This document shows, one piece after another, positions 1 to 64,000 of a stretch of 64,000 bases of DNA. The DNA lies in assembly GCF_003254475.1 (NCBI RefSeq), contig NZ_QFYQ01000001.1, positions 3,252,001 to 3,316,000 of the forward strand, given 5' to 3'. A model generated the notes under the pieces. That model was not told the DNA's origin and did not search any database. It worked only from the letters and a program-made list of their open reading frames with translations. Positions within the stretch are counted from its first letter, which is position 1; each line of letters begins with the position of its first letter. The position numbers were made by a program, and so were the translations under genes. This stretch comes from Phenylobacterium soli. GTDB lineage: Bacteria; Pseudomonadota; Alphaproteobacteria; Caulobacterales; Caulobacteraceae.

Positions 1-422
1 AAGGCCTCGGCGGTTTTCTCCGCGTGCGCCACGTGACAGATGGACTGGGTCTCGCCCGCCGGGCCGAGACCGGGAATCTCGTCGAAGGCGAGGTCCGGGC
101 CGGTGGCGATCACGAGGTAGTCGTAGGCGAGGCTCTGGCCGTCGTTGAGCTCGATCCGGTTCTCGGCCGGATGAACGCGCCTGGCGCCCACGCCGGTGAA
201 GTCGACGCCCTTCCTGGCCATCACCGGCGGCAGGTCGATCTCGATCGCCGAGCGCTTTCGCCAGCGCACGGCCACCCAGGGGTTCGAGGGGGTGAAGTGG
301 AAGGTGTCGCCCTGGCTCACCACGGTGACCCTGGCGTTCTGGCCGACGGCGTCCTTGATCTCGAAGGCGGCGATGGAGCCGCCGAGACCGGCGCCGAGCA
401 CGACGATGTGAGGCGTAGTCAT
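1..422 (-). CDS. sulfide:quinone-reductase-like FAD oxidoreductase (N-terminal part)
   Basis: The reading frame runs off the left edge of the window; only about 140 N-terminal residues are visible. It opens with MTTPHIVVLGAGLGGS, a Rossmann GxGxxG motif for FAD binding. This is followed by a HFTPSNPWVAV stretch and a YDYLVIATGP motif, both typical of sulfide:quinone reductase-like flavoproteins of the pyridine nucleotide-disulfide family. Such enzymes oxidise sulfide at the membrane and pass electrons to quinone, giving persulfide that rhodaneses handle, and a rhodanese lies just across the divergent gap. The ATG at 422 is used. An in-frame GTG at 437 sits 13 nt after an AAGGAGGA and is a fair alternative. 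The catalytic cysteines lie outside the window, so the exact subtype is open. Confidence 0.75.
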   Translation of the reverse strand, partial: MTTPHIVVLGAGLGGSIAAFEIKDAVGQNARVTVVSQGDTFHFTPSNPWVAVRWRKRSAIEIDLPPVMARKGVDFTGVGARRVHPAENRIELNDGQSLAYDYLVIATGPDLAFDEIPGLGPAGETQSICHVAHAEKTAEA

Positions 423-455
423 AGCTTCATGATGCACGGCGCGCGTGCGTCCTCC

Positions 456-497
456 TTGAGGTGCGTCAAAGCGGTCTTCTGGCCCCGGGCCTATTCG
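456..497 (+). promoter_or_regulatory. FNR/FixK-type promoter for the rhodanese-RND-ArsR operon
   Basis: TTGAGGTGCGTCAA (456-469) is a TTGA-N6-TCAA dyad of the CRP/FNR family. A -10-like TATTCG starts at 492, 29.5 nt from the dyad centre, which is the class II geometry with the box at -41.5. The predicted transcription start is near 504, about 90 nt before the rhodanese ATG. In the minus direction the matching -10 position (433-428) reads ATCATG and would lie inside the start of the flavoprotein gene, so the plus direction is preferred. Confidence 0.65.
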
Positions 498-522
498 GAA
501 CAGGCTTGAACCGGCCGCCTCT

Positions 523-542
523 ATTCATATATGCGCATTCAT
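523..542. promoter_or_regulatory. AT-rich direct repeat in the 5' leader, possible ArsR operator
   Basis: ATTCAT occurs at 523-528 and again at 537-542 within a stretch that is far more AT-rich than its surroundings. It lies just downstream of the predicted transcription start of the operon that ends in an ArsR-family gene. Repression by binding there would fit autoregulation. The sequence does not match the published ATTC-N8-GAAT operator of SqrR, so the assignment is speculative. Confidence 0.3.
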
Positions 543-591
543 GCATGTTATGGCAACCGGGTCGCGCCGAGCCTTTCCAGGAACCCTGCCC

Positions 592-957
592 ATGTTCGGA
601 AAAACCAAGACCAAGGACCTCACGCCCCACGAGGTCGACGCCCTGCTCAAGAAGGGCGAGATCGTGCTGATCGACGTCCGCGAGCCGGCCGAGTTCGCCG
701 CGGGCCGCATCCACGGGGCGCTGAACTTCCCGCTCAGCACCTTCGATCCCAAGGCCCTCCCCCTGCCCGACGCGGCCAAGAAGGTCGTGCTCCAGTGCGG
801 CTCGGGCAAGCGATCGGCCAACGCCATCGAAATGTGCCGCCGGGCCGGCGTCGACGTCGACAGTCACCTGGGCGGCGGCATCATGGCCTGGCGGGCCGCG
901 GGCCTGCCGACCACAGTGTTCGACCCGACCAGCGGCGCCGTGCGCGACGCCGGCTGA
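592..957 (+). CDS. single-domain rhodanese (sulfurtransferase)
   Basis: This 121-aa protein is one rhodanese domain. It has the VLIDVREPAEF start motif, a GRIHGALNFPL segment and an active-site loop CGSGKRS with the catalytic cysteine at residue 69. Rhodaneses move sulfane sulfur from persulfide or thiosulfate to an acceptor. The ATG at 592 is preferred over the upstream in-frame ATG at 541 because it follows AGGAA and gives a domain-sized protein without a leader. It is the first gene of an operon with the RND adaptor, the pump and an ArsR regulator, and it is divergent from a sulfide:quinone-reductase-like gene. That setting suggests a role in sulfide or persulfide detoxification. It is probably induced from the FNR-type promoter upstream. 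Confidence 0.88.
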   Translation: MFGKTKTKDLTPHEVDALLKKGEIVLIDVREPAEFAAGRIHGALNFPLSTFDPKALPLPDAAKKVVLQCGSGKRSANAIEMCRRAGVDVDSHLGGGIMAWRAAGLPTTVFDPTSGAVRDAG

Positions 958-973
958 TCCAGGACCGGCCGCC

Positions 974-2005
974 ATGCGCCTTCAGCCCATCATCGGGGCG
1001 GGGATCGCCCTCGGCCTCGGCCTTGCCCTCTCCGCCTGCGGCGGCAAGACCGAGGCGCCGCCCGTCGTCGCCGCGGCGGCCACCGGCGAGCGCCTGACGC
1101 TGCAGCCGGCCGTCATCCCCGACTGGAAGCCGGTGGCGGCGGTGGTCACCACCCGCCGCATGGGCGAGGCCCGCGCGCGCATCGGCGGCACCCTGATGCG
1201 GCTGAACGTCCGCGAGGGCGATCAGGTGCGCGAGGGCCAGGTGCTGGCGCTCGTGGCCGACCAGCGTCTCAACCTGGAAAGCCGCGGCTACGCCGCCCAG
1301 GCGGCCGCCGCCCAGGCGGAGGCGGTACGCGCCCAGGCCGACTACGCGCGCGTCAAGACGCTCTACGAGAAGGGCATCTATGCGAAGGCCCGGCTCGACC
1401 AGGCCGAGGCCTCCAACAAGGCCGCGCTGGGATCCTTCGAGGCGGCCCGCGCCCAGGCCGCGGCGAGCGCCGAGCTCAACGCCCAGGGCGCGATCCTGGC
1501 CCCCGCCTCCGGGCGGGTGCTGAAGGCCGACGTGCCGGCCGGCGCGGTGGTCAGCCCCGGCCAGACGGTGGTCACCGTCACCGCCGGCGAGCCGCTGCTG
1601 CGCCTGGAAGCCCCCGAGGCCCAGGCCAGAACCCTGCACGTGGGCGACAGGGTCCGGCTTGACGGCCGCGACCTGCCCGGCCCCACGGCCGAAGGGGTCA
1701 TCGTCCAGGTCTATCCGGCGATCACCGCCGGCCGCGTCACCGCAGACATCGCAGTCCCCGGCCTCGCCGCCGACCGCGTCGGCCAGAGCGTGCGGGTCAT
1801 GGTCAAGGTCGGCGAGCGGTCCGCCATCGTCATCCCGAGCCGCTTCGTCGCCAACCGCTACGGCATCGACTACGTGCGGGTGCTCGACCGCCAGGGCCAC
1901 GCCTCGGACGTGGCCGTCCAGCTCGCCCCCGGCCCCGACGCCGGCCGCGTCGAGGTGCTGTCGGGCGTCGGCGGCGGCGACGTGATCCTCGCACCCAAGG
2001 GCTGA
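974..2005 (+). CDS. RND efflux periplasmic adaptor lipoprotein
   Basis: A 343-aa membrane-fusion protein. Residues 1-22 form a lipoprotein signal peptide with lipobox LSAC (Cys22), so the mature protein should be anchored in the inner membrane. A split biotinyl-lipoyl domain (about residues 70-100 and 170-205) flanks an Ala/Gln-rich helical hairpin (about 100-165), followed by beta-barrel and membrane-proximal domains. Adaptors of this type link an RND pump to an outer-membrane channel. The stop codon is 3 nt from the pump gene start, and the rhodanese stop is 16 nt upstream, so the genes are co-transcribed. No outer-membrane TolC-like gene accompanies them here. The substrate cannot be read from sequence. 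Confidence 0.9.
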   Translation: MRLQPIIGAGIALGLGLALSACGGKTEAPPVVAAAATGERLTLQPAVIPDWKPVAAVVTTRRMGEARARIGGTLMRLNVREGDQVREGQVLALVADQRLNLESRGYAAQAAAAQAEAVRAQADYARVKTLYEKGIYAKARLDQAEASNKAALGSFEAARAQAAASAELNAQGAILAPASGRVLKADVPAGAVVSPGQTVVTVTAGEPLLRLEAPEAQARTLHVGDRVRLDGRDLPGPTAEGVIVQVYPAITAGRVTADIAVPGLAADRVGQSVRVMVKVGERSAIVIPSRFVANRYGIDYVRVLDRQGHASDVAVQLAPGPDAGRVEVLSGVGGGDVILAPKG

Positions 2006-2008
2006 GCC

Positions 2009-5000
2009 ATGAATCTGGGTCTCTCAGGCCGGCTCGCCAAAGCGACCATCGCCTCGCCCCTGACGCCGCTGTTCCTGCTGGCGGCGATCCTCGTCGGCCT
2101 GCTGGCCACGGTGACCATCGCGCGCGAGGAGGAGCCGCAGATCAGCGTGCCCATGGTCGACATCATGGTCAGCGCGCCGGGCCTGAAGGCCCAGGACGGC
2201 GCCGAGCTGGTGGCCAAGCCCCTGGAGACCATCGTCAAGAGCATCGACGGGGTCGACCACGTCTACACCCAGGCGAGCGACGACCAGGTGATGGTCACCG
2301 CCCGCTTCAAGGTCGGCCAGGACGCCGATTCCGCGGCGATCCGGGTGAACGAGAAGATCCAGAACAACATAGACCGCATCCCTGTTGGCATCCCACCGGC
2401 CCAGGTCGTGGTGCGCGGCATCAACGACGTGCCGGTGGTCGTCCTGACCCTTTCGCCCAAGCCCGGCGCGGCCGGACACTGGAGCGACCAGGCGCTCTAT
2501 GACATCGCCAGCAAGCTGCGCACCGAAGTGGCCAAGGTCGACGAGGTGGGCCTGACCTTCATCGTCGGCGGCCGTCCGGACGAGATCCGCGTCGAGCCCG
2601 ATCCTGCCCGCCTGTCGCTGCGCGGCGTGCCGCTGTCGGCGGTGATCGAGGCCGTACGCCAGGCCGACCGCAGCTTCCCCGCCGGCACGCTGCGCGACGC
2701 CGGCCAGGCGGTCGACGTCGCCGCCGGGCGCTCCATGACCTCGCCCGCCGATGTGGGCCTGATCACGGTCACCTCGGTGAACGGCGAGCCGGTCTATCTG
2801 CGCGACGTCGCCAACATCGTCCAGGCGCCGCGCCAGGACCAGGCGCAGGTCTGGCGCTACGCCCGCGAAGGCGAAGGCGCCAACGCCGCCTGGAGCCAGA
2901 CGCCGGCCGTCAGCCTGGCGATCGCCAAGCGCGCCGGGGCCAATGCCGTGGTGGTCTCCAAGTCGATCCTGCAGCGCGTCGAGCAGCTGAAGGGCTCGCT
3001 GATCCCCGACAGCCTGGAGGTCAACATCACCCGCAACTACGGCGAGACGGCCAACGAGAAGGCCAACGAGCTGCTGATGCACCTGGGGCTCGCCACGGTC
3101 TCCATCGTCATTCTGATCGGCTTCGCCATCGGCTGGCGCGAGGCGGCGGTGACGGCCGTGGTGATCCCGACCACCATCCTGCTGACCCTCTTCGCCTCGA
3201 AGATGCTTGGCTACACGATCAACCGCGTCAGCCTGTTCGCCCTGATCTTCTCGATCGGCATCCTCGTGGACGACGCCATCGTGATGATCGAGAACATCTC
3301 GCGCCACTGGGCCATGGCCGACGGCCGCTCACGGCGCGAGGCGGCGATCGACGCCGTGGCCGAGGTGGGCAACCCGACCGTCGTAGCCACCCTGACCGTG
3401 GTCGCGGCCCTGCTGCCGATGCTGTTCGTCTCGGGCCTGATGGGCCCCTACATGGCGCCGATCCCGGTCAACGCCTCGGCGGCGATGGTCTTCTCCTTCT
3501 TCGTGGCGGTGGTGATCGCGCCCTGGCTGATGGTGCGCTTCGCCCGCCAGACGCTGGGCGGCCACGAACATGGCGAGGGTCCCCTGGGACGCCTCTACCG
3601 GCGCATCGCCGGCCGGGTGATCGCCACCCGCCGCTCGGCCTGGATCTTCCTGCTCAGCGTCGGGGCGGCGACCCTCATCGCCTGCGCCATGTTCGCCACC
3701 AAGACGGTGACGGTGAAGCTGCTGCCGTTCGACAACAAGTCGGAGCTGCAGGTGGTCGCCGACCTGCCCGAAGGGACGAGCCTGGAGACCACCCAGCGGA
3801 CCCTCGCGGCCGCGGCCGAGGTCGCCAAGACCCTGCCCGAGGTGGTCTCGCTGGAGAGCTATGCCGGCACCGCCTCGCCCTTCAACTTCAACGGCCTGGT
3901 GCGCCACTACTTCCTGCGCTCGAAGCCCGAGATGGGCGACCTGGCGGTGAGCCTGAAGCCTAAGGGCGAGCGCAAGCGCGCCAGCCATGCGGTGGCCCTC
4001 GACCTGCGCCAGCGCCTCGCCAAGCTGCCCCTGCCGCCCGGCGCCTCCCTGAAGGTGGTCGAGGCGCCGCCGGGACCGCCGGTGCTCGCGACCATGATCG
4101 CCGAGGTCTACGGCCCGACGCCGGAAGTGCGCCGCACCGTGGCCGCCGAGGTGGAAAAGCTGTTCCACAAGGTGCCGTACATCGTCGACGTGGACGACAG
4201 CTACGGCCAGCCGCGGCCCAAGCTGCGGCTCACCCCGGACCGCGACCGGCTGGAATACTTCGGCCTGAAGGAAGGCGACGTGTTCGACTCGATCGGCGCG
4301 GTGATGGGCGGCCAGACCGTCGGCTACGCCCAGCGTGGCGGCGGCCGCACGCCGCTGGAGATCTCGGTGCGCCTGCCGCAGTCCGACCGCAGCTGGACCG
4401 AGCGGCTCGCCGCGACCCCGGTGGCTGTGACAGCCAAGGACGGCAGCCAGCGGCTGGTGGAGCTGGGCGAGGTGGTCAGCGCGACCCGCGAGGCCGGCTC
4501 CTATCCGATCTACCGCCGCGACGGCCGCGACGCCGAGATGGTCACCGGCGAACTCGCCGGCCAGTACGAGGCGCCGATCTACGGCATGCTGGCGGTCGAC
4601 AAGGCGATCAAGGACAAGACCTGGGTCGAGGCTCCCAAGCCCGACATCCGCCTGCACGGCCAGCCGGCCGATGAGGCCAAGCCCACCGTCCTGTGGGACG
4701 GCGAGTGGGAGATCACCTGGGTGACCTTCCGCGACATGGGCGCGGCCTTCGGGGTGGCGATCCTCGGGATCTATGTGCTGGTGGTGGCGCAGTTCAAAAG
4801 CTTCCGCCTGCCGCTGGTCATCCTGACCCCCATCCCGCTGACGCTGGTGGGCATCGTCCTCGGCCACATCCTCTTCCACGCGCCGTTCACCGCGACCTCG
4901 ATGATCGGCTTCATCGCGCTGGCGGGGATCATCGTGCGCAACTCGATCCTGCTGGTGGACTTCATCCGCCACAGCCAGGGCGAGGGCAAAGCCCTGCGCG

Positions 5001-5245
5001 ACGTGCTGCTGGAGGCCGGGGCGATCCGCTTCAAGCCGATCCTGCTGACCGCCCTGGCGGCGATGATCGGGGCGGCGGTGATCCTGTTCGACCCGATCTT
5101 CCAGGGGCTGGCGATCTCCCTGCTGTTCGGCCTCGCCTCCTCCACCCTGCTGACCGTGCTGGTGATCCCGGCGATCTATGTGGTCCTGCGCGACGACGGC
5201 CGGCCGGCCGGCGGCCAGGCCCCGGCGCTGCGGGACGCGGCCTGA
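2009..5245 (+). CDS. RND efflux pump, inner-membrane permease (HAE type)
   Basis: A 1078-aa AcrB/MexB-type permease of normal family length. There is one transmembrane helix at about residues 19-38, a large periplasmic porter domain, helices 2-6 around residues 345-510, a second periplasmic domain, and helices 8-12 near the C-terminus. The helix-4 motif GILVDDAIVMIEN has the paired aspartates of proton-driven drug pumps (HAE class) rather than the metal-exporter pattern. It would exchange protons for a substrate, in a trimer, with the adaptor encoded 3 nt upstream. Its place between a rhodanese and an ArsR regulator suggests regulated export during sulfur or redox stress, but this is inferred only from context. 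Confidence 0.93.
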   Translation: MNLGLSGRLAKATIASPLTPLFLLAAILVGLLATVTIAREEEPQISVPMVDIMVSAPGLKAQDGAELVAKPLETIVKSIDGVDHVYTQASDDQVMVTARFKVGQDADSAAIRVNEKIQNNIDRIPVGIPPAQVVVRGINDVPVVVLTLSPKPGAAGHWSDQALYDIASKLRTEVAKVDEVGLTFIVGGRPDEIRVEPDPARLSLRGVPLSAVIEAVRQADRSFPAGTLRDAGQAVDVAAGRSMTSPADVGLITVTSVNGEPVYLRDVANIVQAPRQDQAQVWRYAREGEGANAAWSQTPAVSLAIAKRAGANAVVVSKSILQRVEQLKGSLIPDSLEVNITRNYGETANEKANELLMHLGLATVSIVILIGFAIGWREAAVTAVVIPTTILLTLFASKMLGYTINRVSLFALIFSIGILVDDAIVMIENISRHWAMADGRSRREAAIDAVAEVGNPTVVATLTVVAALLPMLFVSGLMGPYMAPIPVNASAAMVFSFFVAVVIAPWLMVRFARQTLGGHEHGEGPLGRLYRRIAGRVIATRRSAWIFLLSVGAATLIACAMFATKTVTVKLLPFDNKSELQVVADLPEGTSLETTQRTLAAAAEVAKTLPEVVSLESYAGTASPFNFNGLVRHYFLRSKPEMGDLAVSLKPKGERKRASHAVALDLRQRLAKLPLPPGASLKVVEAPPGPPVLATMIAEVYGPTPEVRRTVAAEVEKLFHKVPYIVDVDDSYGQPRPKLRLTPDRDRLEYFGLKEGDVFDSIGAVMGGQTVGYAQRGGGRTPLEISVRLPQSDRSWTERLAATPVAVTAKDGSQRLVELGEVVSATREAGSYPIYRRDGRDAEMVTGELAGQYEAPIYGMLAVDKAIKDKTWVEAPKPDIRLHGQPADEAKPTVLWDGEWEITWVTFRDMGAAFGVAILGIYVLVVAQFKSFRLPLVILTPIPLTLVGIVLGHILFHAPFTATSMIGFIALAGIIVRNSILLVDFIRHSQGEGKALRDVLLEAGAIRFKPILLTALAAMIGAAVILFDPIFQGLAISLLFGLASSTLLTVLVIPAIYVVLRDDGRPAGGQAPALRDAA

Positions 5246-5247
5246 CG

Positions 5248-5634
5248 ATGGCGGGACCTGACCGCGAGGGCCAAGGCGCCTATGTTGCGCCCATGGCCAC
5301 CCTTCCGACCGACACCGGCGCCACCCTGCCCGATCCGGCGCAACTCGAGCAGCTCAACGACCGCGCCGCCCAGGCTTCGCGGATGCTGAAGCTGCTGGCC
5401 AGCGAGCAGCGTCTGCGGATCCTCTGCCGGCTCGGCGAGGGCGAGGCCTCGGTCAACGAGCTGGCGCACTATGCGGGGCTGGCGCAGGCGGCGACCTCTC
5501 AGCACCTCGCCAAGCTGCGCGCCGAGCACATCGTCGAGGTCCGCCGGGAGGGACAGACGATCTACTATTCGCTGAAGGATCCCGCCGCGGTGCGGATGAT
5601 CGACACCCTCTGCGAGATCTACGGCCCGGCGTGA
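5248..5634 (+). CDS. ArsR-family repressor, SqrR/BigR/YgaV-like
   Basis: A winged-helix ArsR/SmtB-type regulator of up to 128 aa. An internal ATG at 5293 would give 113 aa, closer to the family norm, and neither start has a strong ribosome binding site. The core reads LASEQRLRILC, then the HTH helix AATSQHLAKLR and the wing REGQTIYYSL. This resembles the persulfide-sensing SqrR/BigR group, whose first cysteine sits in the same ILC position. The second cysteine is in DTLCEIYGPA, 62 residues after the first, about one helical turn earlier than the usual ELYC position. It is the last gene of the rhodanese-RND operon and converges on ppsA with only 10 nt between stops. A persulfide or other thiol signal is likely but unproven. 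Confidence 0.85.
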   Translation: MAGPDREGQGAYVAPMATLPTDTGATLPDPAQLEQLNDRAAQASRMLKLLASEQRLRILCRLGEGEASVNELAHYAGLAQAATSQHLAKLRAEHIVEVRREGQTIYYSLKDPAAVRMIDTLCEIYGPA

Positions 5635-5644
5635 GCCCCGCTCC

Positions 5645-8047
5645 CTAGGCGGCCTGCGCCTTGGCCTCGGCCTCCCGCACCACCGCCAGGGTCTTCGGCA
5701 GGCTCTGCGGGTTCACGCTCATCGACTCGATGCCGATCTGGGTGAGGAAGGCGGCGATCTCGGGATAGGTGGCCGGCGCCTCGCCGCAGATGCCCACGTG
5801 GCGGCCGTTGCGCTTGGCCCCGGCGACCGCCAGGCGGAGCATCTCCAGCACCCCGGGGTCGCGTTCGTCGAAATCGAAGGCGACGACTTCGGAGTCGCGA
5901 TCGACGCCGAGCGTCAGCTGGGTCAGGTCGTTGGAGCCGATGGAGAAGCCGTCGAACAGCTTGGCGAAGGCGTCGATCTGGATGACATTGTTGGGGATCT
6001 CGCACATCACATAGACCTCGAGCCCGGCCTCGCCGCGGACCAGGCCGTTCGCCGCCATGGCGGCGAGCACCCGCTCCGCCTCGTCCACCCGGCGGCAGAA
6101 GGGCACCATGACCTTCAGGTTGGTGAGGCCGAGATCGGCGCGCACCCGGCGCAGCGCCTCGCACTCGAGCGCGAAGCCGTCAGCGTACATCGGATGGGCG
6201 TAGCGGGCCGCGCCGCGGAAGCCCAGCATGGGGTTCTCCTCGTGCGGCTCGAAGCCCGCGCCCCCGAGCAGGCGGGCGTACTCGTTGGTCTTGAAGTCCG
6301 ACAGGCGCACGATCACCGGCCGCGGATAGAAGGCGGCGGCGATCACCCCGGCGCCCTGGGTCAGCTGGTCGATGAAATATTCCCGCGGCGTGTCGTACCC
6401 CGCCGCGAGCTTGGCGATGGTGGTGCGGTCGCGCGGCGAGATCACCTGGTCGGGATGGGCCGCGGCCATGGGGTGCATGGCGATCTGCTCGCCGATGATG
6501 AACTCGAGGCGCGCCAGACCGACCCCGGCGCTCGGCAGCAGGGCCGAGCGGAAGGCGAGGTCCGGATGGGCGAGGTTGAGCATCACGTGGGTCTGCGGCT
6601 GGACGAGGTCCCTGGCCGAGAGCCGCTCGACCTCGAACGGCACGTCGCCGCGATAGACATGGCCCTGATCGCCCTCGGCGCAGGAGACGGTGACGCGGCC
6701 GCCGCGGGCCAGCTTCTCGGTGGCGTCCCCCGTCCCTACCACCGCAGGAACGCCGAGTTCGCGCGCGACGATGGCCGCGTGGCAGGTGCGCCCGCCGCGG
6801 TCGGTGACGATGCCGGCGGCGCGCTTCATCACCGGCTCCCAGTCGGGGCTGGTGGATGAGGCGACCAGCACCTCGCCGGTCTGGAAGGCTTCGAGGTCCC
6901 TGGCGTTGCGGATGACCCGCACGGCGCCGGCCGCGACCCTCTCGCCCACCGCCTTGCCGGCGACCAGCACCTCGCCCTTGCCGGTCAGACGATAGGTCTC
7001 GATCTCCGCCCCGCGCTGGGAGGCGACGGTCTCGGGCCGCGCCTGGACGATGAACAGCTGGCCGCTGACGTCGTCCTTGGCCCACTCGATGTCCATCGGC
7101 ATCGGGTGGCCGCCGCGCTTGGAGTAGTGGTCCTCGATCCGGATCGCGACGTCGGCGAGCTTGAGCACCTCCTCGTCGGCCAGGCAGAACTCGGCCTGCT
7201 CGGCCTTGGCGATCTTCACCGTCTGGATGGCGGCGCCACGGCGCTCCTCGCGCCAGGCGAGCTTGGTCTCCTTAGAGCCGAGGCTGCGCTTGAGGACCTT
7301 GCGATAGCCCTGCCGGAAGGTCGGTTTGTGGACGTAGAACTCGTCCGGATCGACCTTGCCCTGGACGATGCTCTCGCCCAGGCCATAGGCGCCGGTGACG
7401 AAGACCACGTCGCGGAAGCCGCTCTCGGTGTCGAGGGTGAAGATGACGCCGCTCGCCGCGTCGTCCGAGCGGACCATCTGCATGACGGCCACGGAGAGGT
7501 AGACCTTGAAGTGATCGAAGCCGTTGTTGGCCCGGTAGACGATCGCCCGGTCGGTGAAGATCGAGGCGAAGCAGCGCCGGCAGGCCTCGATCAGGCCCGC
7601 GTCGTCGCGGATGTGCAGATAGCTCTCGTGCTGGCCGGCGAAGCTGGCGGTCGGCAGGTCCTCCGCCGTCGCCGACGAGCGCACGGCGACGCTGAGCGCA
7701 CCGCCGCAGATCCGCTTCAGCTCGTGGAAGGCCGCGAGGATCTCCCGGCGCAGCGCCTCGCCGCCCGTGGCCCGGTAGACGATGTCGCGCGCCTTGGCGG
7801 CCCGGACGGACAGCTCCTCCACGTCGTCGACGTCGAGGTCGTCCAGGAGGCGGTGCAGCGGCTCCCAGGCGTTCGCCTGGGTGAGCGCCTCGCGATAGGC
7901 GTTGGCGGTGATCGCAAATCCGCGCGGCACCCCGACCTCGGCGCCCTCGAGCAGCCGGTAGAGCTCTCCCAGGGAGGCCGTCTTGCCGCCCACCAGCGGT
8001 ACGTCGCTCAGCCCCAGCGTCTCGAAGGGTCGGATGTCGTCAGCCAT
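5645..8047 (-). CDS. ppsA: phosphoenolpyruvate synthase
   Basis: An 800-aa PEP synthase (pyruvate, water dikinase). It makes PEP, AMP and phosphate from pyruvate, ATP and water, feeding gluconeogenesis. Domains follow the family order: an N-terminal ATP-grasp part (VGGKTASLGEL, AVRSSATAEDLPTASFAGQ), a swivelling phosphohistidine domain with GGRTCHAAI (His423), and a C-terminal PEP/pyruvate barrel with MCEIPNNV, SIGSNDLTQ and the acid/base cysteine in GICGEAPA. Length and motifs are complete. It lies directly downstream of the ABC exporter genes on the same strand but has its own FNR-type promoter. That suggests PEP production is raised when oxygen is limiting. Confidence 0.96.
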   Translation of the reverse strand: MADDIRPFETLGLSDVPLVGGKTASLGELYRLLEGAEVGVPRGFAITANAYREALTQANAWEPLHRLLDDLDVDDVEELSVRAAKARDIVYRATGGEALRREILAAFHELKRICGGALSVAVRSSATAEDLPTASFAGQHESYLHIRDDAGLIEACRRCFASIFTDRAIVYRANNGFDHFKVYLSVAVMQMVRSDDAASGVIFTLDTESGFRDVVFVTGAYGLGESIVQGKVDPDEFYVHKPTFRQGYRKVLKRSLGSKETKLAWREERRGAAIQTVKIAKAEQAEFCLADEEVLKLADVAIRIEDHYSKRGGHPMPMDIEWAKDDVSGQLFIVQARPETVASQRGAEIETYRLTGKGEVLVAGKAVGERVAAGAVRVIRNARDLEAFQTGEVLVASSTSPDWEPVMKRAAGIVTDRGGRTCHAAIVARELGVPAVVGTGDATEKLARGGRVTVSCAEGDQGHVYRGDVPFEVERLSARDLVQPQTHVMLNLAHPDLAFRSALLPSAGVGLARLEFIIGEQIAMHPMAAAHPDQVISPRDRTTIAKLAAGYDTPREYFIDQLTQGAGVIAAAFYPRPVIVRLSDFKTNEYARLLGGAGFEPHEENPMLGFRGAARYAHPMYADGFALECEALRRVRADLGLTNLKVMVPFCRRVDEAERVLAAMAANGLVRGEAGLEVYVMCEIPNNVIQIDAFAKLFDGFSIGSNDLTQLTLGVDRDSEVVAFDFDERDPGVLEMLRLAVAGAKRNGRHVGICGEAPATYPEIAAFLTQIGIESMSVNPQSLPKTLAVVREAEAKAQAA

Positions 8048-8076
8048 GTCGCCGCCTGCCCGTGGGAATCCGGCCG

Positions 8077-8118
8077 AGCCTAGGCAAGCTGGGCGGCGCG
8101 ATCCTTGAGCGACGTCAA
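8077..8118 (-). promoter_or_regulatory. FNR/FixK-type promoter of ppsA
   Basis: The dyad TTGAGCGACGTCAA occupies 8105-8118. On the minus strand a TAGGCT -10 element (8082-8077) starts 29.5 nt from the dyad centre. Predicted transcription starts near 8070, about 23 nt ahead of the ppsA ATG. One half-site contains the TGA stop codon of the upstream HlyD-like gene, so the promoter sits exactly at the gene border. Confidence 0.72.
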
Positions 8119-9314
8119 TTCCCGCGTTCGCGCACCCGACCGCCGTCGCGGACCTTGTCGGAGGGGAAGACGATGACCGCCTGGCCGGGCGAGAGGCCCT
8201 TGCGGATCTCGGCCTCGCGGTCGGTCAGGGCGCCGACCTCGACCGGCGTCAGCCGCGCCCGGCCGTCGACGAACCGGTAGACCGCCCAGCCGCCGTCCTG
8301 GCGGACAAGGGCCCCGAGCGGCGCCTTCAGGGCGTCGGCCTCGCGCCGCAGGATGACCCGGCCCCAGACGCGGTAGCCCGGCCCCAGCTTGCGCCAGGTC
8401 TTCGCATCGCCGGTGAACTGCAACATCACCAGCACCCGTTGTTCCTCGACCCCGAGGGCCGAGGTCTTGGTGAACGCCTGCGGCTCGACGCGCCGGACGA
8501 GGGCCGGCAGCACGCCCGGCCCGCCCCAGTCGTAGATCTCGGCCGGCATGCCCTCGCGGATCCGCACGGCGTCCTGGCTGAGGAATTCGATGGCCGTCTC
8601 GAGGCCGCGCTGGTCGCTGACCTCCACGAGGGGCGCGCCCATCTGCACCGTCCGCTCGCTCTCCTGCAGCACCCGGGTGACGTAGCCGGAGGCCGGTGAG
8701 GTGACCGTCACCACCTGGGCGCCGGCGGCTTCCGGGCCCAGCAGGGCGGCCTGGGCGACGGCGAGTTCCGAGCGCCGCACGTTGAGGGTGGCGGTGGCCG
8801 CGCGCACGGCGGCCCGGTCGGCGCGCGCCGTGGATTCGGCCACGTCCAGCGCCTGGCGGGAGGCGAAGCCCTTATCCGCCAGGATGCGCACGCGGACGAG
8901 GTCGTTTTCGGTCTTGCGCGCCTGGGCGGCGAGCTGGTCGTGCTGGGCCTGGGCCGCGCCGACGGCCGCGCGCGCGGCGGCGACGCCCGCCTGGGCCTGC
9001 GCCCGCGCCCGCGGGTCGAGGAGGTCGGGGGACGCGGGCCGGATGCGGGCGACCGCCGTCGCGCCGGCCTCCACGCGGTCCCCGACCTTCAGGGGCACGC
9101 GCTCGAGGCGGCCGGACACCGGCGCGGAGACCACATAGGCCTCGCGCACCCGGGCATAGCCCTGGTCGGCGACGGTCTCGGCGATCGGGCCGCGAGCGAC
9201 CTTGGTCACCACGACCTCGGCCGGCCGGGGCGCCAGGGTGAGGCCGAGCAGGCTTGCGACGATCGCGACCACGACCCCGCCCAGCACCCATCGCGTCCAT
9301 CTGGTCTTGGCCAC
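8115..9314 (-). CDS. HlyD/MacA-like adaptor of an ABC exporter
   Basis: A 399-aa membrane-fusion protein with one N-terminal anchor helix (about residues 9-28). After it come a lipoyl half (VSAPVSGRLERVPLKVGDRV), a long Ala/Gln/Arg-rich coiled-coil hairpin (about 100-190) and the second lipoyl half (VTSPASGYVTRVL). The order matches MacA-type adaptors that join an FtsX-fold ABC exporter to an outer-membrane channel. It is the third gene of an operon: ATPase, permease (GTGA overlap), adaptor (3-nt gap). The substrate is unknown. Its stop codon lies inside the FNR box that serves ppsA. Confidence 0.88.
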   Translation of the reverse strand: MAKTRWTRWVLGGVVVAIVASLLGLTLAPRPAEVVVTKVARGPIAETVADQGYARVREAYVVSAPVSGRLERVPLKVGDRVEAGATAVARIRPASPDLLDPRARAQAQAGVAAARAAVGAAQAQHDQLAAQARKTENDLVRVRILADKGFASRQALDVAESTARADRAAVRAATATLNVRRSELAVAQAALLGPEAAGAQVVTVTSPASGYVTRVLQESERTVQMGAPLVEVSDQRGLETAIEFLSQDAVRIREGMPAEIYDWGGPGVLPALVRRVEPQAFTKTSALGVEEQRVLVMLQFTGDAKTWRKLGPGYRVWGRVILRREADALKAPLGALVRQDGGWAVYRFVDGRARLTPVEVGALTDREAEIRKGLSPGQAVIVFPSDKVRDGGRVRERGN

Positions 9315-9317
9315 GCC

Positions 9318-11687
9318 CTACTCCCGCGTCTTGAGAACGGCCACGAGATCGAGGCCCCAGATCCGTCGTGTGACCAGCACGCCGCCGAGGAGGACGGCGG
9401 CGAAATAGGTCGAGAAGGCGACACCATAGCTCTGCAGGGTGATCACCGCCGGCAGCCGCACCTCGTCGCGCGAATAGGCCGCGCCGAGGCCGTGCGCCAG
9501 CGCCTGGCCGCCGAGCACGCCGAGCGGCGCGGCGAGGATCGCCAGGATCGCCAGCTCGCCCGCCAGGATGTAGGCGCACTCGCCGTGCCCGAATCCAAGG
9601 ACGTGCAGGGTGGCGAGGTCGCGCGCCCGCTCGGAGAAGGAGATGCGCAGGGTGTTGTAGGCGACCCCGAACGCGATCGCCCCGGCGAAGCCCACGTAGA
9701 AGGAGATGGTCACCCGGAACGCCTCGGCCATGGCCAGGCGCCAGGCCGCCACCGTCTCGTCCCGCGACGAGGCGCCGACGATCTGCGGGATCGCCTCGAT
9801 GGCGCGATAGAAGGCGGGCCGCTGGTCGGCGGCCACCAGCAGCTGGGCGCCGTTGGCCACGTCTCCCTCGCCCATCAGACGGTTGAGGGCGCGGCGCTCC
9901 ATGTAGGTGGCGAAGCCGGAATAGTCGCGGGTCAGGCCGGTGACGGTGACCAGGCTCTTGGGCCCGCGGCCGTCGATCACCTCGACCCAGATCCTGTCGC
10001 CCTGCCTGGCGCCGAGACGGCTCGCCAGGGCTTCGCTGAGGATGATGCCGTCGCCCTTGAACGGGACCGGCCGGTCCGCCCCGTCCAGCGGATGCTGGAA
10101 GCGCGGATCGGCTGGCAGCCCGATGATCCGCGTGAGCTCTTCGCGCCCGCCGCCCTTCAGGCGCGCGGCGACGACGCGGGTGGGATCGGCGGCGAGGACG
10201 CCGGGCAGGCGCGCCACCTCGGCGACGCCGGCGATGGCCTTAGCCTCCTCGAAGCCCACCTGCTCGCTCCAGCTCTGGGTGCGGTAGTAGGCCTGCTCGA
10301 CCACCTTATCGAGGCTGTCGAACATGAACTGCGTGCCGACCAGCAGGCTGAGGCTGGCGGCCAGCCCCACGGTCGAGAGCGCCGCCCGGCCGGGAAAGCG
10401 CTCCAGGTGGCGGACGATCATCCGGGTCGCCTGGTCGACGTGGCCGCCCTTGGTGAGGCGGTCGAGCAGGCCCTCGCGATAGACCGCCGGCCGCGGCGGC
10501 TGCATGGCGACGGCAGGGGAGAGCCCCGCCGCCCTGCGGACCGCCAGCAGGGAGCCGATCAGCGCGGCCGCGATGGCGACCGCCGCGGCGCCGGCGAACG
10601 CCTCCCAATGGAAGGTCACGTTGAGCACGGGAAACCGGAAGTAGCGCCGGTACTGCTCGACGATCGAGGCGCCCAGGGCCGCGCCGGCGAGGCCGCCGGC
10701 GAGGGCGCCGACGAGCCCGATCGCCATGGCCAGCTTGACGTAGGGCGCAGCGGCCTCCGCGTCGCCGTAGCCGAAGGCCTTCAGCAATCCAATCTGCTCG
10801 CGCTCCGCTTCGACGAGGCGCGTCACGACCAGATGCACCAGGCTGGCGGCGATGATCAGGAAGATGGGCGGCAGAACCGACGCCGAGGTCGACAGCTCCT
10901 TCAGCTCCGCCTCGAGGAAATTGTTGGAGGGCTGGTCGGCGCGGGCGTAGGCGGCGCGGCCGCCGTAGGGCGCCAGGATGCGGTCCAGATCGCGCAGGAC
11001 CGCGCCGGTGGAGGCGCCCGGCGCGACCGTCGCGGCCACGGTGTTGAACGCGCCCGTCATACCGCCGGCCCGCTCGACCGCCGCCCGGGGCGCCCAGAAG
11101 ACCCCCTGGTGGGCGTCGTCGGGCATGAAGGACTCCGGCGCCGGGACGTAGACGTACTCCGGCGACAGGGCGGCCCCGACGACGGTGAAGGCGTAGGCGC
11201 GCCCGCCGATCACCGCGTTCAGCCGGTCGCCGAGCTTAAGGTGCGCCGCCTCGAGGAAGGTCTTCAGCGCCACCACCTCGTCGGTGCGGCCGGGATCGGG
11301 CAAGCGCCCCTCGGTCAGCCGGAGCCGGTTGAGCGCGTGTTCCTCGGCCGTCGGCAGGGAAATCAGCCGGGCGGTGGCCGGACGGGTCAGTCCCGGCACA
11401 TGCATCAGGCCGGCCGCCGAGATCCGCACGTCCACGGCCGTGACGCCGTCGATCTGCGCCAGCTCGCGGGCCAGCGAGAGCGGCGCGCGCTTGGCCTGGG
11501 CGAAGACATCGGCGAAGCGGGTCTCCGCGTAGTAGCGGGCCTGCGCCTGGGCGAGGGCCCGCTGGGCCGAGAAGCTCATCACCGCCACCGAGACGCCGCA
11601 GGCGATCAGCAGGGCGATCGCCAGGGCCTGCAGCTTCATCCGCCAAAGGTCGCGCAGCACCTTGCGGTCCAGGGGCGAGGGCCTCAC
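9318..11687 (-). CDS. ABC exporter permease with two FtsX domains
   Basis: A 789-aa ABC permease. It has an N-terminal transmembrane helix (about residues 16-36), an extracytoplasmic MacB-like domain, and then two FtsX-type blocks of three or four membrane helices separated by a second soluble domain. This is the double-FtsX arrangement of large MacB/LolE-related exporters. The start is GTG at 11687, overlapping the TGA of the ATPase gene (GTGA), which indicates translational coupling. It should pair with the upstream ATPase and the downstream HlyD-like adaptor to move a lipid, peptide or small toxic molecule across the envelope. The sequence does not show which. Confidence 0.9.
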   Translation of the reverse strand: MRPSPLDRKVLRDLWRMKLQALAIALLIACGVSVAVMSFSAQRALAQAQARYYAETRFADVFAQAKRAPLSLARELAQIDGVTAVDVRISAAGLMHVPGLTRPATARLISLPTAEEHALNRLRLTEGRLPDPGRTDEVVALKTFLEAAHLKLGDRLNAVIGGRAYAFTVVGAALSPEYVYVPAPESFMPDDAHQGVFWAPRAAVERAGGMTGAFNTVAATVAPGASTGAVLRDLDRILAPYGGRAAYARADQPSNNFLEAELKELSTSASVLPPIFLIIAASLVHLVVTRLVEAEREQIGLLKAFGYGDAEAAAPYVKLAMAIGLVGALAGGLAGAALGASIVEQYRRYFRFPVLNVTFHWEAFAGAAAVAIAAALIGSLLAVRRAAGLSPAVAMQPPRPAVYREGLLDRLTKGGHVDQATRMIVRHLERFPGRAALSTVGLAASLSLLVGTQFMFDSLDKVVEQAYYRTQSWSEQVGFEEAKAIAGVAEVARLPGVLAADPTRVVAARLKGGGREELTRIIGLPADPRFQHPLDGADRPVPFKGDGIILSEALASRLGARQGDRIWVEVIDGRGPKSLVTVTGLTRDYSGFATYMERRALNRLMGEGDVANGAQLLVAADQRPAFYRAIEAIPQIVGASSRDETVAAWRLAMAEAFRVTISFYVGFAGAIAFGVAYNTLRISFSERARDLATLHVLGFGHGECAYILAGELAILAILAAPLGVLGGQALAHGLGAAYSRDEVRLPAVITLQSYGVAFSTYFAAVLLGGVLVTRRIWGLDLVAVLKTRE

Positions 11688-12415
11688 CAGCTCATCTCCC
11701 GCGGCGCGACCTTGCGCGCGTTGACCACGGTCTCGGCGATCTGGCCGTCGCGGAACTTCACCACGCGGTCGGCCATGGCCGCGATCGAGGTGTTGTGGGA
11801 GACGATCATCGTCGTCGCCCCGACCGCGGCGGTGACCTCGGCGATCGCCTCCAGCACCTGCACGCCGCTCTCGCTGTCGAGGGAGCCGGTGGGCTCGTCG
11901 CAGAACAGCAGCTGCGGCCGCTTCGCGATCGCCCGCGCAACCGCCACCCGCTGCTGCTGGCCGCCGGAAAGCTGGGCCGGGAAATGGTCCATCCGATCGT
12001 CCAGGCCGACGCGCGCCAGGGCCTCTTCCGGCGACATGGGGTCGGCGGCGATCTCGGTGATCAGGGCGACGTTCTCGCGCGCGGTGAGGCTGGGCACGAG
12101 GTTGAAGAACTGGAAGATGAAGCCGACCGAGGCGCGGCGGTAGCGGGTGAGCTCGACGTCGGTGGCGGCGGTCAACTCGAAGCCGTGGAAGCGGGCCGAG
12201 CCGGAGGTCGCGCGGTCGAGGCCGCCGAGGATGTTGAGCAAGGTGGACTTGCCCGAGCCCGAGGGCCCGATCAGCACCAGTGTCTCGCCCTGAGCGATGT
12301 GGAAATCGACGCCGCGCAGGGCGTGCACCTCCCCCGCCTCGGTCCGATAGACCTTGGCCAAGCCATGGATGTCGAAGGCGGGAGCCGCCTCCGCGGATGA
12401 GAGATGAGCGGGCAT
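11684..12415 (-). CDS. ABC exporter ATP-binding protein (MacB/LolD type)
   Basis: A 243-aa nucleotide-binding subunit with all motifs: Walker A GPSGSGKST, signature LSGGQQQRVAVARAI, Walker B LLFCDEPTGSLD and the switch histidine in IVSHN. It groups by sequence with the LolD/MacB class that partners FtsX-fold permeases. The frame is open upstream to 12577, but that extension would cover the FNR box at 12485-12498. The ATG at 12415, followed directly by the conserved fold, is therefore chosen. It is the first gene of the exporter operon. Confidence 0.93.
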   Translation of the reverse strand: MPAHLSSAEAAPAFDIHGLAKVYRTEAGEVHALRGVDFHIAQGETLVLIGPSGSGKSTLLNILGGLDRATSGSARFHGFELTAATDVELTRYRRASVGFIFQFFNLVPSLTARENVALITEIAADPMSPEEALARVGLDDRMDHFPAQLSGGQQQRVAVARAIAKRPQLLFCDEPTGSLDSESGVQVLEAIAEVTAAVGATTMIVSHNTSIAAMADRVVKFRDGQIAETVVNARKVAPREMSW

Positions 12416-12456
12416 GGACCGGAAGCCCGGAGCTCCTCTTCGGCGCGTCGTGGCGG

Positions 12457-12498
12457 AAGATGCCGCGCGGGCCGGCGACAATCCTTGATTCCGGTCAA
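12457..12498 (-). promoter_or_regulatory. FNR/FixK-type promoter of the ABC exporter operon
   Basis: The dyad TTGATTCCGGTCAA lies at 12485-12498. On the minus strand the -10 position, 29.5 nt from the centre, reads CATCTT (12462-12457), a weak but acceptable -10 element. The plus direction has GGGAAT at the equivalent place, so control of the exporter operon is favoured. The divergent SDR gene starts at 12610 and could still be affected. Confidence 0.6.
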
Positions 12499-12609
12499 CC
12501 GCAGCGCGATCCCCGGTTTGGGGAATTTGACGGAGCGCAAGGCCGGCGCCGCGCCCGGACCTAGGTTCGCCGTCCAACCAGGCATCAGCGCGAGCATCAG
12601 GGAAGCTTC

Positions 12610-13377
12610 ATGGACCGTCTGAAGGGCAAGGTCGCCATCATCACCGGGGCCGCGCTCGGCCTCGGCCGCGCCACGGCCATCCGCATGGCCGAGCAGGGCG
12701 CGGCCGTCGCCCTGTTCGACGTCCAGGACGCGCCGGGCGGCGCGCTCGCCCGCGAGCTGCACGACCGCGGCTTCAGCGCCCATTACTGGCGCTGCGAAGT
12801 GAGCCACGAGAAGGAGGTCGCCCGCTGCATCAGCGAGGCGGCGGCCCACTTCGGCCGGCTGGACATCCTGGTCAACAACGCCGGCGTCGCCGGCATCAAC
12901 AAGCCCACCCACGAGCTCACCGAGGCCGAGTGGGACTTCGTGCAGGCGATCAACGTCAAGGGCGTGTTCTTCTGCACCAAGCACGCCATCCCGCACCTGA
13001 AGCGCGCCGGCGGCGGGTCGATCATCAACCTGAGTTCGATCTACGGCCTCATCGGCGCCGGCGACGTGCCGCCCTACCACGCCTCGAAAGGCGCGGTGCG
13101 GCTGATGAGCAAGAACGACGCCCTGATCTATGCGCACGACAAGATCCGCGTGAACTCGGTCCACCCGGGCTTCATCTGGACGCCGATGGTGGAGCACCAC
13201 CTGGAGGGCCTCGGGGACCTCGAGGAAGGCAAGAAGGCCACCGGCGCCTTGCACCCCCTCGGGCACATGGGCGAGCCCGACGACATCGCCTGGGGCTGCG
13301 TCTACCTGGCGTCGGACGAGGCCAAATTCGTCACCGGCTCCGAGCTGGTCATCGACGGAGGCTACACCGCCCGCTGA
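12610..13377 (+). CDS. short-chain dehydrogenase/reductase
   Basis: A 255-aa classical SDR. Visible motifs are the NAD(P)-binding TGAALGLG (residues 12-19), NNAG (89-92), the catalytic Ser143 in INLSSIYG and the YHASK pair Tyr156/Lys160. The acidic residue after strand 2 (LFDVQD) favours NAD over NADP. It ends with the usual C-terminal segment GSELVIDGGYTAR. It is a single gene: divergent from the ABC exporter operon and closed by a strong terminator. The substrate is unknown; similar proteins act on cyclic alcohols, hydroxysteroids or 3-oxoacyl compounds. Confidence 0.93.
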   Translation: MDRLKGKVAIITGAALGLGRATAIRMAEQGAAVALFDVQDAPGGALARELHDRGFSAHYWRCEVSHEKEVARCISEAAAHFGRLDILVNNAGVAGINKPTHELTEAEWDFVQAINVKGVFFCTKHAIPHLKRAGGGSIINLSSIYGLIGAGDVPPYHASKGAVRLMSKNDALIYAHDKIRVNSVHPGFIWTPMVEHHLEGLGDLEEGKKATGALHPLGHMGEPDDIAWGCVYLASDEAKFVTGSELVIDGGYTAR

Positions 13378-13398
13378 TCGCGCCAGCACCTCTTTACG

Positions 13399-13435
13399 AA
13401 GGGCCCGGGCCAGCCGCCCGGGCCCTTTTTCTTTT
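13399..13435 (+). terminator. intrinsic terminator after the SDR gene
   Basis: A perfect 12-bp stem (13399-13410 paired with 13416-13427) with a CAGCC loop is followed by TTTTTCTTTT. It insulates the SDR gene from the FNR-type promoter that begins 13 nt later. Confidence 0.93.
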
Positions 13436-13447
13436 CAGATCAGTCCG

Positions 13448-13489
13448 TTGATCCGGATCAAGGGCGCAGGAAGGGCAAGCCAATAGGTT
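13448..13489 (+). promoter_or_regulatory. FNR/FixK-type promoter of the metallopeptidase gene
   Basis: TTGATCCGGATCAA (13448-13461) is a perfect 14-bp palindrome and the best match here to the FNR/FixK consensus TTGAT-N4-ATCAA. TAGGTT at 13484-13489 starts exactly 29.5 nt from the dyad centre. Transcription would begin near 13496, about 29 nt before the ATG. Confidence 0.8.
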
Positions 13490-13524
13490 GAAATTCAGCT
13501 TCCACACCCGGTCTGAGCGTACCA

Positions 13525-14574
13525 ATGCTTCGAACCTGGATGACGGCGGGCGTCCTCGCCCTCGTCGCGACCCTGCCGCTGGAGCCTGAGCCGATCGCCC
13601 TCACCGGAGCGGCCGACGCCGCCCCGCGGGCCACCGTCGCCAGCGCCTGGACCGGCGAGGCCGCGTGCCTGGCCCCGGACCGGCTGAACGCCCGCTCGGT
13701 GGAGGCCCGGCTGGCGCGGCTCGGCGCCGGCGAGCCCAGGGTCGACCGGACCGTGGCCGGCTTTGAACTCAAGGACGAAACCCGGCCTTTGGCCGAGGCC
13801 CTCAGCCGGCTCGTTCCGACGGACGCCGGCGCGTCGCCCGACCCCGCCTGCCACACGGCCGCCTGCGCCGCCGCGGCGGTGTTCGGCGCCGACATCGGCC
13901 CGAAGCTGCTCTACCTGCTGGCGCGCTACGGCTACAACGGCTCGCCGCTCGTCACCGGCGGCAAGGCCTGGGAGCCCAGCGAACTGGACGAAGCCCTGGC
14001 CGCGTTCGGCGACCTGCCGCCCAATCTGGCGCCCTTCGATGACAGGGTTCGGACCCTGGCGCACGACCACGACGCGGCGCTGATGGAGCGCAGCGACCGC
14101 GATCCGATGGACGACCAGCCGATGGCGGCCAGCGGCGGCCAGATCGACGGCATCCTCATCGGCCACGCCTGGCACGCGGCGACGCCGGCGGAGCGCCGCG
14201 CCTCGATCCTTCACGAGCTCGCCCACCAGTTCATCGAAAGCCAGGGGGCGTCCTTCGGCTGGCCGGACGCCTGGCGGCGCGCCATGGACGCCGACGCCCG
14301 CTTCGCATTCGCGACGGGGCAGTCCACGAGCGTCGTCTCGCTCTACGCCCAGCGCAGCCAGGACGAGGACTTCGCCGAGAGCGCCACGGCGTACCGCTAC
14401 ATGCCGCACCTGCTCGGTATGCGGGCCCCGAACCGCTACGCCCTGCTCAGGGAATGGATGTTCGACGGGCTCGAGTACGCGGCCCCCGACCAGTGTCGTC
14501 CCGAGCTCGCCAGCTCCGAGCGCGAGCACCTCGCGGCGGGCGAAGGCCTGGGGAGAGGGCAGCTGAGCCATTGA
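13525..14574 (+). CDS. secreted zinc metallopeptidase-like protein
   Basis: A 349-aa protein with an N-terminal signal-like segment (MLRTWMTAGVLALVATLPL). It carries an ILHELAHQF zinc-binding motif (His230, Glu231, His234) with a likely third ligand, Glu285, in DEDFAESATAY. This is the gluzincin-like pattern HExxH followed by a downstream glutamate. Four cysteines occur in the N-terminal half. I do not recognise the specific family. It stands between the SDR terminator and the Flp-pilus locus and has its own FNR-type promoter. The FNR box of the following TadG-like gene overlaps its stop codon. A role in processing cell-surface or pilus proteins is conceivable but not shown. Confidence 0.72.
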   Translation: MLRTWMTAGVLALVATLPLEPEPIALTGAADAAPRATVASAWTGEAACLAPDRLNARSVEARLARLGAGEPRVDRTVAGFELKDETRPLAEALSRLVPTDAGASPDPACHTAACAAAAVFGADIGPKLLYLLARYGYNGSPLVTGGKAWEPSELDEALAAFGDLPPNLAPFDDRVRTLAHDHDAALMERSDRDPMDDQPMAASGGQIDGILIGHAWHAATPAERRASILHELAHQFIESQGASFGWPDAWRRAMDADARFAFATGQSTSVVSLYAQRSQDEDFAESATAYRYMPHLLGMRAPNRYALLREWMFDGLEYAAPDQCRPELASSEREHLAAGEGLGRGQLSH

Positions 14575-14612
14575 CCCACATCAACGCCGAACAGCGATAC
14601 CGCGGCTAAGCC
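14571..14612 (+). promoter_or_regulatory. FNR/FixK-type promoter of the TadG-like operon
   Basis: TTGACCCACATCAA lies at 14571-14584, with TAAGCC at 14607-14612 starting 29.5 nt from the centre. The TGA within the first half-site is the stop codon of the metallopeptidase gene. The predicted start near 14619 leaves a leader of about 28 nt before the ATG at 14647. Confidence 0.7.
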
Positions 14613-14646
14613 CAAGCCATGTCCCCCAACTCTCTCCGCACCGGCC

Positions 14647-15897
14647 ATGACGCGCGAAAACCCCAATAAATTGAATGCGCAAATGCACAACCGCGGCGTG
14701 CTGCAGAACCAGCGCGGCGCGATCGCCGTGCAGGCTGCAGTGATCCTCGTGGTGCTGCTGGCGCTGGTGTCGCTGGGGGTCGAGATCACCCTCGTGTTGG
14801 TCAAGCACCGCCAGATCCAGCAGACCGCCGACGCCGCCGCCATGGCGGGCGTCGCGGCCCTCAACATGAACGCCAGCGCCGATACCGAGGCCCGCGCCGT
14901 CGCGGCCGCCCACGGTTACATAAATGGCCAGAACGGCACGGTCGTGACGGTCAACAACCCGCCCTCGAAAGGGCCCAACGTCGGCAACGGCAACTACGTC
15001 GAGGTGATCATCAGCCAGCCGCAGGAGGTCACGCTCGCCAAGCTGCTGCGGCCCGGCGACTACGACGTCGGCGGTCGCGCGGTGGCGGTCCGCAACCCCG
15101 GGCAGAACGGCGCCTACTGCCTCCTGGCGCTCGATCCCACGGCCGGGGACTCCATCTACATCAAGCAGAACGTGATCCTGGCCAACCCGGACTGCGGCCT
15201 CGCCTCGAACTCCGGCAGCGCCAGCGCCATCCACCTCTACAACAACTCAAGCGTCAGCGGCCCGATCTGGAGCCACGGCGGCCTGGTCCTGGAGAACGGC
15301 GCGACCGCCTCCAGCACCGACAAGACCACCTATGGCGCGACGATGATCGACCCCTACGCGAGCGTCAGCTTCCCGGCCGCGCCGAGCTGCCAGGCCGCGG
15401 TGACCGGCAGCGGATCGCTGACCCCCGGCTGCTACAACGGCCTGACGCTGAACAACGGCGACACCCGCACCCTGTCGCCCGGGACCTACTACATCCGCAA
15501 CACCCTGAGCTTCGGGAACAACTCGGTCCTCAACGCCACCGGCGGCGTGACGATCGTGATGGACAACAACTACCAGATCCAGATCGGCAGCAAGGCCAAG
15601 CTGAACATCACCGCGCCGACCAGCGGCGCCTTCTCGGGCATCGCCCTGATGAGCTGGGCGAGCAACACGCTCAACACCCAGATCTTCTGGAACAACGCGA
15701 CCATCAACATCGTGGGCGCGATCTACATGCCGAGCCAGAAGGTGCTCTTCTCCAACAACGTCGACACCAGCGCCAGCCGCTGCACCCAGGTGGTCGGCCG
15801 GTACCTGGAGTTCGATAACAACGTGACCTTCAACTACAACTGCACGGGCACCGGCATCCGTCCGATCGGCCCGTACGGCGCGAAGCTGGCGGAGTAG
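14647..15897 (+). CDS. TadG-like Flp pilus assembly/envelope protein
   Basis: A 416-aa protein. After a short basic N-terminus (QRGAIAVQ) comes a single hydrophobic helix (about residues 26-50) and then KHRQIQQTADAAAMAGVAAL, the hallmark of TadE/TadG-like proteins. The rest is a large exported domain unusually rich in Asn, Ser, Thr and Gly (for example YNNSSVSG and NNGDTRTLSPG), suggestive of a beta-helix. An internal ATG at 14683 is possible, but the first ATG suits the predicted promoter. It is followed 5 nt later by a TadE-like gene. It likely sits in the inner membrane with a periplasmic domain and helps assemble or anchor the Flp pilus. Confidence 0.78.
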   Translation: MTRENPNKLNAQMHNRGVLQNQRGAIAVQAAVILVVLLALVSLGVEITLVLVKHRQIQQTADAAAMAGVAALNMNASADTEARAVAAAHGYINGQNGTVVTVNNPPSKGPNVGNGNYVEVIISQPQEVTLAKLLRPGDYDVGGRAVAVRNPGQNGAYCLLALDPTAGDSIYIKQNVILANPDCGLASNSGSASAIHLYNNSSVSGPIWSHGGLVLENGATASSTDKTTYGATMIDPYASVSFPAAPSCQAAVTGSGSLTPGCYNGLTLNNGDTRTLSPGTYYIRNTLSFGNNSVLNATGGVTIVMDNNYQIQIGSKAKLNITAPTSGAFSGIALMSWASNTLNTQIFWNNATINIVGAIYMPSQKVLFSNNVDTSASRCTQVVGRYLEFDNNVTFNYNCTGTGIRPIGPYGAKLAE

Positions 15898-15902
15898 GCG
15901 AG

Positions 15903-16367
15903 ATGCGTCCCCTCCCCCGCCTCACCTTGCTCGCGCGCCTGCGGCGCGACCGCCGCGGGACCGCAGCCATCGAGTTCGCGGTCCTCGCACCCCTGCTCGT
16001 CCTCCTCTTGGTGGCGACCGTCGAGCTCGGTTTCATGATGCGCGCCAAGATCCTCGCCGAAGAGGCCGCCTCCGCCGGCGCGCTCTACGCCAGCCAGCAC
16101 AGCTTCAACGCCACGGCGATCGCCAACGCGGTGACCTCGGCCAGCAGCGAAGCCGCCATCTCGGCGACCCCGGCGCCCGCCGATTGGTGGGGCTGCCCCA
16201 GCACCACCGCCATCACCGCCGTCGCGGCGGGCTCGCTGTGCGGCGACGGCAAGGCCGCGCGCCACTATGTGACGGTCAGCGCCGCGGCGCCGCGCACCTC
16301 GATCCTGGGCTCGTCCTTCGACCTGCCCGCCAACGCCACCGCCAGCTCCGTCGTGAGGCTCCCGTGA
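15903..16367 (+). CDS. TadE-like pseudopilin (first copy)
   Basis: A 154-aa protein with the TadE signature: a basic start, then RRGTAAIEFAVLAPLLVLLLVATVELG. That is a type IVb prepilin-like G/A-rich cleavage region with a conserved Glu and a hydrophobic helix. TadE and TadF are minor pilins of the Flp system processed by the TadV/CpaA peptidase encoded downstream. Two cysteines in the C-terminal part (WWGCPS and SLCGDG) may form a disulfide. The gene lies 5 nt after the TadG-like gene and overlaps the next gene by GTGA. Confidence 0.85.
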   Translation: MRPLPRLTLLARLRRDRRGTAAIEFAVLAPLLVLLLVATVELGFMMRAKILAEEAASAGALYASQHSFNATAIANAVTSASSEAAISATPAPADWWGCPSTTAITAVAAGSLCGDGKAARHYVTVSAAAPRTSILGSSFDLPANATASSVVRLP

Positions 16368-16792
16368 CCGCCCTTCCCTCCGCCCGGCGCGACCGGCGCC
16401 CGCGGCTGCACGCCCGCCTGACCCGGCGGCTCGGACAGCGCGGCGCGGTGGCCGTGGAATACGCCATCCTGCTGCCGGTCTTCCTGCTGTTCGTGCTGGG
16501 CGCCATGGACATGGGCCGGCTGCTCTGGACCCAGGTGTCGCTCGACCGCTTCGTCCAGCAGGCGGCGCGCTGCGCTGTGGTGACGCCGGGGACCTGCGGC
16601 TCGTCAGCCCAGATCGAGACCTTCGCGACGACGACCAACTACGGCCTGCCGTTCACCGGCGCGGCCTTCGCCCTCACCAGCCCGACCTGCGGCAGGCAGG
16701 TGAGCGTGACCCTGCCCTACAAGTTCTCCGCGCCCCTGATCTCTCCGGACATCAGCCTGTCCGCCAGCGCCTGCTACCCCGTCATCCCCTAG
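16364..16792 (+). CDS. TadE/TadF-like pseudopilin (second copy)
   Basis: A 142-aa protein starting at a GTG that overlaps the previous stop (GTGA), so translation is coupled. The N-terminus is basic, followed by QRGAVAVEYAILLPVFLLFVLGAMDMGRLLWTQ. This is a TadE-like prepilin motif with Glu at +5 after the glycine and a hydrophobic helix. Four cysteines follow. Together with the preceding gene it probably supplies the two minor pilins of the Flp pilus. Confidence 0.85.
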   Translation: MTALPSARRDRRPRLHARLTRRLGQRGAVAVEYAILLPVFLLFVLGAMDMGRLLWTQVSLDRFVQQAARCAVVTPGTCGSSAQIETFATTTNYGLPFTGAAFALTSPTCGRQVSVTLPYKFSAPLISPDISLSASACYPVIP

Positions 16793-16880
16793 TCCTCGCG
16801 GCAGTGGCGGATCGTCAGCGGGCGGCCCTCCGCCCGTTGTGGTTTGAGCGACACGCGCCCTGCAGTCCTGGCCAAAGAAG

Positions 16881-16910
16881 AAGGGCGGCGCAGAGGCTGC
16901 GCCGCCCTTT
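16881..16910. terminator. bidirectional terminator between the TadE-like and TPR genes
   Basis: A 13-bp perfect stem (16881-16893 with 16897-16909) and a 3-nt AGG loop lie between two convergent genes. The plus strand continues in TT and the minus strand in CTTCTTCTTT. It can stop transcription from both sides. Confidence 0.85.
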
Positions 16911-16934
16911 CCGTGGTCTCGCGACGGGGAACCC

Positions 16935-17801
16935 TCAGCGCGGCTGGGCGCGGGCGTAGTCGAAGAACTTCGCGTTGGCCTGGGCCTGGGATTCGTCGAG
17001 GTCGACCCGGCTCATGGCCAGGGCGTCGGCCTTGTCGCCCTTCAGCCCATAGACGAAGGCGAGGTTCTGACGGTCCTGGGCGCTGGCGCCGGCCGAGCGG
17101 GCGATGGGCTCGAGGATCTCGAGGGCCTGGTCATACTGACCGCTGAGCGCCAGGGAGAGCGCCAGGTCGGTGCGCGCGGCGACGCTGCGCGGCTCGCGCG
17201 ACAGGGCCTTGCGATAACTGGCCTGGGCGTCGGCATGGCGGCCGAGTCGGTCGAGCACCACGCCGCGACCGACGAGGACCCGGACATTGGTCGGAGCGAG
17301 CTGGACGGCGCGATCCATGTGGGCCAGCGCGCGGTCGGCGCGGTTCAGCTTGAGCTGGGCGCGGGCCAGTCCGAGCTCGGCGTCGCCGCCGCTCGGCGAG
17401 GCCGGGTCGACAGCCGTGTAGAGGCCGATCGCGTCATCGATCATGTCCGTGTCGAGCAGAGCATCCGCCAGCTCGACCTGAACCGCCGCGTCGTTCGGGC
17501 GTCGCGCCAGGAGGGTGCGGTAGACCGGCACGGCGGAGCGGGCGTCGCCAGCGGCGCGGAAGCTGCGCGCAATGCGCAGGGCCGCCGCGCCGTCGGGAGC
17601 GGCCTGCTCGGCCTTCGGCGCGGCCTGAGCCGGGACGGCGAGGCCGGCGATGGCGCCCGCGAGGCCGACGGAGATGGCCAAGCCGGCGTTCTTCAAGCGC
17701 AGGCGTCGTCTGGCGTCGCGCGTTCCAGTTGCATGCAACTCTAGCATCAGCACCCCGAGTGCTTGGGATTCATAAGGTGTCGCGCACGCAGCGCGTGTCA
17801 T
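16935..17801 (-). CDS. tadD: TadD-like tetratricopeptide-repeat protein
   Basis: A 288-aa protein with a hydrophobic export or anchor segment at about residues 38-60 (GLAISVGLAGAIAGLAVPAQA). At least five TPR units follow, for example AVPVYRTLLARRPNDAAVQVELADAL and ALAHMDRAVQLAPTNVRVLV. The start at 17801 is well supported: GGAGGAG lies 6 nt upstream of ATG. In tad loci a lipoprotein or secreted TPR protein, TadD, helps the secretin or pilus assemble. Here the gene faces away from flp/cpa and shares the intergenic region with the flp promoter. TadD identity rests on context and the TPR content. Confidence 0.72.
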   Translation of the reverse strand: MTRAACATPYESQALGVLMLELHATGTRDARRRLRLKNAGLAISVGLAGAIAGLAVPAQAAPKAEQAAPDGAAALRIARSFRAAGDARSAVPVYRTLLARRPNDAAVQVELADALLDTDMIDDAIGLYTAVDPASPSGGDAELGLARAQLKLNRADRALAHMDRAVQLAPTNVRVLVGRGVVLDRLGRHADAQASYRKALSREPRSVAARTDLALSLALSGQYDQALEILEPIARSAGASAQDRQNLAFVYGLKGDKADALAMSRVDLDESQAQANAKFFDYARAQPR

Positions 17802-17830
17802 CCTTCTCCTCCAATAAAAACCGTTGCTCG

Positions 17831-17872
17831 TTGACGTGGGTCAAAGTGGTCAAGCTTTGCGGCCGGTAATCA
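17831..17872 (+). promoter_or_regulatory. FNR/FixK-type promoter of the flp-cpa operon
   Basis: TTGACGTGGGTCAA lies at 17831-17844. TAATCA at 17867-17872 starts 29.5 nt from the dyad centre. The predicted start near 17879 is about 32 nt ahead of the first flp ATG. In the opposite direction the -10 position falls in the tadD ribosome binding site, so only the flp side fits. Confidence 0.7.
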
Positions 17873-17910
17873 AAAGATCGTCGGTTCAACTCAACACAGA
17901 GACCCTCCTT

Positions 17911-18105
17911 ATGAACAAGATCGTCAACACCGCCCTGATCAAGGCCGGCAACTTCCTGCACGCCAAGAACGAGAAGGGCGTCACCGCCATCGAGTACGGC
18001 ATGCTCGCGGCCCTCATCGTGCTGGCCATCATCGGCGTGATCGCCACGCTGGGCGGCAACCTGAGCGGCGTGTTCAACAAGGTGGCCACGAACGTCCACG
18101 GCTAA
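17911..18105 (+). CDS. flp: Flp-type IVb pilin, first copy
   Basis: A 64-aa prepilin with the Flp motif: a short leader ending in KNEKG, then VTAIEYGMLAALIVLAIIGVI. Cleavage by the CpaA/TadV peptidase should fall after the glycine. The Glu-Tyr pair at +5/+6 is the family signature, and the mature pilin would be about 40 aa. It is the first gene of the flp-flp-cpaABCDEF-tadBC operon. A closely similar second pilin follows 91 nt later. It forms the structural shaft of the tight-adherence pilus used in surface attachment. Confidence 0.95.
   Translation: MNKIVNTALIKAGNFLHAKNEKGVTAIEYGMLAALIVLAIIGVIATLGGNLSGVFNKVATNVHG
17965..18005 (+). repeat. 41-nt exact repeat shared by the two flp genes
   Basis: These 41 nt recur without a mismatch at 18251-18291 and code for the end of the leader and the start of the mature pilin. 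Identity then continues at about 90% for some 35 nt. This shows a tandem duplication kept nearly identical at the DNA level. Confidence 0.9.
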
Positions 18106-18121
18106 GCCGGGCGCTCAAGCT

Positions 18122-18164
18122 CCGCGCGTCGCGCCGCCAGATCTTGGCCGGGCACGACGCGCGG
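18122..18164 (+). promoter_or_regulatory. long hairpin between the flp genes
   Basis: CCGCGCGTCG (18122-18131) and CGACGCGCGG (18155-18164) form a perfect 10-bp inverted repeat with a 23-nt loop in the 91-nt gap between the pilin genes. It has no T-run. It could protect the upstream flp mRNA from 3' decay or partly reduce read-through, giving unequal pilin and cpa expression. The function is inferred. Confidence 0.5.
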
Positions 18165-18196
18165 CGGCCTAAATCATCGAGAGAAAAGCCAAAATA

Positions 18197-18394
18197 ATGC
18201 GCAAGATCGCCACCACCGCTCTGGTGAAGACCGCCGCCTTCCTCAACGCGAAGAACGAGAAGGGCGTCACCGCCATCGAGTACGGCATGCTGGCCGCTCT
18301 CATCGTGCTCGCCATCATCGGCGTCGTCGCGACGGTCGGGACCAACCTCTCGGGCGCCTTCAGCGCCGTCGGCAACCAGGTGAAGGCGCCGTAA
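18197..18394 (+). CDS. flp: Flp-type IVb pilin, second copy
   Basis: A 65-aa prepilin nearly identical to the first copy in its leader and hydrophobic region (EKGVTAIEYGMLAALIVLAIIGVV). It differs at the C-terminus (NLSGAFSAVGNQVKAP instead of NLSGVFNKVATNVHG). The variable tail is the surface-exposed part of such pilins, so the two products could make mixed or alternative filaments. It lies 69 nt upstream of the prepilin peptidase gene. Confidence 0.95.
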   Translation: MRKIATTALVKTAAFLNAKNEKGVTAIEYGMLAALIVLAIIGVVATVGTNLSGAFSAVGNQVKAP

Positions 18395-18463
18395 CGCGCC
18401 GCACCGAGGCCAGGTCGAGACCCAGCTCCAACGGGCCGGCCTGGCGATCTGGAGTTTCGCCGG

Positions 18464-18994
18464 ATGACCGAATTCGGCTCCCCGGCAGCAGTCCTGTTCG
18501 AAGGCGCAGGCCTCCTGGGCCTGGTCGCAGCGACCTTCACCGATCTGAAGTCGCGCCTGATCCCCAACCCCCTGGTGTTGGGCGTGCTGGCGGCTGGCTT
18601 CGCGGCGCGGATCGTCACCGATGGGGCGCTGTCCTGGATCAGCCTCGGGGTCGCCCTCGCGATCTTCGTGCCGCTCGCCCTGATGGCGCAGCGGGACGTG
18701 ATCGGAGGCGGTGACGCCAAGATGATCGCCGCCGCCACCTTCCTCGTCGAGCCTGCTCACGTCCTGCAGCTGCTCGCCGCCATCATCCTCTCCGGAGGCG
18801 TCCTGGCCGCGGGCTTCTGGCTGGCGCGCAAGGCCCGGCTCGCCTCTACGGGCCGCAAGCCCGCCCCCGCCGGATCCGGACTCGCTCCGGAGCCTGCCTC
18901 CACCGGCTCAACCCCGAGCGCCGACCACGAGCAGCTTCCCTATGCGGTCGCGATCCTCGCTGGCGTCGCCATAACCCTGACACGGCTGGCATGA
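18464..18994 (+). CDS. cpaA: prepilin peptidase CpaA/TadV
   Basis: A 176-aa integral membrane aspartyl peptidase of the type IV prepilin family. The two catalytic aspartates are visible: Asp27 in FTDLKSRLIPN and Asp84 in GGGDAKM. Four to six hydrophobic helices span the protein. A Pro/Ser/Gly-rich linker (about residues 125-155) before the last helix makes it slightly longer than minimal TadV proteins. It should cleave both Flp prepilins and the TadE-like minor pilins. Its stop overlaps cpaB by ATGA. Confidence 0.93.
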   Translation: MTEFGSPAAVLFEGAGLLGLVAATFTDLKSRLIPNPLVLGVLAAGFAARIVTDGALSWISLGVALAIFVPLALMAQRDVIGGGDAKMIAAATFLVEPAHVLQLLAAIILSGGVLAAGFWLARKARLASTGRKPAPAGSGLAPEPASTGSTPSADHEQLPYAVAILAGVAITLTRLA

Positions 18995-19884
18995 CCCCCT
19001 TCGTTAGAAACATCCTCCTGGCCGTCGGCGCCCTCGCCCTCCTCACCGGAGTGGCCATCGGCGTCGTCTGGCTCCGCAGCGGCGGCCCGCAATCGGGCTC
19101 CGTCCAGGCCGAGAAGGCCGGTCCCGCCGTCCTGGTGGCCGCCAAGGCCATCGAACCCGGCACGCTCCTGCGCCCGGAAGACCTGACCTGGCGCGAGATC
19201 GGCGAGGCCAAGGCGCCGGCCGGCGCTTTCGTGCGCGGCCAGACCTCCGAGACCGAAATCGCCGGCTCCGTCTCCCGCCGCGCGTTCGCCGCGGGAGAGG
19301 TGATCGCCCAGGCGGGCATCCTGCGGCCGACCGAGCGCGGCTTCCTGGCCGCCACCCTGCGTCCAGGCTACCGCGCCGCGACCATCTCGGTCGACGCGCC
19401 GCAGACCTCCTCGGGCCTGGTGCTGCCGGGCGACCGGGTCGACGTGATCCTGGTCCAGCAGCTCGACGGCAAGGACGCCGGCCGCAAGTCGGTGGGCGAG
19501 ACGGTCCTGCAGGACGCCCGCGTGGTCGCCGTCGGCCACGCCATGCAGCCGGCCAACGAGCAGGGCCCCAACGGCGCTCAGCAGACCGCCGACACCGCCC
19601 CGCGCACTCTCACCCTGGAAGCCCTGCCGACCGACGCCGAGCGCCTGTTCGTCGCGAGCCAGCTCGGCAAGCTCGAAGTGGCGCTGCGCCCCGTGGCCGA
19701 GCCGAAGATCGAGGTGGCCGACCGCCGCCCCGTCTGGGCCGGCGACGTCTCCGCAGCCCTCGGCCGCGGCGCGGCTCCCGCTCCCTCGGCCGCCGCCGTC
19801 ACCCCCAAGCGCGCCCCGCAGGCCCGCCGCGCGGACGCCTATCCGCCGGTCCAGATCCTGCGCGGCTCCAAGTCCACCCAATAG
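18991..19884 (+). CDS. cpaB: Flp pilus assembly protein CpaB/RcpC
   Basis: A 297-aa protein with one N-terminal membrane helix (about residues 7-29). A SAF domain follows (VLVAAKAIEPGTLLRPEDLTWREI), and then the RcpC/CpaB conserved region (ISVDAPQTSSGLVLPGDRVDVILVQ). The C-terminus is a Pro/Ala-rich tail. CpaB is a periplasmic component thought to contact the secretin and perhaps peptidoglycan. It overlaps cpaA by 4 nt and precedes the secretin gene by 14 nt. Confidence 0.93.
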   Translation: MTPFVRNILLAVGALALLTGVAIGVVWLRSGGPQSGSVQAEKAGPAVLVAAKAIEPGTLLRPEDLTWREIGEAKAPAGAFVRGQTSETEIAGSVSRRAFAAGEVIAQAGILRPTERGFLAATLRPGYRAATISVDAPQTSSGLVLPGDRVDVILVQQLDGKDAGRKSVGETVLQDARVVAVGHAMQPANEQGPNGAQQTADTAPRTLTLEALPTDAERLFVASQLGKLEVALRPVAEPKIEVADRRPVWAGDVSAALGRGAAPAPSAAAVTPKRAPQARRADAYPPVQILRGSKSTQ

Positions 19885-19898
19885 CGACAGGCGCAACG

Positions 19899-21371
19899 AT
19901 GCCCAACAGAAACCCCCTCCAAGAGCTGCAGTCGGCGCCCAAGGCCTCGACCAGCAGCCGCGCCCTGGCGCTGTCGGCTCCCATCGCGGTCCTGGCCCTG
20001 GCCACCGCGGTGGCCGCCCCGACCCACGAGACGGTCCGCAAGACCAAGGTTCGCCCGGTCTCCGCGCCGGCCGCCACCGTGGTCTCCGGTTCGCTGGCCG
20101 TGGAAGTCGGCAAGGCGCAGATGCTGATCCTGCCGGAAGCCGCCAAGACGGTGTTCATCGCCGATCCGGACGTCGCCGACGTGCAGGCCACCGACCACCG
20201 CAAGCTGGCCATCTACGGTCGTAAGCCGGGCTCCACGACGATCCACGTGACCTCGGTCAGCGGCAAGGTGGCGTCCTACACGGTCAACGTCGAGCGCTCG
20301 GCCGGCACGGTGTCGGCCGCCATCCGCGCCCAGGCGCCGAGCGGCGACCTGCGCGTCACCGCCACGCCCAAGGGCCTGACGATCAACGGCCTCGTCGCCA
20401 CCCCGCGCGAAGCCGAGGCGGTGAAGTCCACCGCCCAGCAGTTCGTCCAGGACAAGGACGCGGTGAACATGAACGTCGGCGTGATCGGCGGGAACCAGGT
20501 GAACCTGCAAGTCCGCGTCGCCGAAGTCTCGCGCTCGGTCGGCCGCCAGTTCGGCTTCAACTGGGAAACCCTGATCAACAACGGCTCGACGGTGTTCGGC
20601 CTCGGCTACGGCCGCGACTTCATCCCCTCGGACTCGCCGAACACCTTCACCCGCGATCCGTCGGTGGGCTCCCTGGTGCTCGGCTACCGCTCGAAAGGCG
20701 GGTCGGCGAACATCAACGCCATGATCGACGCCCTCCAGTCGGAAGGCCTGATCAGCATCCTGGCCGAGCCGAACCTGACCGCCGTGTCGGGCGAGACCGC
20801 CAGCTTCCTGGCCGGCGGCGAGTTCCCGGTGCCGGTGGCCCAGCAGCAGAACACCGTGACGGTGGAATGGAAGAAGTTCGGGGTCGCCCTGGACTTCACG
20901 CCCACCGTGCTCGACGCGGGCCGCATCAGCGTCCGCGTCCGGCCGGAGGTCAGCGAGATCTCCACCAAGAGCGCGGTGACCATCAACAACATCACCATTC
21001 CGGGCATCTCGGTGCGCCGGGCGGAGACCACGGTCGAGCTGGCCAGCGGCGAGAGCTTCGCGATCGCCGGCCTGTTCCAGAACAACGTGGCGAGCACGGT
21101 GAAGCAGTACCCCTGGCTGGGTGAGATCCCGGTGCTCGGGCCGCTGTTCCGCTCCTCGCAGTTCACTCACGACCAGAGCGAGCTGGTGATCATCGTCACC
21201 CCCTACATCGTGCGGCCGGTGAACAAGACCGCCGCCCTGACCACCCCCGACCAGGGCATCGTGTTCGCCAACGAGCTCGAGCAGGTCGTGAAGGGCAAGG
21301 TCGCCGCCGCTCCTGGACCGCAACCCCACCTCGCCGGGCCGGCGGGCTTCAAGATGGAGGAAAAGCGTTGA
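19899..21371 (+). CDS. cpaC: Flp pilus secretin CpaC/RcpA
   Basis: A 490-aa outer-membrane secretin. A signal-like helix lies near residues 22-40. An N0/BON-like region follows (VEVGKAQMLILPEAAKTVFIADPDVADV), and then the secretin core with LAEPNLTAVSGETASFLAGGEFPVP and the terminal VPWLGEIPVLGPLFRS-like segment. It oligomerises into the ring through which the pilus leaves the cell. The length is normal. It is translationally coupled to cpaD by TTGA overlap. Confidence 0.95.
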   Translation: MPNRNPLQELQSAPKASTSSRALALSAPIAVLALATAVAAPTHETVRKTKVRPVSAPAATVVSGSLAVEVGKAQMLILPEAAKTVFIADPDVADVQATDHRKLAIYGRKPGSTTIHVTSVSGKVASYTVNVERSAGTVSAAIRAQAPSGDLRVTATPKGLTINGLVATPREAEAVKSTAQQFVQDKDAVNMNVGVIGGNQVNLQVRVAEVSRSVGRQFGFNWETLINNGSTVFGLGYGRDFIPSDSPNTFTRDPSVGSLVLGYRSKGGSANINAMIDALQSEGLISILAEPNLTAVSGETASFLAGGEFPVPVAQQQNTVTVEWKKFGVALDFTPTVLDAGRISVRVRPEVSEISTKSAVTINNITIPGISVRRAETTVELASGESFAIAGLFQNNVASTVKQYPWLGEIPVLGPLFRSSQFTHDQSELVIIVTPYIVRPVNKTAALTTPDQGIVFANELEQVVKGKVAAAPGPQPHLAGPAGFKMEEKR

Positions 21372-21745
21372 TCGCCTCCCGCACCACCCTGCGCCGCGCC
21401 GCGCTAACCGCGACCGTGGCGGGCCTCGCCCTCTCGCTCGGCGCCTGCGCCGAGAACAGCAAGGTCCTCTCCGAACATGTGCAGGCCGCGCCGCCGGTCT
21501 GCACGTCCAACCCGGCGGGCCCCAGCCTGGCCGCTCCGATGCTGGGCTGCGCCAACAAGGCCAACCTCGCCGCCATGGTCGCCGATCCCGCCGACCTGGT
21601 CCGTGGCCGCGCCGAGACCCCGGCGCTCGGCAACCGCGAGGCGGTCGCCGTGGAGAACCTGAAGAAGGGTCCGGACAAGAAGGTGCTCGCGGTTCCGACC
21701 ACGACCCTTCTGACCACCAACACCTCGACCTCGGGAGGCAACTGA
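21368..21745 (+). CDS. cpaD: short CpaD-like pilus lipoprotein
   Basis: A 125-aa lipoprotein starting at TTG, 8 nt after GGAGG and overlapping the cpaC stop. The signal peptide ends in lipobox LGAC (Cys27). The conserved CpaD segment GCANKANLAAMVADPADLVRGR is present. Typical CpaD proteins are around 200 aa or longer, so most of the N-terminal half is missing. The frame is intact with good neighbours, so this is probably a reduced but functional form rather than a pseudogene. It should help place the secretin at the outer membrane. It shares TGATG with cpaE. Confidence 0.85.
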   Translation: MIASRTTLRRAALTATVAGLALSLGACAENSKVLSEHVQAAPPVCTSNPAGPSLAAPMLGCANKANLAAMVADPADLVRGRAETPALGNREAVAVENLKKGPDKKVLAVPTTTLLTTNTSTSGGN

Positions 21746-22932
21746 TGGCTGACCAGCTCCAGTACGGCTCGGCCGAAGCCCATACGCCGCGGGTCGTCGC
21801 CTATATCCGCGACGACGACTCGGCCGGCGTGGTGCGCCAAGCGCTCAGCGATCTCGGCGCCGCCGACACGGTGATCAAGACCGGCGGCGTGGCCACGGCC
21901 CTGACCGACGCCACCGAGCACACCTCCGGGCGCCTCCTGATCGTCGACGTCAGCGGCGAGGACGATCCGGGCGCGCGCATCCGCGAGCTCGCCAACATGA
22001 TCGAGCCGTCGATGGCGATCCTGGCGGTGGGCGAGACCAACGACATCCGCCTCTACCGGAATATCCGCGAGGCGGGCGCGGTGGAATACTTCTTCAAGCC
22101 GCTGGTCACCGCGCTGGTGGCCCGCACCTGCCAGGCCGTGCTCTCGGGCGAGGCCGAGGCGCCGCAGTCGCGCACGGGCCGCACGGTGTTCGTGGTCGGC
22201 GTCCGCGGCGGGGTAGGCGCCACGACCGTGGCGGTCCGCACCGCCCTGCGGCTGTCGGAGAATCCGCCGCGGCCGGTCCTGGCCGTCGATCTCGACCTGC
22301 AGTCCGGCGACGCCGCCCTGCAGCTCGACGCGACCCCGAACCACGCGCTGACCGAGGCGCTGAGCCAGGCCGACCGGGTGGACGACCTGTTCCTCGAACG
22401 GGGCCTGATCCACGCCACGAAGCGGCTGGACCTGATGGCCGCCCTGGAGCCGCTGGACGCCCAGACCGGCTATGACGAGTCGGCGCTGATCGCGCTGCTC
22501 GACAAGGTCTCGCGCCGCTACCGCTACGTGGTGGTGGACGTGCCGGCCGCCCAGGCCGCGAGCCTCAGCCGCACACTGCACATGCCCTCCACCCTGCTGC
22601 TCGTCTCCGACGCGCGGCTGGTGTCGGCCCGTGAAGTGGCGCGCTGGCGCGAATGGTTGGGCGGCAACACCGCCGAGCGGACCATCCTGCACGTGCTCAA
22701 CATGAACGGCGCGCCGGGCAGCCTGCCGCTGGCGGAGTTCACCCGCGCCGCCGACCAGGCGCCGGACGTGGTGATCCCGTGGGCCAAGGACGTGGCGTCG
22801 GGCGCTTTGCTCGGTGTCAAAGCCAAGCCCGAGATTCCGACGCTAGATCGGGGCCTCGAGCCGGTGCTCGCCATGCTCTCGGGCGACGTCGGCAATCACA
22901 AGAAGTCCCTGTTCGAACGAGTCCTGGGTTGA
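21745..22932 (+). CDS. cpaE: pilus localisation ATPase CpaE/TadZ
   Basis: A 395-aa protein with an N-terminal receiver-like domain (about residues 15-130) and a C-terminal MinD/ParA-like domain. The deviant Walker A reads RGGVGATT (154-161), lacking the usual lysines, as is common in TadZ/CpaE. The Walker B-like VLAVDLDLQSGDAAL and VVVDVPAA follow. It positions the Flp apparatus at a cell pole. It overlaps cpaD by one base and is followed 2 nt later by cpaF. Confidence 0.94.
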   Translation: MADQLQYGSAEAHTPRVVAYIRDDDSAGVVRQALSDLGAADTVIKTGGVATALTDATEHTSGRLLIVDVSGEDDPGARIRELANMIEPSMAILAVGETNDIRLYRNIREAGAVEYFFKPLVTALVARTCQAVLSGEAEAPQSRTGRTVFVVGVRGGVGATTVAVRTALRLSENPPRPVLAVDLDLQSGDAALQLDATPNHALTEALSQADRVDDLFLERGLIHATKRLDLMAALEPLDAQTGYDESALIALLDKVSRRYRYVVVDVPAAQAASLSRTLHMPSTLLLVSDARLVSAREVARWREWLGGNTAERTILHVLNMNGAPGSLPLAEFTRAADQAPDVVIPWAKDVASGALLGVKAKPEIPTLDRGLEPVLAMLSGDVGNHKKSLFERVLG

Positions 22933-22934
22933 GA

Positions 22935-24242
22935 ATGCCGCCCGCTGATACGATACCGAAAGCTCGCAGCAACTCCGCGACCGACCAGATCCGCGACCTC
23001 GTCCTAATGCGGATCGAGCCGGCGGTCGCGGTGCGGATGGCGGCTCAGGACCTGACCGCCCGGATCGATCAGCTGGTGGCCGCGATCGCCGACGAGCGGC
23101 GTCTCCTGCTCAACAAGACCGAGCAGCGGACCCTGACCGCCGACATCGTCAACGACATGATCGGGCTGGGCCCGCTGGAGCCCCTGCTCCGCGACGAGAC
23201 CGTCAACGACGTGCTCGTGAACGGGCCCAACAAGATCTACGTGGAGCGGCGGGGAAAGCTGGAGCTGACCTCGCTGCGCTTCCGCCACGACGCCCACGTC
23301 ATGCACGTGGCCCAGCGGATCGCGTCGACGATCGGACGCCGCGTCGACGAGTCCAGTCCGATGCTCGACGCGCGCCTGCCGGACGGCAGCCGGGTCAACG
23401 TCATCATCCCCCCGCTCAGCCTGCGCGGGCCCTGCATCTCCATCCGCAAGTTCGCCAAGGAGATGATGGACTTCTCGCGGTTCACGAGCCTGGGGACCGT
23501 GTCGCCGGACCTCGGCCGGGCGCTGGAGATCGCCTCCCGCTGCCGCCTCAACATCATCATCTCGGGCGGCACCGGCTCGGGCAAGACGACCCTGCTCAAC
23601 GCCCTCTCGCGGATGATCGACCCCAACGAGCGGATCGTCACCATCGAGGACGCGGCCGAACTGCAGCTGCAGCAGCCGCACGTCATCCCGCTGGAGACGC
23701 GCCCGGCCAACATCGAGGGCCACGGCGAGATCGCCCAGCGCGACCTGGTGCGCAACGCCCTGCGCATGCGCCCTGACCGGATCATCGTCGGCGAGGTCCG
23801 CGGGTCCGAGGCCTTCGACATGATGCAGGCCATGAACACCGGGCACAACGGCTCGATGTCGACGGTCCACGCCAACTCCTCTCGCGACGCCTTGGCGCGG
23901 ATCGAGAACATGATCCTGATGGCCAACACGGCCCTGCCCGTGCCGGCCATCCGCGCCCAGATGGCCAGCGCCCTTGACCTCATCGTCCAGACCGAGCGGA
24001 TGCGCGACGGCGTGCGCCGGGTGACAGAGGTCTACGAGGTGACCGGCATGGAGGGCGACATCATCTCCCTCGGGTCGCTCTTCAACTACCGCTACGTCGG
24101 CGAGAACCCCGACGGCACCTTGAAGGGCGTCTTCGAATCCCACCCCGTGCGGCCGCGGTTCTACCGGCGGCTCGACTACTTCGGCCTGGGCGAAGCCTTC
24201 ATGAAGGCGCTCAGCGGCGACAAGGAAGGCAGGAGGCCCTGA
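22935..24242 (+). CDS. cpaF: Flp pilus assembly ATPase CpaF/TadA
   Basis: A 435-aa secretion ATPase of the GspE/PilT superfamily. Walker A is GGTGSGKT (211-218), the Asp box is IVTIEDAAEL, and Walker B is DRIIVGEVRG. A His box (STVHANS) is also present. It is hexameric and cytoplasmic, and in tad systems drives both extension and retraction. The frame is open far upstream inside cpaE, but the ATG at 22935 directly after the cpaE stop gives the normal CpaF length. Confidence 0.96.
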   Translation: MPPADTIPKARSNSATDQIRDLVLMRIEPAVAVRMAAQDLTARIDQLVAAIADERRLLLNKTEQRTLTADIVNDMIGLGPLEPLLRDETVNDVLVNGPNKIYVERRGKLELTSLRFRHDAHVMHVAQRIASTIGRRVDESSPMLDARLPDGSRVNVIIPPLSLRGPCISIRKFAKEMMDFSRFTSLGTVSPDLGRALEIASRCRLNIIISGGTGSGKTTLLNALSRMIDPNERIVTIEDAAELQLQQPHVIPLETRPANIEGHGEIAQRDLVRNALRMRPDRIIVGEVRGSEAFDMMQAMNTGHNGSMSTVHANSSRDALARIENMILMANTALPVPAIRAQMASALDLIVQTERMRDGVRRVTEVYEVTGMEGDIISLGSLFNYRYVGENPDGTLKGVFESHPVRPRFYRRLDYFGLGEAFMKALSGDKEGRRP

Positions 24243-24246
24243 TCCC

Positions 24247-25197
24247 GTGGGACTGCTCATCGTCACCATCATCCTGGTCGGGCTCGGCGCGATCATGCTG
24301 GCCACGGCCTTCGCCGGCGCCCAGAGCGCCAGCCGCACCCTGGCCCGGCGCGTCGACCTGATCGCCCACGCCTCGCGCACCTCCGCCGCCGAGGAGGCGT
24401 TCTCCGCGGCGCGCTGGCTGGCCGGCGCCGAGGAAGCGCTCAAGCGCCTGTTCAGCCTCGGCCTTCGCCGCCGCTGGGGCGCGCCGACCCCCGGCCGCGT
24501 GCTCCTGCTCTACGCCCTGGGCGCGGCCGCCGCCGGCTGGCTGCTCGGCCACGCCGTGCTGCGCCTGCCCGACTGGATCGCGGGCCTGGTGGCCGCCGCC
24601 GGCTTCCTGCTGTTGCCGCGCTTCGTGCTCAGCCTCGAGCAGAGCCGCGCCGAGGCCAAATTCACCGATCTGTTCCCGGACGGCATCGACATGGTGATCC
24701 GCATGCTGCGCGCCGGCCTGCCGGTCAGCGCCGCCATCCGCACCGTCGGCAACGAGGCGCCCGAGCCGGTCAACCACGTTTTCACCGAGCTCGCCGACCA
24801 GGTGGAGATCGGCATTCCCCTGAGCGACGCCCTGGCGACCTCGGGCGAGCGCATCCAGCTGCCGGACTTCCGCTTCTTCACCGTCGCGGTCTCGCTGCAG
24901 CACGCCACCGGCGGCAACCTGGCGGCCTCGCTGGAGATCCTCTCCGAGATCATCCGCCGGCGCCGGGCGCTGCGGCTGAAGGCGCGGGCGGTGACCGCCG
25001 AAGTGCGGATGACCGCCTACATCCTCGGCTGCATCCCGTTCGTCATCATCGCCGGCCTGCTGTTCATCCAGCCCGGCTATCTGGAGCCGCTCTACGTGGA
25101 TCCGCGCGGCCAGGTGATCGCGCTCTCCGCCATCGGCAGTCTGGTGGCCGGCTTCCTCACCATGCGCAGCATGATGCGCAAGGTCCTCAAGGTCTGA
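24247..25197 (+). CDS. tadB: Flp pilus platform protein TadB/CpaG
   Basis: A 316-aa inner-membrane protein of the GspF/TadB class. It has an N-terminal helix, two central helices (about residues 85-130), a soluble T2SSF domain (LFPDGIDMVIRMLRAGLPV) and two C-terminal helices. The start codon is GTG, 4 nt after the cpaF stop. With TadC it forms the inner-membrane platform on which CpaF acts. Confidence 0.94.
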   Translation: MGLLIVTIILVGLGAIMLATAFAGAQSASRTLARRVDLIAHASRTSAAEEAFSAARWLAGAEEALKRLFSLGLRRRWGAPTPGRVLLLYALGAAAAGWLLGHAVLRLPDWIAGLVAAAGFLLLPRFVLSLEQSRAEAKFTDLFPDGIDMVIRMLRAGLPVSAAIRTVGNEAPEPVNHVFTELADQVEIGIPLSDALATSGERIQLPDFRFFTVAVSLQHATGGNLAASLEILSEIIRRRRALRLKARAVTAEVRMTAYILGCIPFVIIAGLLFIQPGYLEPLYVDPRGQVIALSAIGSLVAGFLTMRSMMRKVLKV

Positions 25198-25210
25198 TCG
25201 AGGCTCCCCG

Positions 25211-26134
25211 ATGGAATTCCTCCAGTTCTTCCCGGCCATCCTGTCGCTGGGCCTGATCTGCGGCGGCGCCTTCATGGTGATCGAGGCGGCGCGCTCCGAG
25301 CGCAAGCTGATCGCCGAGCGGGTGGCCTTTGTCTCCGCCCGCGGCGCGGCCCAGCGGCCGTCGCGCGCCGACGAAGGGCCCGAAGCGGGGCTGGTGCGGA
25401 TCTCCGCCGCCGGTCTCGACGACGCCGACCTCCTGGAGATCACCCGCATCTGCCGCCGCATCGGCGTGCCGGACCGCCGGGCGCCGTTCGCCTTCGCCAT
25501 GGCCCGCCTGCTGCTCGGCGGGGCGATGATCCTCCTCACCCTGACGGCGCTCCACTCGATCGGCCAAGCGAGCATGGTCGGCGCCCTGGCCGTGGTGGCG
25601 ATCACCCCGCTGGCCGCCGCCGCCGGCTGGCTGCTGCCGTTCGTGATCATCCGCCGGATGACCCGCGAGCGCGCCGACGAGGTCACCCACGGCCTGCCCG
25701 AGGCGCTGGAGCTGCTGGTGGTCTGCGTCGAGGCTGGCCTGTCGCTGGAGGACGGCCTGGACCGCATCACCGAGGAGCTGAAGCGTTCGCAGCCGGCGCT
25801 GGCCGAGGAGCTGGCCACCACCGCGGCGGACCTGAAGGTGCTGCCCGATCGCGACGCGGCGTTCAACGCCATGGCCGAGCGGGTCGGCTCACCCGCAGTG
25901 CGCTCGGTGATGAAGACCCTGTCCCAGACCCTGCGCTTCGGCACCCCGCTGGCCAACGCCCTGCGCACCGCCGCGGCGGAACTGCGCAACGAGAGCCTGC
26001 TGCTCATGGAGGAGCGCGCCAACCGCCTGCCCAGCCTGCTGACGGTTCCGATGATGCTGTTCATCATGCCCACGATCTTCATGATCGTCGGTGGCCCGGC
26101 CGTGCTGCGCCTGATGGCGGTGCTCCACCGCTAG
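25211..26134 (+). CDS. tadC: Flp pilus platform protein TadC/CpaH
   Basis: A 307-aa partner of TadB with the same GspF fold. It has a first helix at the N-terminus, two near residues 95-150, the soluble segment GLPEALELLVVCVEAGLSLEDGL and a final hydrophobic C-terminus. It is the last gene of the flp-cpa-tad operon, 13 nt after tadB and followed by a strong terminator. Confidence 0.94.
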   Translation: MEFLQFFPAILSLGLICGGAFMVIEAARSERKLIAERVAFVSARGAAQRPSRADEGPEAGLVRISAAGLDDADLLEITRICRRIGVPDRRAPFAFAMARLLLGGAMILLTLTALHSIGQASMVGALAVVAITPLAAAAGWLLPFVIIRRMTRERADEVTHGLPEALELLVVCVEAGLSLEDGLDRITEELKRSQPALAEELATTAADLKVLPDRDAAFNAMAERVGSPAVRSVMKTLSQTLRFGTPLANALRTAAAELRNESLLLMEERANRLPSLLTVPMMLFIMPTIFMIVGGPAVLRLMAVLHR

Positions 26135-26158
26135 GCGCGAGCCGCCGCCCGACAAAGC

Positions 26159-26192
26159 AAAGGCGCGGCGCCTGCGGGCGCCGCGCCTTTTT
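26159..26192 (+). terminator. intrinsic terminator of the flp-cpa-tad operon
   Basis: A perfect 14-bp stem (26159-26172 with 26177-26190) with a TGCG loop and a T-run closes the pilus operon. The A-run on the other side lets it also act for the convergent GGDEF-EAL gene. Confidence 0.93.
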
Positions 26193-26220
26193 GATGGGTC
26201 GCGCCGCGCCGAAGCCTGCG

Positions 26221-28551
26221 TCAGGCGACCGGCGCGCTGGCCGGCTTGACGGTTCGTTGGGCGAGCAGCTTCTCCACCTCGTCGGCCGGCAGCGGCCGCG
26301 CGAAATAGAAGCCCTGAACTTCGTGACAGCCCCAGTCGGCGAGCATCTTGGCCTGGTCGGCCCGCTCGACGCCTTCGGCCAGCACCCGCAGCTCCAGGGC
26401 CTGGGCCAGGCTGATCGCCGCCCGCACGATGGCCCCGTCGCCCCGATTGTCGACCATCCGCTGGACGAACTCCTGGGCGATCTTGATCTCATCGACCCGG
26501 TAGCGATGCAGGTAGTCGAGCGAGGAATAGCCGGTGCCGAAATCGTCGAGCGAGATCTTCAACCCTTGCCGGTGCAGACGGTCGAGCACGTCGGCCTGGG
26601 CCATCGAGGCCTCCATCAGGGCCGACTCGGTGAGCTCGAGCTGCAGCACCCCGCGCGGCAGCCCGGTTTCACGGACGAGCGCGCCGATGAAGTCCTCGAG
26701 TTGCTCCGGGTGACGGAACTGAATGGGAGACACATTTACCGAAACCGAAGGCGGCGCGAGGCCGCGGTCCATCCAGGCCCGGGTCTGATAGGCCGCCGCG
26801 CGCAGGACCCACTCGCCCAGCTGGACGATGAGGCCGTTGGACTCTGCGGCGGGAATGAATTCGGCCGGCGAAACGACGCCGCGCGTCGGGTGGCGCCAGC
26901 GGACCAGGGCCTCCACGCCGATGATCCGGCCTTGGCGCATGTCGACCTGCGGCTGGTAGACCAGGAAGAACTCACCCCCGGCCAAGCCCCTGCGCAGTTC
27001 GTCGGCCAGAACCACGCGGCGGCGGGCCTCGGTGTCCATGGCGGCGGTGAAGAAGCGATAGGTGCGTCGCCCCTCGGCCTTGGCCCGGTAGAGGGCGAGC
27101 TCCGCGTGGGACAGCATCGTCTCGGCGCGGGCCGCGCCGGCCTCCTGCAGGGCGATGCCGATGCTGGCGCCCATGTGCAGGTTGTGCTCGGCGATGCGGA
27201 ACGGCTCCTTGAGCACCTCGATGATCTCGCGGGCCATGCCCGCCGCGTCCTCGGGCCTCGCCACCCCGAACTGCAGGACGGCGAATTCGTCGCCGCCGAA
27301 ACGGGCGACCACGTCGCCTTCGCGGGTCACCGAGCGCAACCGCTCGGCCACCGCCTGGAGCAGCACGTCGCCGACCGGATGGCCGAGGGTGTCGTTGACG
27401 TCCTTGAAGTGGTCGAGGTCGACATAGAGGACAGCGAAGCGCGGTCCGCCGGAGGCCACGGCGCCGATCGCCCGGTCGAGGCGCTCGCTGAACAGCTTGC
27501 GGCTGACCAGACCCGTGAGGGTGTCGTGATGGCTCGAGAGGTTGAGCGCCTGCTCGGCGCGGGCGCGCTCCAGCTGGTGGCGTTCGCGCAGGATCGAGGC
27601 GCCCACGATCTCGGCGAACATGGTGAGGACCTCCTTCTCGGCGGCGGTCCATTCGCGGGCCGACTTGCAGTCGTCGGCGGTCAGCGTGCCCCACCAGTCG
27701 CCCGCCACGGAGATCGGCGCGAAGAGGATGGTCTTGGCCCCGGCGAAATCCAGCAGCTGGCCGATCAGGCCATCGACCTCGCCAGCCTGCGCCACATAGG
27801 CGCGTCCCGCCCGCATGGCCTGGGTCCATTCGCCGCCGTCGTCCTGCAGGGGCTCGCCCAGCGGGGCGTCCTTGGCGGGAACCTCGGATGCGGACCAGTT
27901 GAACAGCAGCGCCACCGGCCCCGGCTGCTCGGCGCGGTTCTCGAACACCAGGAGGCGGTCGAGCTTCATCGCCTCCCCAAGGATGCCGAGCGCGCGGGGC
28001 GCCCCCACCTGGACGCTCGCGGCGCCGACCAGTTCGCTGGCCGCGCGGGCCACCGCGACGCGCAGGCGGTCGCGGTATTCGAGTTCACGCCGGCTGGCGC
28101 GGATGTCGCCGACCTCCCGGGCAGCGCCCAGATAGCCGCGGAAGACGCCGCCCGCGTCGAAGATCGGGCGGGCGCTGACCTCCAGCGTGGTCTCCACCCC
28201 GTCCTTGCGCAGGACCAGGATGTCGAGGCGATCGACCGCCGCGCGGGCGGCGAGCTGTGAAGAGAGCCGCCGTCCCAGCGCCGCGCGCGCGCCCTCCGGC
28301 GTCAGGTCCAGCACAGGCCGGCCGATAAGCTCGCCCGGCTCGTACTGCAGCGGGAGGGAATCTCGCGCGACGAGCTCGCGCAGGACGCCATCGGCGTCGA
28401 CCTGCCAGAGATAGTCGGCGGTCGCCATCAGGAGGTCGCGATAGGGCTCCTCGCCGAGGCCGACGTCCCGGCGCAGGACCTCTCCGCCCACGTCGGGCGG
28501 CTTCGGGCCCAATGCCCTCTTCGGGAGCGCCTTTGGCGACGTCGTGGGCAC
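26221..28551 (-). CDS. PAS-GAF-GGDEF-EAL cyclic-di-GMP enzyme
   Basis: A 776-aa soluble signalling protein. A PAS domain covers about residues 35-155, a GAF domain about 170-345, the diguanylate cyclase domain follows with intact GGDEF (419-423), and the phosphodiesterase domain has EAL (547-549). The EAL partner motifs SVNVSP, LELTES, DDFGTG and VLAEGVE are all present. Both activities are possible; in hybrids the EAL activity often dominates. The start is GTG at 28551 after AGGGA. It converges on the pilus operon and diverges from a second GGDEF-EAL locus, with its own FNR-type promoter. This suggests oxygen-linked control of c-di-GMP beside a c-di-GMP-relevant pilus. Confidence 0.92.
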   Translation of the reverse strand: MPTTSPKALPKRALGPKPPDVGGEVLRRDVGLGEEPYRDLLMATADYLWQVDADGVLRELVARDSLPLQYEPGELIGRPVLDLTPEGARAALGRRLSSQLAARAAVDRLDILVLRKDGVETTLEVSARPIFDAGGVFRGYLGAAREVGDIRASRRELEYRDRLRVAVARAASELVGAASVQVGAPRALGILGEAMKLDRLLVFENRAEQPGPVALLFNWSASEVPAKDAPLGEPLQDDGGEWTQAMRAGRAYVAQAGEVDGLIGQLLDFAGAKTILFAPISVAGDWWGTLTADDCKSAREWTAAEKEVLTMFAEIVGASILRERHQLERARAEQALNLSSHHDTLTGLVSRKLFSERLDRAIGAVASGGPRFAVLYVDLDHFKDVNDTLGHPVGDVLLQAVAERLRSVTREGDVVARFGGDEFAVLQFGVARPEDAAGMAREIIEVLKEPFRIAEHNLHMGASIGIALQEAGAARAETMLSHAELALYRAKAEGRRTYRFFTAAMDTEARRRVVLADELRRGLAGGEFFLVYQPQVDMRQGRIIGVEALVRWRHPTRGVVSPAEFIPAAESNGLIVQLGEWVLRAAAYQTRAWMDRGLAPPSVSVNVSPIQFRHPEQLEDFIGALVRETGLPRGVLQLELTESALMEASMAQADVLDRLHRQGLKISLDDFGTGYSSLDYLHRYRVDEIKIAQEFVQRMVDNRGDGAIVRAAISLAQALELRVLAEGVERADQAKMLADWGCHEVQGFYFARPLPADEVEKLLAQRTVKPASAPVA

Positions 28552-28617
28552 TCGTCGTCCCTGATTGGTGACCGGTTCGGCGCGCCCACCCCCGTGTGCA
28601 AGCGTCGCGAGATGATC

Positions 28618-28659
28618 AGCTTATGACAGCCCTGGGTATAGTCCGTTGAGCTAGATCAA
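28618..28659 (-). promoter_or_regulatory. FNR/FixK-type promoter of the PAS-GAF-GGDEF-EAL gene
   Basis: TTGAGCTAGATCAA lies at 28646-28659. On the minus strand TAAGCT (28623-28618) starts 29.5 nt from the centre. In the plus direction the equivalent place reads ACCGCA, so the site points toward the minus-strand gene. The predicted leader is about 60 nt. Confidence 0.68.
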
Positions 28660-28705
28660 GCTTCGCCGCGTCTTGAGCTTCACCGCAACTTCAATTCTCA
28701 CGCGA

Positions 28706-28747
28706 TTGACGCAAGTCAACACGCCCAGCGAGCGATCATGATTTGCT
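28706..28747 (+). promoter_or_regulatory. FNR/FixK-type promoter of the TonB-YfiR-GGDEF/EAL operon
   Basis: TTGACGCAAGTCAA lies at 28706-28719, with TTTGCT at 28742-28747 starting 29.5 nt from the centre. The predicted start near 28754 lies 24 nt before the ATG at 28778. The paired dyad 60 nt upstream faces the other way, so each divergent gene has its own box. Confidence 0.65.
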
Positions 28748-28777
28748 CAAAGCAATCCGGGGTTGCTTCGAGCACAC

Positions 28778-30874
28778 ATGAACCATGCCGCCAAAACGAC
28801 GTCGGCCGGACGTCTGAGACCTGCCCTCCTGGCCGCCGCCTGCCTGACCGCGCTGGCGGGTTCGGCGCATGCCGCCGAGGCCGGCGCCACGGCGGCCGGC
28901 GCGTCCGCCAGCGCGGCGCGCGACACCCCGCCGACCCTGGCGGAGATGAGCCTGCAGGAGCTGATGGACGTGGAGGTCACCAGCGTCTCGCGGCGGCCGG
29001 AGAAGGTCGGCGAGGCCGCCGCGGCAGTGTTCGTGATCACCGCCGACGACATCCGCCGCTCCGGCATGACCACCCTGCCCGACGTCCTGCGCCTGGCGCC
29101 GGGGGTCAACGTCGCCCAGGCCCACACCGGCCAGTGGGCGGTGTCGATCCGCGGCTTCAATGACGTCTATTCCTCGAAGCTGCTGGTGCTGATCGACGGC
29201 CGGCCCATCTATTCGGCCGCCTACGCCGGCGTGCTCTGGTTCGTCCAGGACGTGCCGCCGGAGGACATCGAGCGGATCGAGGTGATCCGCGGGCCGGGCG
29301 CGGCGGTGTGGGGCGCGAACGCCGTCAACGGCGTCATCAACATCATCACCAAGTCGGCGGACGCCACCCAGGGCACGACCGTGAGCCTCACCGGCGGCGA
29401 CGGCGCCTCGCGCGAGCAGGCGACGGTGGTGTTCGGCGGCCGGATCTCGGACACCGCCGCCTACCGCGTGTTCCTCCGGGATGTCCGCGATCCGGCGCTG
29501 AAGACCGCGGACGGCCGCGACGCAGGCGACCCCCTGCGCACCTGGGACGCCGGCTTCCGCCTCGACTGGACGCCGAGCGCCGTCGATCACGTCACGGCCG
29601 AGGGCCAATACCTCGCCGGCCGCACGCGCGTGACCGCCGGCCCGTTCCCCGCGAGTCTGCGCGCCTTCATCCCCCTGCCCGTGCAGCCCGACGGCCGCCT
29701 GATCCTCGATGAGCGCAACCAGACCTGGTTCGTGCAGGCGGCTTGGGAGCGGTCGCTGGCGAATGGCTCGGTCTCGGCCCAGGCCTATTACGAGCGCGAC
29801 CGCATCGGCCAATTCGGCGGCATCCTGCGGATGGGCACCCTCGAGGGCGAGGGGCGATACAGCTTCGCCCTCGGCCAACATCATCAGGTCGTCCTCGGCG
29901 CCGGATACCGGCAGCGGGACTTCTCCACCCTGGACGGCCTGGTGATCTCGATCGTCGCCACGGCCCCTGCCGAGCCTCTGCGCCAGGTCAGCCTGTTCGG
30001 CCAGGACTCCATCTCCGTCGCGCACGATCTGACCCTGACCGCCGGAGCCAAGGCCGAGCACAGCACCGAGACCGGCTGGGAGTTCGAACCGAGCCTGCGC
30101 CTGGCCTGGACGGCCACGCCCAACCAGACGTTCTGGGCGGCCGCCTCGCGGGCGGTGCGCTCGCCCTCGATCGCCGACCGCGGCCTGCGTCTGCTGGCCC
30201 CGCTGAGCTACGAGCCCATGTTGATCGGCCTCCAGACCCTGGGCGATCCGAACGCCAAGTCAGAGGTCGAAGTCAGTCTCGAGGCGGGGTATCGCGCCAT
30301 GCTCAGCTCGCGGCTGAGCATCGATCTCGCCGTCTTCGACACTCACTATCGCAAGCTGACGACGCTGACCCAGGGCGCGTCGGTCCTGGTCACCAGCCCG
30401 CCGCCGCCGATGATCGTCATTCCGGCCCAGGTGGCGAACCTCGGCAAGGGCCAGACTCGCGGGCTGGAACTCAGCGCCAACTGGCAGGTCACCCAGGCCT
30501 GGCGGCTGATCGGCAGCTACAGCGCGCTGTCGATCAAGGCCGAGACGCCGGCGGCCAACATCTCGCCCGAGCGCTACAACGACCCGGGATCCTCCCCGCG
30601 CAACCAGTTCCAGCTCCGCTCGCAGCTCGATCTGCCGCACGACTTTGCCCTCGATGCGGCGCTGTTCCGCATCGGCCGCCTGGCGACGGGATCGATCCCG
30701 GCGCACACGCGGCTGGACCTGCGGCTCGGCTGGCGGCCGACCCCGCGGCTGGAGATCGCCGTGGTCGGCCAGGACTTGCTGAAGGCGCGGCATCCGGAGA
30801 TCACTCCGATGGCGCTGCGCGATCTGGAGGAGATCCCGCGGACCGCCTTCGTCCAGCTGCGGACGAACTTCTGA
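28778..30874 (+). CDS. TonB-dependent receptor
   Basis: A 698-aa outer-membrane receptor with a signal peptide ending near AGSAHA. The plug domain (about residues 50-170) includes VTSVSRRPEKVGEAAAAVFVITADDI, then WAVSIRGF and VWGANAVNGVINIIT. The 22-stranded barrel ends in a C-terminal phenylalanine (QLRTNF). No clear TonB box was found. The ATG at 28778 is preferred to an in-frame TTG at 28763 because the predicted transcript starts near 28754. It overlaps the yfiR-like gene by one base (TGATG). The ligand is unknown. The operon suggests that ligand binding at the outer membrane is passed to a periplasmic YfiR-like protein and an inner-membrane c-di-GMP enzyme. Confidence 0.92.
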   Translation: MNHAAKTTSAGRLRPALLAAACLTALAGSAHAAEAGATAAGASASAARDTPPTLAEMSLQELMDVEVTSVSRRPEKVGEAAAAVFVITADDIRRSGMTTLPDVLRLAPGVNVAQAHTGQWAVSIRGFNDVYSSKLLVLIDGRPIYSAAYAGVLWFVQDVPPEDIERIEVIRGPGAAVWGANAVNGVINIITKSADATQGTTVSLTGGDGASREQATVVFGGRISDTAAYRVFLRDVRDPALKTADGRDAGDPLRTWDAGFRLDWTPSAVDHVTAEGQYLAGRTRVTAGPFPASLRAFIPLPVQPDGRLILDERNQTWFVQAAWERSLANGSVSAQAYYERDRIGQFGGILRMGTLEGEGRYSFALGQHHQVVLGAGYRQRDFSTLDGLVISIVATAPAEPLRQVSLFGQDSISVAHDLTLTAGAKAEHSTETGWEFEPSLRLAWTATPNQTFWAAASRAVRSPSIADRGLRLLAPLSYEPMLIGLQTLGDPNAKSEVEVSLEAGYRAMLSSRLSIDLAVFDTHYRKLTTLTQGASVLVTSPPPPMIVIPAQVANLGKGQTRGLELSANWQVTQAWRLIGSYSALSIKAETPAANISPERYNDPGSSPRNQFQLRSQLDLPHDFALDAALFRIGRLATGSIPAHTRLDLRLGWRPTPRLEIAVVGQDLLKARHPEITPMALRDLEEIPRTAFVQLRTNF

Positions 30875-31425
30875 TGCGCCGGCCCCGCACCGTCGCGGCC
30901 GCACGCAACTGGCGCCTCGCCGCTGCGCTGGTCGTCGCGCTGCTGTTCGGCGCGCCAGCGGCCGCCCAGACCGAGTACCAGGTCAAGGGGGCGATGCTCT
31001 ACAACATCGCCCGCTTTGTCGACTGGCCCCAGACCCGACGCGGCCAGACCAGCGTGCAACTCTGCGTACTGGGCTCCGATCCCTTCGGTCCGGCGCTGGA
31101 CGCCTTCGACGGCCGGCCCGTGGGCCAGGGCGTCCTGAAGATCCGGCGCGTCACGCGGACCGAGGAAACGGGCCTCTGCAACATGCTGTTCATCCCCGGC
31201 TCCGAGGCAACGCGCCTGCCCGGCGTCCTGGCGGCCCTGCACGGCCGGCCCGTGCTGACGGTGTCCGAGACGCCAGGAGCCGCCGAGCGCGGCGCAGTGC
31301 TCAACCTCTTCCTCGAACAAAGCCGCGTGCGCTTCGAGATCAACATCGACGCCGCCCAGCGGTCCGGCCTCACCATCAGCTCCCAGCTCCTCAAGCTGGC
31401 GCGCATCACCCACGACAGGACCTGA
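30874..31425 (+). CDS. YfiR-family periplasmic protein (DUF4154)
   Basis: A 183-aa secreted protein with signal peptide residues 1-31 (cleavage near APAAAQ). The core has the YfiR/DUF4154 features YQVKGAMLYNIARFVDWP, the central CVLGSDPFG and the terminal FEINIDAAQRSGLTISSQLLKLA. In Pseudomonas aeruginosa, YfiR binds the periplasmic domain of the diguanylate cyclase YfiN and holds it inactive. Here the next gene, overlapping by one base, encodes a membrane GGDEF-EAL protein, so the same kind of control is likely. Two cysteines in the mature protein could make it redox sensitive, as in YfiR. Partnership with this receptor is inferred from the operon. Confidence 0.9.
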   Translation: MRRPRTVAAARNWRLAAALVVALLFGAPAAAQTEYQVKGAMLYNIARFVDWPQTRRGQTSVQLCVLGSDPFGPALDAFDGRPVGQGVLKIRRVTRTEETGLCNMLFIPGSEATRLPGVLAALHGRPVLTVSETPGAAERGAVLNLFLEQSRVRFEINIDAAQRSGLTISSQLLKLARITHDRT

Positions 31426-34400
31426 TGCCCATGATCAGCCTGAGCGCCCTGCGGGACATGCCCATCGGGCGCAAGCTCTTCGCGCTTTCGGCGGGGATCA
31501 CCGCCCTGCTCCTCGCCGCCTTCGCCGGCGTCGGCATGGTTAAGGAGGTCAGCGACTGGGGCCAGCGCGCGTCGGTGCAGCTGGAGACCTCCGGCCACAT
31601 CATCGCCGCCAACGCCGCTCCGGCCCTGCTGTTCGGCGACAGCCGCGCGGCGACGGAGACCCTGGCCGGCCTGAGCTCCACGCCGCATGTGGTCTATGGC
31701 GCGATCTACGACCAGCAGGGCGCGCTGTTCGCCGTCTATGGCGACGCGAAATCCGCCGCCGCCCACCTGGCCGGGCCGCCGCCCGCCGCGGCGCGGCTGC
31801 AGCGCAGCGGCACGCACGCCCTGCGCGTCGAGCCGATCGTCTTCCAGGGCCAGCGCCTCGGCGTGCTGTACCAGGAGATGGACCTGGCGGAGCTGTACCA
31901 GAAGCTGCTGAACGACCTGGTGGTCATGGTGGTCGTCGCGCTGATGGGCTTCATCACCTACGCTCTGGTGGTCGGCCGCGTGCAGCGCGGCATCGTGCGC
32001 CCGATCGGCGATCTGACGACGACCATGGAGCGGGTGTCGCGGACCAGCGACTACAGCCTGCGCGCCATGCCGGCGACGCGCGACGAGATCGGCGTGCTCG
32101 CCCAGTCGTTCAACGCCATGCTGGCGGTCGTGCAGGACCGCGACACCAAGCTCGCCCAGCACCAGCAAGTGCTGGAGGAGACGGTGCGCCAGCGCACCGC
32201 CGAGCTGCAGCAGACCAACGTCAAGCTGGAGAAGGAGCTGACCGACCGGCGCATCGCCCAGGAGGAGCTGCACGCTCACGACGCCATGCTGAAGGCGGTG
32301 ACGCGCAGCGCCGGCGAGCTGCTCGGCTCGCTGAACCTGGACGACGCCATCGCCCGCGTGCTCGAGCTGATCGGACAGACCCTGGCCGTGGGCCGGGTGC
32401 AGCTGACCCAGATCACCGTCGGGCGAGACGCTCACCTGTTCTCCAGCGTGGTTCAGGAGTGGTGCGCGCCCGGCGTCGAACGCCTGCGTGACCATCCGCT
32501 GCTGAACGGCGCCGACCTGACGCTGGCCCTGCCGCGGCTGGCTTCGGCGGCCATCGTCGGCGACCGCACGGTCCTCGGCATGGACGACCTCACCCCGCCG
32601 CTGCGCGCCCTGATGGAGCCCTCGCACACCACCTCGGCCCTGTTCGTACCGATCATGATCGAGGGCCGGCTGTGGGGCGGGATGTGGTTCGTCGATTCCA
32701 ACCCCACGATGCGCAACTGGACCTGGGCCGAGACCGACACCCTGGAAACCCTCGCCGGGCTGATGGGAGTCTCGACCGCCCGCGCCCGCTACCTGCAGGA
32801 ACTGGCCGACGCCAACACCATCGTCCAGAACAGCCCGACGGTGCTCTACCGCCTGAAGGGCGACCCGCAGCTGCAGCTGACCTACATCAGCCACAACGTC
32901 ACCAAGTTCGGCTACGACCCCAAGACGCTGGTCGCCGCCAACAACTTCCTGCAGCAGATCGTCCACCCCGACGACCAGGCCAAGCTGAACGAGGCGATGG
33001 CCGGACTGATGGAGCGCAACGCTTCGGGCGCGACGGTGGAGTTCCGCCTCATCCTGCCGTCCGGCGGGTTCCGCTGGGTGGAGAACCGCTACACCCTGGT
33101 GCGCGATGAGGTCGGCCGGCTGGTCGAGATCGAAGGCATCATCATCGACATCACCGAGCGCAAGGCGGCCGAGGAGAAGATCGCCCTGCTGGCGCGCACG
33201 GATTCCCTGACCGGCCTGGCCAACCGCGCCACCTTCGTGGAGCGCCTGCACCAGGCGTTCGCGGCGGCCAAGCGCGGCGCCCACCCGTTCGCGGTGCTCT
33301 ACCTTGACCTCGACCACTTCAAGGACATCAACGACACCCGCGGCCATCCGGTCGGAGACAAGCTGCTGCGCGAGACCGCCGAGCGGCTGAAGAGCCGGGT
33401 GCGGGAGACTGACGTGGTGGCCCGGCTGGGCGGCGACGAGTTCGCCGTGCTGCAGACCGAGGTGGCGGACGCCGCCGACGCCGGCGCCCTGGGCGAGGCG
33501 ATCGTCGACGCCCTGGGCCAGCCCTATCTGATCGACGGCGCCGAACTGCACGTCACGGCCAGCGTCGGCATCTCCCCCTTCGCGCCGAACACCACGAGCC
33601 CGGACGTCATGCTCTCGCAGGCGGACCTGGCGCTCTATCGGGCCAAGGAGGACGGTCGCAACCAGTACCGCTTCCACTCCGACGACCTGGACGAACAGGT
33701 CAGCGAGCGGGTGGCGATTTCCACCGACCTGCGCAAGGCGATCCGCAAGGGCCAGCTCTATCTCGACTACCAGCCGCAGGTGGAGCTGCTGACCGGCAAG
33801 ATCGTCGGCATGGAAGCCCTGGTGCGGTGGAAGCACCCGAACCGCGGCCTCTTGAAGCCCGGCGACTTCCTGCGCATCGCCGAGTCCAGCGGCGTGATGG
33901 ACGAACTGGGGCGCTGGGTGCTGGAGAACGCCTGCGCCCAGATGGCGGCCTGGAAGAAGGCCGGCCTCGCCCCGCCGGTGATGGCGGTCAACGTGGCCAT
34001 GCACCAGCTCAAGAACGGCGGGGAGTTCTTCAGCCTGGTCAAGGACACCCTGGAGCGCCACGGCATGGCTCCCGGCGAGCTGGAGCTGGACGTCACCGAA
34101 TCCATGCTGGCCAAGGTGACCCTGGCGCAGAACGACATCCTAGACCGGCTCGCCGATGCGGGCGTGCGTTTGGCGCTCGACGACTTCGGGGCCGAGTATT
34201 CGACCTTCGACTACCTGCGCGCCTATCGCGTGAACCACCTGAAGGTGGCGCGCGAGTTCATCGAGAACGCCACCCACGACACCGGCCAGGCCGCGACCGT
34301 GCGGGCGATCATCGGCGCCGCGCGGGAGCTGGGGATCAAGGTCATCGCCGAGGGCGTGGAGAACGACGAGCAGCGCTCGCTGCTGCTGTCCATCGGCCGC

Positions 34401-34526
34401 TCGACCAAGGCGCAGGGATTCTACTTCAGCGAGCCGGTGGATCCGGCGCGCGCCGCCGAGCTGCTGAAGCAGGGGGCCATCGCATTGCCGCTCGAGGCGG
34501 AGGCCAAGGCCCCGGAAGTCGGCTAG
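31425..34526 (+). CDS. membrane HAMP-GAF-PAS-GGDEF-EAL protein, YfiN-like input
   Basis: A 1033-aa protein. It has TM helix 1 (about residues 17-37), a periplasmic CHASE8-like domain, TM helix 2 (162-186), a HAMP domain (about 188-240) and a coiled coil. GAF (about 295-455), PAS (about 460-585), GGDEF (669-673) and EAL (797-799) domains follow. The N-terminal layout matches YfiN, the target of YfiR, whose gene precedes it with TGATG overlap. The cyclase motif is intact. In the EAL domain the loop-6 motif reads DDFGAE (919-924) instead of DDFGTG, while the catalytic Glu, Asn, DD, Lys and Gln positions look kept. Whether the phosphodiesterase is active is therefore open. Confidence 0.92.
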   Translation: MPMISLSALRDMPIGRKLFALSAGITALLLAAFAGVGMVKEVSDWGQRASVQLETSGHIIAANAAPALLFGDSRAATETLAGLSSTPHVVYGAIYDQQGALFAVYGDAKSAAAHLAGPPPAAARLQRSGTHALRVEPIVFQGQRLGVLYQEMDLAELYQKLLNDLVVMVVVALMGFITYALVVGRVQRGIVRPIGDLTTTMERVSRTSDYSLRAMPATRDEIGVLAQSFNAMLAVVQDRDTKLAQHQQVLEETVRQRTAELQQTNVKLEKELTDRRIAQEELHAHDAMLKAVTRSAGELLGSLNLDDAIARVLELIGQTLAVGRVQLTQITVGRDAHLFSSVVQEWCAPGVERLRDHPLLNGADLTLALPRLASAAIVGDRTVLGMDDLTPPLRALMEPSHTTSALFVPIMIEGRLWGGMWFVDSNPTMRNWTWAETDTLETLAGLMGVSTARARYLQELADANTIVQNSPTVLYRLKGDPQLQLTYISHNVTKFGYDPKTLVAANNFLQQIVHPDDQAKLNEAMAGLMERNASGATVEFRLILPSGGFRWVENRYTLVRDEVGRLVEIEGIIIDITERKAAEEKIALLARTDSLTGLANRATFVERLHQAFAAAKRGAHPFAVLYLDLDHFKDINDTRGHPVGDKLLRETAERLKSRVRETDVVARLGGDEFAVLQTEVADAADAGALGEAIVDALGQPYLIDGAELHVTASVGISPFAPNTTSPDVMLSQADLALYRAKEDGRNQYRFHSDDLDEQVSERVAISTDLRKAIRKGQLYLDYQPQVELLTGKIVGMEALVRWKHPNRGLLKPGDFLRIAESSGVMDELGRWVLENACAQMAAWKKAGLAPPVMAVNVAMHQLKNGGEFFSLVKDTLERHGMAPGELELDVTESMLAKVTLAQNDILDRLADAGVRLALDDFGAEYSTFDYLRAYRVNHLKVAREFIENATHDTGQAATVRAIIGAARELGIKVIAEGVENDEQRSLLLSIGRSTKAQGFYFSEPVDPARAAELLKQGAIALPLEAEAKAPEVG

Positions 34527-35809
34527 GCGCCCGCCGGCGCCGACAGCAGCCCCTCGAACAGGGGCCGCACATAGTGGTCGGTGGCCGCCTCCGGCGTCAG
34601 GCCGGGGGCGAAGTCGTGCAGCTCCGCCGCGGCGTTGATCATCCCGGTGATCAGCTCGGCGCCGACGTTGACGTCGACCGGGCGGATCGAGCCGTCGGCG
34701 ATGCCGTCGGAAAGGATCGACGCAAAACGGCGCGACAGGCGGTCGAACTTGGCCATCAGCGCCGGGCGGATGGACTCCGGCACGGTCACCAGGGCCGATG
34801 TGCGCAGCAGCGGCGCGCCGCCGCCGAGCTGGTGCTCGACCAGGGCGGCGGAGAAGGAGACCAGAACCTCGAGGCCGCAGACCCCGCCCTGCTCGGCGGC
34901 GCGGATCGCCCGCCACATGATGTCGAAGGCGCGCTGGAAGCAGGCCACCACCAGTTCGTCCTTGGTCTCGTTGTGATGGTAGAAGGCGCCCTTCGAGACA
35001 TTGAGCCGGGCCGAGATCCGCTCGACCGACGCGCCATGGTAGCCCTCGGCGTTGATCAGCTCCGTGGCCGCCCGCAGGAACAGCTCGGACGAGGCGTCCG
35101 CGTCGGGATCGTCGGCGTGGGTGAGGTCGAGCTTGCGCGGCGTCGGCCAGGCCGCGCCCGGCGCCGCCAATCCTTCGGTGAGAATCGCCGACATCCGCGC
35201 CGCAGCCCGGCAGTAGTCGGCGAGCTCGAAGTCCCGCAGCCAGGCCGGCGCCCAGGTGGTCTCCGACAGAAGGAGGTGGGCGCGGGCGTTGCGGTGGAGC
35301 CTCGGCAGGCGCGTCGCGCCCGGGCCGTCGAGCAGCCGGCGCAGGTGGCGGAACATCTCCACATAGCGCTCGTTGACCGCGGCCGCGTTCAGGGTGCGCA
35401 CGTCGCTGAAGATGGCGATCCGCTCGGCCGTCCCCTCTTCGGCCTCGCGCTTGAAGTCGAAGAAGGCGCGGATGAACCGCTCGACCTTGGCCTGCGGCAG
35501 GGTCTCGGAAAGCCCGTCGGTGATCAGCGCCTCGAAGCGGTCGAGGGCGCGCATGTAGCAGGCCGAGGCCAGCTCTTCTTTGTTCTTGAAGTAGTAGATG
35601 ACGCCGGTCGGCACGAGGTCGAGCCGGGCGGCCACTTCACCTAGCGTCATGCCGCGCAGGCCGCGATGGTTCAGTTCCTGGACCGCGGAGGCCAGGATGG
35701 CGTTGCGCCGCGCCTCGTAGCGGCGGGTCGGCGCGCGACCCGGCGCACCGATGGTGGGGACATCTGGCCTCGGCGGCGTTTCGGCCGTTGCGCTGGAGCC
35801 GGCGGACAT
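34523..35809 (-). CDS. regulator with two fused TetR domains
   Basis: A 428-aa protein in which two complete TetR-type units are joined. The first HTH reads GMTLGEVAARLDLVPTGVIYYF with KNKEEL after it. The second, about 210 residues later, reads ASVERISARLNVSKGAFYHH with ETKDEL after it. Each is followed by a helical ligand-domain-sized segment. Ordinary TetR proteins are about 200 aa and dimerise; this chain would carry both subunits and could read an asymmetric operator. The start at 35809 follows GAGG; upstream in-frame codons lack conservation. Its stop shares the tetranucleotide CTAG with the stop of the convergent GGDEF-EAL gene. The targets are unknown. Confidence 0.85.
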   Translation of the reverse strand: MSAGSSATAETPPRPDVPTIGAPGRAPTRRYEARRNAILASAVQELNHRGLRGMTLGEVAARLDLVPTGVIYYFKNKEELASACYMRALDRFEALITDGLSETLPQAKVERFIRAFFDFKREAEEGTAERIAIFSDVRTLNAAAVNERYVEMFRHLRRLLDGPGATRLPRLHRNARAHLLLSETTWAPAWLRDFELADYCRAAARMSAILTEGLAAPGAAWPTPRKLDLTHADDPDADASSELFLRAATELINAEGYHGASVERISARLNVSKGAFYHHNETKDELVVACFQRAFDIMWRAIRAAEQGGVCGLEVLVSFSAALVEHQLGGGAPLLRTSALVTVPESIRPALMAKFDRLSRRFASILSDGIADGSIRPVDVNVGAELITGMINAAAELHDFAPGLTPEAATDHYVRPLFEGLLSAPAGA

Positions 35810-35872
35810 CGGACCCTCACTGGCGGGAAGCTCGATTGCCGGGCGTCCGATCCGCCCCGCTCCCCGAATGGC

Positions 35873-35885
35873 CGGTACGATACCG
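35873..35885. promoter_or_regulatory. short palindrome upstream of the double-TetR gene
   Basis: CGGTACGATACCG has 5-bp inverted arms around a CGA centre, 64-76 nt upstream of the TetR start. It could be a TetR operator for autoregulation, but a palindrome this short can occur by chance. The rest of 35810-36085 shows no gene I can support. Confidence 0.25.
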
Positions 35886-36085
35886 CCAGCCGCCCCCAAA
35901 ACGGAAGCCTTGAACGCGGCCGCGCCTGCTCGCCCCCTTCATTTGAGTCGTCGGTATGCTCCGACTGCTGACGTTCGAAGGCGCAATTGAGAGACAGGCA
36001 CGCCCACATCTCGCCGATTTCGTCGGCCGTGGCGCGGCTGCGCCCGACAGGCTAGGAGTCCGTCCCGGGGAGAAGGGGCGCGGCC

Positions 36086-36301
36086 ATGCCTGAAGTGACG
36101 GTCCGCAAGCGGCTCGGGCGCCGCTCTGGCGACTTGAAGTACCGCCTGAACCGCTGGTTTTACCGCAACCGACCGAAGGTGGCGGTGACGGCCGCCTTCG
36201 TGGCCGCATGCCTGGCGGGGCTGATCGCCGCGGCGATCGGGGTCGCGGGGCTCAACGTCGGCGGCCACCCGGCCGAACCGGTGGCCGCGGCCCAGCCCTA
36301 A
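36086..36301 (+). CDS. small single-pass membrane protein
   Basis: A 71-aa protein that I do not recognise. The first 30 residues are strongly basic (RKRLGRRSGDLKYRLNRWFYRNRPK), followed by one Ala-rich membrane helix (about residues 31-56) and a short Pro/Ala tail. GGAGAAGGGG lies upstream of the ATG. It ends exactly where the convergent ParA-like gene ends, with no spare bases. The basic N-terminus suggests a cytoplasmic N-terminus with the tail outside. Confidence 0.6.
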   Translation: MPEVTVRKRLGRRSGDLKYRLNRWFYRNRPKVAVTAAFVAACLAGLIAAAIGVAGLNVGGHPAEPVAAAQP

Positions 36302-37048
36302 TCAAGCGATCGGGGCCAGGGTCAGGCCCGGGCCAGCGGCCATCCGCGCCGCGCCCAGGTGAGCGCCGACCTCACCGAGATCGTCGTTGGCGCTGCGCAC
36401 CGGCGCGCCCGCCTCGCCGCGTAGGCGACGCCAGACCTCGGCGAACAGGGCGCGGACCTCGGCCGAGGCCGCTTCGGCGCCGTCGAGCTCCAGCACCGAA
36501 CGCATCTGGGCGAAGGCGGTCTGGTAGACGACGCGGTTGCGCAGGGCCACGGCCGCCACCGGCAGGCTGGCGAAGCGAAGCGCCTCGCAGGCTTTGACGA
36601 CCTGCGGCGGCTCGACCCGCCGGCGCGCCGGCGCGCACTGGTTCAGCACGATGACGCCGTCGCGGCCGAGCCGCTGGACGATGGCCACCGAACGCACGGC
36701 GGCGGCGAGGTCGAGATAGGTCGGGCGGGCGACGGCGATCGATAGGTCGGCGATCTTCACTGCTTCGGCGACGTCCTGCTCGGGCGTGGCGGGCGTGTCG
36801 ATGACCAGCAGTTCGGCGCCCGAGCGGCGCGAGGCTTCCATCAGGGCGAACAGCTTGGCGGCGCTGGTCTCGAAGACCAGGCTGGCGCCGTCCTCGCGGC
36901 CCTTCAGCACCTCGCTGGCCGAACGCTGCGGATCGGCGTCGGCGAGCACCGCCTTCACGCCCATGGCGCGGGCCGCCAGGGTCAGGTTGACCGCGACCGT
37001 CGTCTTCCCGGCCCCGCCCTTGCGGGACACCACCGCCAAGGTTTTCAC
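36302..37048 (-). CDS. orphan ParA/MinD-like ATPase
   Basis: A 248-aa P-loop ATPase with the deviant Walker A KGGAGKTT (residues 10-17), [10 protein letters not shown] as switch I and LLVIDTPAT as Walker B. This is the ParA/MinD/Soj class that positions DNA or protein complexes by ATP-dependent dimerisation. No parB or parS-like partner is next to it, so it is not a simple plasmid or chromosome partition pair. Orphan ParAs often place chemotaxis clusters, storage bodies or secretion systems. The C-terminus (about residues 205-248) has no clear match. A DnaA-box-like 9-mer sits about 50 nt upstream. Confidence 0.85.
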
Positions 37049-37095
37049 GCGCGCATCGCCCCCGCGCCTCGAGAAGGCGGCATTAATGCACAGAC

Positions 37096-37104
37096 TTATC
37101 CACA
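37096..37104 (+). other. isolated DnaA-box-like 9-mer
   Basis: TTATCCACA is a perfect match to the bacterial DnaA box, in the short gap upstream of the ParA-like gene. There is only one copy and no AT-rich unwinding region, so it is not an origin. It might let DnaA affect expression of the ParA-like gene. Confidence 0.35.
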
Positions 37105-37145
37105 GGTCGAATCAGTGTCGCTTCGAACCCTGGGTTGCAGCCCGT

Positions 37146-37919
37146 TCAGGCGCCCGGCTCGACTTCCTTCACGTTCGTGCAGCCGGCGTCCTTGAGGACC
37201 GCCATCAGCTCGGCGACGGTGGCCGCCACCTCCTCCGGGTCGCGGCCGCGCAGGACGAGGTTGGAGCCGTAGCCGTCCGGTCCGAAGAACGGATAGCTGC
37301 CAAGCGACATGGCGGGATGGGCCCGGGCGACGCCTTCGAGCGGCGCGGCGATGACCCCCTCGGTCGAGCCCTCCACCCGCACGGTGCGGGAGATGGTCAC
37401 CGCCCCGGTGCGCAGGCGCGGGCCGACGTCCTCGAGCATGCCGCGCATGATCTGCGGCACCCCGGCCAGGACGAAGACGTTGCCGATGGTGAAGCCCGGC
37501 GGGCCCTGCACCGGGTTCTTCACCAGGTCGCCGCCGACCGGCACCCGGGCCATGCGCCGGCGCGCCGCGTTGAGCTCGCCGCCCCAGCGGGCGGTCATCA
37601 GGGCCAGGATATCGGGATGCTCGTAGAGCTCGACGCCGAAGGCCGCGGCTATGGCGTCCGCGGTGATGTCGTCGTGGGTCGGGCCGATGCCGCCCGTGGT
37701 GATCACGTAGTCGTAGCGTTCGCGCAATGCGTTCAGCGCGGCGACGATCTCCTCGATGACGTCCGGCACCACCCGCGCCTCGGCGAGGTCGACGCCGAAG
37801 GTGCCAAGGTAACGCGAGATATCGCGCAGGTTGGTGTCCTGGGTGCGGCCCGAGAGGATCTCGTCACCGATGATCAGCACCGCGGCCGTCACCCGATCGC
37901 CCGTCTCGCCGCTCGCCAT
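37146..37919 (-). CDS. CinA-N-terminal / molybdopterin-binding domain protein
   Basis: A 257-aa protein. The N-terminal two thirds is the MoCF/CinA fold: [28 protein letters not shown] and [15 protein letters not shown]. This is a single-domain relative of competence/damage-inducible protein CinA without the C-terminal nicotinamide-deamidase part. Such proteins have been linked to nucleotide pyrophosphatase activity. It is divergent from sfsA with 57 nt between starts. Confidence 0.85.
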
Positions 37920-37976
37920 CGCGCCTGTCCTCGCCTAGATGAAGCCGTCTTCCGATCCCTCCGACTACAGCCCCCG

Positions 37977-38681
37977 ATGGACCTTCCGCAACCGCTCGTC
38001 CGCGGCCGTCTCACCCAGCGTTACAAGCGCTTCTTCGCCGACGTACTGCTCGACGACGGGCGGGCGGTGACCGCCCACTGCCCGAACCCGGGCGCCATGC
38101 TTGGGCTCAACACGCCGGGCCTGACCTGCTGGCTATCGAAATCCGACGATCCCAAGCGCAAGCTCGCCCACAGCCTCGAACTGGTCGAGGCCGACGGCGC
38201 GCTGGTAGGCATCAACACCCTCCACCCCAATCGGATCGTCGCCGAAGCCCTGGCCGCGGACGCCATTCCCGAAGTCGCCGGCTACACGAGCCATCGGCGC
38301 GAGGTGCGCTATGGGGCGAACAGCCGGGTCGACTTCCTGCTCGAACACCCGGACCGCGCGCCCTGCTGGCTGGAGGTGAAGAACGTCCACCTGATGCGCA
38401 CGCCGGGGCTGGCGGAATTCCCCGACTGCGTCGCGGCGCGCTCGGCCAAGCACCTGCGGGAACTCGAGGCTATGGTGGCGGAAGGTCACCGCGCGGTGGT
38501 CCTGTTCGTGGTCCAGCGCACCGACTGCGAGCGCTTCGCCGCCTGCCGCGAGCTCGATCCCGCCTTCGCCAGGAGCCTCGACCAGGCGGCGGACGCCGGC
38601 GTCGAGGTGCTGGTCTACGGCTGCGACATCGGCCTTGCCGGCGTGACGCTTGGCAGCCGCCTGCCGTGGCGGCGGGACTGA
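37977..38681 (+). CDS. sfsA: SfsA-family DNA-binding/sugar-fermentation stimulation protein
   Basis: A 234-aa SfsA homologue of normal length. It includes [11 protein letters not shown], the [12 protein letters not shown] motif, [12 protein letters not shown] with the nuclease-like acidic residues, and WLEVKNVHL. The fold has an N-terminal OB-like part and a C-terminal PD-(D/E)XK nuclease-like part. The cellular role of SfsA is poorly defined; in E. coli overexpression affects maltose metabolism. The ATG at 37977 gives a start directly at the conserved [11 protein letters not shown]. Confidence 0.94.
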
Positions 38682-38710
38682 TCCCAGGCGCGCGTGACGG
38701 AGCGCTGCGC

Positions 38711-38752
38711 TTGATCCCCGTCAAGGCGCCCTTCGGGACACCCTCCTAGGGT
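38711..38752 (+). promoter_or_regulatory. FNR/FixK-type promoter of the DUF6448 gene
   Basis: TTGATCCCCGTCAA lies at 38711-38724. TAGGGT (38747-38752) starts 29.5 nt from the centre. The predicted transcript starts near 38759, only 13 nt before the ATG, with GGAGG in between. Confidence 0.72.
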
Positions 38753-38771
38753 TCAAGCAAGGAGGACTCCG

Positions 38772-39371
38772 ATGAGCGTCCATTTCAGCCGGCTGCTCGC
38801 CGCTGTCGCAGCGGCGGTCGCCCTGCCGGCCTTCGCCTGGGCCCATTGCGACGCCATCGACGGGCCCGTCGCCCAGGCCGCCACGACGGCTCTGCAAGAG
38901 CGCAATGTGAACATCGCCCTGCCCTACGCGCCGGCCGCCGCCGAACCCGAGATCCGCGCCCAGTTCGAGCGGGCGCTGAAGGTCCGCAGCCTGGGACCGG
39001 ACGCCCGCGCCCTGGCGGATCGGAGCTTCATGGAGACGGTCGTCCGGCTGCACCGCCAGGGCGAAGGCGCGCCCTACGATGGCCTGAAGCCCGCCGGAGT
39101 CGACCATGGGCCGGCGATCCCGGCGGCGGAGGCTGCCGTCGCCACCGGAGACCTGTCCAAGGTGCGCGCCGTTCTGGCGCAAGAGGTCGACGCGGGACTG
39201 GCGGAGCGGCTCGCGCATGTGCGGGCCACCCAGGCCTCGCCGGCGCAGGCGCGAACGGCCGAGGACGTCCCACGGGTGCGCGAGCGCGTGTCCGCCGAGC
39301 TGGGCCTCGTCACCTATGCGGAAGGCGTGCGGCAGGCGGCCCAAGGCCTGGACGCACATCACGAGAACTGA
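38772..39371 (+). CDS. exported DUF6448-family protein
   Basis: A 199-aa secreted protein with signal peptide ending near FAWAHC. The mature start HCDAIDGPVAQAATTALQ and the later SLGPDARALADRSF and LVRLHRQGEGAPYDGLKPAG-like run match the family known as DUF6448, found in many anaerobic and facultative bacteria; its function is unknown. The His-Cys-Asp at the mature N-terminus could bind metal or heme. GGAGG precedes the ATG by 6 nt. It is a single gene driven by a clear FNR-type promoter, which fits a role under low oxygen. Confidence 0.85.
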   Translation: MSVHFSRLLAAVAAAVALPAFAWAHCDAIDGPVAQAATTALQERNVNIALPYAPAAAEPEIRAQFERALKVRSLGPDARALADRSFMETVVRLHRQGEGAPYDGLKPAGVDHGPAIPAAEAAVATGDLSKVRAVLAQEVDAGLAERLAHVRATQASPAQARTAEDVPRVRERVSAELGLVTYAEGVRQAAQGLDAHHEN

Positions 39372-39439
39372 GCCGCGCACCTGCACGAGCTTCGCCCTGC
39401 CGGTGGCCTCGCCTGGCCAACCGCGCTAATTCCCCCCGC

Positions 39440-39769
39440 ATGGCGCGCAGCAAACCAGCCGACGAGTTCGAGATCGTGGTCGACGGGGAGACCTACGTCT
39501 GGTGGCTGCAACGCAAGCCGCACTGGTCGAGCGATCCCAGTGAGCGGCGCGGCATGGCGATCGCCGCGCGACACAAGGAAGGCCAGCGCGAGGCGGTGCT
39601 GGAGTTTCCCGTCGGCCCGCAGCCGAGGTTCGGCGCGCCGCAACTCAAGGCGGCCCAGATCAAGCCGGCCCTGGTGGCCAAGGCGATCGCCTCGGCAGTG
39701 GCGGCCGGATGGGAGCCGCTGTCCCGCGGCAAGCCGGTGATGATCGAGGTGGATGAGACCGGCGGCTGA
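39440..39769 (+). CDS. conserved hypothetical protein
   Basis: A 109-aa protein of unknown function. It starts MARSKPADEFEIVVDGETYVWWLQRKP and has a central basic segment and a C-terminal helix (LKAAQIKPALVAKAIASAVAAGW). No signal peptide or membrane helix was seen. The pattern of conserved aromatic residues and its clean frame suggest a real gene. It is followed 14 nt later by the convergent end of another small gene. Confidence 0.6.
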   Translation: MARSKPADEFEIVVDGETYVWWLQRKPHWSSDPSERRGMAIAARHKEGQREAVLEFPVGPQPRFGAPQLKAAQIKPALVAKAIASAVAAGWEPLSRGKPVMIEVDETGG

Positions 39770-39783
39770 GCGTGGCCGCAGCC

Positions 39784-40035
39784 TCAGAGCGGCGTCCAGA
39801 CCGCCTGCTCCTGGACCCAGTCCCAGACCCCGACCTTCACCGCGCCTTCGAGCAGGGTCACGCAGGCGAGCGCCGGCTTTTCTTTGCGGACCAGATCCAG
39901 CAGCGCCTGGCGCGCCGCCGCCCGCGCCTGATCTGGCCCGGGAGCGACGAGGTCGGCCTCCCATTCCCACTCGTCGGTGAGGAAGGCGAGCTGGTAGCGC
40001 GCCGATCGCTCCGATGTCGGAAGGCTGTCGCTCAC
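39784..40035 (-). CDS. small hypothetical protein
   Basis: An 83-aa protein with GTG start at 40035 and no family I recognise. It has acidic aromatic-rich ends (LTDEWEWEADL and VWDWVQEQAVW) around a helix (PDQARAAARQALLDLVRKE). There are no membrane segments. It is divergent from the nitronate monooxygenase gene, 53 nt apart. Confidence 0.5.
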   Translation of the reverse strand: MSDSLPTSERSARYQLAFLTDEWEWEADLVAPGPDQARAAARQALLDLVRKEKPALACVTLLEGAVKVGVWDWVQEQAVWTPL

Positions 40036-40088
40036 CTGGCGGATCCTGATGATGTGACGGCTCGCATGAAGAGATTAAGCTCCGAGCC

Positions 40089-41084
40089 ATGAAAACGGCT
40101 TTCACCGATCTGCTCGGCGTCGCGGCGCCGCTCGTCCAGGCGCCGATGGGCGGGGCCACCTCGCCCGAACTCGCCGCCGCCGTCAGCAACGCCGGGGGTC
40201 TCGGAATGCTGGCGCTCTCGTGGCATCCGCCCGAGGCCGTGCGCGCGGAGATCCGGCGCACGCGCGAACTGACGACGCGACCGTTCGGGGTCAACCTGGT
40301 GCTCGCCTTCCCGCAGGACGAGCGGCTCGCGGTCTGCCTCGAGGAAGGCGTGCGGCTGATCTCGTTCTTCTGGGGCGATCCGGCGCCGTTCGTCGCGCGC
40401 TGCCACGCGGCCGGCGCGCTCGTCGCCAGCACCGTCGCCAGCGGCGCCATGGCCAGGGCCGCGGCCGGAGCCGGCGTCGACGTCCTCGTCGCGCAGGGCT
40501 GGGAAGCGGGCGGCCACGTGCTCGGCGAGGTCGCCACCCTGCCGCTGGTCCGCGCGGTGGTCGAGGCCGCGCCCGACCGCCCGGTGCTCGCCGCCGGCGG
40601 GATCAGCGACGCCCACGGCCTCGCCGCCGCCCTGGCGCTCGGCGCGGCGGGCGCCTGGGTCGGCACCCGCTTCCTGGCGAGCCAGGAGGCGCAGATCCAC
40701 CCGGCCTACCGCGCGCGCCTGATCGCGGCGGACGAGACCGCCACGGTGCACACCAGCCTCTTCGACCTGGGCTGGCCGGACGCCCCGCACCGCGTCCTGC
40801 GGAACACCACCTACGAGGCCTGGCTGCAGGCGGGTTCGCCGGTCACCGGCGCGCGTCCGGGCGAAGGCGAGCCTCTCGCGAGGACGCCCCGCGGGCCCCT
40901 CTCGCGATACCAGGCGGCGACGCCCGGCCCAGACGCCGAGGGCGCCATCGAGGCCCTCTCGCTCTGGGCCGGCCAGGGCGTGAGCGGGGTGCGCCAGGCC
41001 CAGCCCGCCGCCGACATCGTCCGCGAACTCTCCGACGGCGCCGACCGGATCCTCGTCGAACTCGGCCGGCGCGCAAAGGCCTGA
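40089..41084 (+). CDS. nitronate monooxygenase family FMN enzyme
   Basis: A 331-aa TIM-barrel FMN protein of the 2-nitropropane dioxygenase/nitronate monooxygenase family. Motifs include LVQAPMGGATSPELAAAVSNAGGLGML at the start, GVNLVL, AQGWEAGGHVLG and LAAGGISDAHGLAAALALGAAGAWVGTRF for FMN phosphate binding. It oxidises alkyl nitronates to carbonyl compounds and nitrite; some relatives are enoyl-reductase-like. It is a single gene facing the MFS gene, with 4 nt between stops. Confidence 0.9.
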   Translation: MKTAFTDLLGVAAPLVQAPMGGATSPELAAAVSNAGGLGMLALSWHPPEAVRAEIRRTRELTTRPFGVNLVLAFPQDERLAVCLEEGVRLISFFWGDPAPFVARCHAAGALVASTVASGAMARAAAGAGVDVLVAQGWEAGGHVLGEVATLPLVRAVVEAAPDRPVLAAGGISDAHGLAAALALGAAGAWVGTRFLASQEAQIHPAYRARLIAADETATVHTSLFDLGWPDAPHRVLRNTTYEAWLQAGSPVTGARPGEGEPLARTPRGPLSRYQAATPGPDAEGAIEALSLWAGQGVSGVRQAQPAADIVRELSDGADRILVELGRRAKA

Positions 41085-41088
41085 GCCC

Positions 41089-42450
41089 TCAGCTCACCAG
41101 ATCCTCGCGCATGGTCTTGCCGGCGGACCAGAAAGCCCAGGCGCAGGGCAGGGCGAGCAGGGCGAAGCCGGTCAGGGACCACTTGATGGCGGCGGCCTCG
41201 GTGAAGCCGGCGCGGGCATGGAGCAGGTCGCTGACGAGACCGACGGCGAGCGGGCCGAGGCCGAGGCCGATCAGGTTGGCGATGAACAGCAGGATGGCGG
41301 TGGCCGTGGCCCGGCTCTCGGGCCGCACCAGCCCCTGCACCGAGGCGTAGGAAGGGCCGAGCCACATGGCGCTGAGCAGGCCCGGCGCCAGCAGGAGGGC
41401 GAAGGCGATCGTCATTGAGGGCGCGTTGAGGACCGCCAGGGAGAACGGCAGGGCGGCGATCGCGCCGACCGCCGGGATCACGGCGTAAGCCCGCGGATCG
41501 CGCGCCACGAAGCGGTCGGCGAGGCGCCCGCCCAGCAGGGTGCCGACGATGGCCGTGCCGCCGCTGGCGAGGCCCAGTCCGAGCCCCAGTAGGCCGACGC
41601 TCTTGAGGCCGAAGCGCGCCGAGGCCTCGGCCAGCTCCGCCGAATAGTTGCGCAGGAAGAAGGAGGCGGTGAAGGCAAGCGCGCCGTAGGAGATGAAGGC
41701 TTGCAGGGTGACGCCGGCGACCATCCGCCAGTAGGCGCGCTTGCCGGCGAGCTCCCTCAGGGTGTCGCGGAGCGACGGCGCCGTCTCGGCCGCGGCGAGG
41801 CTGGCCTTGGGCGCCCCGCGCCGCGGCTCGCGCAGGGTGGCGGCCGCGGCGGCGGCGAGCAGCAGTCCCGGCAGGCCGACGATCATGAAGGCCGCGCGCC
41901 AGCCGTAGGCGTCCGCCACCAGACCCCCGAAGGCGACGCCCAGGAGACTGCCGATCGGCGCGCCGAGCATGTAGATCGCAATGGCCGAGGCGCGGCTCTC
42001 CTTGGGCGCAGTGTCGGCGATCAGCGACAGGGCGGGCGGGGTGCAGCCGGACTCGCCGATGCCGACGCCGACCCGGATGAGCGCGAGCTGGACGAAACTC
42101 TGGGCCAGGCCGCAGAGCGCGGTGAAGCCGCTCCACAGGGCGACCGCGGCGGCGATGATCAGCGGCCGGTCGCCGCGTTCGGCATAGCGGGCGATGGGAA
42201 TGCCCAGCACGGTGTAGAGCACGGCGAACGACAGGCCGGACATCATGCCGATCTGCCAGTCGTGAAGCGCCAGGTCGCGCTTGATGGACTCCGCCAGGAT
42301 GTTCACCACCTGGCGATCGACCATGTTGAAGACGTAGATCAGCATCAGCAGGACGAGCGCATAGCGCCGGTATCCTCGACCGGCTGGCGCGAGGGCGCCG
42401 ACGCCCATGATCCCATCGTCCGTCGGCTGGGCCGTGGCCTGGACCGTCAT
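41089..42450 (-). CDS. MFS transporter, spinster-like
   Basis: A 453-aa major facilitator with 12 predicted helices. Loop 2-3 and helix 5 motifs are typical (GIPIARYAERGDRP and GVGIGESGCTPPALSLIADTAPKESRASA). The NMVDRQVVNILAESIKRDL start groups it with spinster-like transporters common in Caulobacterales. The frame is open to 42657, but the ATG at 42450 follows GGGAGA and begins the conserved part. The substrate is unknown. Confidence 0.9.
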   Translation of the reverse strand: MTVQATAQPTDDGIMGVGALAPAGRGYRRYALVLLMLIYVFNMVDRQVVNILAESIKRDLALHDWQIGMMSGLSFAVLYTVLGIPIARYAERGDRPLIIAAAVALWSGFTALCGLAQSFVQLALIRVGVGIGESGCTPPALSLIADTAPKESRASAIAIYMLGAPIGSLLGVAFGGLVADAYGWRAAFMIVGLPGLLLAAAAAATLREPRRGAPKASLAAAETAPSLRDTLRELAGKRAYWRMVAGVTLQAFISYGALAFTASFFLRNYSAELAEASARFGLKSVGLLGLGLGLASGGTAIVGTLLGGRLADRFVARDPRAYAVIPAVGAIAALPFSLAVLNAPSMTIAFALLLAPGLLSAMWLGPSYASVQGLVRPESRATATAILLFIANLIGLGLGPLAVGLVSDLLHARAGFTEAAAIKWSLTGFALLALPCAWAFWSAGKTMREDLVS

Positions 42451-42606
42451 AGGCGTCTCCCTGCGGATCGCCTCGTTGCGGGCGACTTGCCGAACACTGT
42501 TGGGCCTTGACGTGGGGTCAGTCGAGCGTCCGCCGAACGCCGACGTCGTCCAGCCTTGCGCAGCGCGCCGCGCGAAAATACCGTTGTTATCGAGGGGGAC
42601 GATCCA

Positions 42607-43263
42607 ATGAAGAATCTGCTGCTCGCGGCTGCGGGCATGGCCCTGCTTGCGGCGCAAACGTCAGCTGCGCAGTCGCCGGCTCCACAAGCCAACCCATGGT
42701 TTCCCGATCTCGCGGTCACCCAGCTGCGGACCGATCAGGTTCAGGCGCTGAAGGCGGTCAGCGGCCTGGTCGGCGGATGCCTGAGCCAGGGCATCGGCGA
42801 GCTGCTGTCGATGTCGGATCAGGTCCGCGAGCACCTCTACGAGGAGGGCCGGGTCAGGCAGGCCTACGCCACCTACCGGTGCCCGGTGATCACTCAGGCC
42901 ATCGAACCGAACAGCCCAAATCCGGACCTGGAGAAGATGATCGACGGCGCGACGCCAGCTTGCCACGCGGTCTACACGGGGCAGATCGTCGCCATTTCTC
43001 ACGTCGCGGCGTTCAACGACGACGCCGGCCGCGTGAAGGCAGACCTGCAGTCTTGTGTCGCGCAGATGACGCTGGCGACGACCAACACCTGCAACGATCT
43101 GCGGCACGACTTCGCCAACGTGCCGAGCCCCTCGTCCGCCTCATCCGTCGCGGCGGACATCTTCAGTCCGTTCGCAGGCGCGACGGCGGCCTATAGCGAG
43201 GATCAGATGCGTACGGCGATCCGCCGGAAAATGACCGCACTAGGCTGTCCTGACATTCCGTAA
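42607..43263 (+). CDS. exported hypothetical protein with six cysteines
   Basis: A 218-aa protein that I do not recognise. It has a signal peptide (MKNLLLAAAGMALLAAQTSA) and a mature part with six cysteines in the contexts GGCLSQG, YRCPVI, PACHAV, QSCVAQ, NTCNDL and LGCPDI, which could make three disulfides. The ATG at 42607 is chosen because it starts the signal peptide and follows a GGGGGA. It is likely periplasmic or secreted, and stands alone. Confidence 0.65.
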   Translation: MKNLLLAAAGMALLAAQTSAAQSPAPQANPWFPDLAVTQLRTDQVQALKAVSGLVGGCLSQGIGELLSMSDQVREHLYEEGRVRQAYATYRCPVITQAIEPNSPNPDLEKMIDGATPACHAVYTGQIVAISHVAAFNDDAGRVKADLQSCVAQMTLATTNTCNDLRHDFANVPSPSSASSVAADIFSPFAGATAAYSEDQMRTAIRRKMTALGCPDIP

Positions 43264-43332
43264 ATTGGGGTTCCTGCCGCGGATCGTCCTCCATCGACCA
43301 ACCCGCGGCGCCGACCCAGCCCTCCCCAACGG

Positions 43333-44229
43333 TCAGGCGACCGCCAACTCCAGCCGCTCGAGATCCTCGATCAGGGTCGGCCCCTTTGGGGTCCACTTCA
43401 GGCGCTCGCGCGTGAGGGCGGCGGAGGCCGGAACGTCATGGCCCGCGAAGGCTGCGAGCCAGCCGAAGTAACCGGGCGCCTCCTCAGGCGTGAGGGACTT
43501 CACCGGCAAATCGAGACGACGGCCGATCGCCCCGGCGATGTCGCGCATGGCGATGCCCTCCTCCGCCACCGCGTGATAGCGGGCGCGGGGCTCGGCGCGC
43601 TCCAGGGCCAGGCGATAGAGCGGGGCGACGTCTGAGACGTGAGCGGCCGTCCAGCGGTTGGCGCCGTCCCCGACATAGGCGGCGAAGCCCTTCTGGCGGG
43701 CGATGTCGATCATCGGCGAGACGAGCCCCTGACGGCGGGTGTCGTGCACCTGCGGCAGGCGCATGACCGAGACGTTCAGGCCCTCAGCGACGGCGGCGTC
43801 AGCGGCCTCCTCGGAGGCGGCGCGGGGCACTTGGGCGGCGCTGACCGGCTGGTCGGTTTCGCGGGCCGGCTCACCGGGCGCGCTGCGCCCCATGCCCGTG
43901 CCCGAGGTGACGACCATCGGCCCGCCGGACCGCGCCAGCCCCTCGGCCAGCGCCGCGATGGCGCGGCGGTCGTCCTCGCAGTTGTCGAGGTAGCGGGTGA
44001 AGTCGTGGTTGAAGGCCAGGTGGATGACCGCCTCGGCGGCGGCCGCCCCGGCCGTGAGGCTGCCAAGGTCCTGCAGATCCCCGTGGTGAACCTGCGCCCC
44101 GGCGGCGGCGAGCGCGCGGGCTCCCTCCTCCGAGCGCGTGAGGCCGAGCACCTCATGCCCGGCGGCGAGGAGATCCTTTACGACGGCGGAGCCGATGAAG
44201 CCGGTGGCTCCGGTGACGAAGATGCGCAT
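43333..44229 (-). CDS. NAD(P)-dependent epimerase/reductase (extended SDR)
   Basis: A 298-aa extended SDR. It begins MRIFVTGATGFIGSAVVKDLL with the TGxxGxxG nucleotide-binding motif. Other features are LTRSEEGARALAAAGAQVHHGDLQD and the substrate-domain segments AAYVGDGANRWTAAHVSDV. The usual Tyr-x3-Lys is not obvious. The start at 44229 is used rather than the upstream extension to 44325, which would run through the MerR operator. It is divergent from a merR gene whose palindrome lies between the two starts, so it is almost certainly the MerR target. Confidence 0.88.
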   Translation of the reverse strand: MRIFVTGATGFIGSAVVKDLLAAGHEVLGLTRSEEGARALAAAGAQVHHGDLQDLGSLTAGAAAAEAVIHLAFNHDFTRYLDNCEDDRRAIAALAEGLARSGGPMVVTSGTGMGRSAPGEPARETDQPVSAAQVPRAASEEAADAAVAEGLNVSVMRLPQVHDTRRQGLVSPMIDIARQKGFAAYVGDGANRWTAAHVSDVAPLYRLALERAEPRARYHAVAEEGIAMRDIAGAIGRRLDLPVKSLTPEEAPGYFGWLAAFAGHDVPASAALTRERLKWTPKGPTLIEDLERLELAVA

Positions 44230-44313
44230 GTGATCTGTCCTGTGGGAGGAGCGCCGGCCCTGCCCGGGACAAGACGCGATTTGCGTTGGCGAGGCCGACG
44301 CAAAGGAGGCTAC

Positions 44314-44335
44314 ACCTTCAACCACGGTTGAAGGT
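44314..44335. promoter_or_regulatory. MerR-type operator
   Basis: ACCTTCAACC (44314-44323) and GGTTGAAGGT (44326-44335) form a perfect 10-bp inverted repeat with a 2-nt centre, between the divergent SDR and merR genes. The sequence closely resembles ACCTTC-type MerR-family operators. It is 21 nt from the merR start and 84 nt from the SDR start. Confidence 0.85.
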
Positions 44336-44356
44336 CAACAGGACGCGAGCGAAACC

Positions 44357-44827
44357 ATGCGCATCGGGGAATTCGCCAGGCGAGCCGGCCTTTCCGCCTC
44401 GAAGATCCGCTTCTACGAGGCGCGCGGCCTGCTGCCGACGGCCGCGCGGACGCTGAGCGGCTATCGCAGCTACGACGCCACCGACCTGAGGATCGTGACC
44501 TTCATCGACCGATGCCGCAGCCTCGGCTTCTCGCTGGCCGACATCGCGCGCTTCATGCGCCTGCCCGAGGCGGAGCGGCGGGCCAAGGTCGGGCTCGTCG
44601 AGACCCTGGAAGCCAAGCTCGCCGAGCTCGACGCACACATGGCCGAGATGCGCCGCCGCCGGCGCGACATCCTGGCGATGATCGAGGAGGTGAAGGCCAT
44701 CCGAGATGGCTCACACGAGGCCGGCTACGGCCCGACGCCCGAGCGCCGGGCCGGGGATGCGTCGGCGGCTACTGCCGGTGGCCGGGCGCGTAGGCCCGCG
44801 CGCTCCGGGCGTGATGCCGCTTCTTGA
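44357..44827 (+). CDS. MerR-family transcriptional regulator
   Basis: A 156-aa MerR protein. The N-terminal winged HTH is MRIGEFARRAGLSASKIRFYEARGLLP, followed by the second HTH (YDATDLRIVTFIDRCRSLGFSL) and an antiparallel coiled-coil dimerisation helix (about residues 80-115). There is no CxxC or other metal-binding C-terminus, so it is not a typical metal sensor; an organic or redox ligand is likelier. The C-terminal 20 residues overlap, on the other strand, the end of the Thr/Gln-rich gene by 59 nt. Confidence 0.92.
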   Translation: MRIGEFARRAGLSASKIRFYEARGLLPTAARTLSGYRSYDATDLRIVTFIDRCRSLGFSLADIARFMRLPEAERRAKVGLVETLEAKLAELDAHMAEMRRRRRDILAMIEEVKAIRDGSHEAGYGPTPERRAGDASAATAGGRARRPARSGRDAAS

Positions 44828-45530
44828 CGTGACCCGGGGCGCGGCTGCTGGCGCCCGGTCCGGTGGCGGCGGCGGTCGAGGCCGGCGTACCGCTGGCGCT
44901 CGCGGCGTTGGCGGCTGACGGCGTGGTGTGCGACGGCGTCTGCTGGGCGGTAGCGGTTGTTCCAGTGGTCGTGGTCGCGGTCTGGCCCGCTGTGGTCCCC
45001 GGCGGAGCGGTGCTCGCCGTCTGGCCGGTGGTCTGGCCCCTCGTTTGGCCCGTGGTCTGGCCCGTGGTCGTGCCGCTGGTGGTCGAGTTCATGCCGGTCG
45101 AGGTGGTGCCGCCGGCGGCCGTCTGGCCGGTCGTGCCGCCCAGCGAACCGACGGCCGTGCCGCCCACCGCGGAAGTCCCGCCGCTCTGCGAGCCCGCGAC
45201 CGAGCCGCCGGCCGCCATCTGCTGCTGAACCGCCTGGGCGAGTTGCACCGAGCCGGTCTTGGCGGTGCAGACCGCCTGGCCGCCGGTGGAGACCGAGAGC
45301 ACATTGACCGAGACGCCGCAGACGTTGGCCGCCACCGTGATCGGCACCTGGGCGGTGACGGGCACGTTCGCCCGGTCGAGATTGAGCTTCACGGCCAGGT
45401 CGTTCAGCACATTGCGCAGATCGACGGTGACCAGGCTGGGGATGCTGGGTGTCGTCGTCTGAGCCGCGGCCGCGCCGCCGAGGCTCGCGGCCGCGAGGAA
45501 CGCGGCGGCGGGTGCGAGATAAGCCCTCAT
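44769..45530 (-). CDS. secreted Thr/Gly/Gln-rich low-complexity protein
   Basis: A 253-aa protein with signal peptide (MRAYLAPAAAFLAAASLGGAAAAQ), then a folded-looking part of about 90 residues with two cysteines (ANVCGVSV and AVCTAK). A long low-complexity tract of GQTTGQT- and TTTGTT-like runs follows, ending in a strongly basic HVKKRHHARSARAYAPGHRQ tail. The start at 45530 follows AAGGGAGGA; the frame upstream to 45602 lacks support. The basic tail could bind nucleic acid or cell wall. Its end overlaps the merR 3' end on the other strand. The function is unknown. Confidence 0.7.
   Translation of the reverse strand: MRAYLAPAAAFLAAASLGGAAAAQTTTPSIPSLVTVDLRNVLNDLAVKLNLDRANVPVTAQVPITVAANVCGVSVNVLSVSTGGQAVCTAKTGSVQLAQAVQQQMAAGGSVAGSQSGGTSAVGGTAVGSLGGTTGQTAAGGTTSTGMNSTTSGTTTGQTTGQTRGQTTGQTASTAPPGTTAGQTATTTTGTTATAQQTPSHTTPSAANAASASGTPASTAAATGPGASSRAPGHVKKRHHARSARAYAPGHRQ
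45019..45078 (-). repeat. 12-nt tandem repeat inside the low-complexity gene
   Basis: Five head-to-tail 12-nt units, each a variant of GTCTGGCCCGTG on the plus strand, code for Gly-Gln-Thr-Thr-like repeats. The outer unit is degenerate. The length is likely to vary between strains by slippage without shifting the frame. Confidence 0.75.
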
Positions 45531-45725
45531 GAATACAGTCCTCCCTTGCGCTGGCGCTTCGGCCAGCGGACGCACAACGACGCAGGGGCGCGCCCGGTTC
45601 ATCGGCGCGCCTGAACGCCGCCATCGACCGGGCGTTGAAATTCCGTGCTAGGATTGCGACTTAAGCCTCAAGCCGATCCAGCGGCCGGCGCCTTGCTCTG
45701 GCGCGGCGGGATCGTGGAGTAGCCT

Positions 45726-46550
45726 ATGTCTTCGACCGACATCCTCGACGCGGAACATCGCACCGGCCAGATCAAGATTCACGGCCCGGCGGACTTCGAG
45801 GGCATGCGCAAGGCCGGCAAGCTGGCCGCCGAGTGCCTGGACATGCTGACCCCGCACGTCGTTCCGGGCGTGCTGACCGAGAAGCTCGACGACCTGGCCC
45901 GGGAGTTCATTCTTGACCACGGCGCCCTGCCCGCTTGCCTCGGGTACCGCGGCTACACCAAGACCGTCTGCATCAGCCCCAACCACATCGTCTGCCACGG
46001 CATCCCCGGCGAGCGGGTGCTGCGCGAGGGCGACATCGTCAACATCGACGTCACCGTGATCGTCGACGGCTGGCACGGCGACACCAGCCGCATGTACGGC
46101 GTCGGCGCGGTGGCCCCGCGGGCCAAGCGGCTCGTCGACGTGACCTACGAGGCGCTGGAGCGCGGCCTCGCCGCCGTGAAGCCCGGCGCCAAGACCGGCG
46201 ACATCGGCCACGCCATCCAGACCTATGTGGAGAGCATGCGCTGCTCGGTGGTGCGCGACTTCTGCGGCCACGGCCTGGGCAAGGTGTTCCACGACGCGCC
46301 GAACATCCTGCACTTCGGCCATCCCGGCACGGGCGAGCTCCTGCGGCCGGGCATGTTCTTCACTATCGAGCCGATGGTGAACCTCGGGAAGTACCCGGTG
46401 AAGCTGCTCTCCGACGGCTGGACGGCGGTCACCCGCGACAAATCCCTGTCGGCCCAGTGCGAGCACTCGATCGGCGTCACCGAGACGGGCTACGAGATCT
46501 TCACCGTATCGCCCGCGGGCCTCTTCAAGCCGCCGGTGCAATCGGCCTAA
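45726..46550 (+). CDS. map: type I methionine aminopeptidase
   Basis: A 274-aa enzyme removing the initiator methionine from new proteins. The five metal ligands are visible: Asp in VNIDVTVIVDGWH, Asp in GDTSRMY, His in CGHGLGKVFH, Glu in FTIEPM and Glu in CEHSIGV. Length and order are those of bacterial Map plus a short N-terminal extension. It is a single gene. Confidence 0.96.
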   Translation: MSSTDILDAEHRTGQIKIHGPADFEGMRKAGKLAAECLDMLTPHVVPGVLTEKLDDLAREFILDHGALPACLGYRGYTKTVCISPNHIVCHGIPGERVLREGDIVNIDVTVIVDGWHGDTSRMYGVGAVAPRAKRLVDVTYEALERGLAAVKPGAKTGDIGHAIQTYVESMRCSVVRDFCGHGLGKVFHDAPNILHFGHPGTGELLRPGMFFTIEPMVNLGKYPVKLLSDGWTAVTRDKSLSAQCEHSIGVTETGYEIFTVSPAGLFKPPVQSA

Positions 46551-46574
46551 GCTCGCGGCCTTCGGGGGAAGGCC

Positions 46575-47111
46575 ATGTTCGAACATTGGGACAGCTTCTA
46601 TCTGCTCGTGGGCGGCGCCGCCGGCGCGCTGATTGGCCTGCTGTTCATCGTCGCCACCCTGACGCGCGGCCGTGACCGCGACAGCGCCCTGCACGGGGCG
46701 AGCGTCTACATGTCGCCGGTGGTGCTCCACCTCGCGCTCGTCCTGTCGATCAGCGCCCTGGCCGCCGTTCCCGGCATTTCTCCGCGCACCGGCGGGCTCC
46801 TCGTCGGGGCGGCCGGCCTGGTCGGCGTCGTCGCCTCGGCGCGGGTCGTCTATCACCTGGCCATCGCCAAGACCTTCGCCGGCGCGCACTGGACGGACCT
46901 TTGGTGCTACGGCGTGGCCGCCCTCGCCGCTGACCTGGCGCTCACCACGGCGGCGAGCGCGGTGTGGTGGGGCACGACCCGCATCGCGGATCTGGCGATC
47001 GGCGCCAGCCTGGTGGGCATCCTGCTGATCACCATCCGCAACGCCTGGGACCTGGTGACCTGGATCTCGGCGGTGAACAACGCAGAGGGGACGCCGCCGG
47101 CGGCCGGCTAG
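46575..47111 (+). CDS. multi-pass membrane protein of unknown function
   Basis: A 178-aa protein with about five hydrophobic helices (near residues 9-29, 47-65, 74-96, 112-133 and 138-158) and short loops. No known domain was recognised. It lies 24 nt after map. Its stop shares CTAG with the stop of the convergent kinase gene. Confidence 0.7.
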   Translation: MFEHWDSFYLLVGGAAGALIGLLFIVATLTRGRDRDSALHGASVYMSPVVLHLALVLSISALAAVPGISPRTGGLLVGAAGLVGVVASARVVYHLAIAKTFAGAHWTDLWCYGVAALAADLALTTAASAVWWGTTRIADLAIGASLVGILLITIRNAWDLVTWISAVNNAEGTPPAAG

Positions 47112-48571
47112 ACGAGGCTGTCGGCCGCCAGCCGCATGCAGCAGATCACGCCGCCCTGCGCGAACTCGACCTCGGCCGAGCCTGCCCCGGCCTGACCGAG
47201 CCCGCGGGCGATCACGGTCTGGCCGAAGCCGCGCTTCTCCGGCGGCCGGACGGCGGGCCCGCCGGTCTCCTTCCAGCAGACCTCGAGGCCGCCTTCGGGG
47301 AGCGGCTTGCCGTCCACCATCACGCGGCCGGTCCCGTTGGAGAGTGCGCCGTACTTCACCGCGTTGGTGACCAGCTCGTGGAACACGAGGCCGAGCGAGA
47401 CCGCCGCGTCGCGCGAGACCTGCACGCCGAGCCCCTCGAGGCGGATGCGGGCGCTGCGCGGCGCCACGTAGGGTGCGAGCTCGGCGGCGACGAGCTCCTC
47501 CAACGTCACCTCCTGCCAGGCCTTCTCGGCGAGCAGGTTCTGCGTCGCCGCGAGCGCGGCCAGGCGCTGGGTGAAGCGGTCGCCGAAGTCGCGCAGGTCG
47601 CGCGCCGTGGAGAGGGTCCGGGTGCTGATCGACTGCACGAGCGTCAGCATGTTCTTCATGCGGTGGTCTAGCTCGCGCATCAGCAGCGCCTGGCGCTTCT
47701 CCAGCGCCTTGCGCTCGGTGAGGTCGAGCAGGGTCACGATGCAGCCCGCCGCCACCCCGCCCGCCTGGCGCAGCGGCGCGGCGCTGACCAGCAGGTCGCG
47801 CGCTCCCTTGGGGAGGGCGAGACTGGCCTCGACGCTGCGCAGCTGGCCCCCGGCCAGGGCGATGACGACCAGGTCGTCGGCCTGCATCGGCCCGGCGCCG
47901 GCCGCGAAGGTCAGGCGAAACGCCGCCTCGAAGCGCTGGCCGATGGGCGAGGCCGGCAGCAGCTCCAGCACCGCGGCGTTGGCATGGGTGACGACGCCGT
48001 CGCGGTCGCAGACGACCACCGCCTCATTGGCCGACGCCATGATCGCGCCGCCGATGCGCTCGCTCTCGGCCGCGGCTTCCGCCTCGATCCGCTCGGTGAC
48101 GTCGGTGAAGGTCAGGGCGGAGCCGGTGGAGAAGGCCAGCGGCAGCTCCGCCACGGTGACCACGAGGTGGCGCTGGCCGCCCCTCGTCGGGAGCACCACC
48201 TGAGCGCTCTGCCGCCCCTCGGCGGCGAGGGCCAGCAGCGGCTCGAGGGCGGCCCAGGCCCGGGGCCCGAGCGCGTCCTGCAGCCCGCCCTGCGCCAGCC
48301 CCTCGGCGCTCTCGCCGAGCAGGGCCGCGAGGGCGGCGTTGGCGTAGAGCAGCCGACGGTCCTCATCGAGGGCCGCCGCGCCGAGGTCCATGCTCTCCAT
48401 GAAAGCGCGATAGGATTCCGAGCCGCCCACCAGGTGGAAGACCTGCTCGGCCTCGCCGCCACGGACCACCAGCGCGTCCACCTCGCCCTCGCGGATCGCC
48501 CGCAGGGTCTCCTCGGCCTCATCGAGGCGGCGGCGAAGCTCGGCGACCTCGGCGGCGCCGGCGAGGCTCAC
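47108..48571 (-). CDS. PAS-PAS HWE-type histidine kinase linked to KaiBC
   Basis: A 487-aa soluble kinase with an N-terminal coiled segment. Two PAS-like domains (about residues 50-160 and 175-290) are followed by an HWE kinase core. The phosphoacceptor is His303 in [10 protein letters not shown], the N-box His is in [14 protein letters not shown], and WxE is in CWKETGG. The last two are the residues that define the HWE family. The start is GTG, overlapping the kaiB stop (GTGA). No transmembrane helix was seen. By position it is the most likely output partner of the KaiC-KaiB pair. No cognate response regulator is adjacent; a single-domain receiver lies 4 kb away at 52554. Confidence 0.9.
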
Positions 48572-48888
48572 GCGAGGGTGTCCAGCTGAAGGCTGACCAG
48601 CACCTTCTGGGTGTCGGAGAGATCGCCGATGATCTTCTGGATCGGCACCGGCAACTGGCGGACCAGGGTCGGGATGGCGACGATGTTGTGCTCGCGGGCG
48701 AGCTGCGGCGAGGAGCGCAGGTCGACCACGTCGATCTGGTAGCGGCCTGGACCGAGGTGCTCGGCGCAGAGCCGCTCCAGGTTGCGGATCGCGGCCACCG
48801 ACTTGGGCGTCTGGCCCGCCACGTAGAGCGTGAGCTTCAAGGGGGCGGCGGTCTCTCCGCCGGCCGGCGTGGTGGCTTGGATGGTCAT
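48568..48888 (-). CDS. kaiB: KaiB-family protein
   Basis: A 106-aa protein with the thioredoxin-like KaiB sequence [21 protein letters not shown], the middle [28 protein letters not shown] and a C-terminal [15 protein letters not shown] segment. KaiB binds KaiC after a fold switch in cyanobacteria. The gene lies 3 nt downstream of kaiC and overlaps the HWE kinase gene. There is no kaiA, so any timer would be of the hourglass type proposed for non-cyanobacterial KaiBC. Confidence 0.94.
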
Positions 48889-48891
48889 CGC

Positions 48892-50562
48892 TCAGGCCCT
48901 CCGGGACCGGGCCATCTCGGCCACGTCGAATTCCGCCTGTTCGCGGAAGCGGGTCTCGGCCGCGGTGGCCGAGCTGTATTCGAGTTCGTCGGCGGCCAGC
49001 TCCGCCTCCAGCGCCTGGATCTGGGCGAGCGTGCGCTTGCGCTTCTGCTCTAGCTTGCGCTGGGCCATCTCGACCTCCTCGCGACGCGCCGCCTCCTCGC
49101 GGCGCTCGCGGGCCTCCTCGGCGCGGCGCGCCGAGCCGGTAAGCGCGCCGGTCTCGCCGAGATAGGGCGACAGGAGCGAGATGCCGCGCTCGTTCATCAC
49201 GAACTCCCGGACCTGGTTCGAGTGCGAGATGCCGCGGGCTTTCAGCAGGTAGAGCTCGCGGTTGAATTCGCCGTTGTTCTCGCGGTTGAGCAGGAGGATC
49301 CAGGCGTCCATCAGACTGGAGAGCCCGGCCTCCGTCTTCGCTTCGCCCTGCACGTGCGACAGGTGGGTGAAGACGCCCGTCGTGCCGTTGGACTTCAGGT
49401 AGTCGATGACCCGCAGCAGCATCGACTGGACTTCAAGGCTCTCGCCGGAGTCGATGAAGGCCGAGATCGGGTCGAGCACCACGAGCGAGGGCTTGAAGCG
49501 GGCCACCTCGTGCAGCATCACCGCCAGGTGCGCCTCGAGGCTGTAGAAGGTCGGCCGCGAGGCGATCATCCGCAGCAGCCCGGAGTCGAGGCACGGCTGC
49601 AGGTCGATGCCGATGGAGCGCATGTTGCGCACCGTCTGCGGCGGCGACTCCTCGAACGAGAAGTAGAGCGCCCGCTCGCCGGCCTGGCACGTGGCGGCCA
49701 GGAACGAGGCCGCGATCGAGCTCTTGCCCGAGCCGGCCACGCCGCTGACCAGGATGCTTGAGCCGCGGTGGAAGCCGCCGCCGCTGAGCATCTCGTCGAG
49801 GTCGGGAATGCCCGTGGAGATCCGCTCGTCGGAGACCTTGTGCGTCAGGCCGAGCGCGCTGACCGGCAGCACGCTGAAGCCGTCGCTGCCGATGAGGAAG
49901 GGATACTCATTGGTGCCGTGCGCCGTGCCCCGGTACTTCACGATCCGCAGCCGGCGGGTCGAGACCTGGTTGTTCACCCGGTGGTCCAGCAGGATCACGC
50001 AGTCGGAGACGTACTCCTCCAGGCCCTGGCGGGTCAGGGCGCCGTCGCCGCGCTCGCCGGTGATGACGGCGGTGAGGCCCTTCTCCTTCAGCCAGTCGAA
50101 CAGGCGCCGGATCTCGGCGCGCAGCACGGCCTGGTTGGTGAAGGCCGAGAACAGGCTCTCGATGGTGTCGAGGACGATCCGCTTGGCGCCTACCGAGTCG
50201 ATGGCGAGTTCGAGCCTCAGGAACAGGCCTTCGAGGTCGTAGTCGCCGGCCTCGGCCAGTTCGCGCGGGTCGATGGCGATGTGCTCGAAGGCCATCCGCC
50301 CCTCGGCCACCAGCTCGTCGAGGCCGAAGTTCAGCGAAGAGACGTTCTCGACGATGTCGCCCGGACGCTCCTCGAACGTGACGAACACTCCCGGCTCGCC
50401 GAACTCGCGCACGCCGTTGATCAGGAAGGTGGTCGCGAACAGGGTCTTGCCGCAGCCGGCCGAGCCGCAGACCAGCGTCGGCCGTCCCTCCGGCAGGCCG
50501 CCGAGCGTCAGCTCGTCGAAGCCCTCGATTCCTGTCGCAGCCTTGCGGATACCAGCGGTCAT
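48892..50562 (-). CDS. kaiC: KaiC-family ATPase/kinase
   Basis: A 556-aa double RecA-fold protein. CI has Walker A GSAGCGKT (33-40) and the glutamate pair at 64-65; CII has GVAGSGKS (274-281) and the pair at 304-305. The region matching the cyanobacterial phosphosites (Ser431/Thr432) reads GLSSLMDAW, placing Ser415 and Ser416 there. Autophosphorylation is possible with serine in place of threonine. Beyond the KaiC core lies an extra charged coiled coil (about residues 476-556, Arg/Glu/Ala-rich) instead of the short KaiA-binding tail. It heads the operon kaiC-kaiB-HWE kinase. A role in timing or stress signalling is inferred. Confidence 0.94.
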   Translation of the reverse strand: MTAGIRKAATGIEGFDELTLGGLPEGRPTLVCGSAGCGKTLFATTFLINGVREFGEPGVFVTFEERPGDIVENVSSLNFGLDELVAEGRMAFEHIAIDPRELAEAGDYDLEGLFLRLELAIDSVGAKRIVLDTIESLFSAFTNQAVLRAEIRRLFDWLKEKGLTAVITGERGDGALTRQGLEEYVSDCVILLDHRVNNQVSTRRLRIVKYRGTAHGTNEYPFLIGSDGFSVLPVSALGLTHKVSDERISTGIPDLDEMLSGGGFHRGSSILVSGVAGSGKSSIAASFLAATCQAGERALYFSFEESPPQTVRNMRSIGIDLQPCLDSGLLRMIASRPTFYSLEAHLAVMLHEVARFKPSLVVLDPISAFIDSGESLEVQSMLLRVIDYLKSNGTTGVFTHLSHVQGEAKTEAGLSSLMDAWILLLNRENNGEFNRELYLLKARGISHSNQVREFVMNERGISLLSPYLGETGALTGSARRAEEARERREEAARREEVEMAQRKLEQKRKRTLAQIQALEAELAADELEYSSATAAETRFREQAEFDVAEMARSRRA

Positions 50563-50704
50563 GCGCCCCTCACGCCCCGTCTCTCGACGATTTCGGAAAG
50601 TCCCCGATGGCGTTTAACGCATGATAGGGGCGACAGGTTCACCGCCGCGGGGGAATATTTCAAGGGCTTGCCAGCGTCGAACAAATGCGGAACAACTCGC
50701 GCTT

Positions 50705-51484
50705 ATGGTCAAGCCGCGCGCCATATCGGGGGGCCTCGAGGACGCTTCCGGTCAGCCGGATCTGTGGGCGGCGGCCGCGCCTGCGCGAAAGGCTGCCGCC
50801 GCGAAGGCCGACGCGCCGCACTACCTCGGTCATCGCGAGCGGCTGCGCGAACGGGCGCTCGCCGGCGGGCTCGCCGCCCTGCCCGATTATGAGGTGCTGG
50901 AGCTGCTGCTGTTCCGCGCCATCCCGCGCGGCGACGTCAAACCCCTCGCCAAGCAGCTGCTGGCCCGCTTCGGCTCCCTCGCCGGAGTGATGGGCGCGAG
51001 CCTCGAGGAACTGAAGACCGTGCGCGGCGTGGGCGAAGGCGTCGCCCTGGATCTCAAGCTCGGGCACGAAGTGGCGCTGCGGAGCGGCCGCGAGGCGGTG
51101 GCCAGACGGCCGGTGATCTCGTCCTGGTCGGCCCTGCTCGCCTATGTGAAGACCGCCCTGGCGCACGAGGCGCGAGAACAGTTCCGCGTGCTGTTCCTCG
51201 ACAAGAAGAACCAGCTCATCGCCGACGAGACGATGAACCGGGGCACCGTGGACCACGCGCCGGTCTATCCGCGCGAGGTGGTGCGCCGGGCGCTGGAGCT
51301 TTCGGCCAGCGCCATCATCCTGGTGCACAATCATCCAGGGGGTGATCCGACACCATCCGTCGCGGACGTGGACATGACCAAGCAGGTCGTCGAGGCGGCG
51401 CGAGCCTTACGGATCACGGTGCATGATCACCTGGTGGTCGCCCGCCACGGCACAGCCAGCTTCAAAGCCCTCGGACTGCTCTAG
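50705..51484 (+). CDS. radC: RadC/YsaA-family JAMM protein
   Basis: A 259-aa RadC. The N-terminal helix-hairpin-helix-like part ([17 protein letters not shown] and [13 protein letters not shown]) is followed by the JAMM domain with [11 protein letters not shown] and the later aspartate, matching a zinc metallo-hydrolase. An earlier in-frame start at 50621 exists, but 50705 gives a normal length. Despite its name RadC is not needed for repair in E. coli, and its genes are often found at the edges of mobile DNA. Here it marks the left border of a stretch of accessory small genes. A second copy of its C-terminal end lies at 61922. Confidence 0.93.
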
Positions 51485-51792
51485 CGCGCGCAACAGAGGT
51501 TAGGTCCAGGCCCTCGGCCACCCCGCCCGAAACGCCTCCCTATTCGCGTGATCGGCTGCGCAGGCCGCCGACGAGATTGCCGGCGCCGTTCAAGTCGCTT
51601 CGATCCGCCCCATGTTTCCGACGCCGCCCTGCCCGCTTCATCGGACGCAAAGTCGAGGTCTGAGAAAATGGTTTGCAGATATTCCTGCAGGCGGGGATCG
51701 CGCGCTGACAGTCGCGCGATCAAGGCGCCGAGCAGGCGCTCCGTCGCGAGCGTCTCCTCCTCCACTTCGGCGAGGTCTGGGGTGTGATTCAT
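51481..51792 (-). CDS. small helical protein, probably frameshifted
   Basis: The open frame codes for 103 aa. Residues 9-62 ([20 protein letters not shown] and onward) align with the product at 60467 (LEQRVLASERLLSTLIAILS). After SETW the frame turns into an Arg-rich tail that runs into the radC stop. Moving one base at the GGGG run (plus-strand CCCC at 51608-51611) restores similarity: the other frame reads [16 protein letters not shown] against SRDLTDTARLLNALG and stops at 51540. So either the gene has a 1-nt insertion or the sequence has an error there. GGAG precedes the ATG. The function is unknown. Confidence 0.6.
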
Positions 51793-51930
51793 GTCTCCGC
51801 GCCCTCTGGAGAGGAACTCTCGCCCCCATGATGGGGCGCCCGCCGCCGTCGGAAGCCTCCAGGCGTCAGACGTTCCAAGAGGTTCCTTCCGGCCGGCCGC
51901 CGAGACCCACGCGCGGTCCGACCCGCACGC

Positions 51931-52194
51931 CTATTCTGGATTTCCTTCCTGGCTGGGCGCGCCATGCAGGTCCGTCCCCGACGAGCCACCACAAATCTCA
52001 GGTCCATCAGCGACGGCAATGCAGGCAAGCCCCGCGGCGGTGATGTCCCATCCCTGACGGCTGCGAATTGCCAGGCCCAATTCCGTGAGGTGGCGGGCGT
52101 CGGCAATATTCACGAATGCAGTGATCTTCCCCGAGCGCTTGGCGGCGAGATTCCGCAAAGCGTGTAGTTGTCCGTCGGTGAGGCTGTCGCTCAT
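51931..52194 (-). CDS. small winged-helix-like hypothetical protein
   Basis: An 87-aa protein. Its middle (LHALRNLAAKRSGKITAFVNI, then ADARHLTELGLAIRSRQGW and DITAAGLACI) has the rhythm of a small winged helix with a final 'T..G' turn, as in many DNA-binding accessory proteins. GGAG lies 8 nt before the ATG. It belongs to the run of small accessory genes after radC. It is not a recognised family. Confidence 0.5.
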   Translation of the reverse strand: MSDSLTDGQLHALRNLAAKRSGKITAFVNIADARHLTELGLAIRSRQGWDITAAGLACIAVADGPEICGGSSGTDLHGAPSQEGNPE

Positions 52195-52553
52195 GGAGCT
52201 CTCCGCGACGGCGAGGCCGAGCCCAGCAGGTTGGGACCGCGTCCCCCAAGAGACTCCTTTTTCCCAGGGCTGTCCACCACGTGCGCCCGTCGGCCGCCGA
52301 ATGGTGCGCGTTCCATTCGTGCGCCGCCAGCGTCGTCAACTCCGTCGGCATCCCAGGCACGCAGCGGCGGCTGCCAGCTATTTCCGAGCCTTAGGCCCAG
52401 GCCGCGCACAGCGTCTGTCCAAGGTGCGGCTTGGGCGAGGGCGAGACCGTCCCACGGAGGGCTTGTCTCGGTGGAACCTAATTCGCCACGGTTCCCTTAT
52501 GCCGCCAGCGGGAATGGTCTTTCATATGTCGCCCCCGCGGCTAAGGGCCTGCC
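52195..52553. other. intergenic stretch without a supported gene
   Basis: The overlapping frames here lack ribosome binding sites and protein-like sequence. GGAACC (52473-52478) and GGTTCC (52490-52495) make a short inverted repeat about 60 nt upstream of the response-regulator start and may be an operator. Nothing else was identified. Confidence 0.4.
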
Positions 52554-52925
52554 ATGCCCACCTCAACTATCGTTCTGATCGTTGAGGACGAAATCCTCAT
52601 CCAAGACCTTCTCGAAAGCGCCTTTACCGACGAAGGCTTCGAGGTCTATGTGCTCTCAAGCGGCGCCGAAGCGATGGCCTATTTGGATGGCTGCGCCAAT
52701 TTTCCGCGCGGGCTCGTCACCGACATCAATCTGGGAGCGGCGCCGGACGGATGGCAGATCGGGCGGCGCGTCCGCGAACTCAGCCCCACGACCCCAGTGA
52801 TCTACATGTCCGGGGACAGCGGACATGAATGGGGCCTCCACGGGGTGGCTGAGAGCCTGATGGTGCAGAAGCCCTTTCAGCCGACGCAAGTCGTATCGGC
52901 GATGCGCGCAATGCTGGAAGTGTAG
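52554..52925 (+). CDS. single-domain response regulator
   Basis: A 123-aa CheY-like receiver with no output domain. The acidic pocket is in VEDE, the phospho-acceptor is Asp57 in LVTDINLG, the switch is Ser86 in YMSGDSG and the conserved Lys106 is in VQKPFQP. The GADA-like loop after Asp57 (GAAPDGWQIGRRVRE) resembles the FAT-GUY/single-domain regulators that take phosphate from HWE and HisKA_2 kinases in alphaproteobacteria. Two such kinases are nearby (47108 and 56066), so it may be a shared phosphate acceptor. Confidence 0.9.
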   Translation: MPTSTIVLIVEDEILIQDLLESAFTDEGFEVYVLSSGAEAMAYLDGCANFPRGLVTDINLGAAPDGWQIGRRVRELSPTTPVIYMSGDSGHEWGLHGVAESLMVQKPFQPTQVVSAMRAMLEV

Positions 52926-53316
52926 AGAACATGCCTCGGCGCGGGCTTGGGCTGCAGCTTATGAAGGAGCGACGGCTTGGCGGCGGCGGCGTTGGTTAGA
53001 AGACCGTCGTCGCCTCCAGACAGTTGTATTGATGTGTTCGACCAGCCGCCGCGCCTCGGCCACCTCGATGCCAGCCCGAAGGCGCTTGGGCTGATGCAGA
53101 CCAATTTTTGCGCGGTCGGGCGTCCGCATCGACAGCACGCCGCCGGCGGCGGAGGAAAAAAGCGTCGCTGCGGGAGTAGGAACAGCGCTGGGCCAATGAA
53201 GACGGAACAGCCTCCACTCGGCCCCACAGCACCTGAAGCAACCGCCGCGACCCGGGGGTCGACTGTTGCCGGCCAACGTGGTGGCCCTTGGGGACACTCA
53301 GCTGTATGCTTGACCG
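52926..53316. other. intergenic or degenerate stretch
   Basis: Several frames are open on both strands, but none has a convincing ribosome binding site, start or protein-like composition. They are rich in Arg, Pro and Cys, as expected from non-coding GC-rich DNA. I see no promoter-like dyad. It may be the remains of decayed genes. Confidence 0.4.
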
Positions 53317-53517
53317 ATGGAAACGCACGCCGAAGTCGTTCAGCGCTGGCACGATTTGCGAGAGATGATGATCCAGCAACTCGACATGTTCGAAAGCGGC
53401 GCACTCATCCTGCGTTCGAACGGGGTGAACACTTCCGCAGAAGCCATGGCTGATCTCAGGCGCAGCATTCTCGAGTTCGACGCACTGATCGCGAAGGACG
53501 AGGCCGACAACCCTTGA
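53317..53517 (+). CDS. small hypothetical protein
   Basis: A 66-aa acidic helical protein (METHAEVVQRWHDLREMMIQ, then QLDMFESGALILRSNGVNTS and a final helix ILEFDALIAKDEA). This layout occurs in small uncharacterised alphaproteobacterial proteins. It lies within the accessory block and is not a recognised domain. Confidence 0.55.
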   Translation: METHAEVVQRWHDLREMMIQQLDMFESGALILRSNGVNTSAEAMADLRRSILEFDALIAKDEADNP

Positions 53518-53636
53518 CCGAGCGAATATGGCCGCGGTCAGCTTGGGCGGCCAGGTGCCCGTCAAGCTCCCCTCGATGGTAACGTGCTACTGTGGTCCGC
53601 CAATGAGCGCCGCTGACCGCCCGGGAGGCAACGACC

Positions 53637-54137
53637 ATGGATGCCCTGCGTCTGAGGCACGAATTGCACGATGAAGAGGCGAGGCTCCTGAGCGAACTGA
53701 GAACGCTCCGCCGAAGCCAGCGGGCCGCAGATCCGACCACCGTCAACACGATGCTCACGCCTGGCCAGCGCGTCGCCGATCTGGTCGCCGCCACTATGGG
53801 ATCATGGCGCTTCATCGTTATCCAGTCGGTATTGCTGGTCCTTTGGGTGACCCTGAACATCACCGCGTATGTGCGCCACTGGGACCCCTACCCGTTCATC
53901 CTGCTGAACCTCGCGCTTTCATTCCAGGCCGCCTACGCAGCTCCATTCATCATGATGAGTCAGAACCGCCAGCAGGACGTCGACCGGCGGGAAGCGGCGA
54001 ACGACTACCACATCAACGTGAAGGCGGAGCTGGAGATCGAACTCCTCCACGAGAAGATCGACCAGCTTCGCGACAAGGAGGTTCTCGCGCTGACCCAGGC
54101 CGTCCAGAGTCTGGTGGGTCTTCTTCAAAAGTCGTGA
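53637..54137 (+). CDS. DUF1003-family membrane protein, copy 1
   Basis: A 166-aa DUF1003 protein. A charged N-terminal helix is followed by GQRVADLVAATMGSWRFIVIQ, two membrane helices (about residues 58-75 and 85-108, with WDPYPFILLNLALSFQAAYAAP) and the signature MMSQNRQQDVDRREAANDY. A C-terminal coiled helix closes it. The function is unknown. A paralogue of identical length lies at 57804. The DNA similarity begins about 60 nt upstream and continues through a 101-nt leader to the next gene, so a whole module was duplicated. Confidence 0.9.
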   Translation: MDALRLRHELHDEEARLLSELRTLRRSQRAADPTTVNTMLTPGQRVADLVAATMGSWRFIVIQSVLLVLWVTLNITAYVRHWDPYPFILLNLALSFQAAYAAPFIMMSQNRQQDVDRREAANDYHINVKAELEIELLHEKIDQLRDKEVLALTQAVQSLVGLLQKS

Positions 54138-54224
54138 TCCCGTCCCTGGAATTCGTGCGGATTTTCGCGAGAGAATTTGTAAGATTTATCGGATTTTTCG
54201 GCTCCGATATGCTAATCTCAAGCC

Positions 54225-54325
54225 GATCAAGAGCGGCCGGATCGCCTCTCGGGTACAGAAAGGTACGCGCAGCGTAGCTCTGCACCGGATCCTGAAAGCT
54301 CATGTGATGAGCACGATTTCTCAAA
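54225..54325 (+). repeat. conserved 101-nt leader, copy 1
   Basis: This stretch from GATCAAGAG to the first codons of the next gene is repeated, with substitutions, at 58391-58491. The core CGCGCAGCGTAGCTCTG, then ACCGGATCCTGAAAGCTCA, differs at one base between the copies. The identity of non-coding DNA is higher than that of the adjoining genes, which suggests a conserved promoter or leader RNA. Confidence 0.75.
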
Positions 54326-54636
54326 ACATTCTTCTGTCGAAGACGCCTGATGACAGTTCACCACACGTCGCGGCGGAGCGCCCGCCAGCGACGGCAAGCA
54401 CTAGCGTCAGCGTCCCGCGCAAGAGCGGCTGCACGTTCCGTGTCCGGGAGACGGCCGGTGTCTGGCGCGTCTCGCGTGATGGCGCTCTCTACGGCGAATT
54501 CCTCACCCGCGGCGATGCAGTTCGCGGCGCTTGCTTCGGCGCGCGTTCAGAGGACAGCCGCGGCCGCGGGGCCGAGGTGCTGGCTGCGCCGGGGGATCAG
54601 CGGGTTCCCCACTATGAACCCCATTTCGGCGAGTGA
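54307..54636 (+). CDS. small DUF2188-like protein, fused form
   Basis: A 109-aa protein. The first residues (MSTISQ) match the start of the gene at 58473. The rest (from about residue 37, KSGCTFRVRETAGVWRVSRDG and onward to PHYEPHFGE) matches the separate protein at 58811. So copy 1 looks like a fusion made by losing the middle of the two-gene arrangement seen in copy 2. The W-x-V-x-R-D and G-x-F-x-T/R-x-x-A pattern resembles the small DUF2188 fold. ATG at 54307 is used, as in copy 2, rather than the GTG just before. Confidence 0.7.
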   Translation: MSTISQNILLSKTPDDSSPHVAAERPPATASTSVSVPRKSGCTFRVRETAGVWRVSRDGALYGEFLTRGDAVRGACFGARSEDSRGRGAEVLAAPGDQRVPHYEPHFGE

Positions 54637-54687
54637 GCTTGCCGCGCCAGGCGGCTGGCTACGCCGCATGTATTGGAGTTCGACACC

Positions 54688-54885
54688 ATGAGTCCATCGC
54701 CCGTTGAAAGGTTCGCGCCAGGCGCCGTTGAGCCCCGCCGCACCCCCGCGCCGCCATCGGAGAATGCTTCCACCGAGCGGTGGGAGGATGAAGGCGGGGC
54801 CAGCGCTCGCCCCGGCAAGACGCCGCGCGTCGTTCCGGCCCCCATCTCCGCTCCGGATCAATGCGCGGGGGCACGTAGGGCTTGA
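54688..54885 (+). CDS. small Pro-rich hypothetical protein
   Basis: A 65-aa Pro/Ala-rich frame with TTGGAG 9 nt before the ATG. No similarity or fold was recognised, and the composition could be chance in GC-rich DNA. It is listed because of the start context and its place 51 nt after the preceding gene. Confidence 0.3.
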   Translation: MSPSPVERFAPGAVEPRRTPAPPSENASTERWEDEGGASARPGKTPRVVPAPISAPDQCAGARRA

Positions 54886-55096
54886 CCCCCGCCAAGGTGG
54901 CCTAACGCGGATTTCCCAATAGTCTGCATCGATCGCCGTAAGGCGGCGGAGACATTCGACATGCGGAGGCCTCGGACACTTGTCACTCACACGGGGCGAG
55001 CGCGTACAGCGATCTTGGCGATAGGATTGCGTCGCCGCCCAGTCCGAGGCGGCGGCCCGGCATACCGCCTCTTGGAAACATCAAAGGAGAGCTGAA

Positions 55097-55357
55097 ATGT
55101 CGATCATAGGGTGGATCGTTCTGGGTCTCATCGCGGGCTTCATCGCCAGCAAACTCGTCAACAAGACCGGCTCGGGTCTGGTCACGGACATCGTGCTGGG
55201 GGTCGTGGGCGCGTTCGTGGGCGGTTTCGTCTTCACGCGCTTCTTCGGCGCCGCCGGCGTCACCGGCTTCAACCTCTACAGCATGTTCGTGGCTGTGGCG
55301 GGCGCGGTCGTGGTGCTCGTTCTGTACCATCTGCTGTTCGGACGCCGTGCGCTCTGA
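55097..55357 (+). CDS. GlsB/YeaQ/YmgE-family membrane protein
   Basis: An 86-aa protein with three membrane helices and the glycine-zipper pattern of the transglycosylase-associated/GlsB family (IGWIVLGLIAGFIASKL and LGVVGAFVGGFVF). These small proteins are commonly induced by general stress. AAAGGAGAG precedes the ATG. The DUF2147-like gene overlaps its 3' end. Confidence 0.92.
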   Translation: MSIIGWIVLGLIAGFIASKLVNKTGSGLVTDIVLGVVGAFVGGFVFTRFFGAAGVTGFNLYSMFVAVAGAVVVLVLYHLLFGRRAL

Positions 55358-55892
55358 GCCCATCGCGACGACGGCGCTGGTCTCAGGCCCAGCAGGAGGA
55401 CGGCGTCCGCGCCGGCGCGGCCGACCGAGAACTACGGGCCGCATCGCCGTTGTCGTCGCCGCGATCGCCCTTCCCCCCGGGCCGCGCGCCATGTCCCAGC
55501 CGGCCGTGCCGCAGGGCGTGTGGCTGATGGACGGCAGGGTGGCAGTGCAGATCTTCGAGTGCGAGGGCCTGATGTGCGGTCGGGTCGTCTGGCTGCGGGT
55601 CCCGCGCGATCCCCAAGGCCAGTTCAACCTCGACAAGAAGAATCCCGTTCCGGCACTGCGGCGGCGTAAACTCTGCGGACTGACCATCCTCTGGGGGTTG
55701 CGCCCCACGGGCTCCAATCACTGGGTCGACGGCTGGTTCTACAATCCGGACGACGGCAAGAGCTACAGTGTCAAGGCGGACCTCCAGTCCGACGACGTCA
55801 TAGTTGCGCGCATCTACGCGGGTGTCCCGATTTTCGGCAGAACCAAGACCCTGGCCCGGGTTGCGCACGAAACCTCGGATGGATGGTGCTGA
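55347..55892 (+). CDS. DUF2147-family exported protein
   Basis: A frame of 181 aa starting at GTG inside the end of the GlsB-like gene. The first 50 residues hold an Arg-rich stretch and a short hydrophobic run (IAVVVAAIALPPGPRA) that could be a signal sequence. The rest is a DUF2147 domain: GVWLMDGRVAVQIFECEGLMCGRVVWLR, LCGLTILWGLRPTG, WVDGWFYNPDDGKSY. Members are periplasmic and of unknown role. The true start is uncertain, because the N-terminus overlaps another gene. Confidence 0.8.
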   Translation: MRSEPIATTALVSGPAGGRRPRRRGRPRTTGRIAVVVAAIALPPGPRAMSQPAVPQGVWLMDGRVAVQIFECEGLMCGRVVWLRVPRDPQGQFNLDKKNPVPALRRRKLCGLTILWGLRPTGSNHWVDGWFYNPDDGKSYSVKADLQSDDVIVARIYAGVPIFGRTKTLARVAHETSDGWC

Positions 55893-56065
55893 CCTGAGTC
55901 AGAGGCGAGACCCGTCGCATTCGTTTCGCATCGTCATACACGGCTCAAAAGCGCGCCGCGACGCCTGAGGCGTGCTAAGGTGACTATGAGCTTGGAGCGC
56001 CTACCATCTGAGTTCTCCCGGGTAAGTCTTTCATTTCGAGAGACTCCGGATGTGAAGGGACAGCC

Positions 56066-57139
56066 ATGGCTGCCCGCACCATTCTTGATCCGGATACCGG
56101 CCTCGCCCTGGCCTTGGCCGTCGTAGGCTCCTCGACTTCGCCGCTCGTCCTCCTCGACGGCGACTTCAACATCGTGGCGGCGAGCGTATCCTTCTTCGAC
56201 GCTTTCCAGCTTGCTCGCGGCGACGCCGAGGGTCGCTCCCTCTTCGACCTGAGCTCAGGCGAATGGAATGTCCCTCAGTTGCGGGCGTTGCTGAAGGCGA
56301 CGGCCGCCGGAGACGCTCGGGTCGAGGCCTATGAGATGGACCTGACGGGGGACCGGGTCGAACCGCGACACCTGGTGGTCAATGCCCGGAAACTCGACTA
56401 TGGCGACCCAGAGCACGTACGGCTCCTGCTCTCCGTGACCGACGTCACCGACGCGCGACTTGCCGACAAGCTGAAGGATGACCTGCTGCGGGAAAAGGCC
56501 ATCCTGCTTCAGGAGATCCAGCACCGGGTCGCCAACAGCCTGCAGATCATCGCCAGTGTGATCCTCCAGAGCGCGCGCCACGCGCAGTCGGAAGAAGCTC
56601 GGAGCTATCTCAGGGACGCCCACAGCCGGGTCATGTCGGTCGCTACTCTGCAGCAGCAGTTGGCCGCATCGCGCCTGGGCGACGTCGACCTTCGCCCCTA
56701 TTTCACGCAGCTTTGCGAAAGCATCGGCGCCTCGATGATCCGCGATCGCGACCGATTGACCCTGGAGGTCAATGCCGACGCCAGCCCCGTTCCCGCGCAG
56801 ACCTCCGTGAGTCTTGGGCTAATCGTCACCGAACTCGTGATCAACTCGCTGAAACACGCCTTTCCCGGCGATCGCCGAGGCAGGATCGTGGTGGAATACC
56901 ACGCGCACGGCCCGAACTGGGAATTGGCGGTCACGGACAACGGCATCGGGATGCCCAAGGACGCGGCGAGCGCCTCCCCGGGACTTGGGACCGGCATCAT
57001 AGCGGCACTGGCAACCCAGCTGCGCGCTCGTGTTCAGGTCACCGACGCGCACCCCGGCACAACCGTGTCGCTTATTCATGGCCAGTGGGCTTCAGTCCAG
57101 GCCGAGCGGCGAGAGGTATTGGGGGAGGCTCGCTCGTAG
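56066..57139 (+). CDS. PAS HisKA_2-type sensor kinase
   Basis: A 357-aa soluble kinase. A PAS domain (about residues 22-130) is followed by the HisKA_2 dimerisation helix LLQEIQHRVANSLQIIASVI with phosphoacceptor His153. The ATPase domain has N box TELVINSLKHAFPG and G1 VTDNGIGMP. It lacks the HWE residues, so it belongs to HisKA_2, the group that in alphaproteobacteria often feeds the general stress response. AAGGGACAG precedes the ATG. The nearest receiver is the single-domain regulator at 52554. Confidence 0.9.
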   Translation: MAARTILDPDTGLALALAVVGSSTSPLVLLDGDFNIVAASVSFFDAFQLARGDAEGRSLFDLSSGEWNVPQLRALLKATAAGDARVEAYEMDLTGDRVEPRHLVVNARKLDYGDPEHVRLLLSVTDVTDARLADKLKDDLLREKAILLQEIQHRVANSLQIIASVILQSARHAQSEEARSYLRDAHSRVMSVATLQQQLAASRLGDVDLRPYFTQLCESIGASMIRDRDRLTLEVNADASPVPAQTSVSLGLIVTELVINSLKHAFPGDRRGRIVVEYHAHGPNWELAVTDNGIGMPKDAASASPGLGTGIIAALATQLRARVQVTDAHPGTTVSLIHGQWASVQAERREVLGEARS

Positions 57140-57220
57140 GTGGCGCGCAGCGCGCACGCGCCATCCGCGGGCCGAGTTGGAGCCGCGACTGAGGGACGTG
57201 ATGTTCCCGAGGAGGTCAGA

Positions 57221-57694
57221 ATGCCCGTTGAAAACACCGACCTGGAGCGCCGGGTTCTGGCGCATGAGCAGATCCTGCAAGCCCTCATGGCTCAGCTGGC
57301 GGAAGGCCAGCCCGGCCTTCTGGACCGAATGCACGAGCGTTTCGCCAGCGCGCGGCGTGGCGCCCACGAACACGACTACGTCGAAACCGCCGACTACGCA
57401 GAAGCCTTCCTGCACGAGGTGATGCGGCTCGGGCGCGTCCAAGACGCGAAATCCGCCAATCGGCCCTCAGTCACGCCCCAGAAGACCACGCCAGCCGCGA
57501 AAGCCAACAATCCCGACCCGCCCGTGGTGATCCGCGCCGCGCCGGTCGGAGGCGTCTGGCGCGTTACGCGCGACCACGTGTTCCTTGGAGACTATCTGGC
57601 GGAAGGTCCGGCCCGGGACGCCGCCGCAAAGGCGGTGCGCGAGATCGAAAGTCAGGGCGGTCGAGCGGAGCTGGTCTTCGAGGCGCCCCGGTAG
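57221..57694 (+). CDS. two-domain small protein (helical domain plus DUF2188-like)
   Basis: A 157-aa protein built from two pieces seen separately nearby. The N-terminus (TDLERRVLAHEQILQALMAQLA) resembles the helical domain of the genes at 51481 and 60467. The C-terminus (VWRVTRDHVFLGDYLAEGPA) resembles the DUF2188-like domain of the genes at 54307 and 58811. GGAGG lies 5 nt before the ATG. No function is known; the fusion suggests the two domains act together. Confidence 0.7.
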   Translation: MPVENTDLERRVLAHEQILQALMAQLAEGQPGLLDRMHERFASARRGAHEHDYVETADYAEAFLHEVMRLGRVQDAKSANRPSVTPQKTTPAAKANNPDPPVVIRAAPVGGVWRVTRDHVFLGDYLAEGPARDAAAKAVREIESQGGRAELVFEAPR

Positions 57695-57803
57695 ACGCGG
57701 CTCGCCTGGCGCGGATCGGCGGTAGGAGCCGCTCGTCTGCCAGATGGTAAGGTGCGGCTGGCGTCATCCGCAGGCGCCTGAGACCTACCGTAAGGCGAAC
57801 ATC

Positions 57804-58304
57804 ATGGGCGCGCTGCATCTGAGGCATGAACTGCACGACGAAGAAGCCAGGCTGCTGGCCGAGCTGAGAGCCCTGCGCAGAAGTCAGCGCGCCCTTGCGC
57901 CAAACGCCCTCGTCGCGCCGCTTACGTCTGGCCAGCGAATCGCCGACCTGGTCGCAGCGACCATGGGGTCCTGCTGCTTCATCGTCATCCAATCGGCCTC
58001 GCTCGTCTTGTGGGTGACCTTGAACATCACCGCCTATATCCAGCACTGGGACCCCTACCCCTTCATCCTGCTGAACCTCGCGCTCTCGTTCCAGGCCGCC
58101 TACGCGGCTCCCTTCATCATGATGAGCCAGAACCGTCAGCAGGACGTCGACCGCCGGGAAGCGGCGAACGACTATCGCATCAACATCAAGGCCGAGCTCG
58201 AGATCGAGCTTCTCCACGACAAAATCGACCAACTCCGAGAGAAGGAGGTCCTCGCGCTGACGCAAGCCGCGCAGGGGCTGACGGTCCTGCTGCAAAAACA
58301 GTGA
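57804..58304 (+). CDS. DUF1003-family membrane protein, copy 2
   Basis: A 166-aa paralogue of the protein at 53637 with the same length and near-identical core (YPFILLNLALSFQAAYAAPF and MMSQNRQQDVDRREAANDY). Differences lie mainly at residues 30-45 and the C-terminus. The ATG at 57804 is used because it matches copy 1 exactly. It is followed by the second copy of the 101-nt leader. Confidence 0.9.
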   Translation: MGALHLRHELHDEEARLLAELRALRRSQRALAPNALVAPLTSGQRIADLVAATMGSCCFIVIQSASLVLWVTLNITAYIQHWDPYPFILLNLALSFQAAYAAPFIMMSQNRQQDVDRREAANDYRINIKAELEIELLHDKIDQLREKEVLALTQAAQGLTVLLQKQ

Positions 58305-58390
58305 ATAGTTCCGACCACGTCCGGATTACCTCAAAAATATATTCTACAATTCTGGGCGATCATTCAGCGTCGATCTGCTATAATAAAAAA

Positions 58391-58491
58391 GATCAAGAGT
58401 GGCCAACCGCCCCTCAGGGACAGCAAGCTGCGCGCAGCGTAGCTCTGTACCGGATCCTGAAAGCTCACTCCGATGAGCACGATCTCTCAAA
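58391..58491 (+). repeat. conserved 101-nt leader, copy 2
   Basis: This is the partner of 54225-54325, with the same length and order. It follows an AT-rich run (for example TATAATAAAAAA at 58379-58390) that is unusual in this genome and may include a promoter. The CGCGCAGCGTAGCTCTG core and the CCGGATCCTGAAAGCTCA end are kept. Confidence 0.75.
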
Positions 58492-58814
58492 GAATCCATC
58501 GCTCACAGATGCCCGGCTATTGGGCAGTGGAAATCCGGCAGAGCGAGGCTGCCGGCCCCGGAAAGCAGTACCTGTGCCAGGCGCAGGACGATCCCTCGGC
58601 CGCCGCGATCGCCGGACGCCTGATGGGCTCCGCGCTCAGCGTCCACGGTTTCAGCTACTACTGGATCGACAAGGGCCGACTTGAGGGGAGCAGGGCGACG
58701 CTGCCTCTGCTCGGCGAGCACCAAATGGTCGCCGATCCGGCGGAATGGGCGGAACTGATGGCGGCTCACGATGCCTCGGAACGCGCCACGGTGGCCGAAC
58801 GAGGTGGCGCGTGA
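58473..58814 (+). CDS. small hypothetical protein beginning MSTISQ
   Basis: A 113-aa soluble protein (GYWAVEIRQSEAAGPGKQYL and HGFSYYWIDKGRLEGS) that I do not recognise. Only its first residues and leader DNA have a match, at 54307. Its stop overlaps the GTG of the next gene (GTGA), showing coupling. In copy 1 of the module this gene is missing and its start is joined to the next gene. Confidence 0.65.
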   Translation: MSTISQRIHRSQMPGYWAVEIRQSEAAGPGKQYLCQAQDDPSAAAIAGRLMGSALSVHGFSYYWIDKGRLEGSRATLPLLGEHQMVADPAEWAELMAAHDASERATVAERGGA

Positions 58815-59047
58815 ACGTCGCCCGCCCCCGCAGAGCGGGATGCACATTTCGGGTCCTTCAGACATCCGCGAAATGGCAGGTCTCGCGCGACGATAGGTTC
58901 TATGGCGAATTCCACACGCGCGGCGACGCTGTGCGTGCCGCCTGCTTCGGCGCTCGAAATCAGGATCGGCACGGCGGCGGATCGAAGGTGCTGATAACGC
59001 CAGGAGACCAACGCGTACCACACTATGAGCCGCATTTCGGCGAGTGA
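58811..59047 (+). CDS. small DUF2188-like protein
   Basis: A 78-aa protein starting at GTG and overlapping the previous stop. The sequence GCTFRVLQTSAKWQVSRDD, then FYGEFHTRGDAVRAACFGAR and PHYEPHFGE is about 65% identical to the C-terminal part of the product at 54307. It resembles the small DUF2188 fold. The function is unknown. Confidence 0.7.
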   Translation: MNVARPRRAGCTFRVLQTSAKWQVSRDDRFYGEFHTRGDAVRAACFGARNQDRHGGGSKVLITPGDQRVPHYEPHFGE

Positions 59048-59146
59048 GTTTGCGTCCCACCGGCTGAATTCGACCCGACGCGCCGGGTCGGCGAAATGGC
59101 CCTGCCAAGTTGCAGCGGCCCCTTCGCCGACTAGATCACCGAACGC

Positions 59147-59293
59147 TCAGGCTCTGCGACTCACGCGCGCGCTGACCTTTGCGCCGCGCCCCTCAGGCGC
59201 CTGGAAGATGGAGCGGACAGCCGCCGGCGCCTTCGGCTTCGCCTGCTTGGGCTTTCGCGCTTCCCGGTTCGATCGCATCTGCCCTTTGGCCAT
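59147..59293 (-). CDS. small basic MAKGQ-type protein
   Basis: A 48-aa protein beginning MAKGQMRSNREARKPKQAKP. This Lys/Arg-rich start is a pattern common among tiny uncharacterised alphaproteobacterial proteins. AGGAG lies 8 nt before the ATG at 59293. It is the last gene of a five-gene minus-strand operon, 4 nt after the preceding stop. Such proteins may bind nucleic acid; that is inferred only from charge. Confidence 0.7.
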   Translation of the reverse strand: MAKGQMRSNREARKPKQAKPKAPAAVRSIFQAPEGRGAKVSARVSRRA

Positions 59294-59297
59294 GGAC

Positions 59298-59681
59298 TCA
59301 CTCCTTCTTCTGATCGACGGCGGCTTTGCTGAAGGCAAAGCCGAGCAGGACGTCGTCACGCTGGGCGCCGGGCCGCGCGGGATCACAGAAGCCGATCAGC
59401 AGCCGGTCAGGCGTATCGTCCAAGCAGGTGGCGCGATCGTCGCTCCAGCCCGTCGCCGTCTCATGGCTTGATCGGATCTCCAGGCGACAGTCCATCGCCT
59501 GCGGCGGGATCTCGACCCGCTGGTCGAGGTCCCGGCCGCCGATGTGGGAGCCGTAGGCCAGGCGCGGCGCGGCATTGGAGGCGTCGAACACGCGAACGTC
59601 CCAGCGATGATGACCGCTTTCTGGACGGGCGGTGGCGCTGAAGCGGGCGGAAGCGCCCGCGGGCAAGTTCAGGTGATGCAT
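59298..59681 (-). CDS. hypothetical protein
   Basis: A 127-aa beta-rich looking protein (HHLNLPAGASARFSATARPE, HHRWDVRVFDASNAAPRLAY, DRLLIGFCDPARPGAQRDDV). It has no signal peptide or membrane helix and was not recognised. Its start overlaps the end of the preceding gene by 13 nt, and the next gene starts 4 nt after its stop, so it is part of the small-gene operon. Confidence 0.6.
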   Translation of the reverse strand: MHHLNLPAGASARFSATARPESGHHRWDVRVFDASNAAPRLAYGSHIGGRDLDQRVEIPPQAMDCRLEIRSSHETATGWSDDRATCLDDTPDRLLIGFCDPARPGAQRDDVLLGFAFSKAAVDQKKE

Positions 59682-59917
59682 GGAGATGTCTCCGGAGACT
59701 GCGCCGACCTACGCGCCGCGGCCTGGGCAAGCAGCCGCACGGCCACAGCCTGGAGGTGGGACGTTCGCTGATCCTCGAAGACGGCGAGGTCCAGCCACAC
59801 AGAAGCGGCGAACTGATGCCTCAACCGTACTTGAGGCAGAGGGCTGGCCGCGGCCGCCGCGAAAGACTGCGCAGCGCGCCCAAGATATTCGGGGGCCAGG
59901 ATCCTGCTCTTGATCAT
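59669..59917 (-). CDS. small helical hypothetical protein
   Basis: An 82-aa Ala/Arg/Leu-rich protein (MIKSRILAPEYLGRAAQSFA and onward), all-helical in appearance. It resembles the short ALA-type helical proteins frequent in alphaproteobacteria near stress genes. It starts 4 nt after the stop of the coiled-coil gene and overlaps the next gene by 13 nt. Confidence 0.55.
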   Translation of the reverse strand: MIKSRILAPEYLGRAAQSFAAAAASPLPQVRLRHQFAASVWLDLAVFEDQRTSHLQAVAVRLLAQAAARRSAQSPETSPCIT

Positions 59918-59921
59918 GGCC

Positions 59922-60110
59922 CTACCGCCTCGCGTTCGAAGCGCTCGGAGACACAGAGGGCGTGCCGCCGGAAATCAGCCGTTCCACCCTCTGCCAAAGC
60001 AGGTCGAACTGCGCCCTGGCGGACATGAGGTCGCACTGCAGCTGGGCGTTCCGCCGCCGCAGGAGCGCGTTCTCTCGCTCGAGGTCGAATGGGCAGACGG
60101 GGGGGCTCAT
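59922..60110 (-). CDS. small coiled-coil protein
   Basis: A 62-aa protein with a heptad-like helix (DLERENALLRRRNAQLQCDL, then MSARAQFDLLWQRVERLI) and a Ser/Pro tail. It probably oligomerises. GGGAG lies upstream of the ATG at 60110. The frame is open much further, but the overlap with the 31-aa gene (ATGA) supports this start. Confidence 0.65.
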   Translation of the reverse strand: MSPPVCPFDLERENALLRRRNAQLQCDLMSARAQFDLLWQRVERLISGGTPSVSPSASNARR

Positions 60111-60202
60111 TTGCGCTCCCCGATGCCGATAGACGAACAGGCGAGCGCCAACGCCAAACCGCCGAAGGCGAGGGGTGTAACCGCTACGAAGAGCGTGGAC
60201 AT
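60107..60202 (-). CDS. 31-aa single-pass membrane microprotein
   Basis: The frame from ATG at 60202 reads MSTLFVAVTPLAFGGLALAL, then ACSSIGIGERK, and stops with TGA overlapping the next ATG (ATGA). It is almost all one hydrophobic helix with a short basic end. It is the first gene of a five-gene operon of tiny proteins. Its size is that of small membrane regulators or oxidase subunits, but I cannot assign it. Confidence 0.5.
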   Translation of the reverse strand: MSTLFVAVTPLAFGGLALALACSSIGIGERK

Positions 60203-60466
60203 GTTTCGTCTCAGATACGCGCCGAGTCGGCGATGATCGACCGCTTGGCTCGCGGCACAGGACCGACGGCGCGTCCTGAATATGGTGATGCCCAGCGTAG
60301 ATGCCAGGATTCAAAGCCATATGGCGGCGCCGGTCGCGGGTCGACCGGCGCTGACGCTCTCGCGCCGGCGTTTCACGATCCCGGCAGATCGCGCCGGAAG
60401 GCTTTCCGTCCTCGTGACGCATCACCATGTCTCGGGCGCGGGAACTTCCAGAGCTCGGAGATTGCG

Positions 60467-60721
60467 ATGAACCGTGACGATGTCGACGTCGTGGAACTTG
60501 AGCAGCGGGTGCTGGCGTCCGAGCGGCTCCTCAGCACCCTCATCGCAATTCTGTCTGCGCGGGAGCCCCGCCTTCTGGCCGAGTTGCAGGCCGTGTTCGC
60601 GAGCCCAGACTTTGCGGGAGACGCCGCCGGCCGCAATGCTGCGAACACCTGGTCGAGGATCTCGCGAGACCTCACCGACACAGCGAGGCTGCTGAACGCC
60701 TTGGGAAGTCAGAAACGGTAG
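60467..60721 (+). CDS. small helical protein
   Basis: An 84-aa protein (DVVELEQRVLASERLLSTLI, then AILSAREPRLLAELQAVFAS and a C-terminal SRDLTDTARLLNALG helix). It is the intact relative of the frameshifted product at 51481 and of the N-terminal half of the protein at 57221. It is divergent from the microprotein operon, with 264 nt between starts. The function is unknown. Confidence 0.65.
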   Translation: MNRDDVDVVELEQRVLASERLLSTLIAILSAREPRLLAELQAVFASPDFAGDAAGRNAANTWSRISRDLTDTARLLNALGSQKR

Positions 60722-60759
60722 GCTCCCCCAGCTCTTGCGGCGGCGGCCCCGGCTTTGGG

Positions 60760-61029
60760 CTATAGGCCCCCGAGGTTCCTTTGGTAAGGCACGACCTTGG
60801 CGGACGGCATTTCGGTCGCGGCAAGGGTCAGGGCGAACAAGAGCAGTCCCGCGTCGTCACAGACTTCCATCGACCATCGTTTCGCGTTCCAGAAAGTCTC
60901 AGGACGCTCCTTTATCACGGCGCCGGCAAGGCGAAGCGCCTCGTCGCGCGCGATGTTGAGGCCAGCGAGTTCGGTGCCCTGAAGATCCGGCAGCGCGTCG
61001 TCCAAGACGTTGAAGAAATACCGAGGCAT
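60760..61029 (-). CDS. DUF6894-family protein
   Basis: An 89-aa protein beginning MPRYFFNVLDDALPDLQGTE, with the later DEALRLAGAVIKERPE and WSMEVCDDAGLLLFAL. This is the pattern of the DUF6894 family, small proteins numerous in Rhizobiales and Caulobacterales. GGGAGG lies 7 nt before the ATG at 61029. The long upstream extension of the frame is not used. The function is unknown. 61030-61316 holds no supported gene. Confidence 0.85.
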   Translation of the reverse strand: MPRYFFNVLDDALPDLQGTELAGLNIARDEALRLAGAVIKERPETFWNAKRWSMEVCDDAGLLLFALTLAATEMPSAKVVPYQRNLGGL

Positions 61030-61316
61030 GAACCGCCTCCCATCAGAGGCGAGAGCACTTGGCCCACAGCCACCGGCGCCTCGGAAAGAAAGCCAGTGAT
61101 CAACACCGAACGATCTGGCGGGCCTGCCGTTCCAAGGATGAGCACTTGAACGGGCGCCCACACATCGGCGGGATTGGCTGGGGAATAGGCCAGACCGGGG
61201 CACGGCTCCGCCGACTATGCATCCTATTGCGGACCGGGAGTCGAATTAGCTCGCTATCTGGCTGAGTTGCGCGCCTCCTGCCTATGCTGAGGATCGGCTT
61301 TGCGCAGGAGGGCTCC

Positions 61317-61481
61317 ATGACGCCCGCTGAACTGAAAAAGGCCAATCTCGACCACTTCAAGCGGCTTCTGGACCGAACGAGCGATCCCGACGAGCGTCGG
61401 CGGATCGAGGCGCTCGTCGCCGAGGAACGACTGAAGGCCGAAGTCGCCTACCCAAACAGCCAGAGCAAACCGCCTAGCTGA
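61317..61481 (+). CDS. small hypothetical protein
   Basis: A 54-aa helical protein (MTPAELKKANLDHFKRLLDR, then TSDPDERRRIEALVAEERLK). The same layout, 'N..HF.RLL....D...R..I..L..EE..K', is common in tiny alphaproteobacterial proteins of unknown role. GCAGGAGGG precedes the ATG at 61317. Confidence 0.65.
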   Translation: MTPAELKKANLDHFKRLLDRTSDPDERRRIEALVAEERLKAEVAYPNSQSKPPS

Positions 61482-61921
61482 AACGCAGGTCGCACCAATG
61501 CACCGATATTTCGCCGCACGTCCGGGTCGGACGGCAAACTGAAGCAGACGCCGGAAAGCTTGCGATGCGTAACCCCAGGCCGTCGCGGTCCGACGGCGTC
61601 CGGATCCGAGGCGCCGCCGTGTTAGGCTCGACCCATGCTAGGCGCCATTGACAACCAACCGAACGTAACCGTCCGCAACAGCGTCGAGGCGACCGCGCGT
61701 GGATTGTTTCGCTGCGGCGCCATTTCGGCCCGGGAACTCAGGCGCTTAGAAGCGGCGGCGCGCGCCAAGCACGCACATTGCGCACCAATCGGCGTGAGCA
61801 CGGGTGAGCGCTCGGTACACAGCGGACTCGCGCGCCGGAACCAACCCCAGACCACGTCCCCTGCCCTCAATCGCAACCGGAAAAAATCCAATAGTTCAAT
61901 CGCTTGGATCTCCCTAGCGGA
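61482..61921. other. stretch before the radC remnant
   Basis: No gene is well supported. A frame from ATG at 61635 begins with a helical segment (NSVEATARGLFRCGAISARE) that could be a small protein or a decayed one, but it continues out of frame into the radC remnant. Composition is less GC-rich than average near 61860-61910. Confidence 0.35.
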
Positions 61922-62086
61922 ATGGTGCACAACCACCCGTCCGGGGATCCGACGCCGTCCAGCGCGGACGTCGACATGACCCGCCAGGTGGTCGGCGCGG
62001 CGCGATCCCTACGCATCGAGGTGCACGATCACCTGGTGGTCGGCCGCCACGGTGTGGCGAGCTTCAAGGCGCTCGGACTGCTTTGA
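61922..62086 (+). pseudogene. radC: 3' remnant of a radC gene
   Basis: The stretch codes for [20 protein letters not shown] and on to SFKALGLL, the last 54 residues of a RadC protein with the JAMM motif. Nothing upstream matches the other 200 residues. It is in the same direction as the complete radC and about 80% identical to its end (51320-51484) by eye, so it is a diverged paralogue and not a recent copy. It bounds the accessory block on the right. Confidence 0.85.
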
Positions 62087-62198
62087 CAGCGTCGCCATAG
62101 GAACAAAGCCGAGCTTTTCCGGTTTGGAAGCGCGGCCTTGGGAGAGCGGCGCCATAGGCGTCGCCGCCCCGGGCTCCTCGCTTCCGATAGGTGCTCAC

Positions 62199-63410
62199 AT
62201 GGCGATCATTACTGGGACTTCCTCTGCCGACTCCCTCGTCGGGACGGCGGACAGCGACATTCTCGTCGGCCTCGGCGGGTCCGACACCCTCGACGGCGGC
62301 GCGGGCTCCGACGCGGCCGACTACGATGCAGCCCCCGCGGCGATCGTCGCCAACCTCGCCACCGGCGTGGTGCAGGACGGCTACGGCGGGACCGACCATC
62401 TGATCTCGATCGAGCAGATCGGCGGCACGAGCTTCAACGACCAGATCACCGGCGACGACGGCGCGAACTACCTCGACGGCCGGTCGGGCGACGACTCGAT
62501 CGCCGCCGGCGGCGGCTCCGACATCCTGGTCGGCGGCGGCGGCAACGACACCCTCGACGGCGGCGCCGGGGACGACATCCTCAAGCCCGGCGACGGTCAC
62601 GACGTGCTGCGCGGCGGGGAAGGCTACGACACCGCCGACTATTCCGACTACAGCGCCGGCATCGCCGCCGACATCTACTCGGGCACCTGGAAGGACACCT
62701 ACCAGTCGATCGAGAACATCTCCGGCAGCGCCTTCAACGACGACCTGAAGGGCGATTGGCAGAACAACGTCCTCCTCGGCGGCAGCGGCGACGACAACCT
62801 CGACGGACGCGAGGGCGACGACCGGCTGGACGGCGGCACCGGCAACGACACCCTGACCGGCGGCCCGGGCGCCAACTTCATGACCGGCGGCGACGGCAAT
62901 GACGTGATCAACGGCGGCGACGATTTCGACCGCACCAACGGCAACGTCGGCAATGACACCGTGCACGGCGCCGGCGGCAATGACTGGGTGACCGGCGGCC
63001 AGGACAGCGACGTACTCTACGGCGACGCCGGCAACGACATCCTCAACGGCAACCTCGGCTCCGACACCGGCTATGGCGGCGCGGGCGACGACGTGGTCCG
63101 CGGCGGCCAGGGCGACGACGTGCTCTACGGCGAGGACGGCAACGACTGGATGACCGGGGACCTCGGCAACGACACCATGACGGGCGGCGCCGGGGCGGAC
63201 ACCTTCCGCGCCTTCGCCGGCGGTGGAACCGACAAGATCATGGACTTCAACGCCGCTGAGGGCGACCGCATCCAGCTCGATCCGGGCACGACCTATACGA
63301 CCGCCCAGGTCGGCGGCGACGTGGTCATCACCATGGGCAGCGGCGCGACCACGACTTTGGTCGGCGTGCAGATGTCGAGCCTGTCCTCGGGCTGGATCTT
63401 CGGCGCCTGA
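62199..63410 (+). CDS. RTX calcium-binding repeat protein
   Basis: A 403-aa acidic protein made almost wholly of GGxGxDxLx nonapeptide repeats (for example GGGGNDTLDGGAGDDIL and YGDAGNDIL). Two more diverged spacer segments lie near residues 45-85 and 145-190. Such repeats bind calcium outside the cell, and the C-terminus (about the last 60 residues) carries the type I secretion signal. No toxin or enzyme domain is present, so it may be a surface or adhesive protein. No type I exporter genes are adjacent. A possible sigma-EcfG-like promoter (GGAAC at 62100-62104, N16, GGTT) lies upstream with one mismatch. Confidence 0.9.
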   Translation: MAIITGTSSADSLVGTADSDILVGLGGSDTLDGGAGSDAADYDAAPAAIVANLATGVVQDGYGGTDHLISIEQIGGTSFNDQITGDDGANYLDGRSGDDSIAAGGGSDILVGGGGNDTLDGGAGDDILKPGDGHDVLRGGEGYDTADYSDYSAGIAADIYSGTWKDTYQSIENISGSAFNDDLKGDWQNNVLLGGSGDDNLDGREGDDRLDGGTGNDTLTGGPGANFMTGGDGNDVINGGDDFDRTNGNVGNDTVHGAGGNDWVTGGQDSDVLYGDAGNDILNGNLGSDTGYGGAGDDVVRGGQGDDVLYGEDGNDWMTGDLGNDTMTGGAGADTFRAFAGGGTDKIMDFNAAEGDRIQLDPGTTYTTAQVGGDVVITMGSGATTTLVGVQMSSLSSGWIFGA

Positions 63411-63463
63411 GGAAGGCTCAGTTGGGGTCGGCGGGGCTCCTGGGCCCCGCCCCCCTTACAGCG

Positions 63464-63637
63464 TCAGGATCCCAGGGCCTTGCCGTTGGCGCGCGCCCAA
63501 AGCGCCGCCATCAGGCCGATGAAGACCAGGGACAGGCCCTCGGCCATCTGGCCCGAGATGGCTCCGAGCAACATGCAGACGCCCAGAAGCACGGCGGCCG
63601 CAGCCACGGCGTAGAACGCGATCGCGCCAAGGTTCAT
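63464..63637 (-). CDS. 57-aa two-helix membrane protein
   Basis: The frame from ATG at 63637 begins MNLGAIAFYAVAAAAVLLGV and ends RANGKALGS, with two hydrophobic helices joined by a short loop (SGQMAEG). GGGAGGAAA lies upstream of the ATG, a strong ribosome binding site. It was not recognised. The GC-rich hairpin at 63430-63451 just beyond its stop may serve as a terminator for either side. Confidence 0.7.
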   Translation of the reverse strand: MNLGAIAFYAVAAAAVLLGVCMLLGAISGQMAEGLSLVFIGLMAALWARANGKALGS

Positions 63638-63801
63638 AGATTTCCTCCCTCGGCCGTGATCTGCGCCCGACGAGCCGCGGGAGGCGGCCGGCGCAGACGT
63701 TCGGCGACCGACGGTCCCACGAGCTTGGCTTTGGCCGAATGCTACCTTTTGCCGCGGCTCGCACTTGCCGCCTCCGGGCGGCGCGCCCTACGGTCCAGCC
63801 C

Positions 63802-64000
63802 ATGATGCTCGATCGCAGACACCTGCTTCTCACCGGCGCCGCCGCGGGCCTCGTGGCCGGCTCGCCTTCCTTCGCCAAGGGCCACAAGGCCGCCCACCAC
63901 CTGGCCAAGGCTGCGGCCCCGGCGACCCCGGACAGCCGCCTCGCCGACCACATGACGGGGCTCTCCGAGACCCTGCTCAGCCGCTGGCCCGAGACGGCCA
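63802..64000 (+). CDS. secreted protein with Tat-like signal (5' part only)
   Basis: The gene runs off the right edge; 66 residues are seen. The N-terminus MMLDRRHLLLTGAAAGLVAG is a twin-arginine-type signal (RRHLLL), followed by a Lys/His/Ala-rich linker and the start of a domain (DSRLADHMTGLSETLLSRWP). The segment is compatible with DUF885-type exported proteins, but too little is visible for assignment. Confidence 0.6.
   Translation, partial: MMLDRRHLLLTGAAAGLVAGSPSFAKGHKAAHHLAKAAAPATPDSRLADHMTGLSETLLSRWPETA

Follow-up and report, generated by a model that had tools for sequence, protein, structure and literature searches.

At class II promoters the bound dimer takes the place of the -35 element, its centre lying some 41.5 bases upstream of the transcription start, and touches the RNA polymerase held at the -10; YfiBNR is a known c-di-GMP module. 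The described systems closest to the locus studied here are the FixLJ-FixK cascade of Caulobacter crescentus, which includes FixT and FtrB, the FixK2 regulon of Bradyrhizobium diazoefficiens and, for the c-di-GMP genes, YfiBNR. In Caulobacterales the FixK regulon is described as 70 genes in 21 operons, limited to redox processes (available text of PMC4999443), and in B. diazoefficiens ppsA, the cbb3 oxidase and hemN are reported as regulated by FixK2, the Tad pilus and a YfiR module not being named as targets in the available text (PMC6201568). Nothing useful was found in the literature joining Tad pili with FNR, or YfiR with FNR, nothing was found on the class II placement of the FixK2 dyad, and none of five terms for oxygen or FixK occurs in a paper on Bradyrhizobium Tad pili (PMC12918737).

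The components of the C. crescentus cascade have counterparts in this genome, which encodes FixJ (over its cut-off), a FixL-like kinase, FixK-type proteins, a FixT-like receiver and FtrB, and in which boxes of the form TTGA-N6-TCAA precede both ccoN and the FtrB gene. One difference is the presence of two near-identical fixK copies. The gene for the FixT-like receiver is found beside fixK, but its product scores far under the corresponding cut-off and has a single cysteine, whereas a four-cysteine motif is described for Caulobacter FixT (available text of PMC7078487). The box of ccoN, the high-affinity oxidase gene looked for in a FixK regulon, lies 68.5 nt from the ccoN start, with no fitting -10, and a box also precedes a bacterial globin gene. 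The likeness to the B. diazoefficiens regulon includes the boxes before ppsA and ccoN. As in YfiBNR, a YfiR-like protein (122.1 bits against an NCBIfam cut-off of 125 bits, but passing Pfam DUF4154) and a CHASE8-HAMP GGDEF protein are encoded in one gene run, which differs from that module in the TonB-dependent receptor ahead of it and in the additional GAF, PAS and EAL domains of the cyclase.

Boxes and their distance to the -10 element

An exact search of the window, i.e., the whole 64-kb stretch of DNA that was analysed, returned the nine boxes listed by the initial annotation (Table 1), compared with 0.20 expected from 100 dinucleotide shuffles, the largest of which had 2. The chance expectation had been put at 0.1 per 64 kb, a figure about two-fold too low, because the control pattern (the box read backwards) gives around 0.24 per 64 kb in this genome. 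Over the 4,024,128 bases of the genome, 62 boxes were found against 15 for the control. The window is the densest patch (9/62), and the notion of a separate local regulon was rejected, given the 53 further boxes elsewhere. None of the nine boxes lies inside a gene predicted by a simple gene caller, compared with 6/62 genome-wide, in agreement with their proposed location at gene borders; the box at 14571 overlaps the stop codon of the preceding ORF (13525..14574). Allowing one mismatch added to the window a single box with a suitable -10, at 12527, which shares its intergenic space with the box at 12485.

Table 1. Boxes of the window, their -10-like hexamers and the neighbouring genes.
Feature	Position	Strand	Hexamer 29.5 nt from the dyad	Context
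Box 1	456..469	+	TATTCG, 492-497	TTGAGGTGCGTCAA; towards rhodanese-HlyD-RND genes, 541/592-5245
SQR-like oxidoreductase gene	3-422	-		divergent from the rhodanese-HlyD-RND genes of Box 1
Box 2	8105..8118	-	TAGGCT, 8077-8082	before ppsA, PEP synthase (5645-8047, minus)
Box 3	12485..12498	-	CATCTT, 12457-12462	before ABC ATPase, FtsX and HlyD genes
ABC ATPase gene	11684-12415	-		downstream of Box 3
FtsX gene	9318-11687	-		downstream of Box 3
HlyD gene	8115-9314	-		downstream of Box 3
Box 4	13448..13461	+	TAGGTT, 13484-13489	before gene for secreted-looking HELAH protein, 13525-14574
Box 5	14571..14584	+	TAAGCC, 14607-14612	before TadG-like (14647-15897) and TadE genes
Box 6	17831..17844	+	TAATCA, 17867-17872	before Flp pilin genes, 17911-18105 and 18197-18394
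Tad machinery genes	up to 26134			after the Flp pilins, behind Box 6
Box 7	28646..28659	-	TAAGCT, 28618-28623	before PAS-GAF-GGDEF-EAL gene (26221-28551, minus)
Box 8	28706..28719	+	TTTGCT, 28742-28747 (poor -10)	before TonB receptor gene (from ~28778)
YfiR-like gene	30874-31425			after the TonB receptor of Box 8
CHASE8-HAMP-GAF-PAS-GGDEF-EAL gene	31425-34526			after the TonB receptor of Box 8
Box 9	38711..38724	+	TAGGGT, 38747-38752	before DUF6448 gene, 38772-39371

The hexamers starting 29.5 nt from the dyad are exactly those initially claimed, seven of them beginning with TA. That annotation had picked one orientation per site; in an orientation-free recount with both flanks, TA was found at 29.5 in 7/18 flanks of the window, compared with 0.24 on average at the remaining offsets. 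A genome-wide scan for the dyad with a -10 gave a TA peak exactly at this distance around the 62 sites (17/124 flanks, mean of 1.76 at other offsets). Of the 124 flanks, 50 have A at 30.5 and 41 have T at 34.5; the genome-wide form of the hexamer is (T/C)ANNNT. The peak was also detected with the 53 sites outside the window (10/106 flanks against a mean of 1.52; Poisson p ~5e-6), and the same spacing peaks recur in 144 flanks from other genomes, taken from loci of relatives and stretches of other genomes, with repeated boxes counted once and L288 and L289 left out. The class II CRP/FNR layout proposed for the window is therefore supported well beyond it. A -10 had been considered possible at all nine sites: CATCTT fits the genome-wide form, whereas TTTGCT at 28706 does not and makes a poor -10. 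Outside the window, a fitting -10 near a gene accompanies 26/53 sites and is absent at 27/53. At 9/9 sites a possible start codon follows the predicted transcription start (dyad plus 41.5) by 13 to 60 nt; at 456, 13448, 14571 and 28706 this codon was picked from several candidates.

The direction of the site at 456 is uncertain, because CATCAT at 28.5 also faces the divergent oxidoreductase gene. The functions first assigned to the genes (sulfur handling, PEP synthesis, export, Flp pili and c-di-GMP) broadly hold, the protease being the weak one: the protein has a HELAH motif, but its M90 match is weak and under the cut-off. A terminator-like hairpin (13398-13428) precedes Box 4. No exact box was found at the second Tad locus, which lies on C2.

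We interpret the nine sites as class II promoters under the control of the FixLJ-FixK oxygen cascade, forming a dense patch of a genome-wide regulon, and give this reading a probability of around 78%. When oxygen falls, FixL would phosphorylate FixJ, which would raise the expression of fixK (two copies); FixK dimers would then bind TTGA-N6-TCAA centred around 41.5 bases before the transcription start and, in the place of the -35 element, touch an RNA polymerase held at the (T/C)ANNNT -10. Beyond respiration, the predicted regulon likely adds PEP synthase, the rhodanese-RND group, the ABC-FtsX exporter, the Tad pilus and a YfiR/YfiN-like c-di-GMP module, in contrast to the redox-only regulon described for Caulobacterales (available text of PMC4999443). 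The system itself is already known, and what is likely new is its predicted reach into the Tad pilus and the YfiR/YfiN-like module.

Conservation of the boxes and candidate regulators

Boxes are also found before related genes in other genomes. The ppsA gene is preceded by a box in 8/15 alphaproteobacterial loci, against 0/15 for the control pattern, in a count that covered 76/80 loci (four with <350 bases upstream were dropped; the first pass had covered 37/80) and in which taxa were assigned by hand according to record titles. Among the matches listed, a box lies upstream of the HlyD gene of the rhodanese-RND group in 7/29 relatives, and Box 1 is in the same position in three relatives. For the ABC-FtsX operon the count was 5/14 relatives among the matches listed, these 14 being drawn from 29 other-genome loci whose remainder were weak partial matches; in only 2 of these 5 is the box accompanied by TA at 28.5 or CANNNT at 29.5. 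For the TonB receptor, 19/29 loci were looked at among the matches listed. In G032, which belongs to another genus of the same family, a box precedes flp and two boxes stand at the place corresponding to the c-di-GMP promoter of 28646/28706. Boxes at both promoters are kept in this one other genus.

Conservation fails at the TadG-like gene: of the relatives listed, 2/29 carry an exact box in the 1.5 kb ahead of it, and in neither does the hexamer at 29.5 fit. Together with the TTTGCT of 28706, this suggests that some boxes might be bound without acting as class II promoters, in such a way that 28706 and the unconserved 14571 could be weak, repressing or inert. A fixLJ deletion in Burkholderia dolosa, reported to raise Tad genes around 2-fold, the opposite sign to activation (available text of PMC5234846), points in the same direction. 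We consider this unlikely, though, as the hexamer at 29.5 from 14571 is TAAGCC, a start codon follows its predicted start after 28 nt, and the pair at 28646/28706 has its equivalent in G032.

Regarding the protein that reads the boxes, the initial annotation had proposed an FNR/FixK type. Eleven proteins of the genome score above the cut-off of Pfam HTH_Crp_2 (PF13545), one of which looks AsnC-like, and by inspection none of them carries the FNR-type N-terminal cysteine cluster that separates FNR from FixK (available text of PMC2908626). FixK rather than FNR is therefore the likely reader, and a true FNR was rejected for lack of conserved cysteine ligands among these matches. The two FixK-type proteins are 95% identical (PF13545, E 1.5e-17 and 5.5e-17), have their first cysteine only after residue 90, and their best NCBIfam model is FixKCaul; with 225.6 and 218.7 bits they stay under its equivalog cut-off of 300 bits, so we call them only FixK-type. 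Solved FixK2 is the best structural relative of the FixK of this genome.

FtrB, alone or with FixK, could instead be the main reader, responding to a signal downstream of or additional to oxygen, e.g., nitrogen oxides as in the DNR type. Its gene passes two NCBIfam cut-offs and has three boxes upstream (C1:2384310, 2384424, 2384470), and FtrB can probably read the same TTGA-N6-TCAA site, the sites of FNR, FixK and DNR being described as virtually identical (available text of PMC2908626). In 119 family genomes, the relation of box number to FixK was modest (median excess over the control of 10 versus 6, p ~0.01), and box number does not single out FixK, because 12/35 genomes with no FixK match carry 15 or more boxes. 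Against this, FtrB is described downstream of FixK in C. crescentus (available text of PMC3751524), and we regard FtrB as main reader as rather improbable, FixK being the preferred candidate. Chance as the origin of the sites and their spacing is ruled out, since 0/100 shuffles reached nine sites and the spacing peak is seen both with the 53 sites beyond the window and in further genomes.

A possible link between oxygen and surface attachment

The divergent promoter of the two-sided c-di-GMP module carries the box pair, a layout kept in G032. From the arrangement of the boxes we tentatively propose, with rather less than even confidence, that oxygen limitation may switch on attachment through FixK, by way of one Tad pilus operon and this module. 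As the promoters concerned are few and well placed, this link can be tested by ordinary reporter fusions.

The strict distance between box and -10, seen in this genome and in others, can also serve to predict FixK/FNR promoters in alphaproteobacteria of high GC content. If the link with attachment is true, both pili and c-di-GMP would be under the direct command of a low-oxygen regulator in an order for which the FixK regulon is described as restricted to redox processes (available text of PMC4999443), and the cells would settle in places where oxygen becomes exhausted.

Number, placement and spacing of the boxes

The window (C1:3252001-3316000 in a genome of 4,024,128 bases) carries the TTGA-N6-TCAA dyad at the nine places where the initial annotation had found it. 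Dinucleotide shuffling would give 0.20 sites, and the genome-wide count of the pattern read backwards (15) would give about 0.24. Their placement at gene borders also held, as none of the nine lies within a called gene, vs. 6 of the 62 sites found genome-wide; genes were called with a simple GC-by-codon-position caller, so that gene starts are approximate. At all nine sites the predicted transcription start falls 13 to 60 bases ahead of a possible start codon, which was picked among alternatives at four of them.

A hexamer starting with TA exactly 29.5 nt from the dyad centre was confirmed at seven of the nine sites, and this spacing also peaks genome-wide without choosing the orientation. For this, both flanks of all 62 sites (124 flanks) were read. 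Of these, 17 had TA at 29.5 and 6 had it at 28.5, with a mean of 1.76 and a maximum of 6 at other offsets. A at 30.5 (50/124) and T at 34.5 (41/124) were the top counts for each base in the range 7.5-52.5, which points to a -10 element of the form (T/C)ANNNT. The 53 sites outside the window had TA at 29.5 in 10 of 106 flanks (mean of 1.52 at other offsets). Other genomes gave 144 flanks, among which TA was highest at 29.5 (12) and 28.5 (10), followed by 9 at 46.5; A peaked at 30.5, in 52 flanks, and T at 34.5, in 53. The fit is better inside the window, with TA at 29.5 in 7/9 sites vs. 10/53 outside (Fisher p 0.001), and 8/9 vs. 26/53 under a looser -10 rule near a gene.

Features of the window and of related loci in the same genome (plain numbers, window positions; L, loci; C1, contig)
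Position	Feature	Remarks
456	Box: rhodanese, HlyD, AcrB-type RND genes	Divergent gene truncated by window edge
8105	Box: PEP synthase (ppsA)	Over two NCBIfam cut-offs
12485	Box: ABC ATPase, FtsX, HlyD	
13448	Box: HELAH protein	M90 match under cut-off; downstream of terminator-like hairpin
14571	Box: TadG-like and TadE genes	
17831	Box: two Flp pilins, prepilin peptidase, CpaB, secretin, AAA_31 protein, T2SSE, two T2SSF proteins	
28646	Box: PAS-GAF-GGDEF-EAL gene	
28706	Box: TonB receptor, YfiR-like, CHASE8-HAMP-GAF-PAS-GGDEF-EAL	
38711	Box: DUF6448 gene	Gene at 38772-39371
47108-50562 (minus)	KaiC-type ATPase, KaiB, PAS/HWE histidine kinase	Single run; no exact FNR/FixK box nearby
52001-64000	Low-G+C part, with a PAS histidine kinase	G+C 0.64-0.67 vs. 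0.69-0.73 earlier in window
53637-54137, 57744-58304	Two DUF1003 genes	In low-G+C part
62052-63410	RTX-repeat protein	In low-G+C part
L042:6438-7091, L071:3597-4250	fixK-type genes	About 2.1 Mb apart
L044:5469-5496 (C1:1145968, 1145982)	Two boxes end to end	Gap between PfkB gene and divergent neighbour

A genome-wide set and its candidate readers

The proposal of a local regulon was not borne out, the window being a patch with 9 of 62 genome-wide sites. The patch is dense: these nine lie in 38.3 kb, and when 62 sites were placed at random 20,000 times, never more than 8 fell so close together. Boxes are also found ahead of ccoN (TIGR00780 over cut-off; no fitting -10 at this box), the FtrB gene, the receiver gene after fixK and a bacterial globin, and further boxed genes, with labels read only from protein starts, are cbb3, hemN, narK/narG and moaA-like. 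Across 119 family genomes TTGAYNNNNRTCAA totals 1587 vs. 229 for the control, and its count of 36 in this genome is the fourth highest. Box number follows the presence of FixK loosely within the family: of the 35 genomes lacking a FixK hit, 12 have at least 15 boxes. We put at roughly 0.78 the probability that the nine sites, predicted from sequence to be class II FixK-type promoters, belong to a genome-wide low-oxygen regulon in which they form a dense patch.

Two FixK-type proteins of 217 residues each are 95% identical (208/218 positions, stop counted). Their best solved match is a FixK2 chain (4i2o), their top NCBIfam model is FixKCaul, with a score under its cut-off, and in both the first cysteine lies beyond residue 90. 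FixJ is over its cut-off; the kinase has the FixL model as best match, yet under cut-off, and FtrB passes a Caulobacter model. Pfam HTH_Crp_2 gave 11 proteins above its cut-off, and by inspection none of these has an N-terminal cysteine cluster. One source gives only FixK for Caulobacterales (PMC4999443) and another describes FNR, FixK and DNR sites as virtually identical (PMC2908626), so that the box alone would not separate FixK from FtrB.

Conservation of the boxed genes

The best ppsA relatives are from Caulobacterales (73%). An exact box within 350 bases upstream was detected in 8/15 alphaproteobacterial, 2/5 beta, 1/3 unassigned, 0/9 gamma and 1/44 other loci, the control pattern occurring once, in the last group, and in none of the first four. 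With 48 boxes in the 256,783 bases of the 15 alpha loci, ppsA tends toward box-rich neighbourhoods. In Bradyrhizobium, ppsA is described as FixK2-regulated (PMC6201568). A box between the PfkB gene and its divergent neighbour is seen again beside ppsA in three loci from Caulobacterales (L072, L073, L075), suggesting that regulon genes keep boxes while moving.

Among the matches listed, an exact box precedes HlyD in 7/29 rhodanese-HlyD-RND relatives. In three other genomes (G026, G059, G019) it lies between SQR-like and rhodanese genes, as here; the SQR label of the gene divergent from box 456 comes from a match far under cut-off. For ABC-FtsX-HlyD, 5/14 relatives examined among the matches listed have the box, all five within the eight of at least 50% identity, and one of the three unboxed in that group has only about 600 bases of upstream sequence. 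A small gene separates box and ABC gene in G006 and G019, and a fitting -10 was found only in G009 (CATGAT at 29.5) and G008 (TAGGAA at 28.5). A search of 384 further genomes of the class gave two DUF6448 homologues. The first has an exact upstream box that lacks a fitting -10; the second has a box with one mismatch, and TAGCTG at 29.5. The gene occurs in 1/119 family genomes (this one) and 3/385 of the class (this one included); it is rare and perhaps acquired, despite its FixK-type box.

The Tad pilus and c-di-GMP cluster

The AAA_31 protein occupies the CpaE place among the Tad genes behind box 17831. In G032, from another genus and the one relative that supports the Tad part, the order is kept (Tad genes, GGDEF-EAL, TonB receptor, YfiR-like, second GGDEF-EAL). 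Its divergent space carries a pair of boxes, of which one has TATGTT at 28.5 facing the GGDEF-EAL gene, and a further box lies ahead of flp with TTACAT at 29.5. No exact box precedes flp in two further genomes (G076, G088), and of 19 TonB relatives examined among the matches listed only those in G032 and G092 have upstream boxes. The TadG-like box is not conserved, as an exact box within 1.5 kb upstream was found in 2/29 relatives among the matches listed, and in both of these the hexamer at 29.5 does not fit.

In Burkholderia dolosa, one report describes flp/Tad genes as up about 2-fold upon fixLJ deletion (PMC5234846), a sign opposite to the activation proposed here. No published link from FixK to the Tad pilus or YfiR-YfiN c-di-GMP signalling was recognised among the open-licence papers listed, some of them read in passages. 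What is new in this regulon is the likely, sequence-predicted extension of FixK control to the Tad pilus and to a c-di-GMP module of the YfiR/YfiN-like kind.
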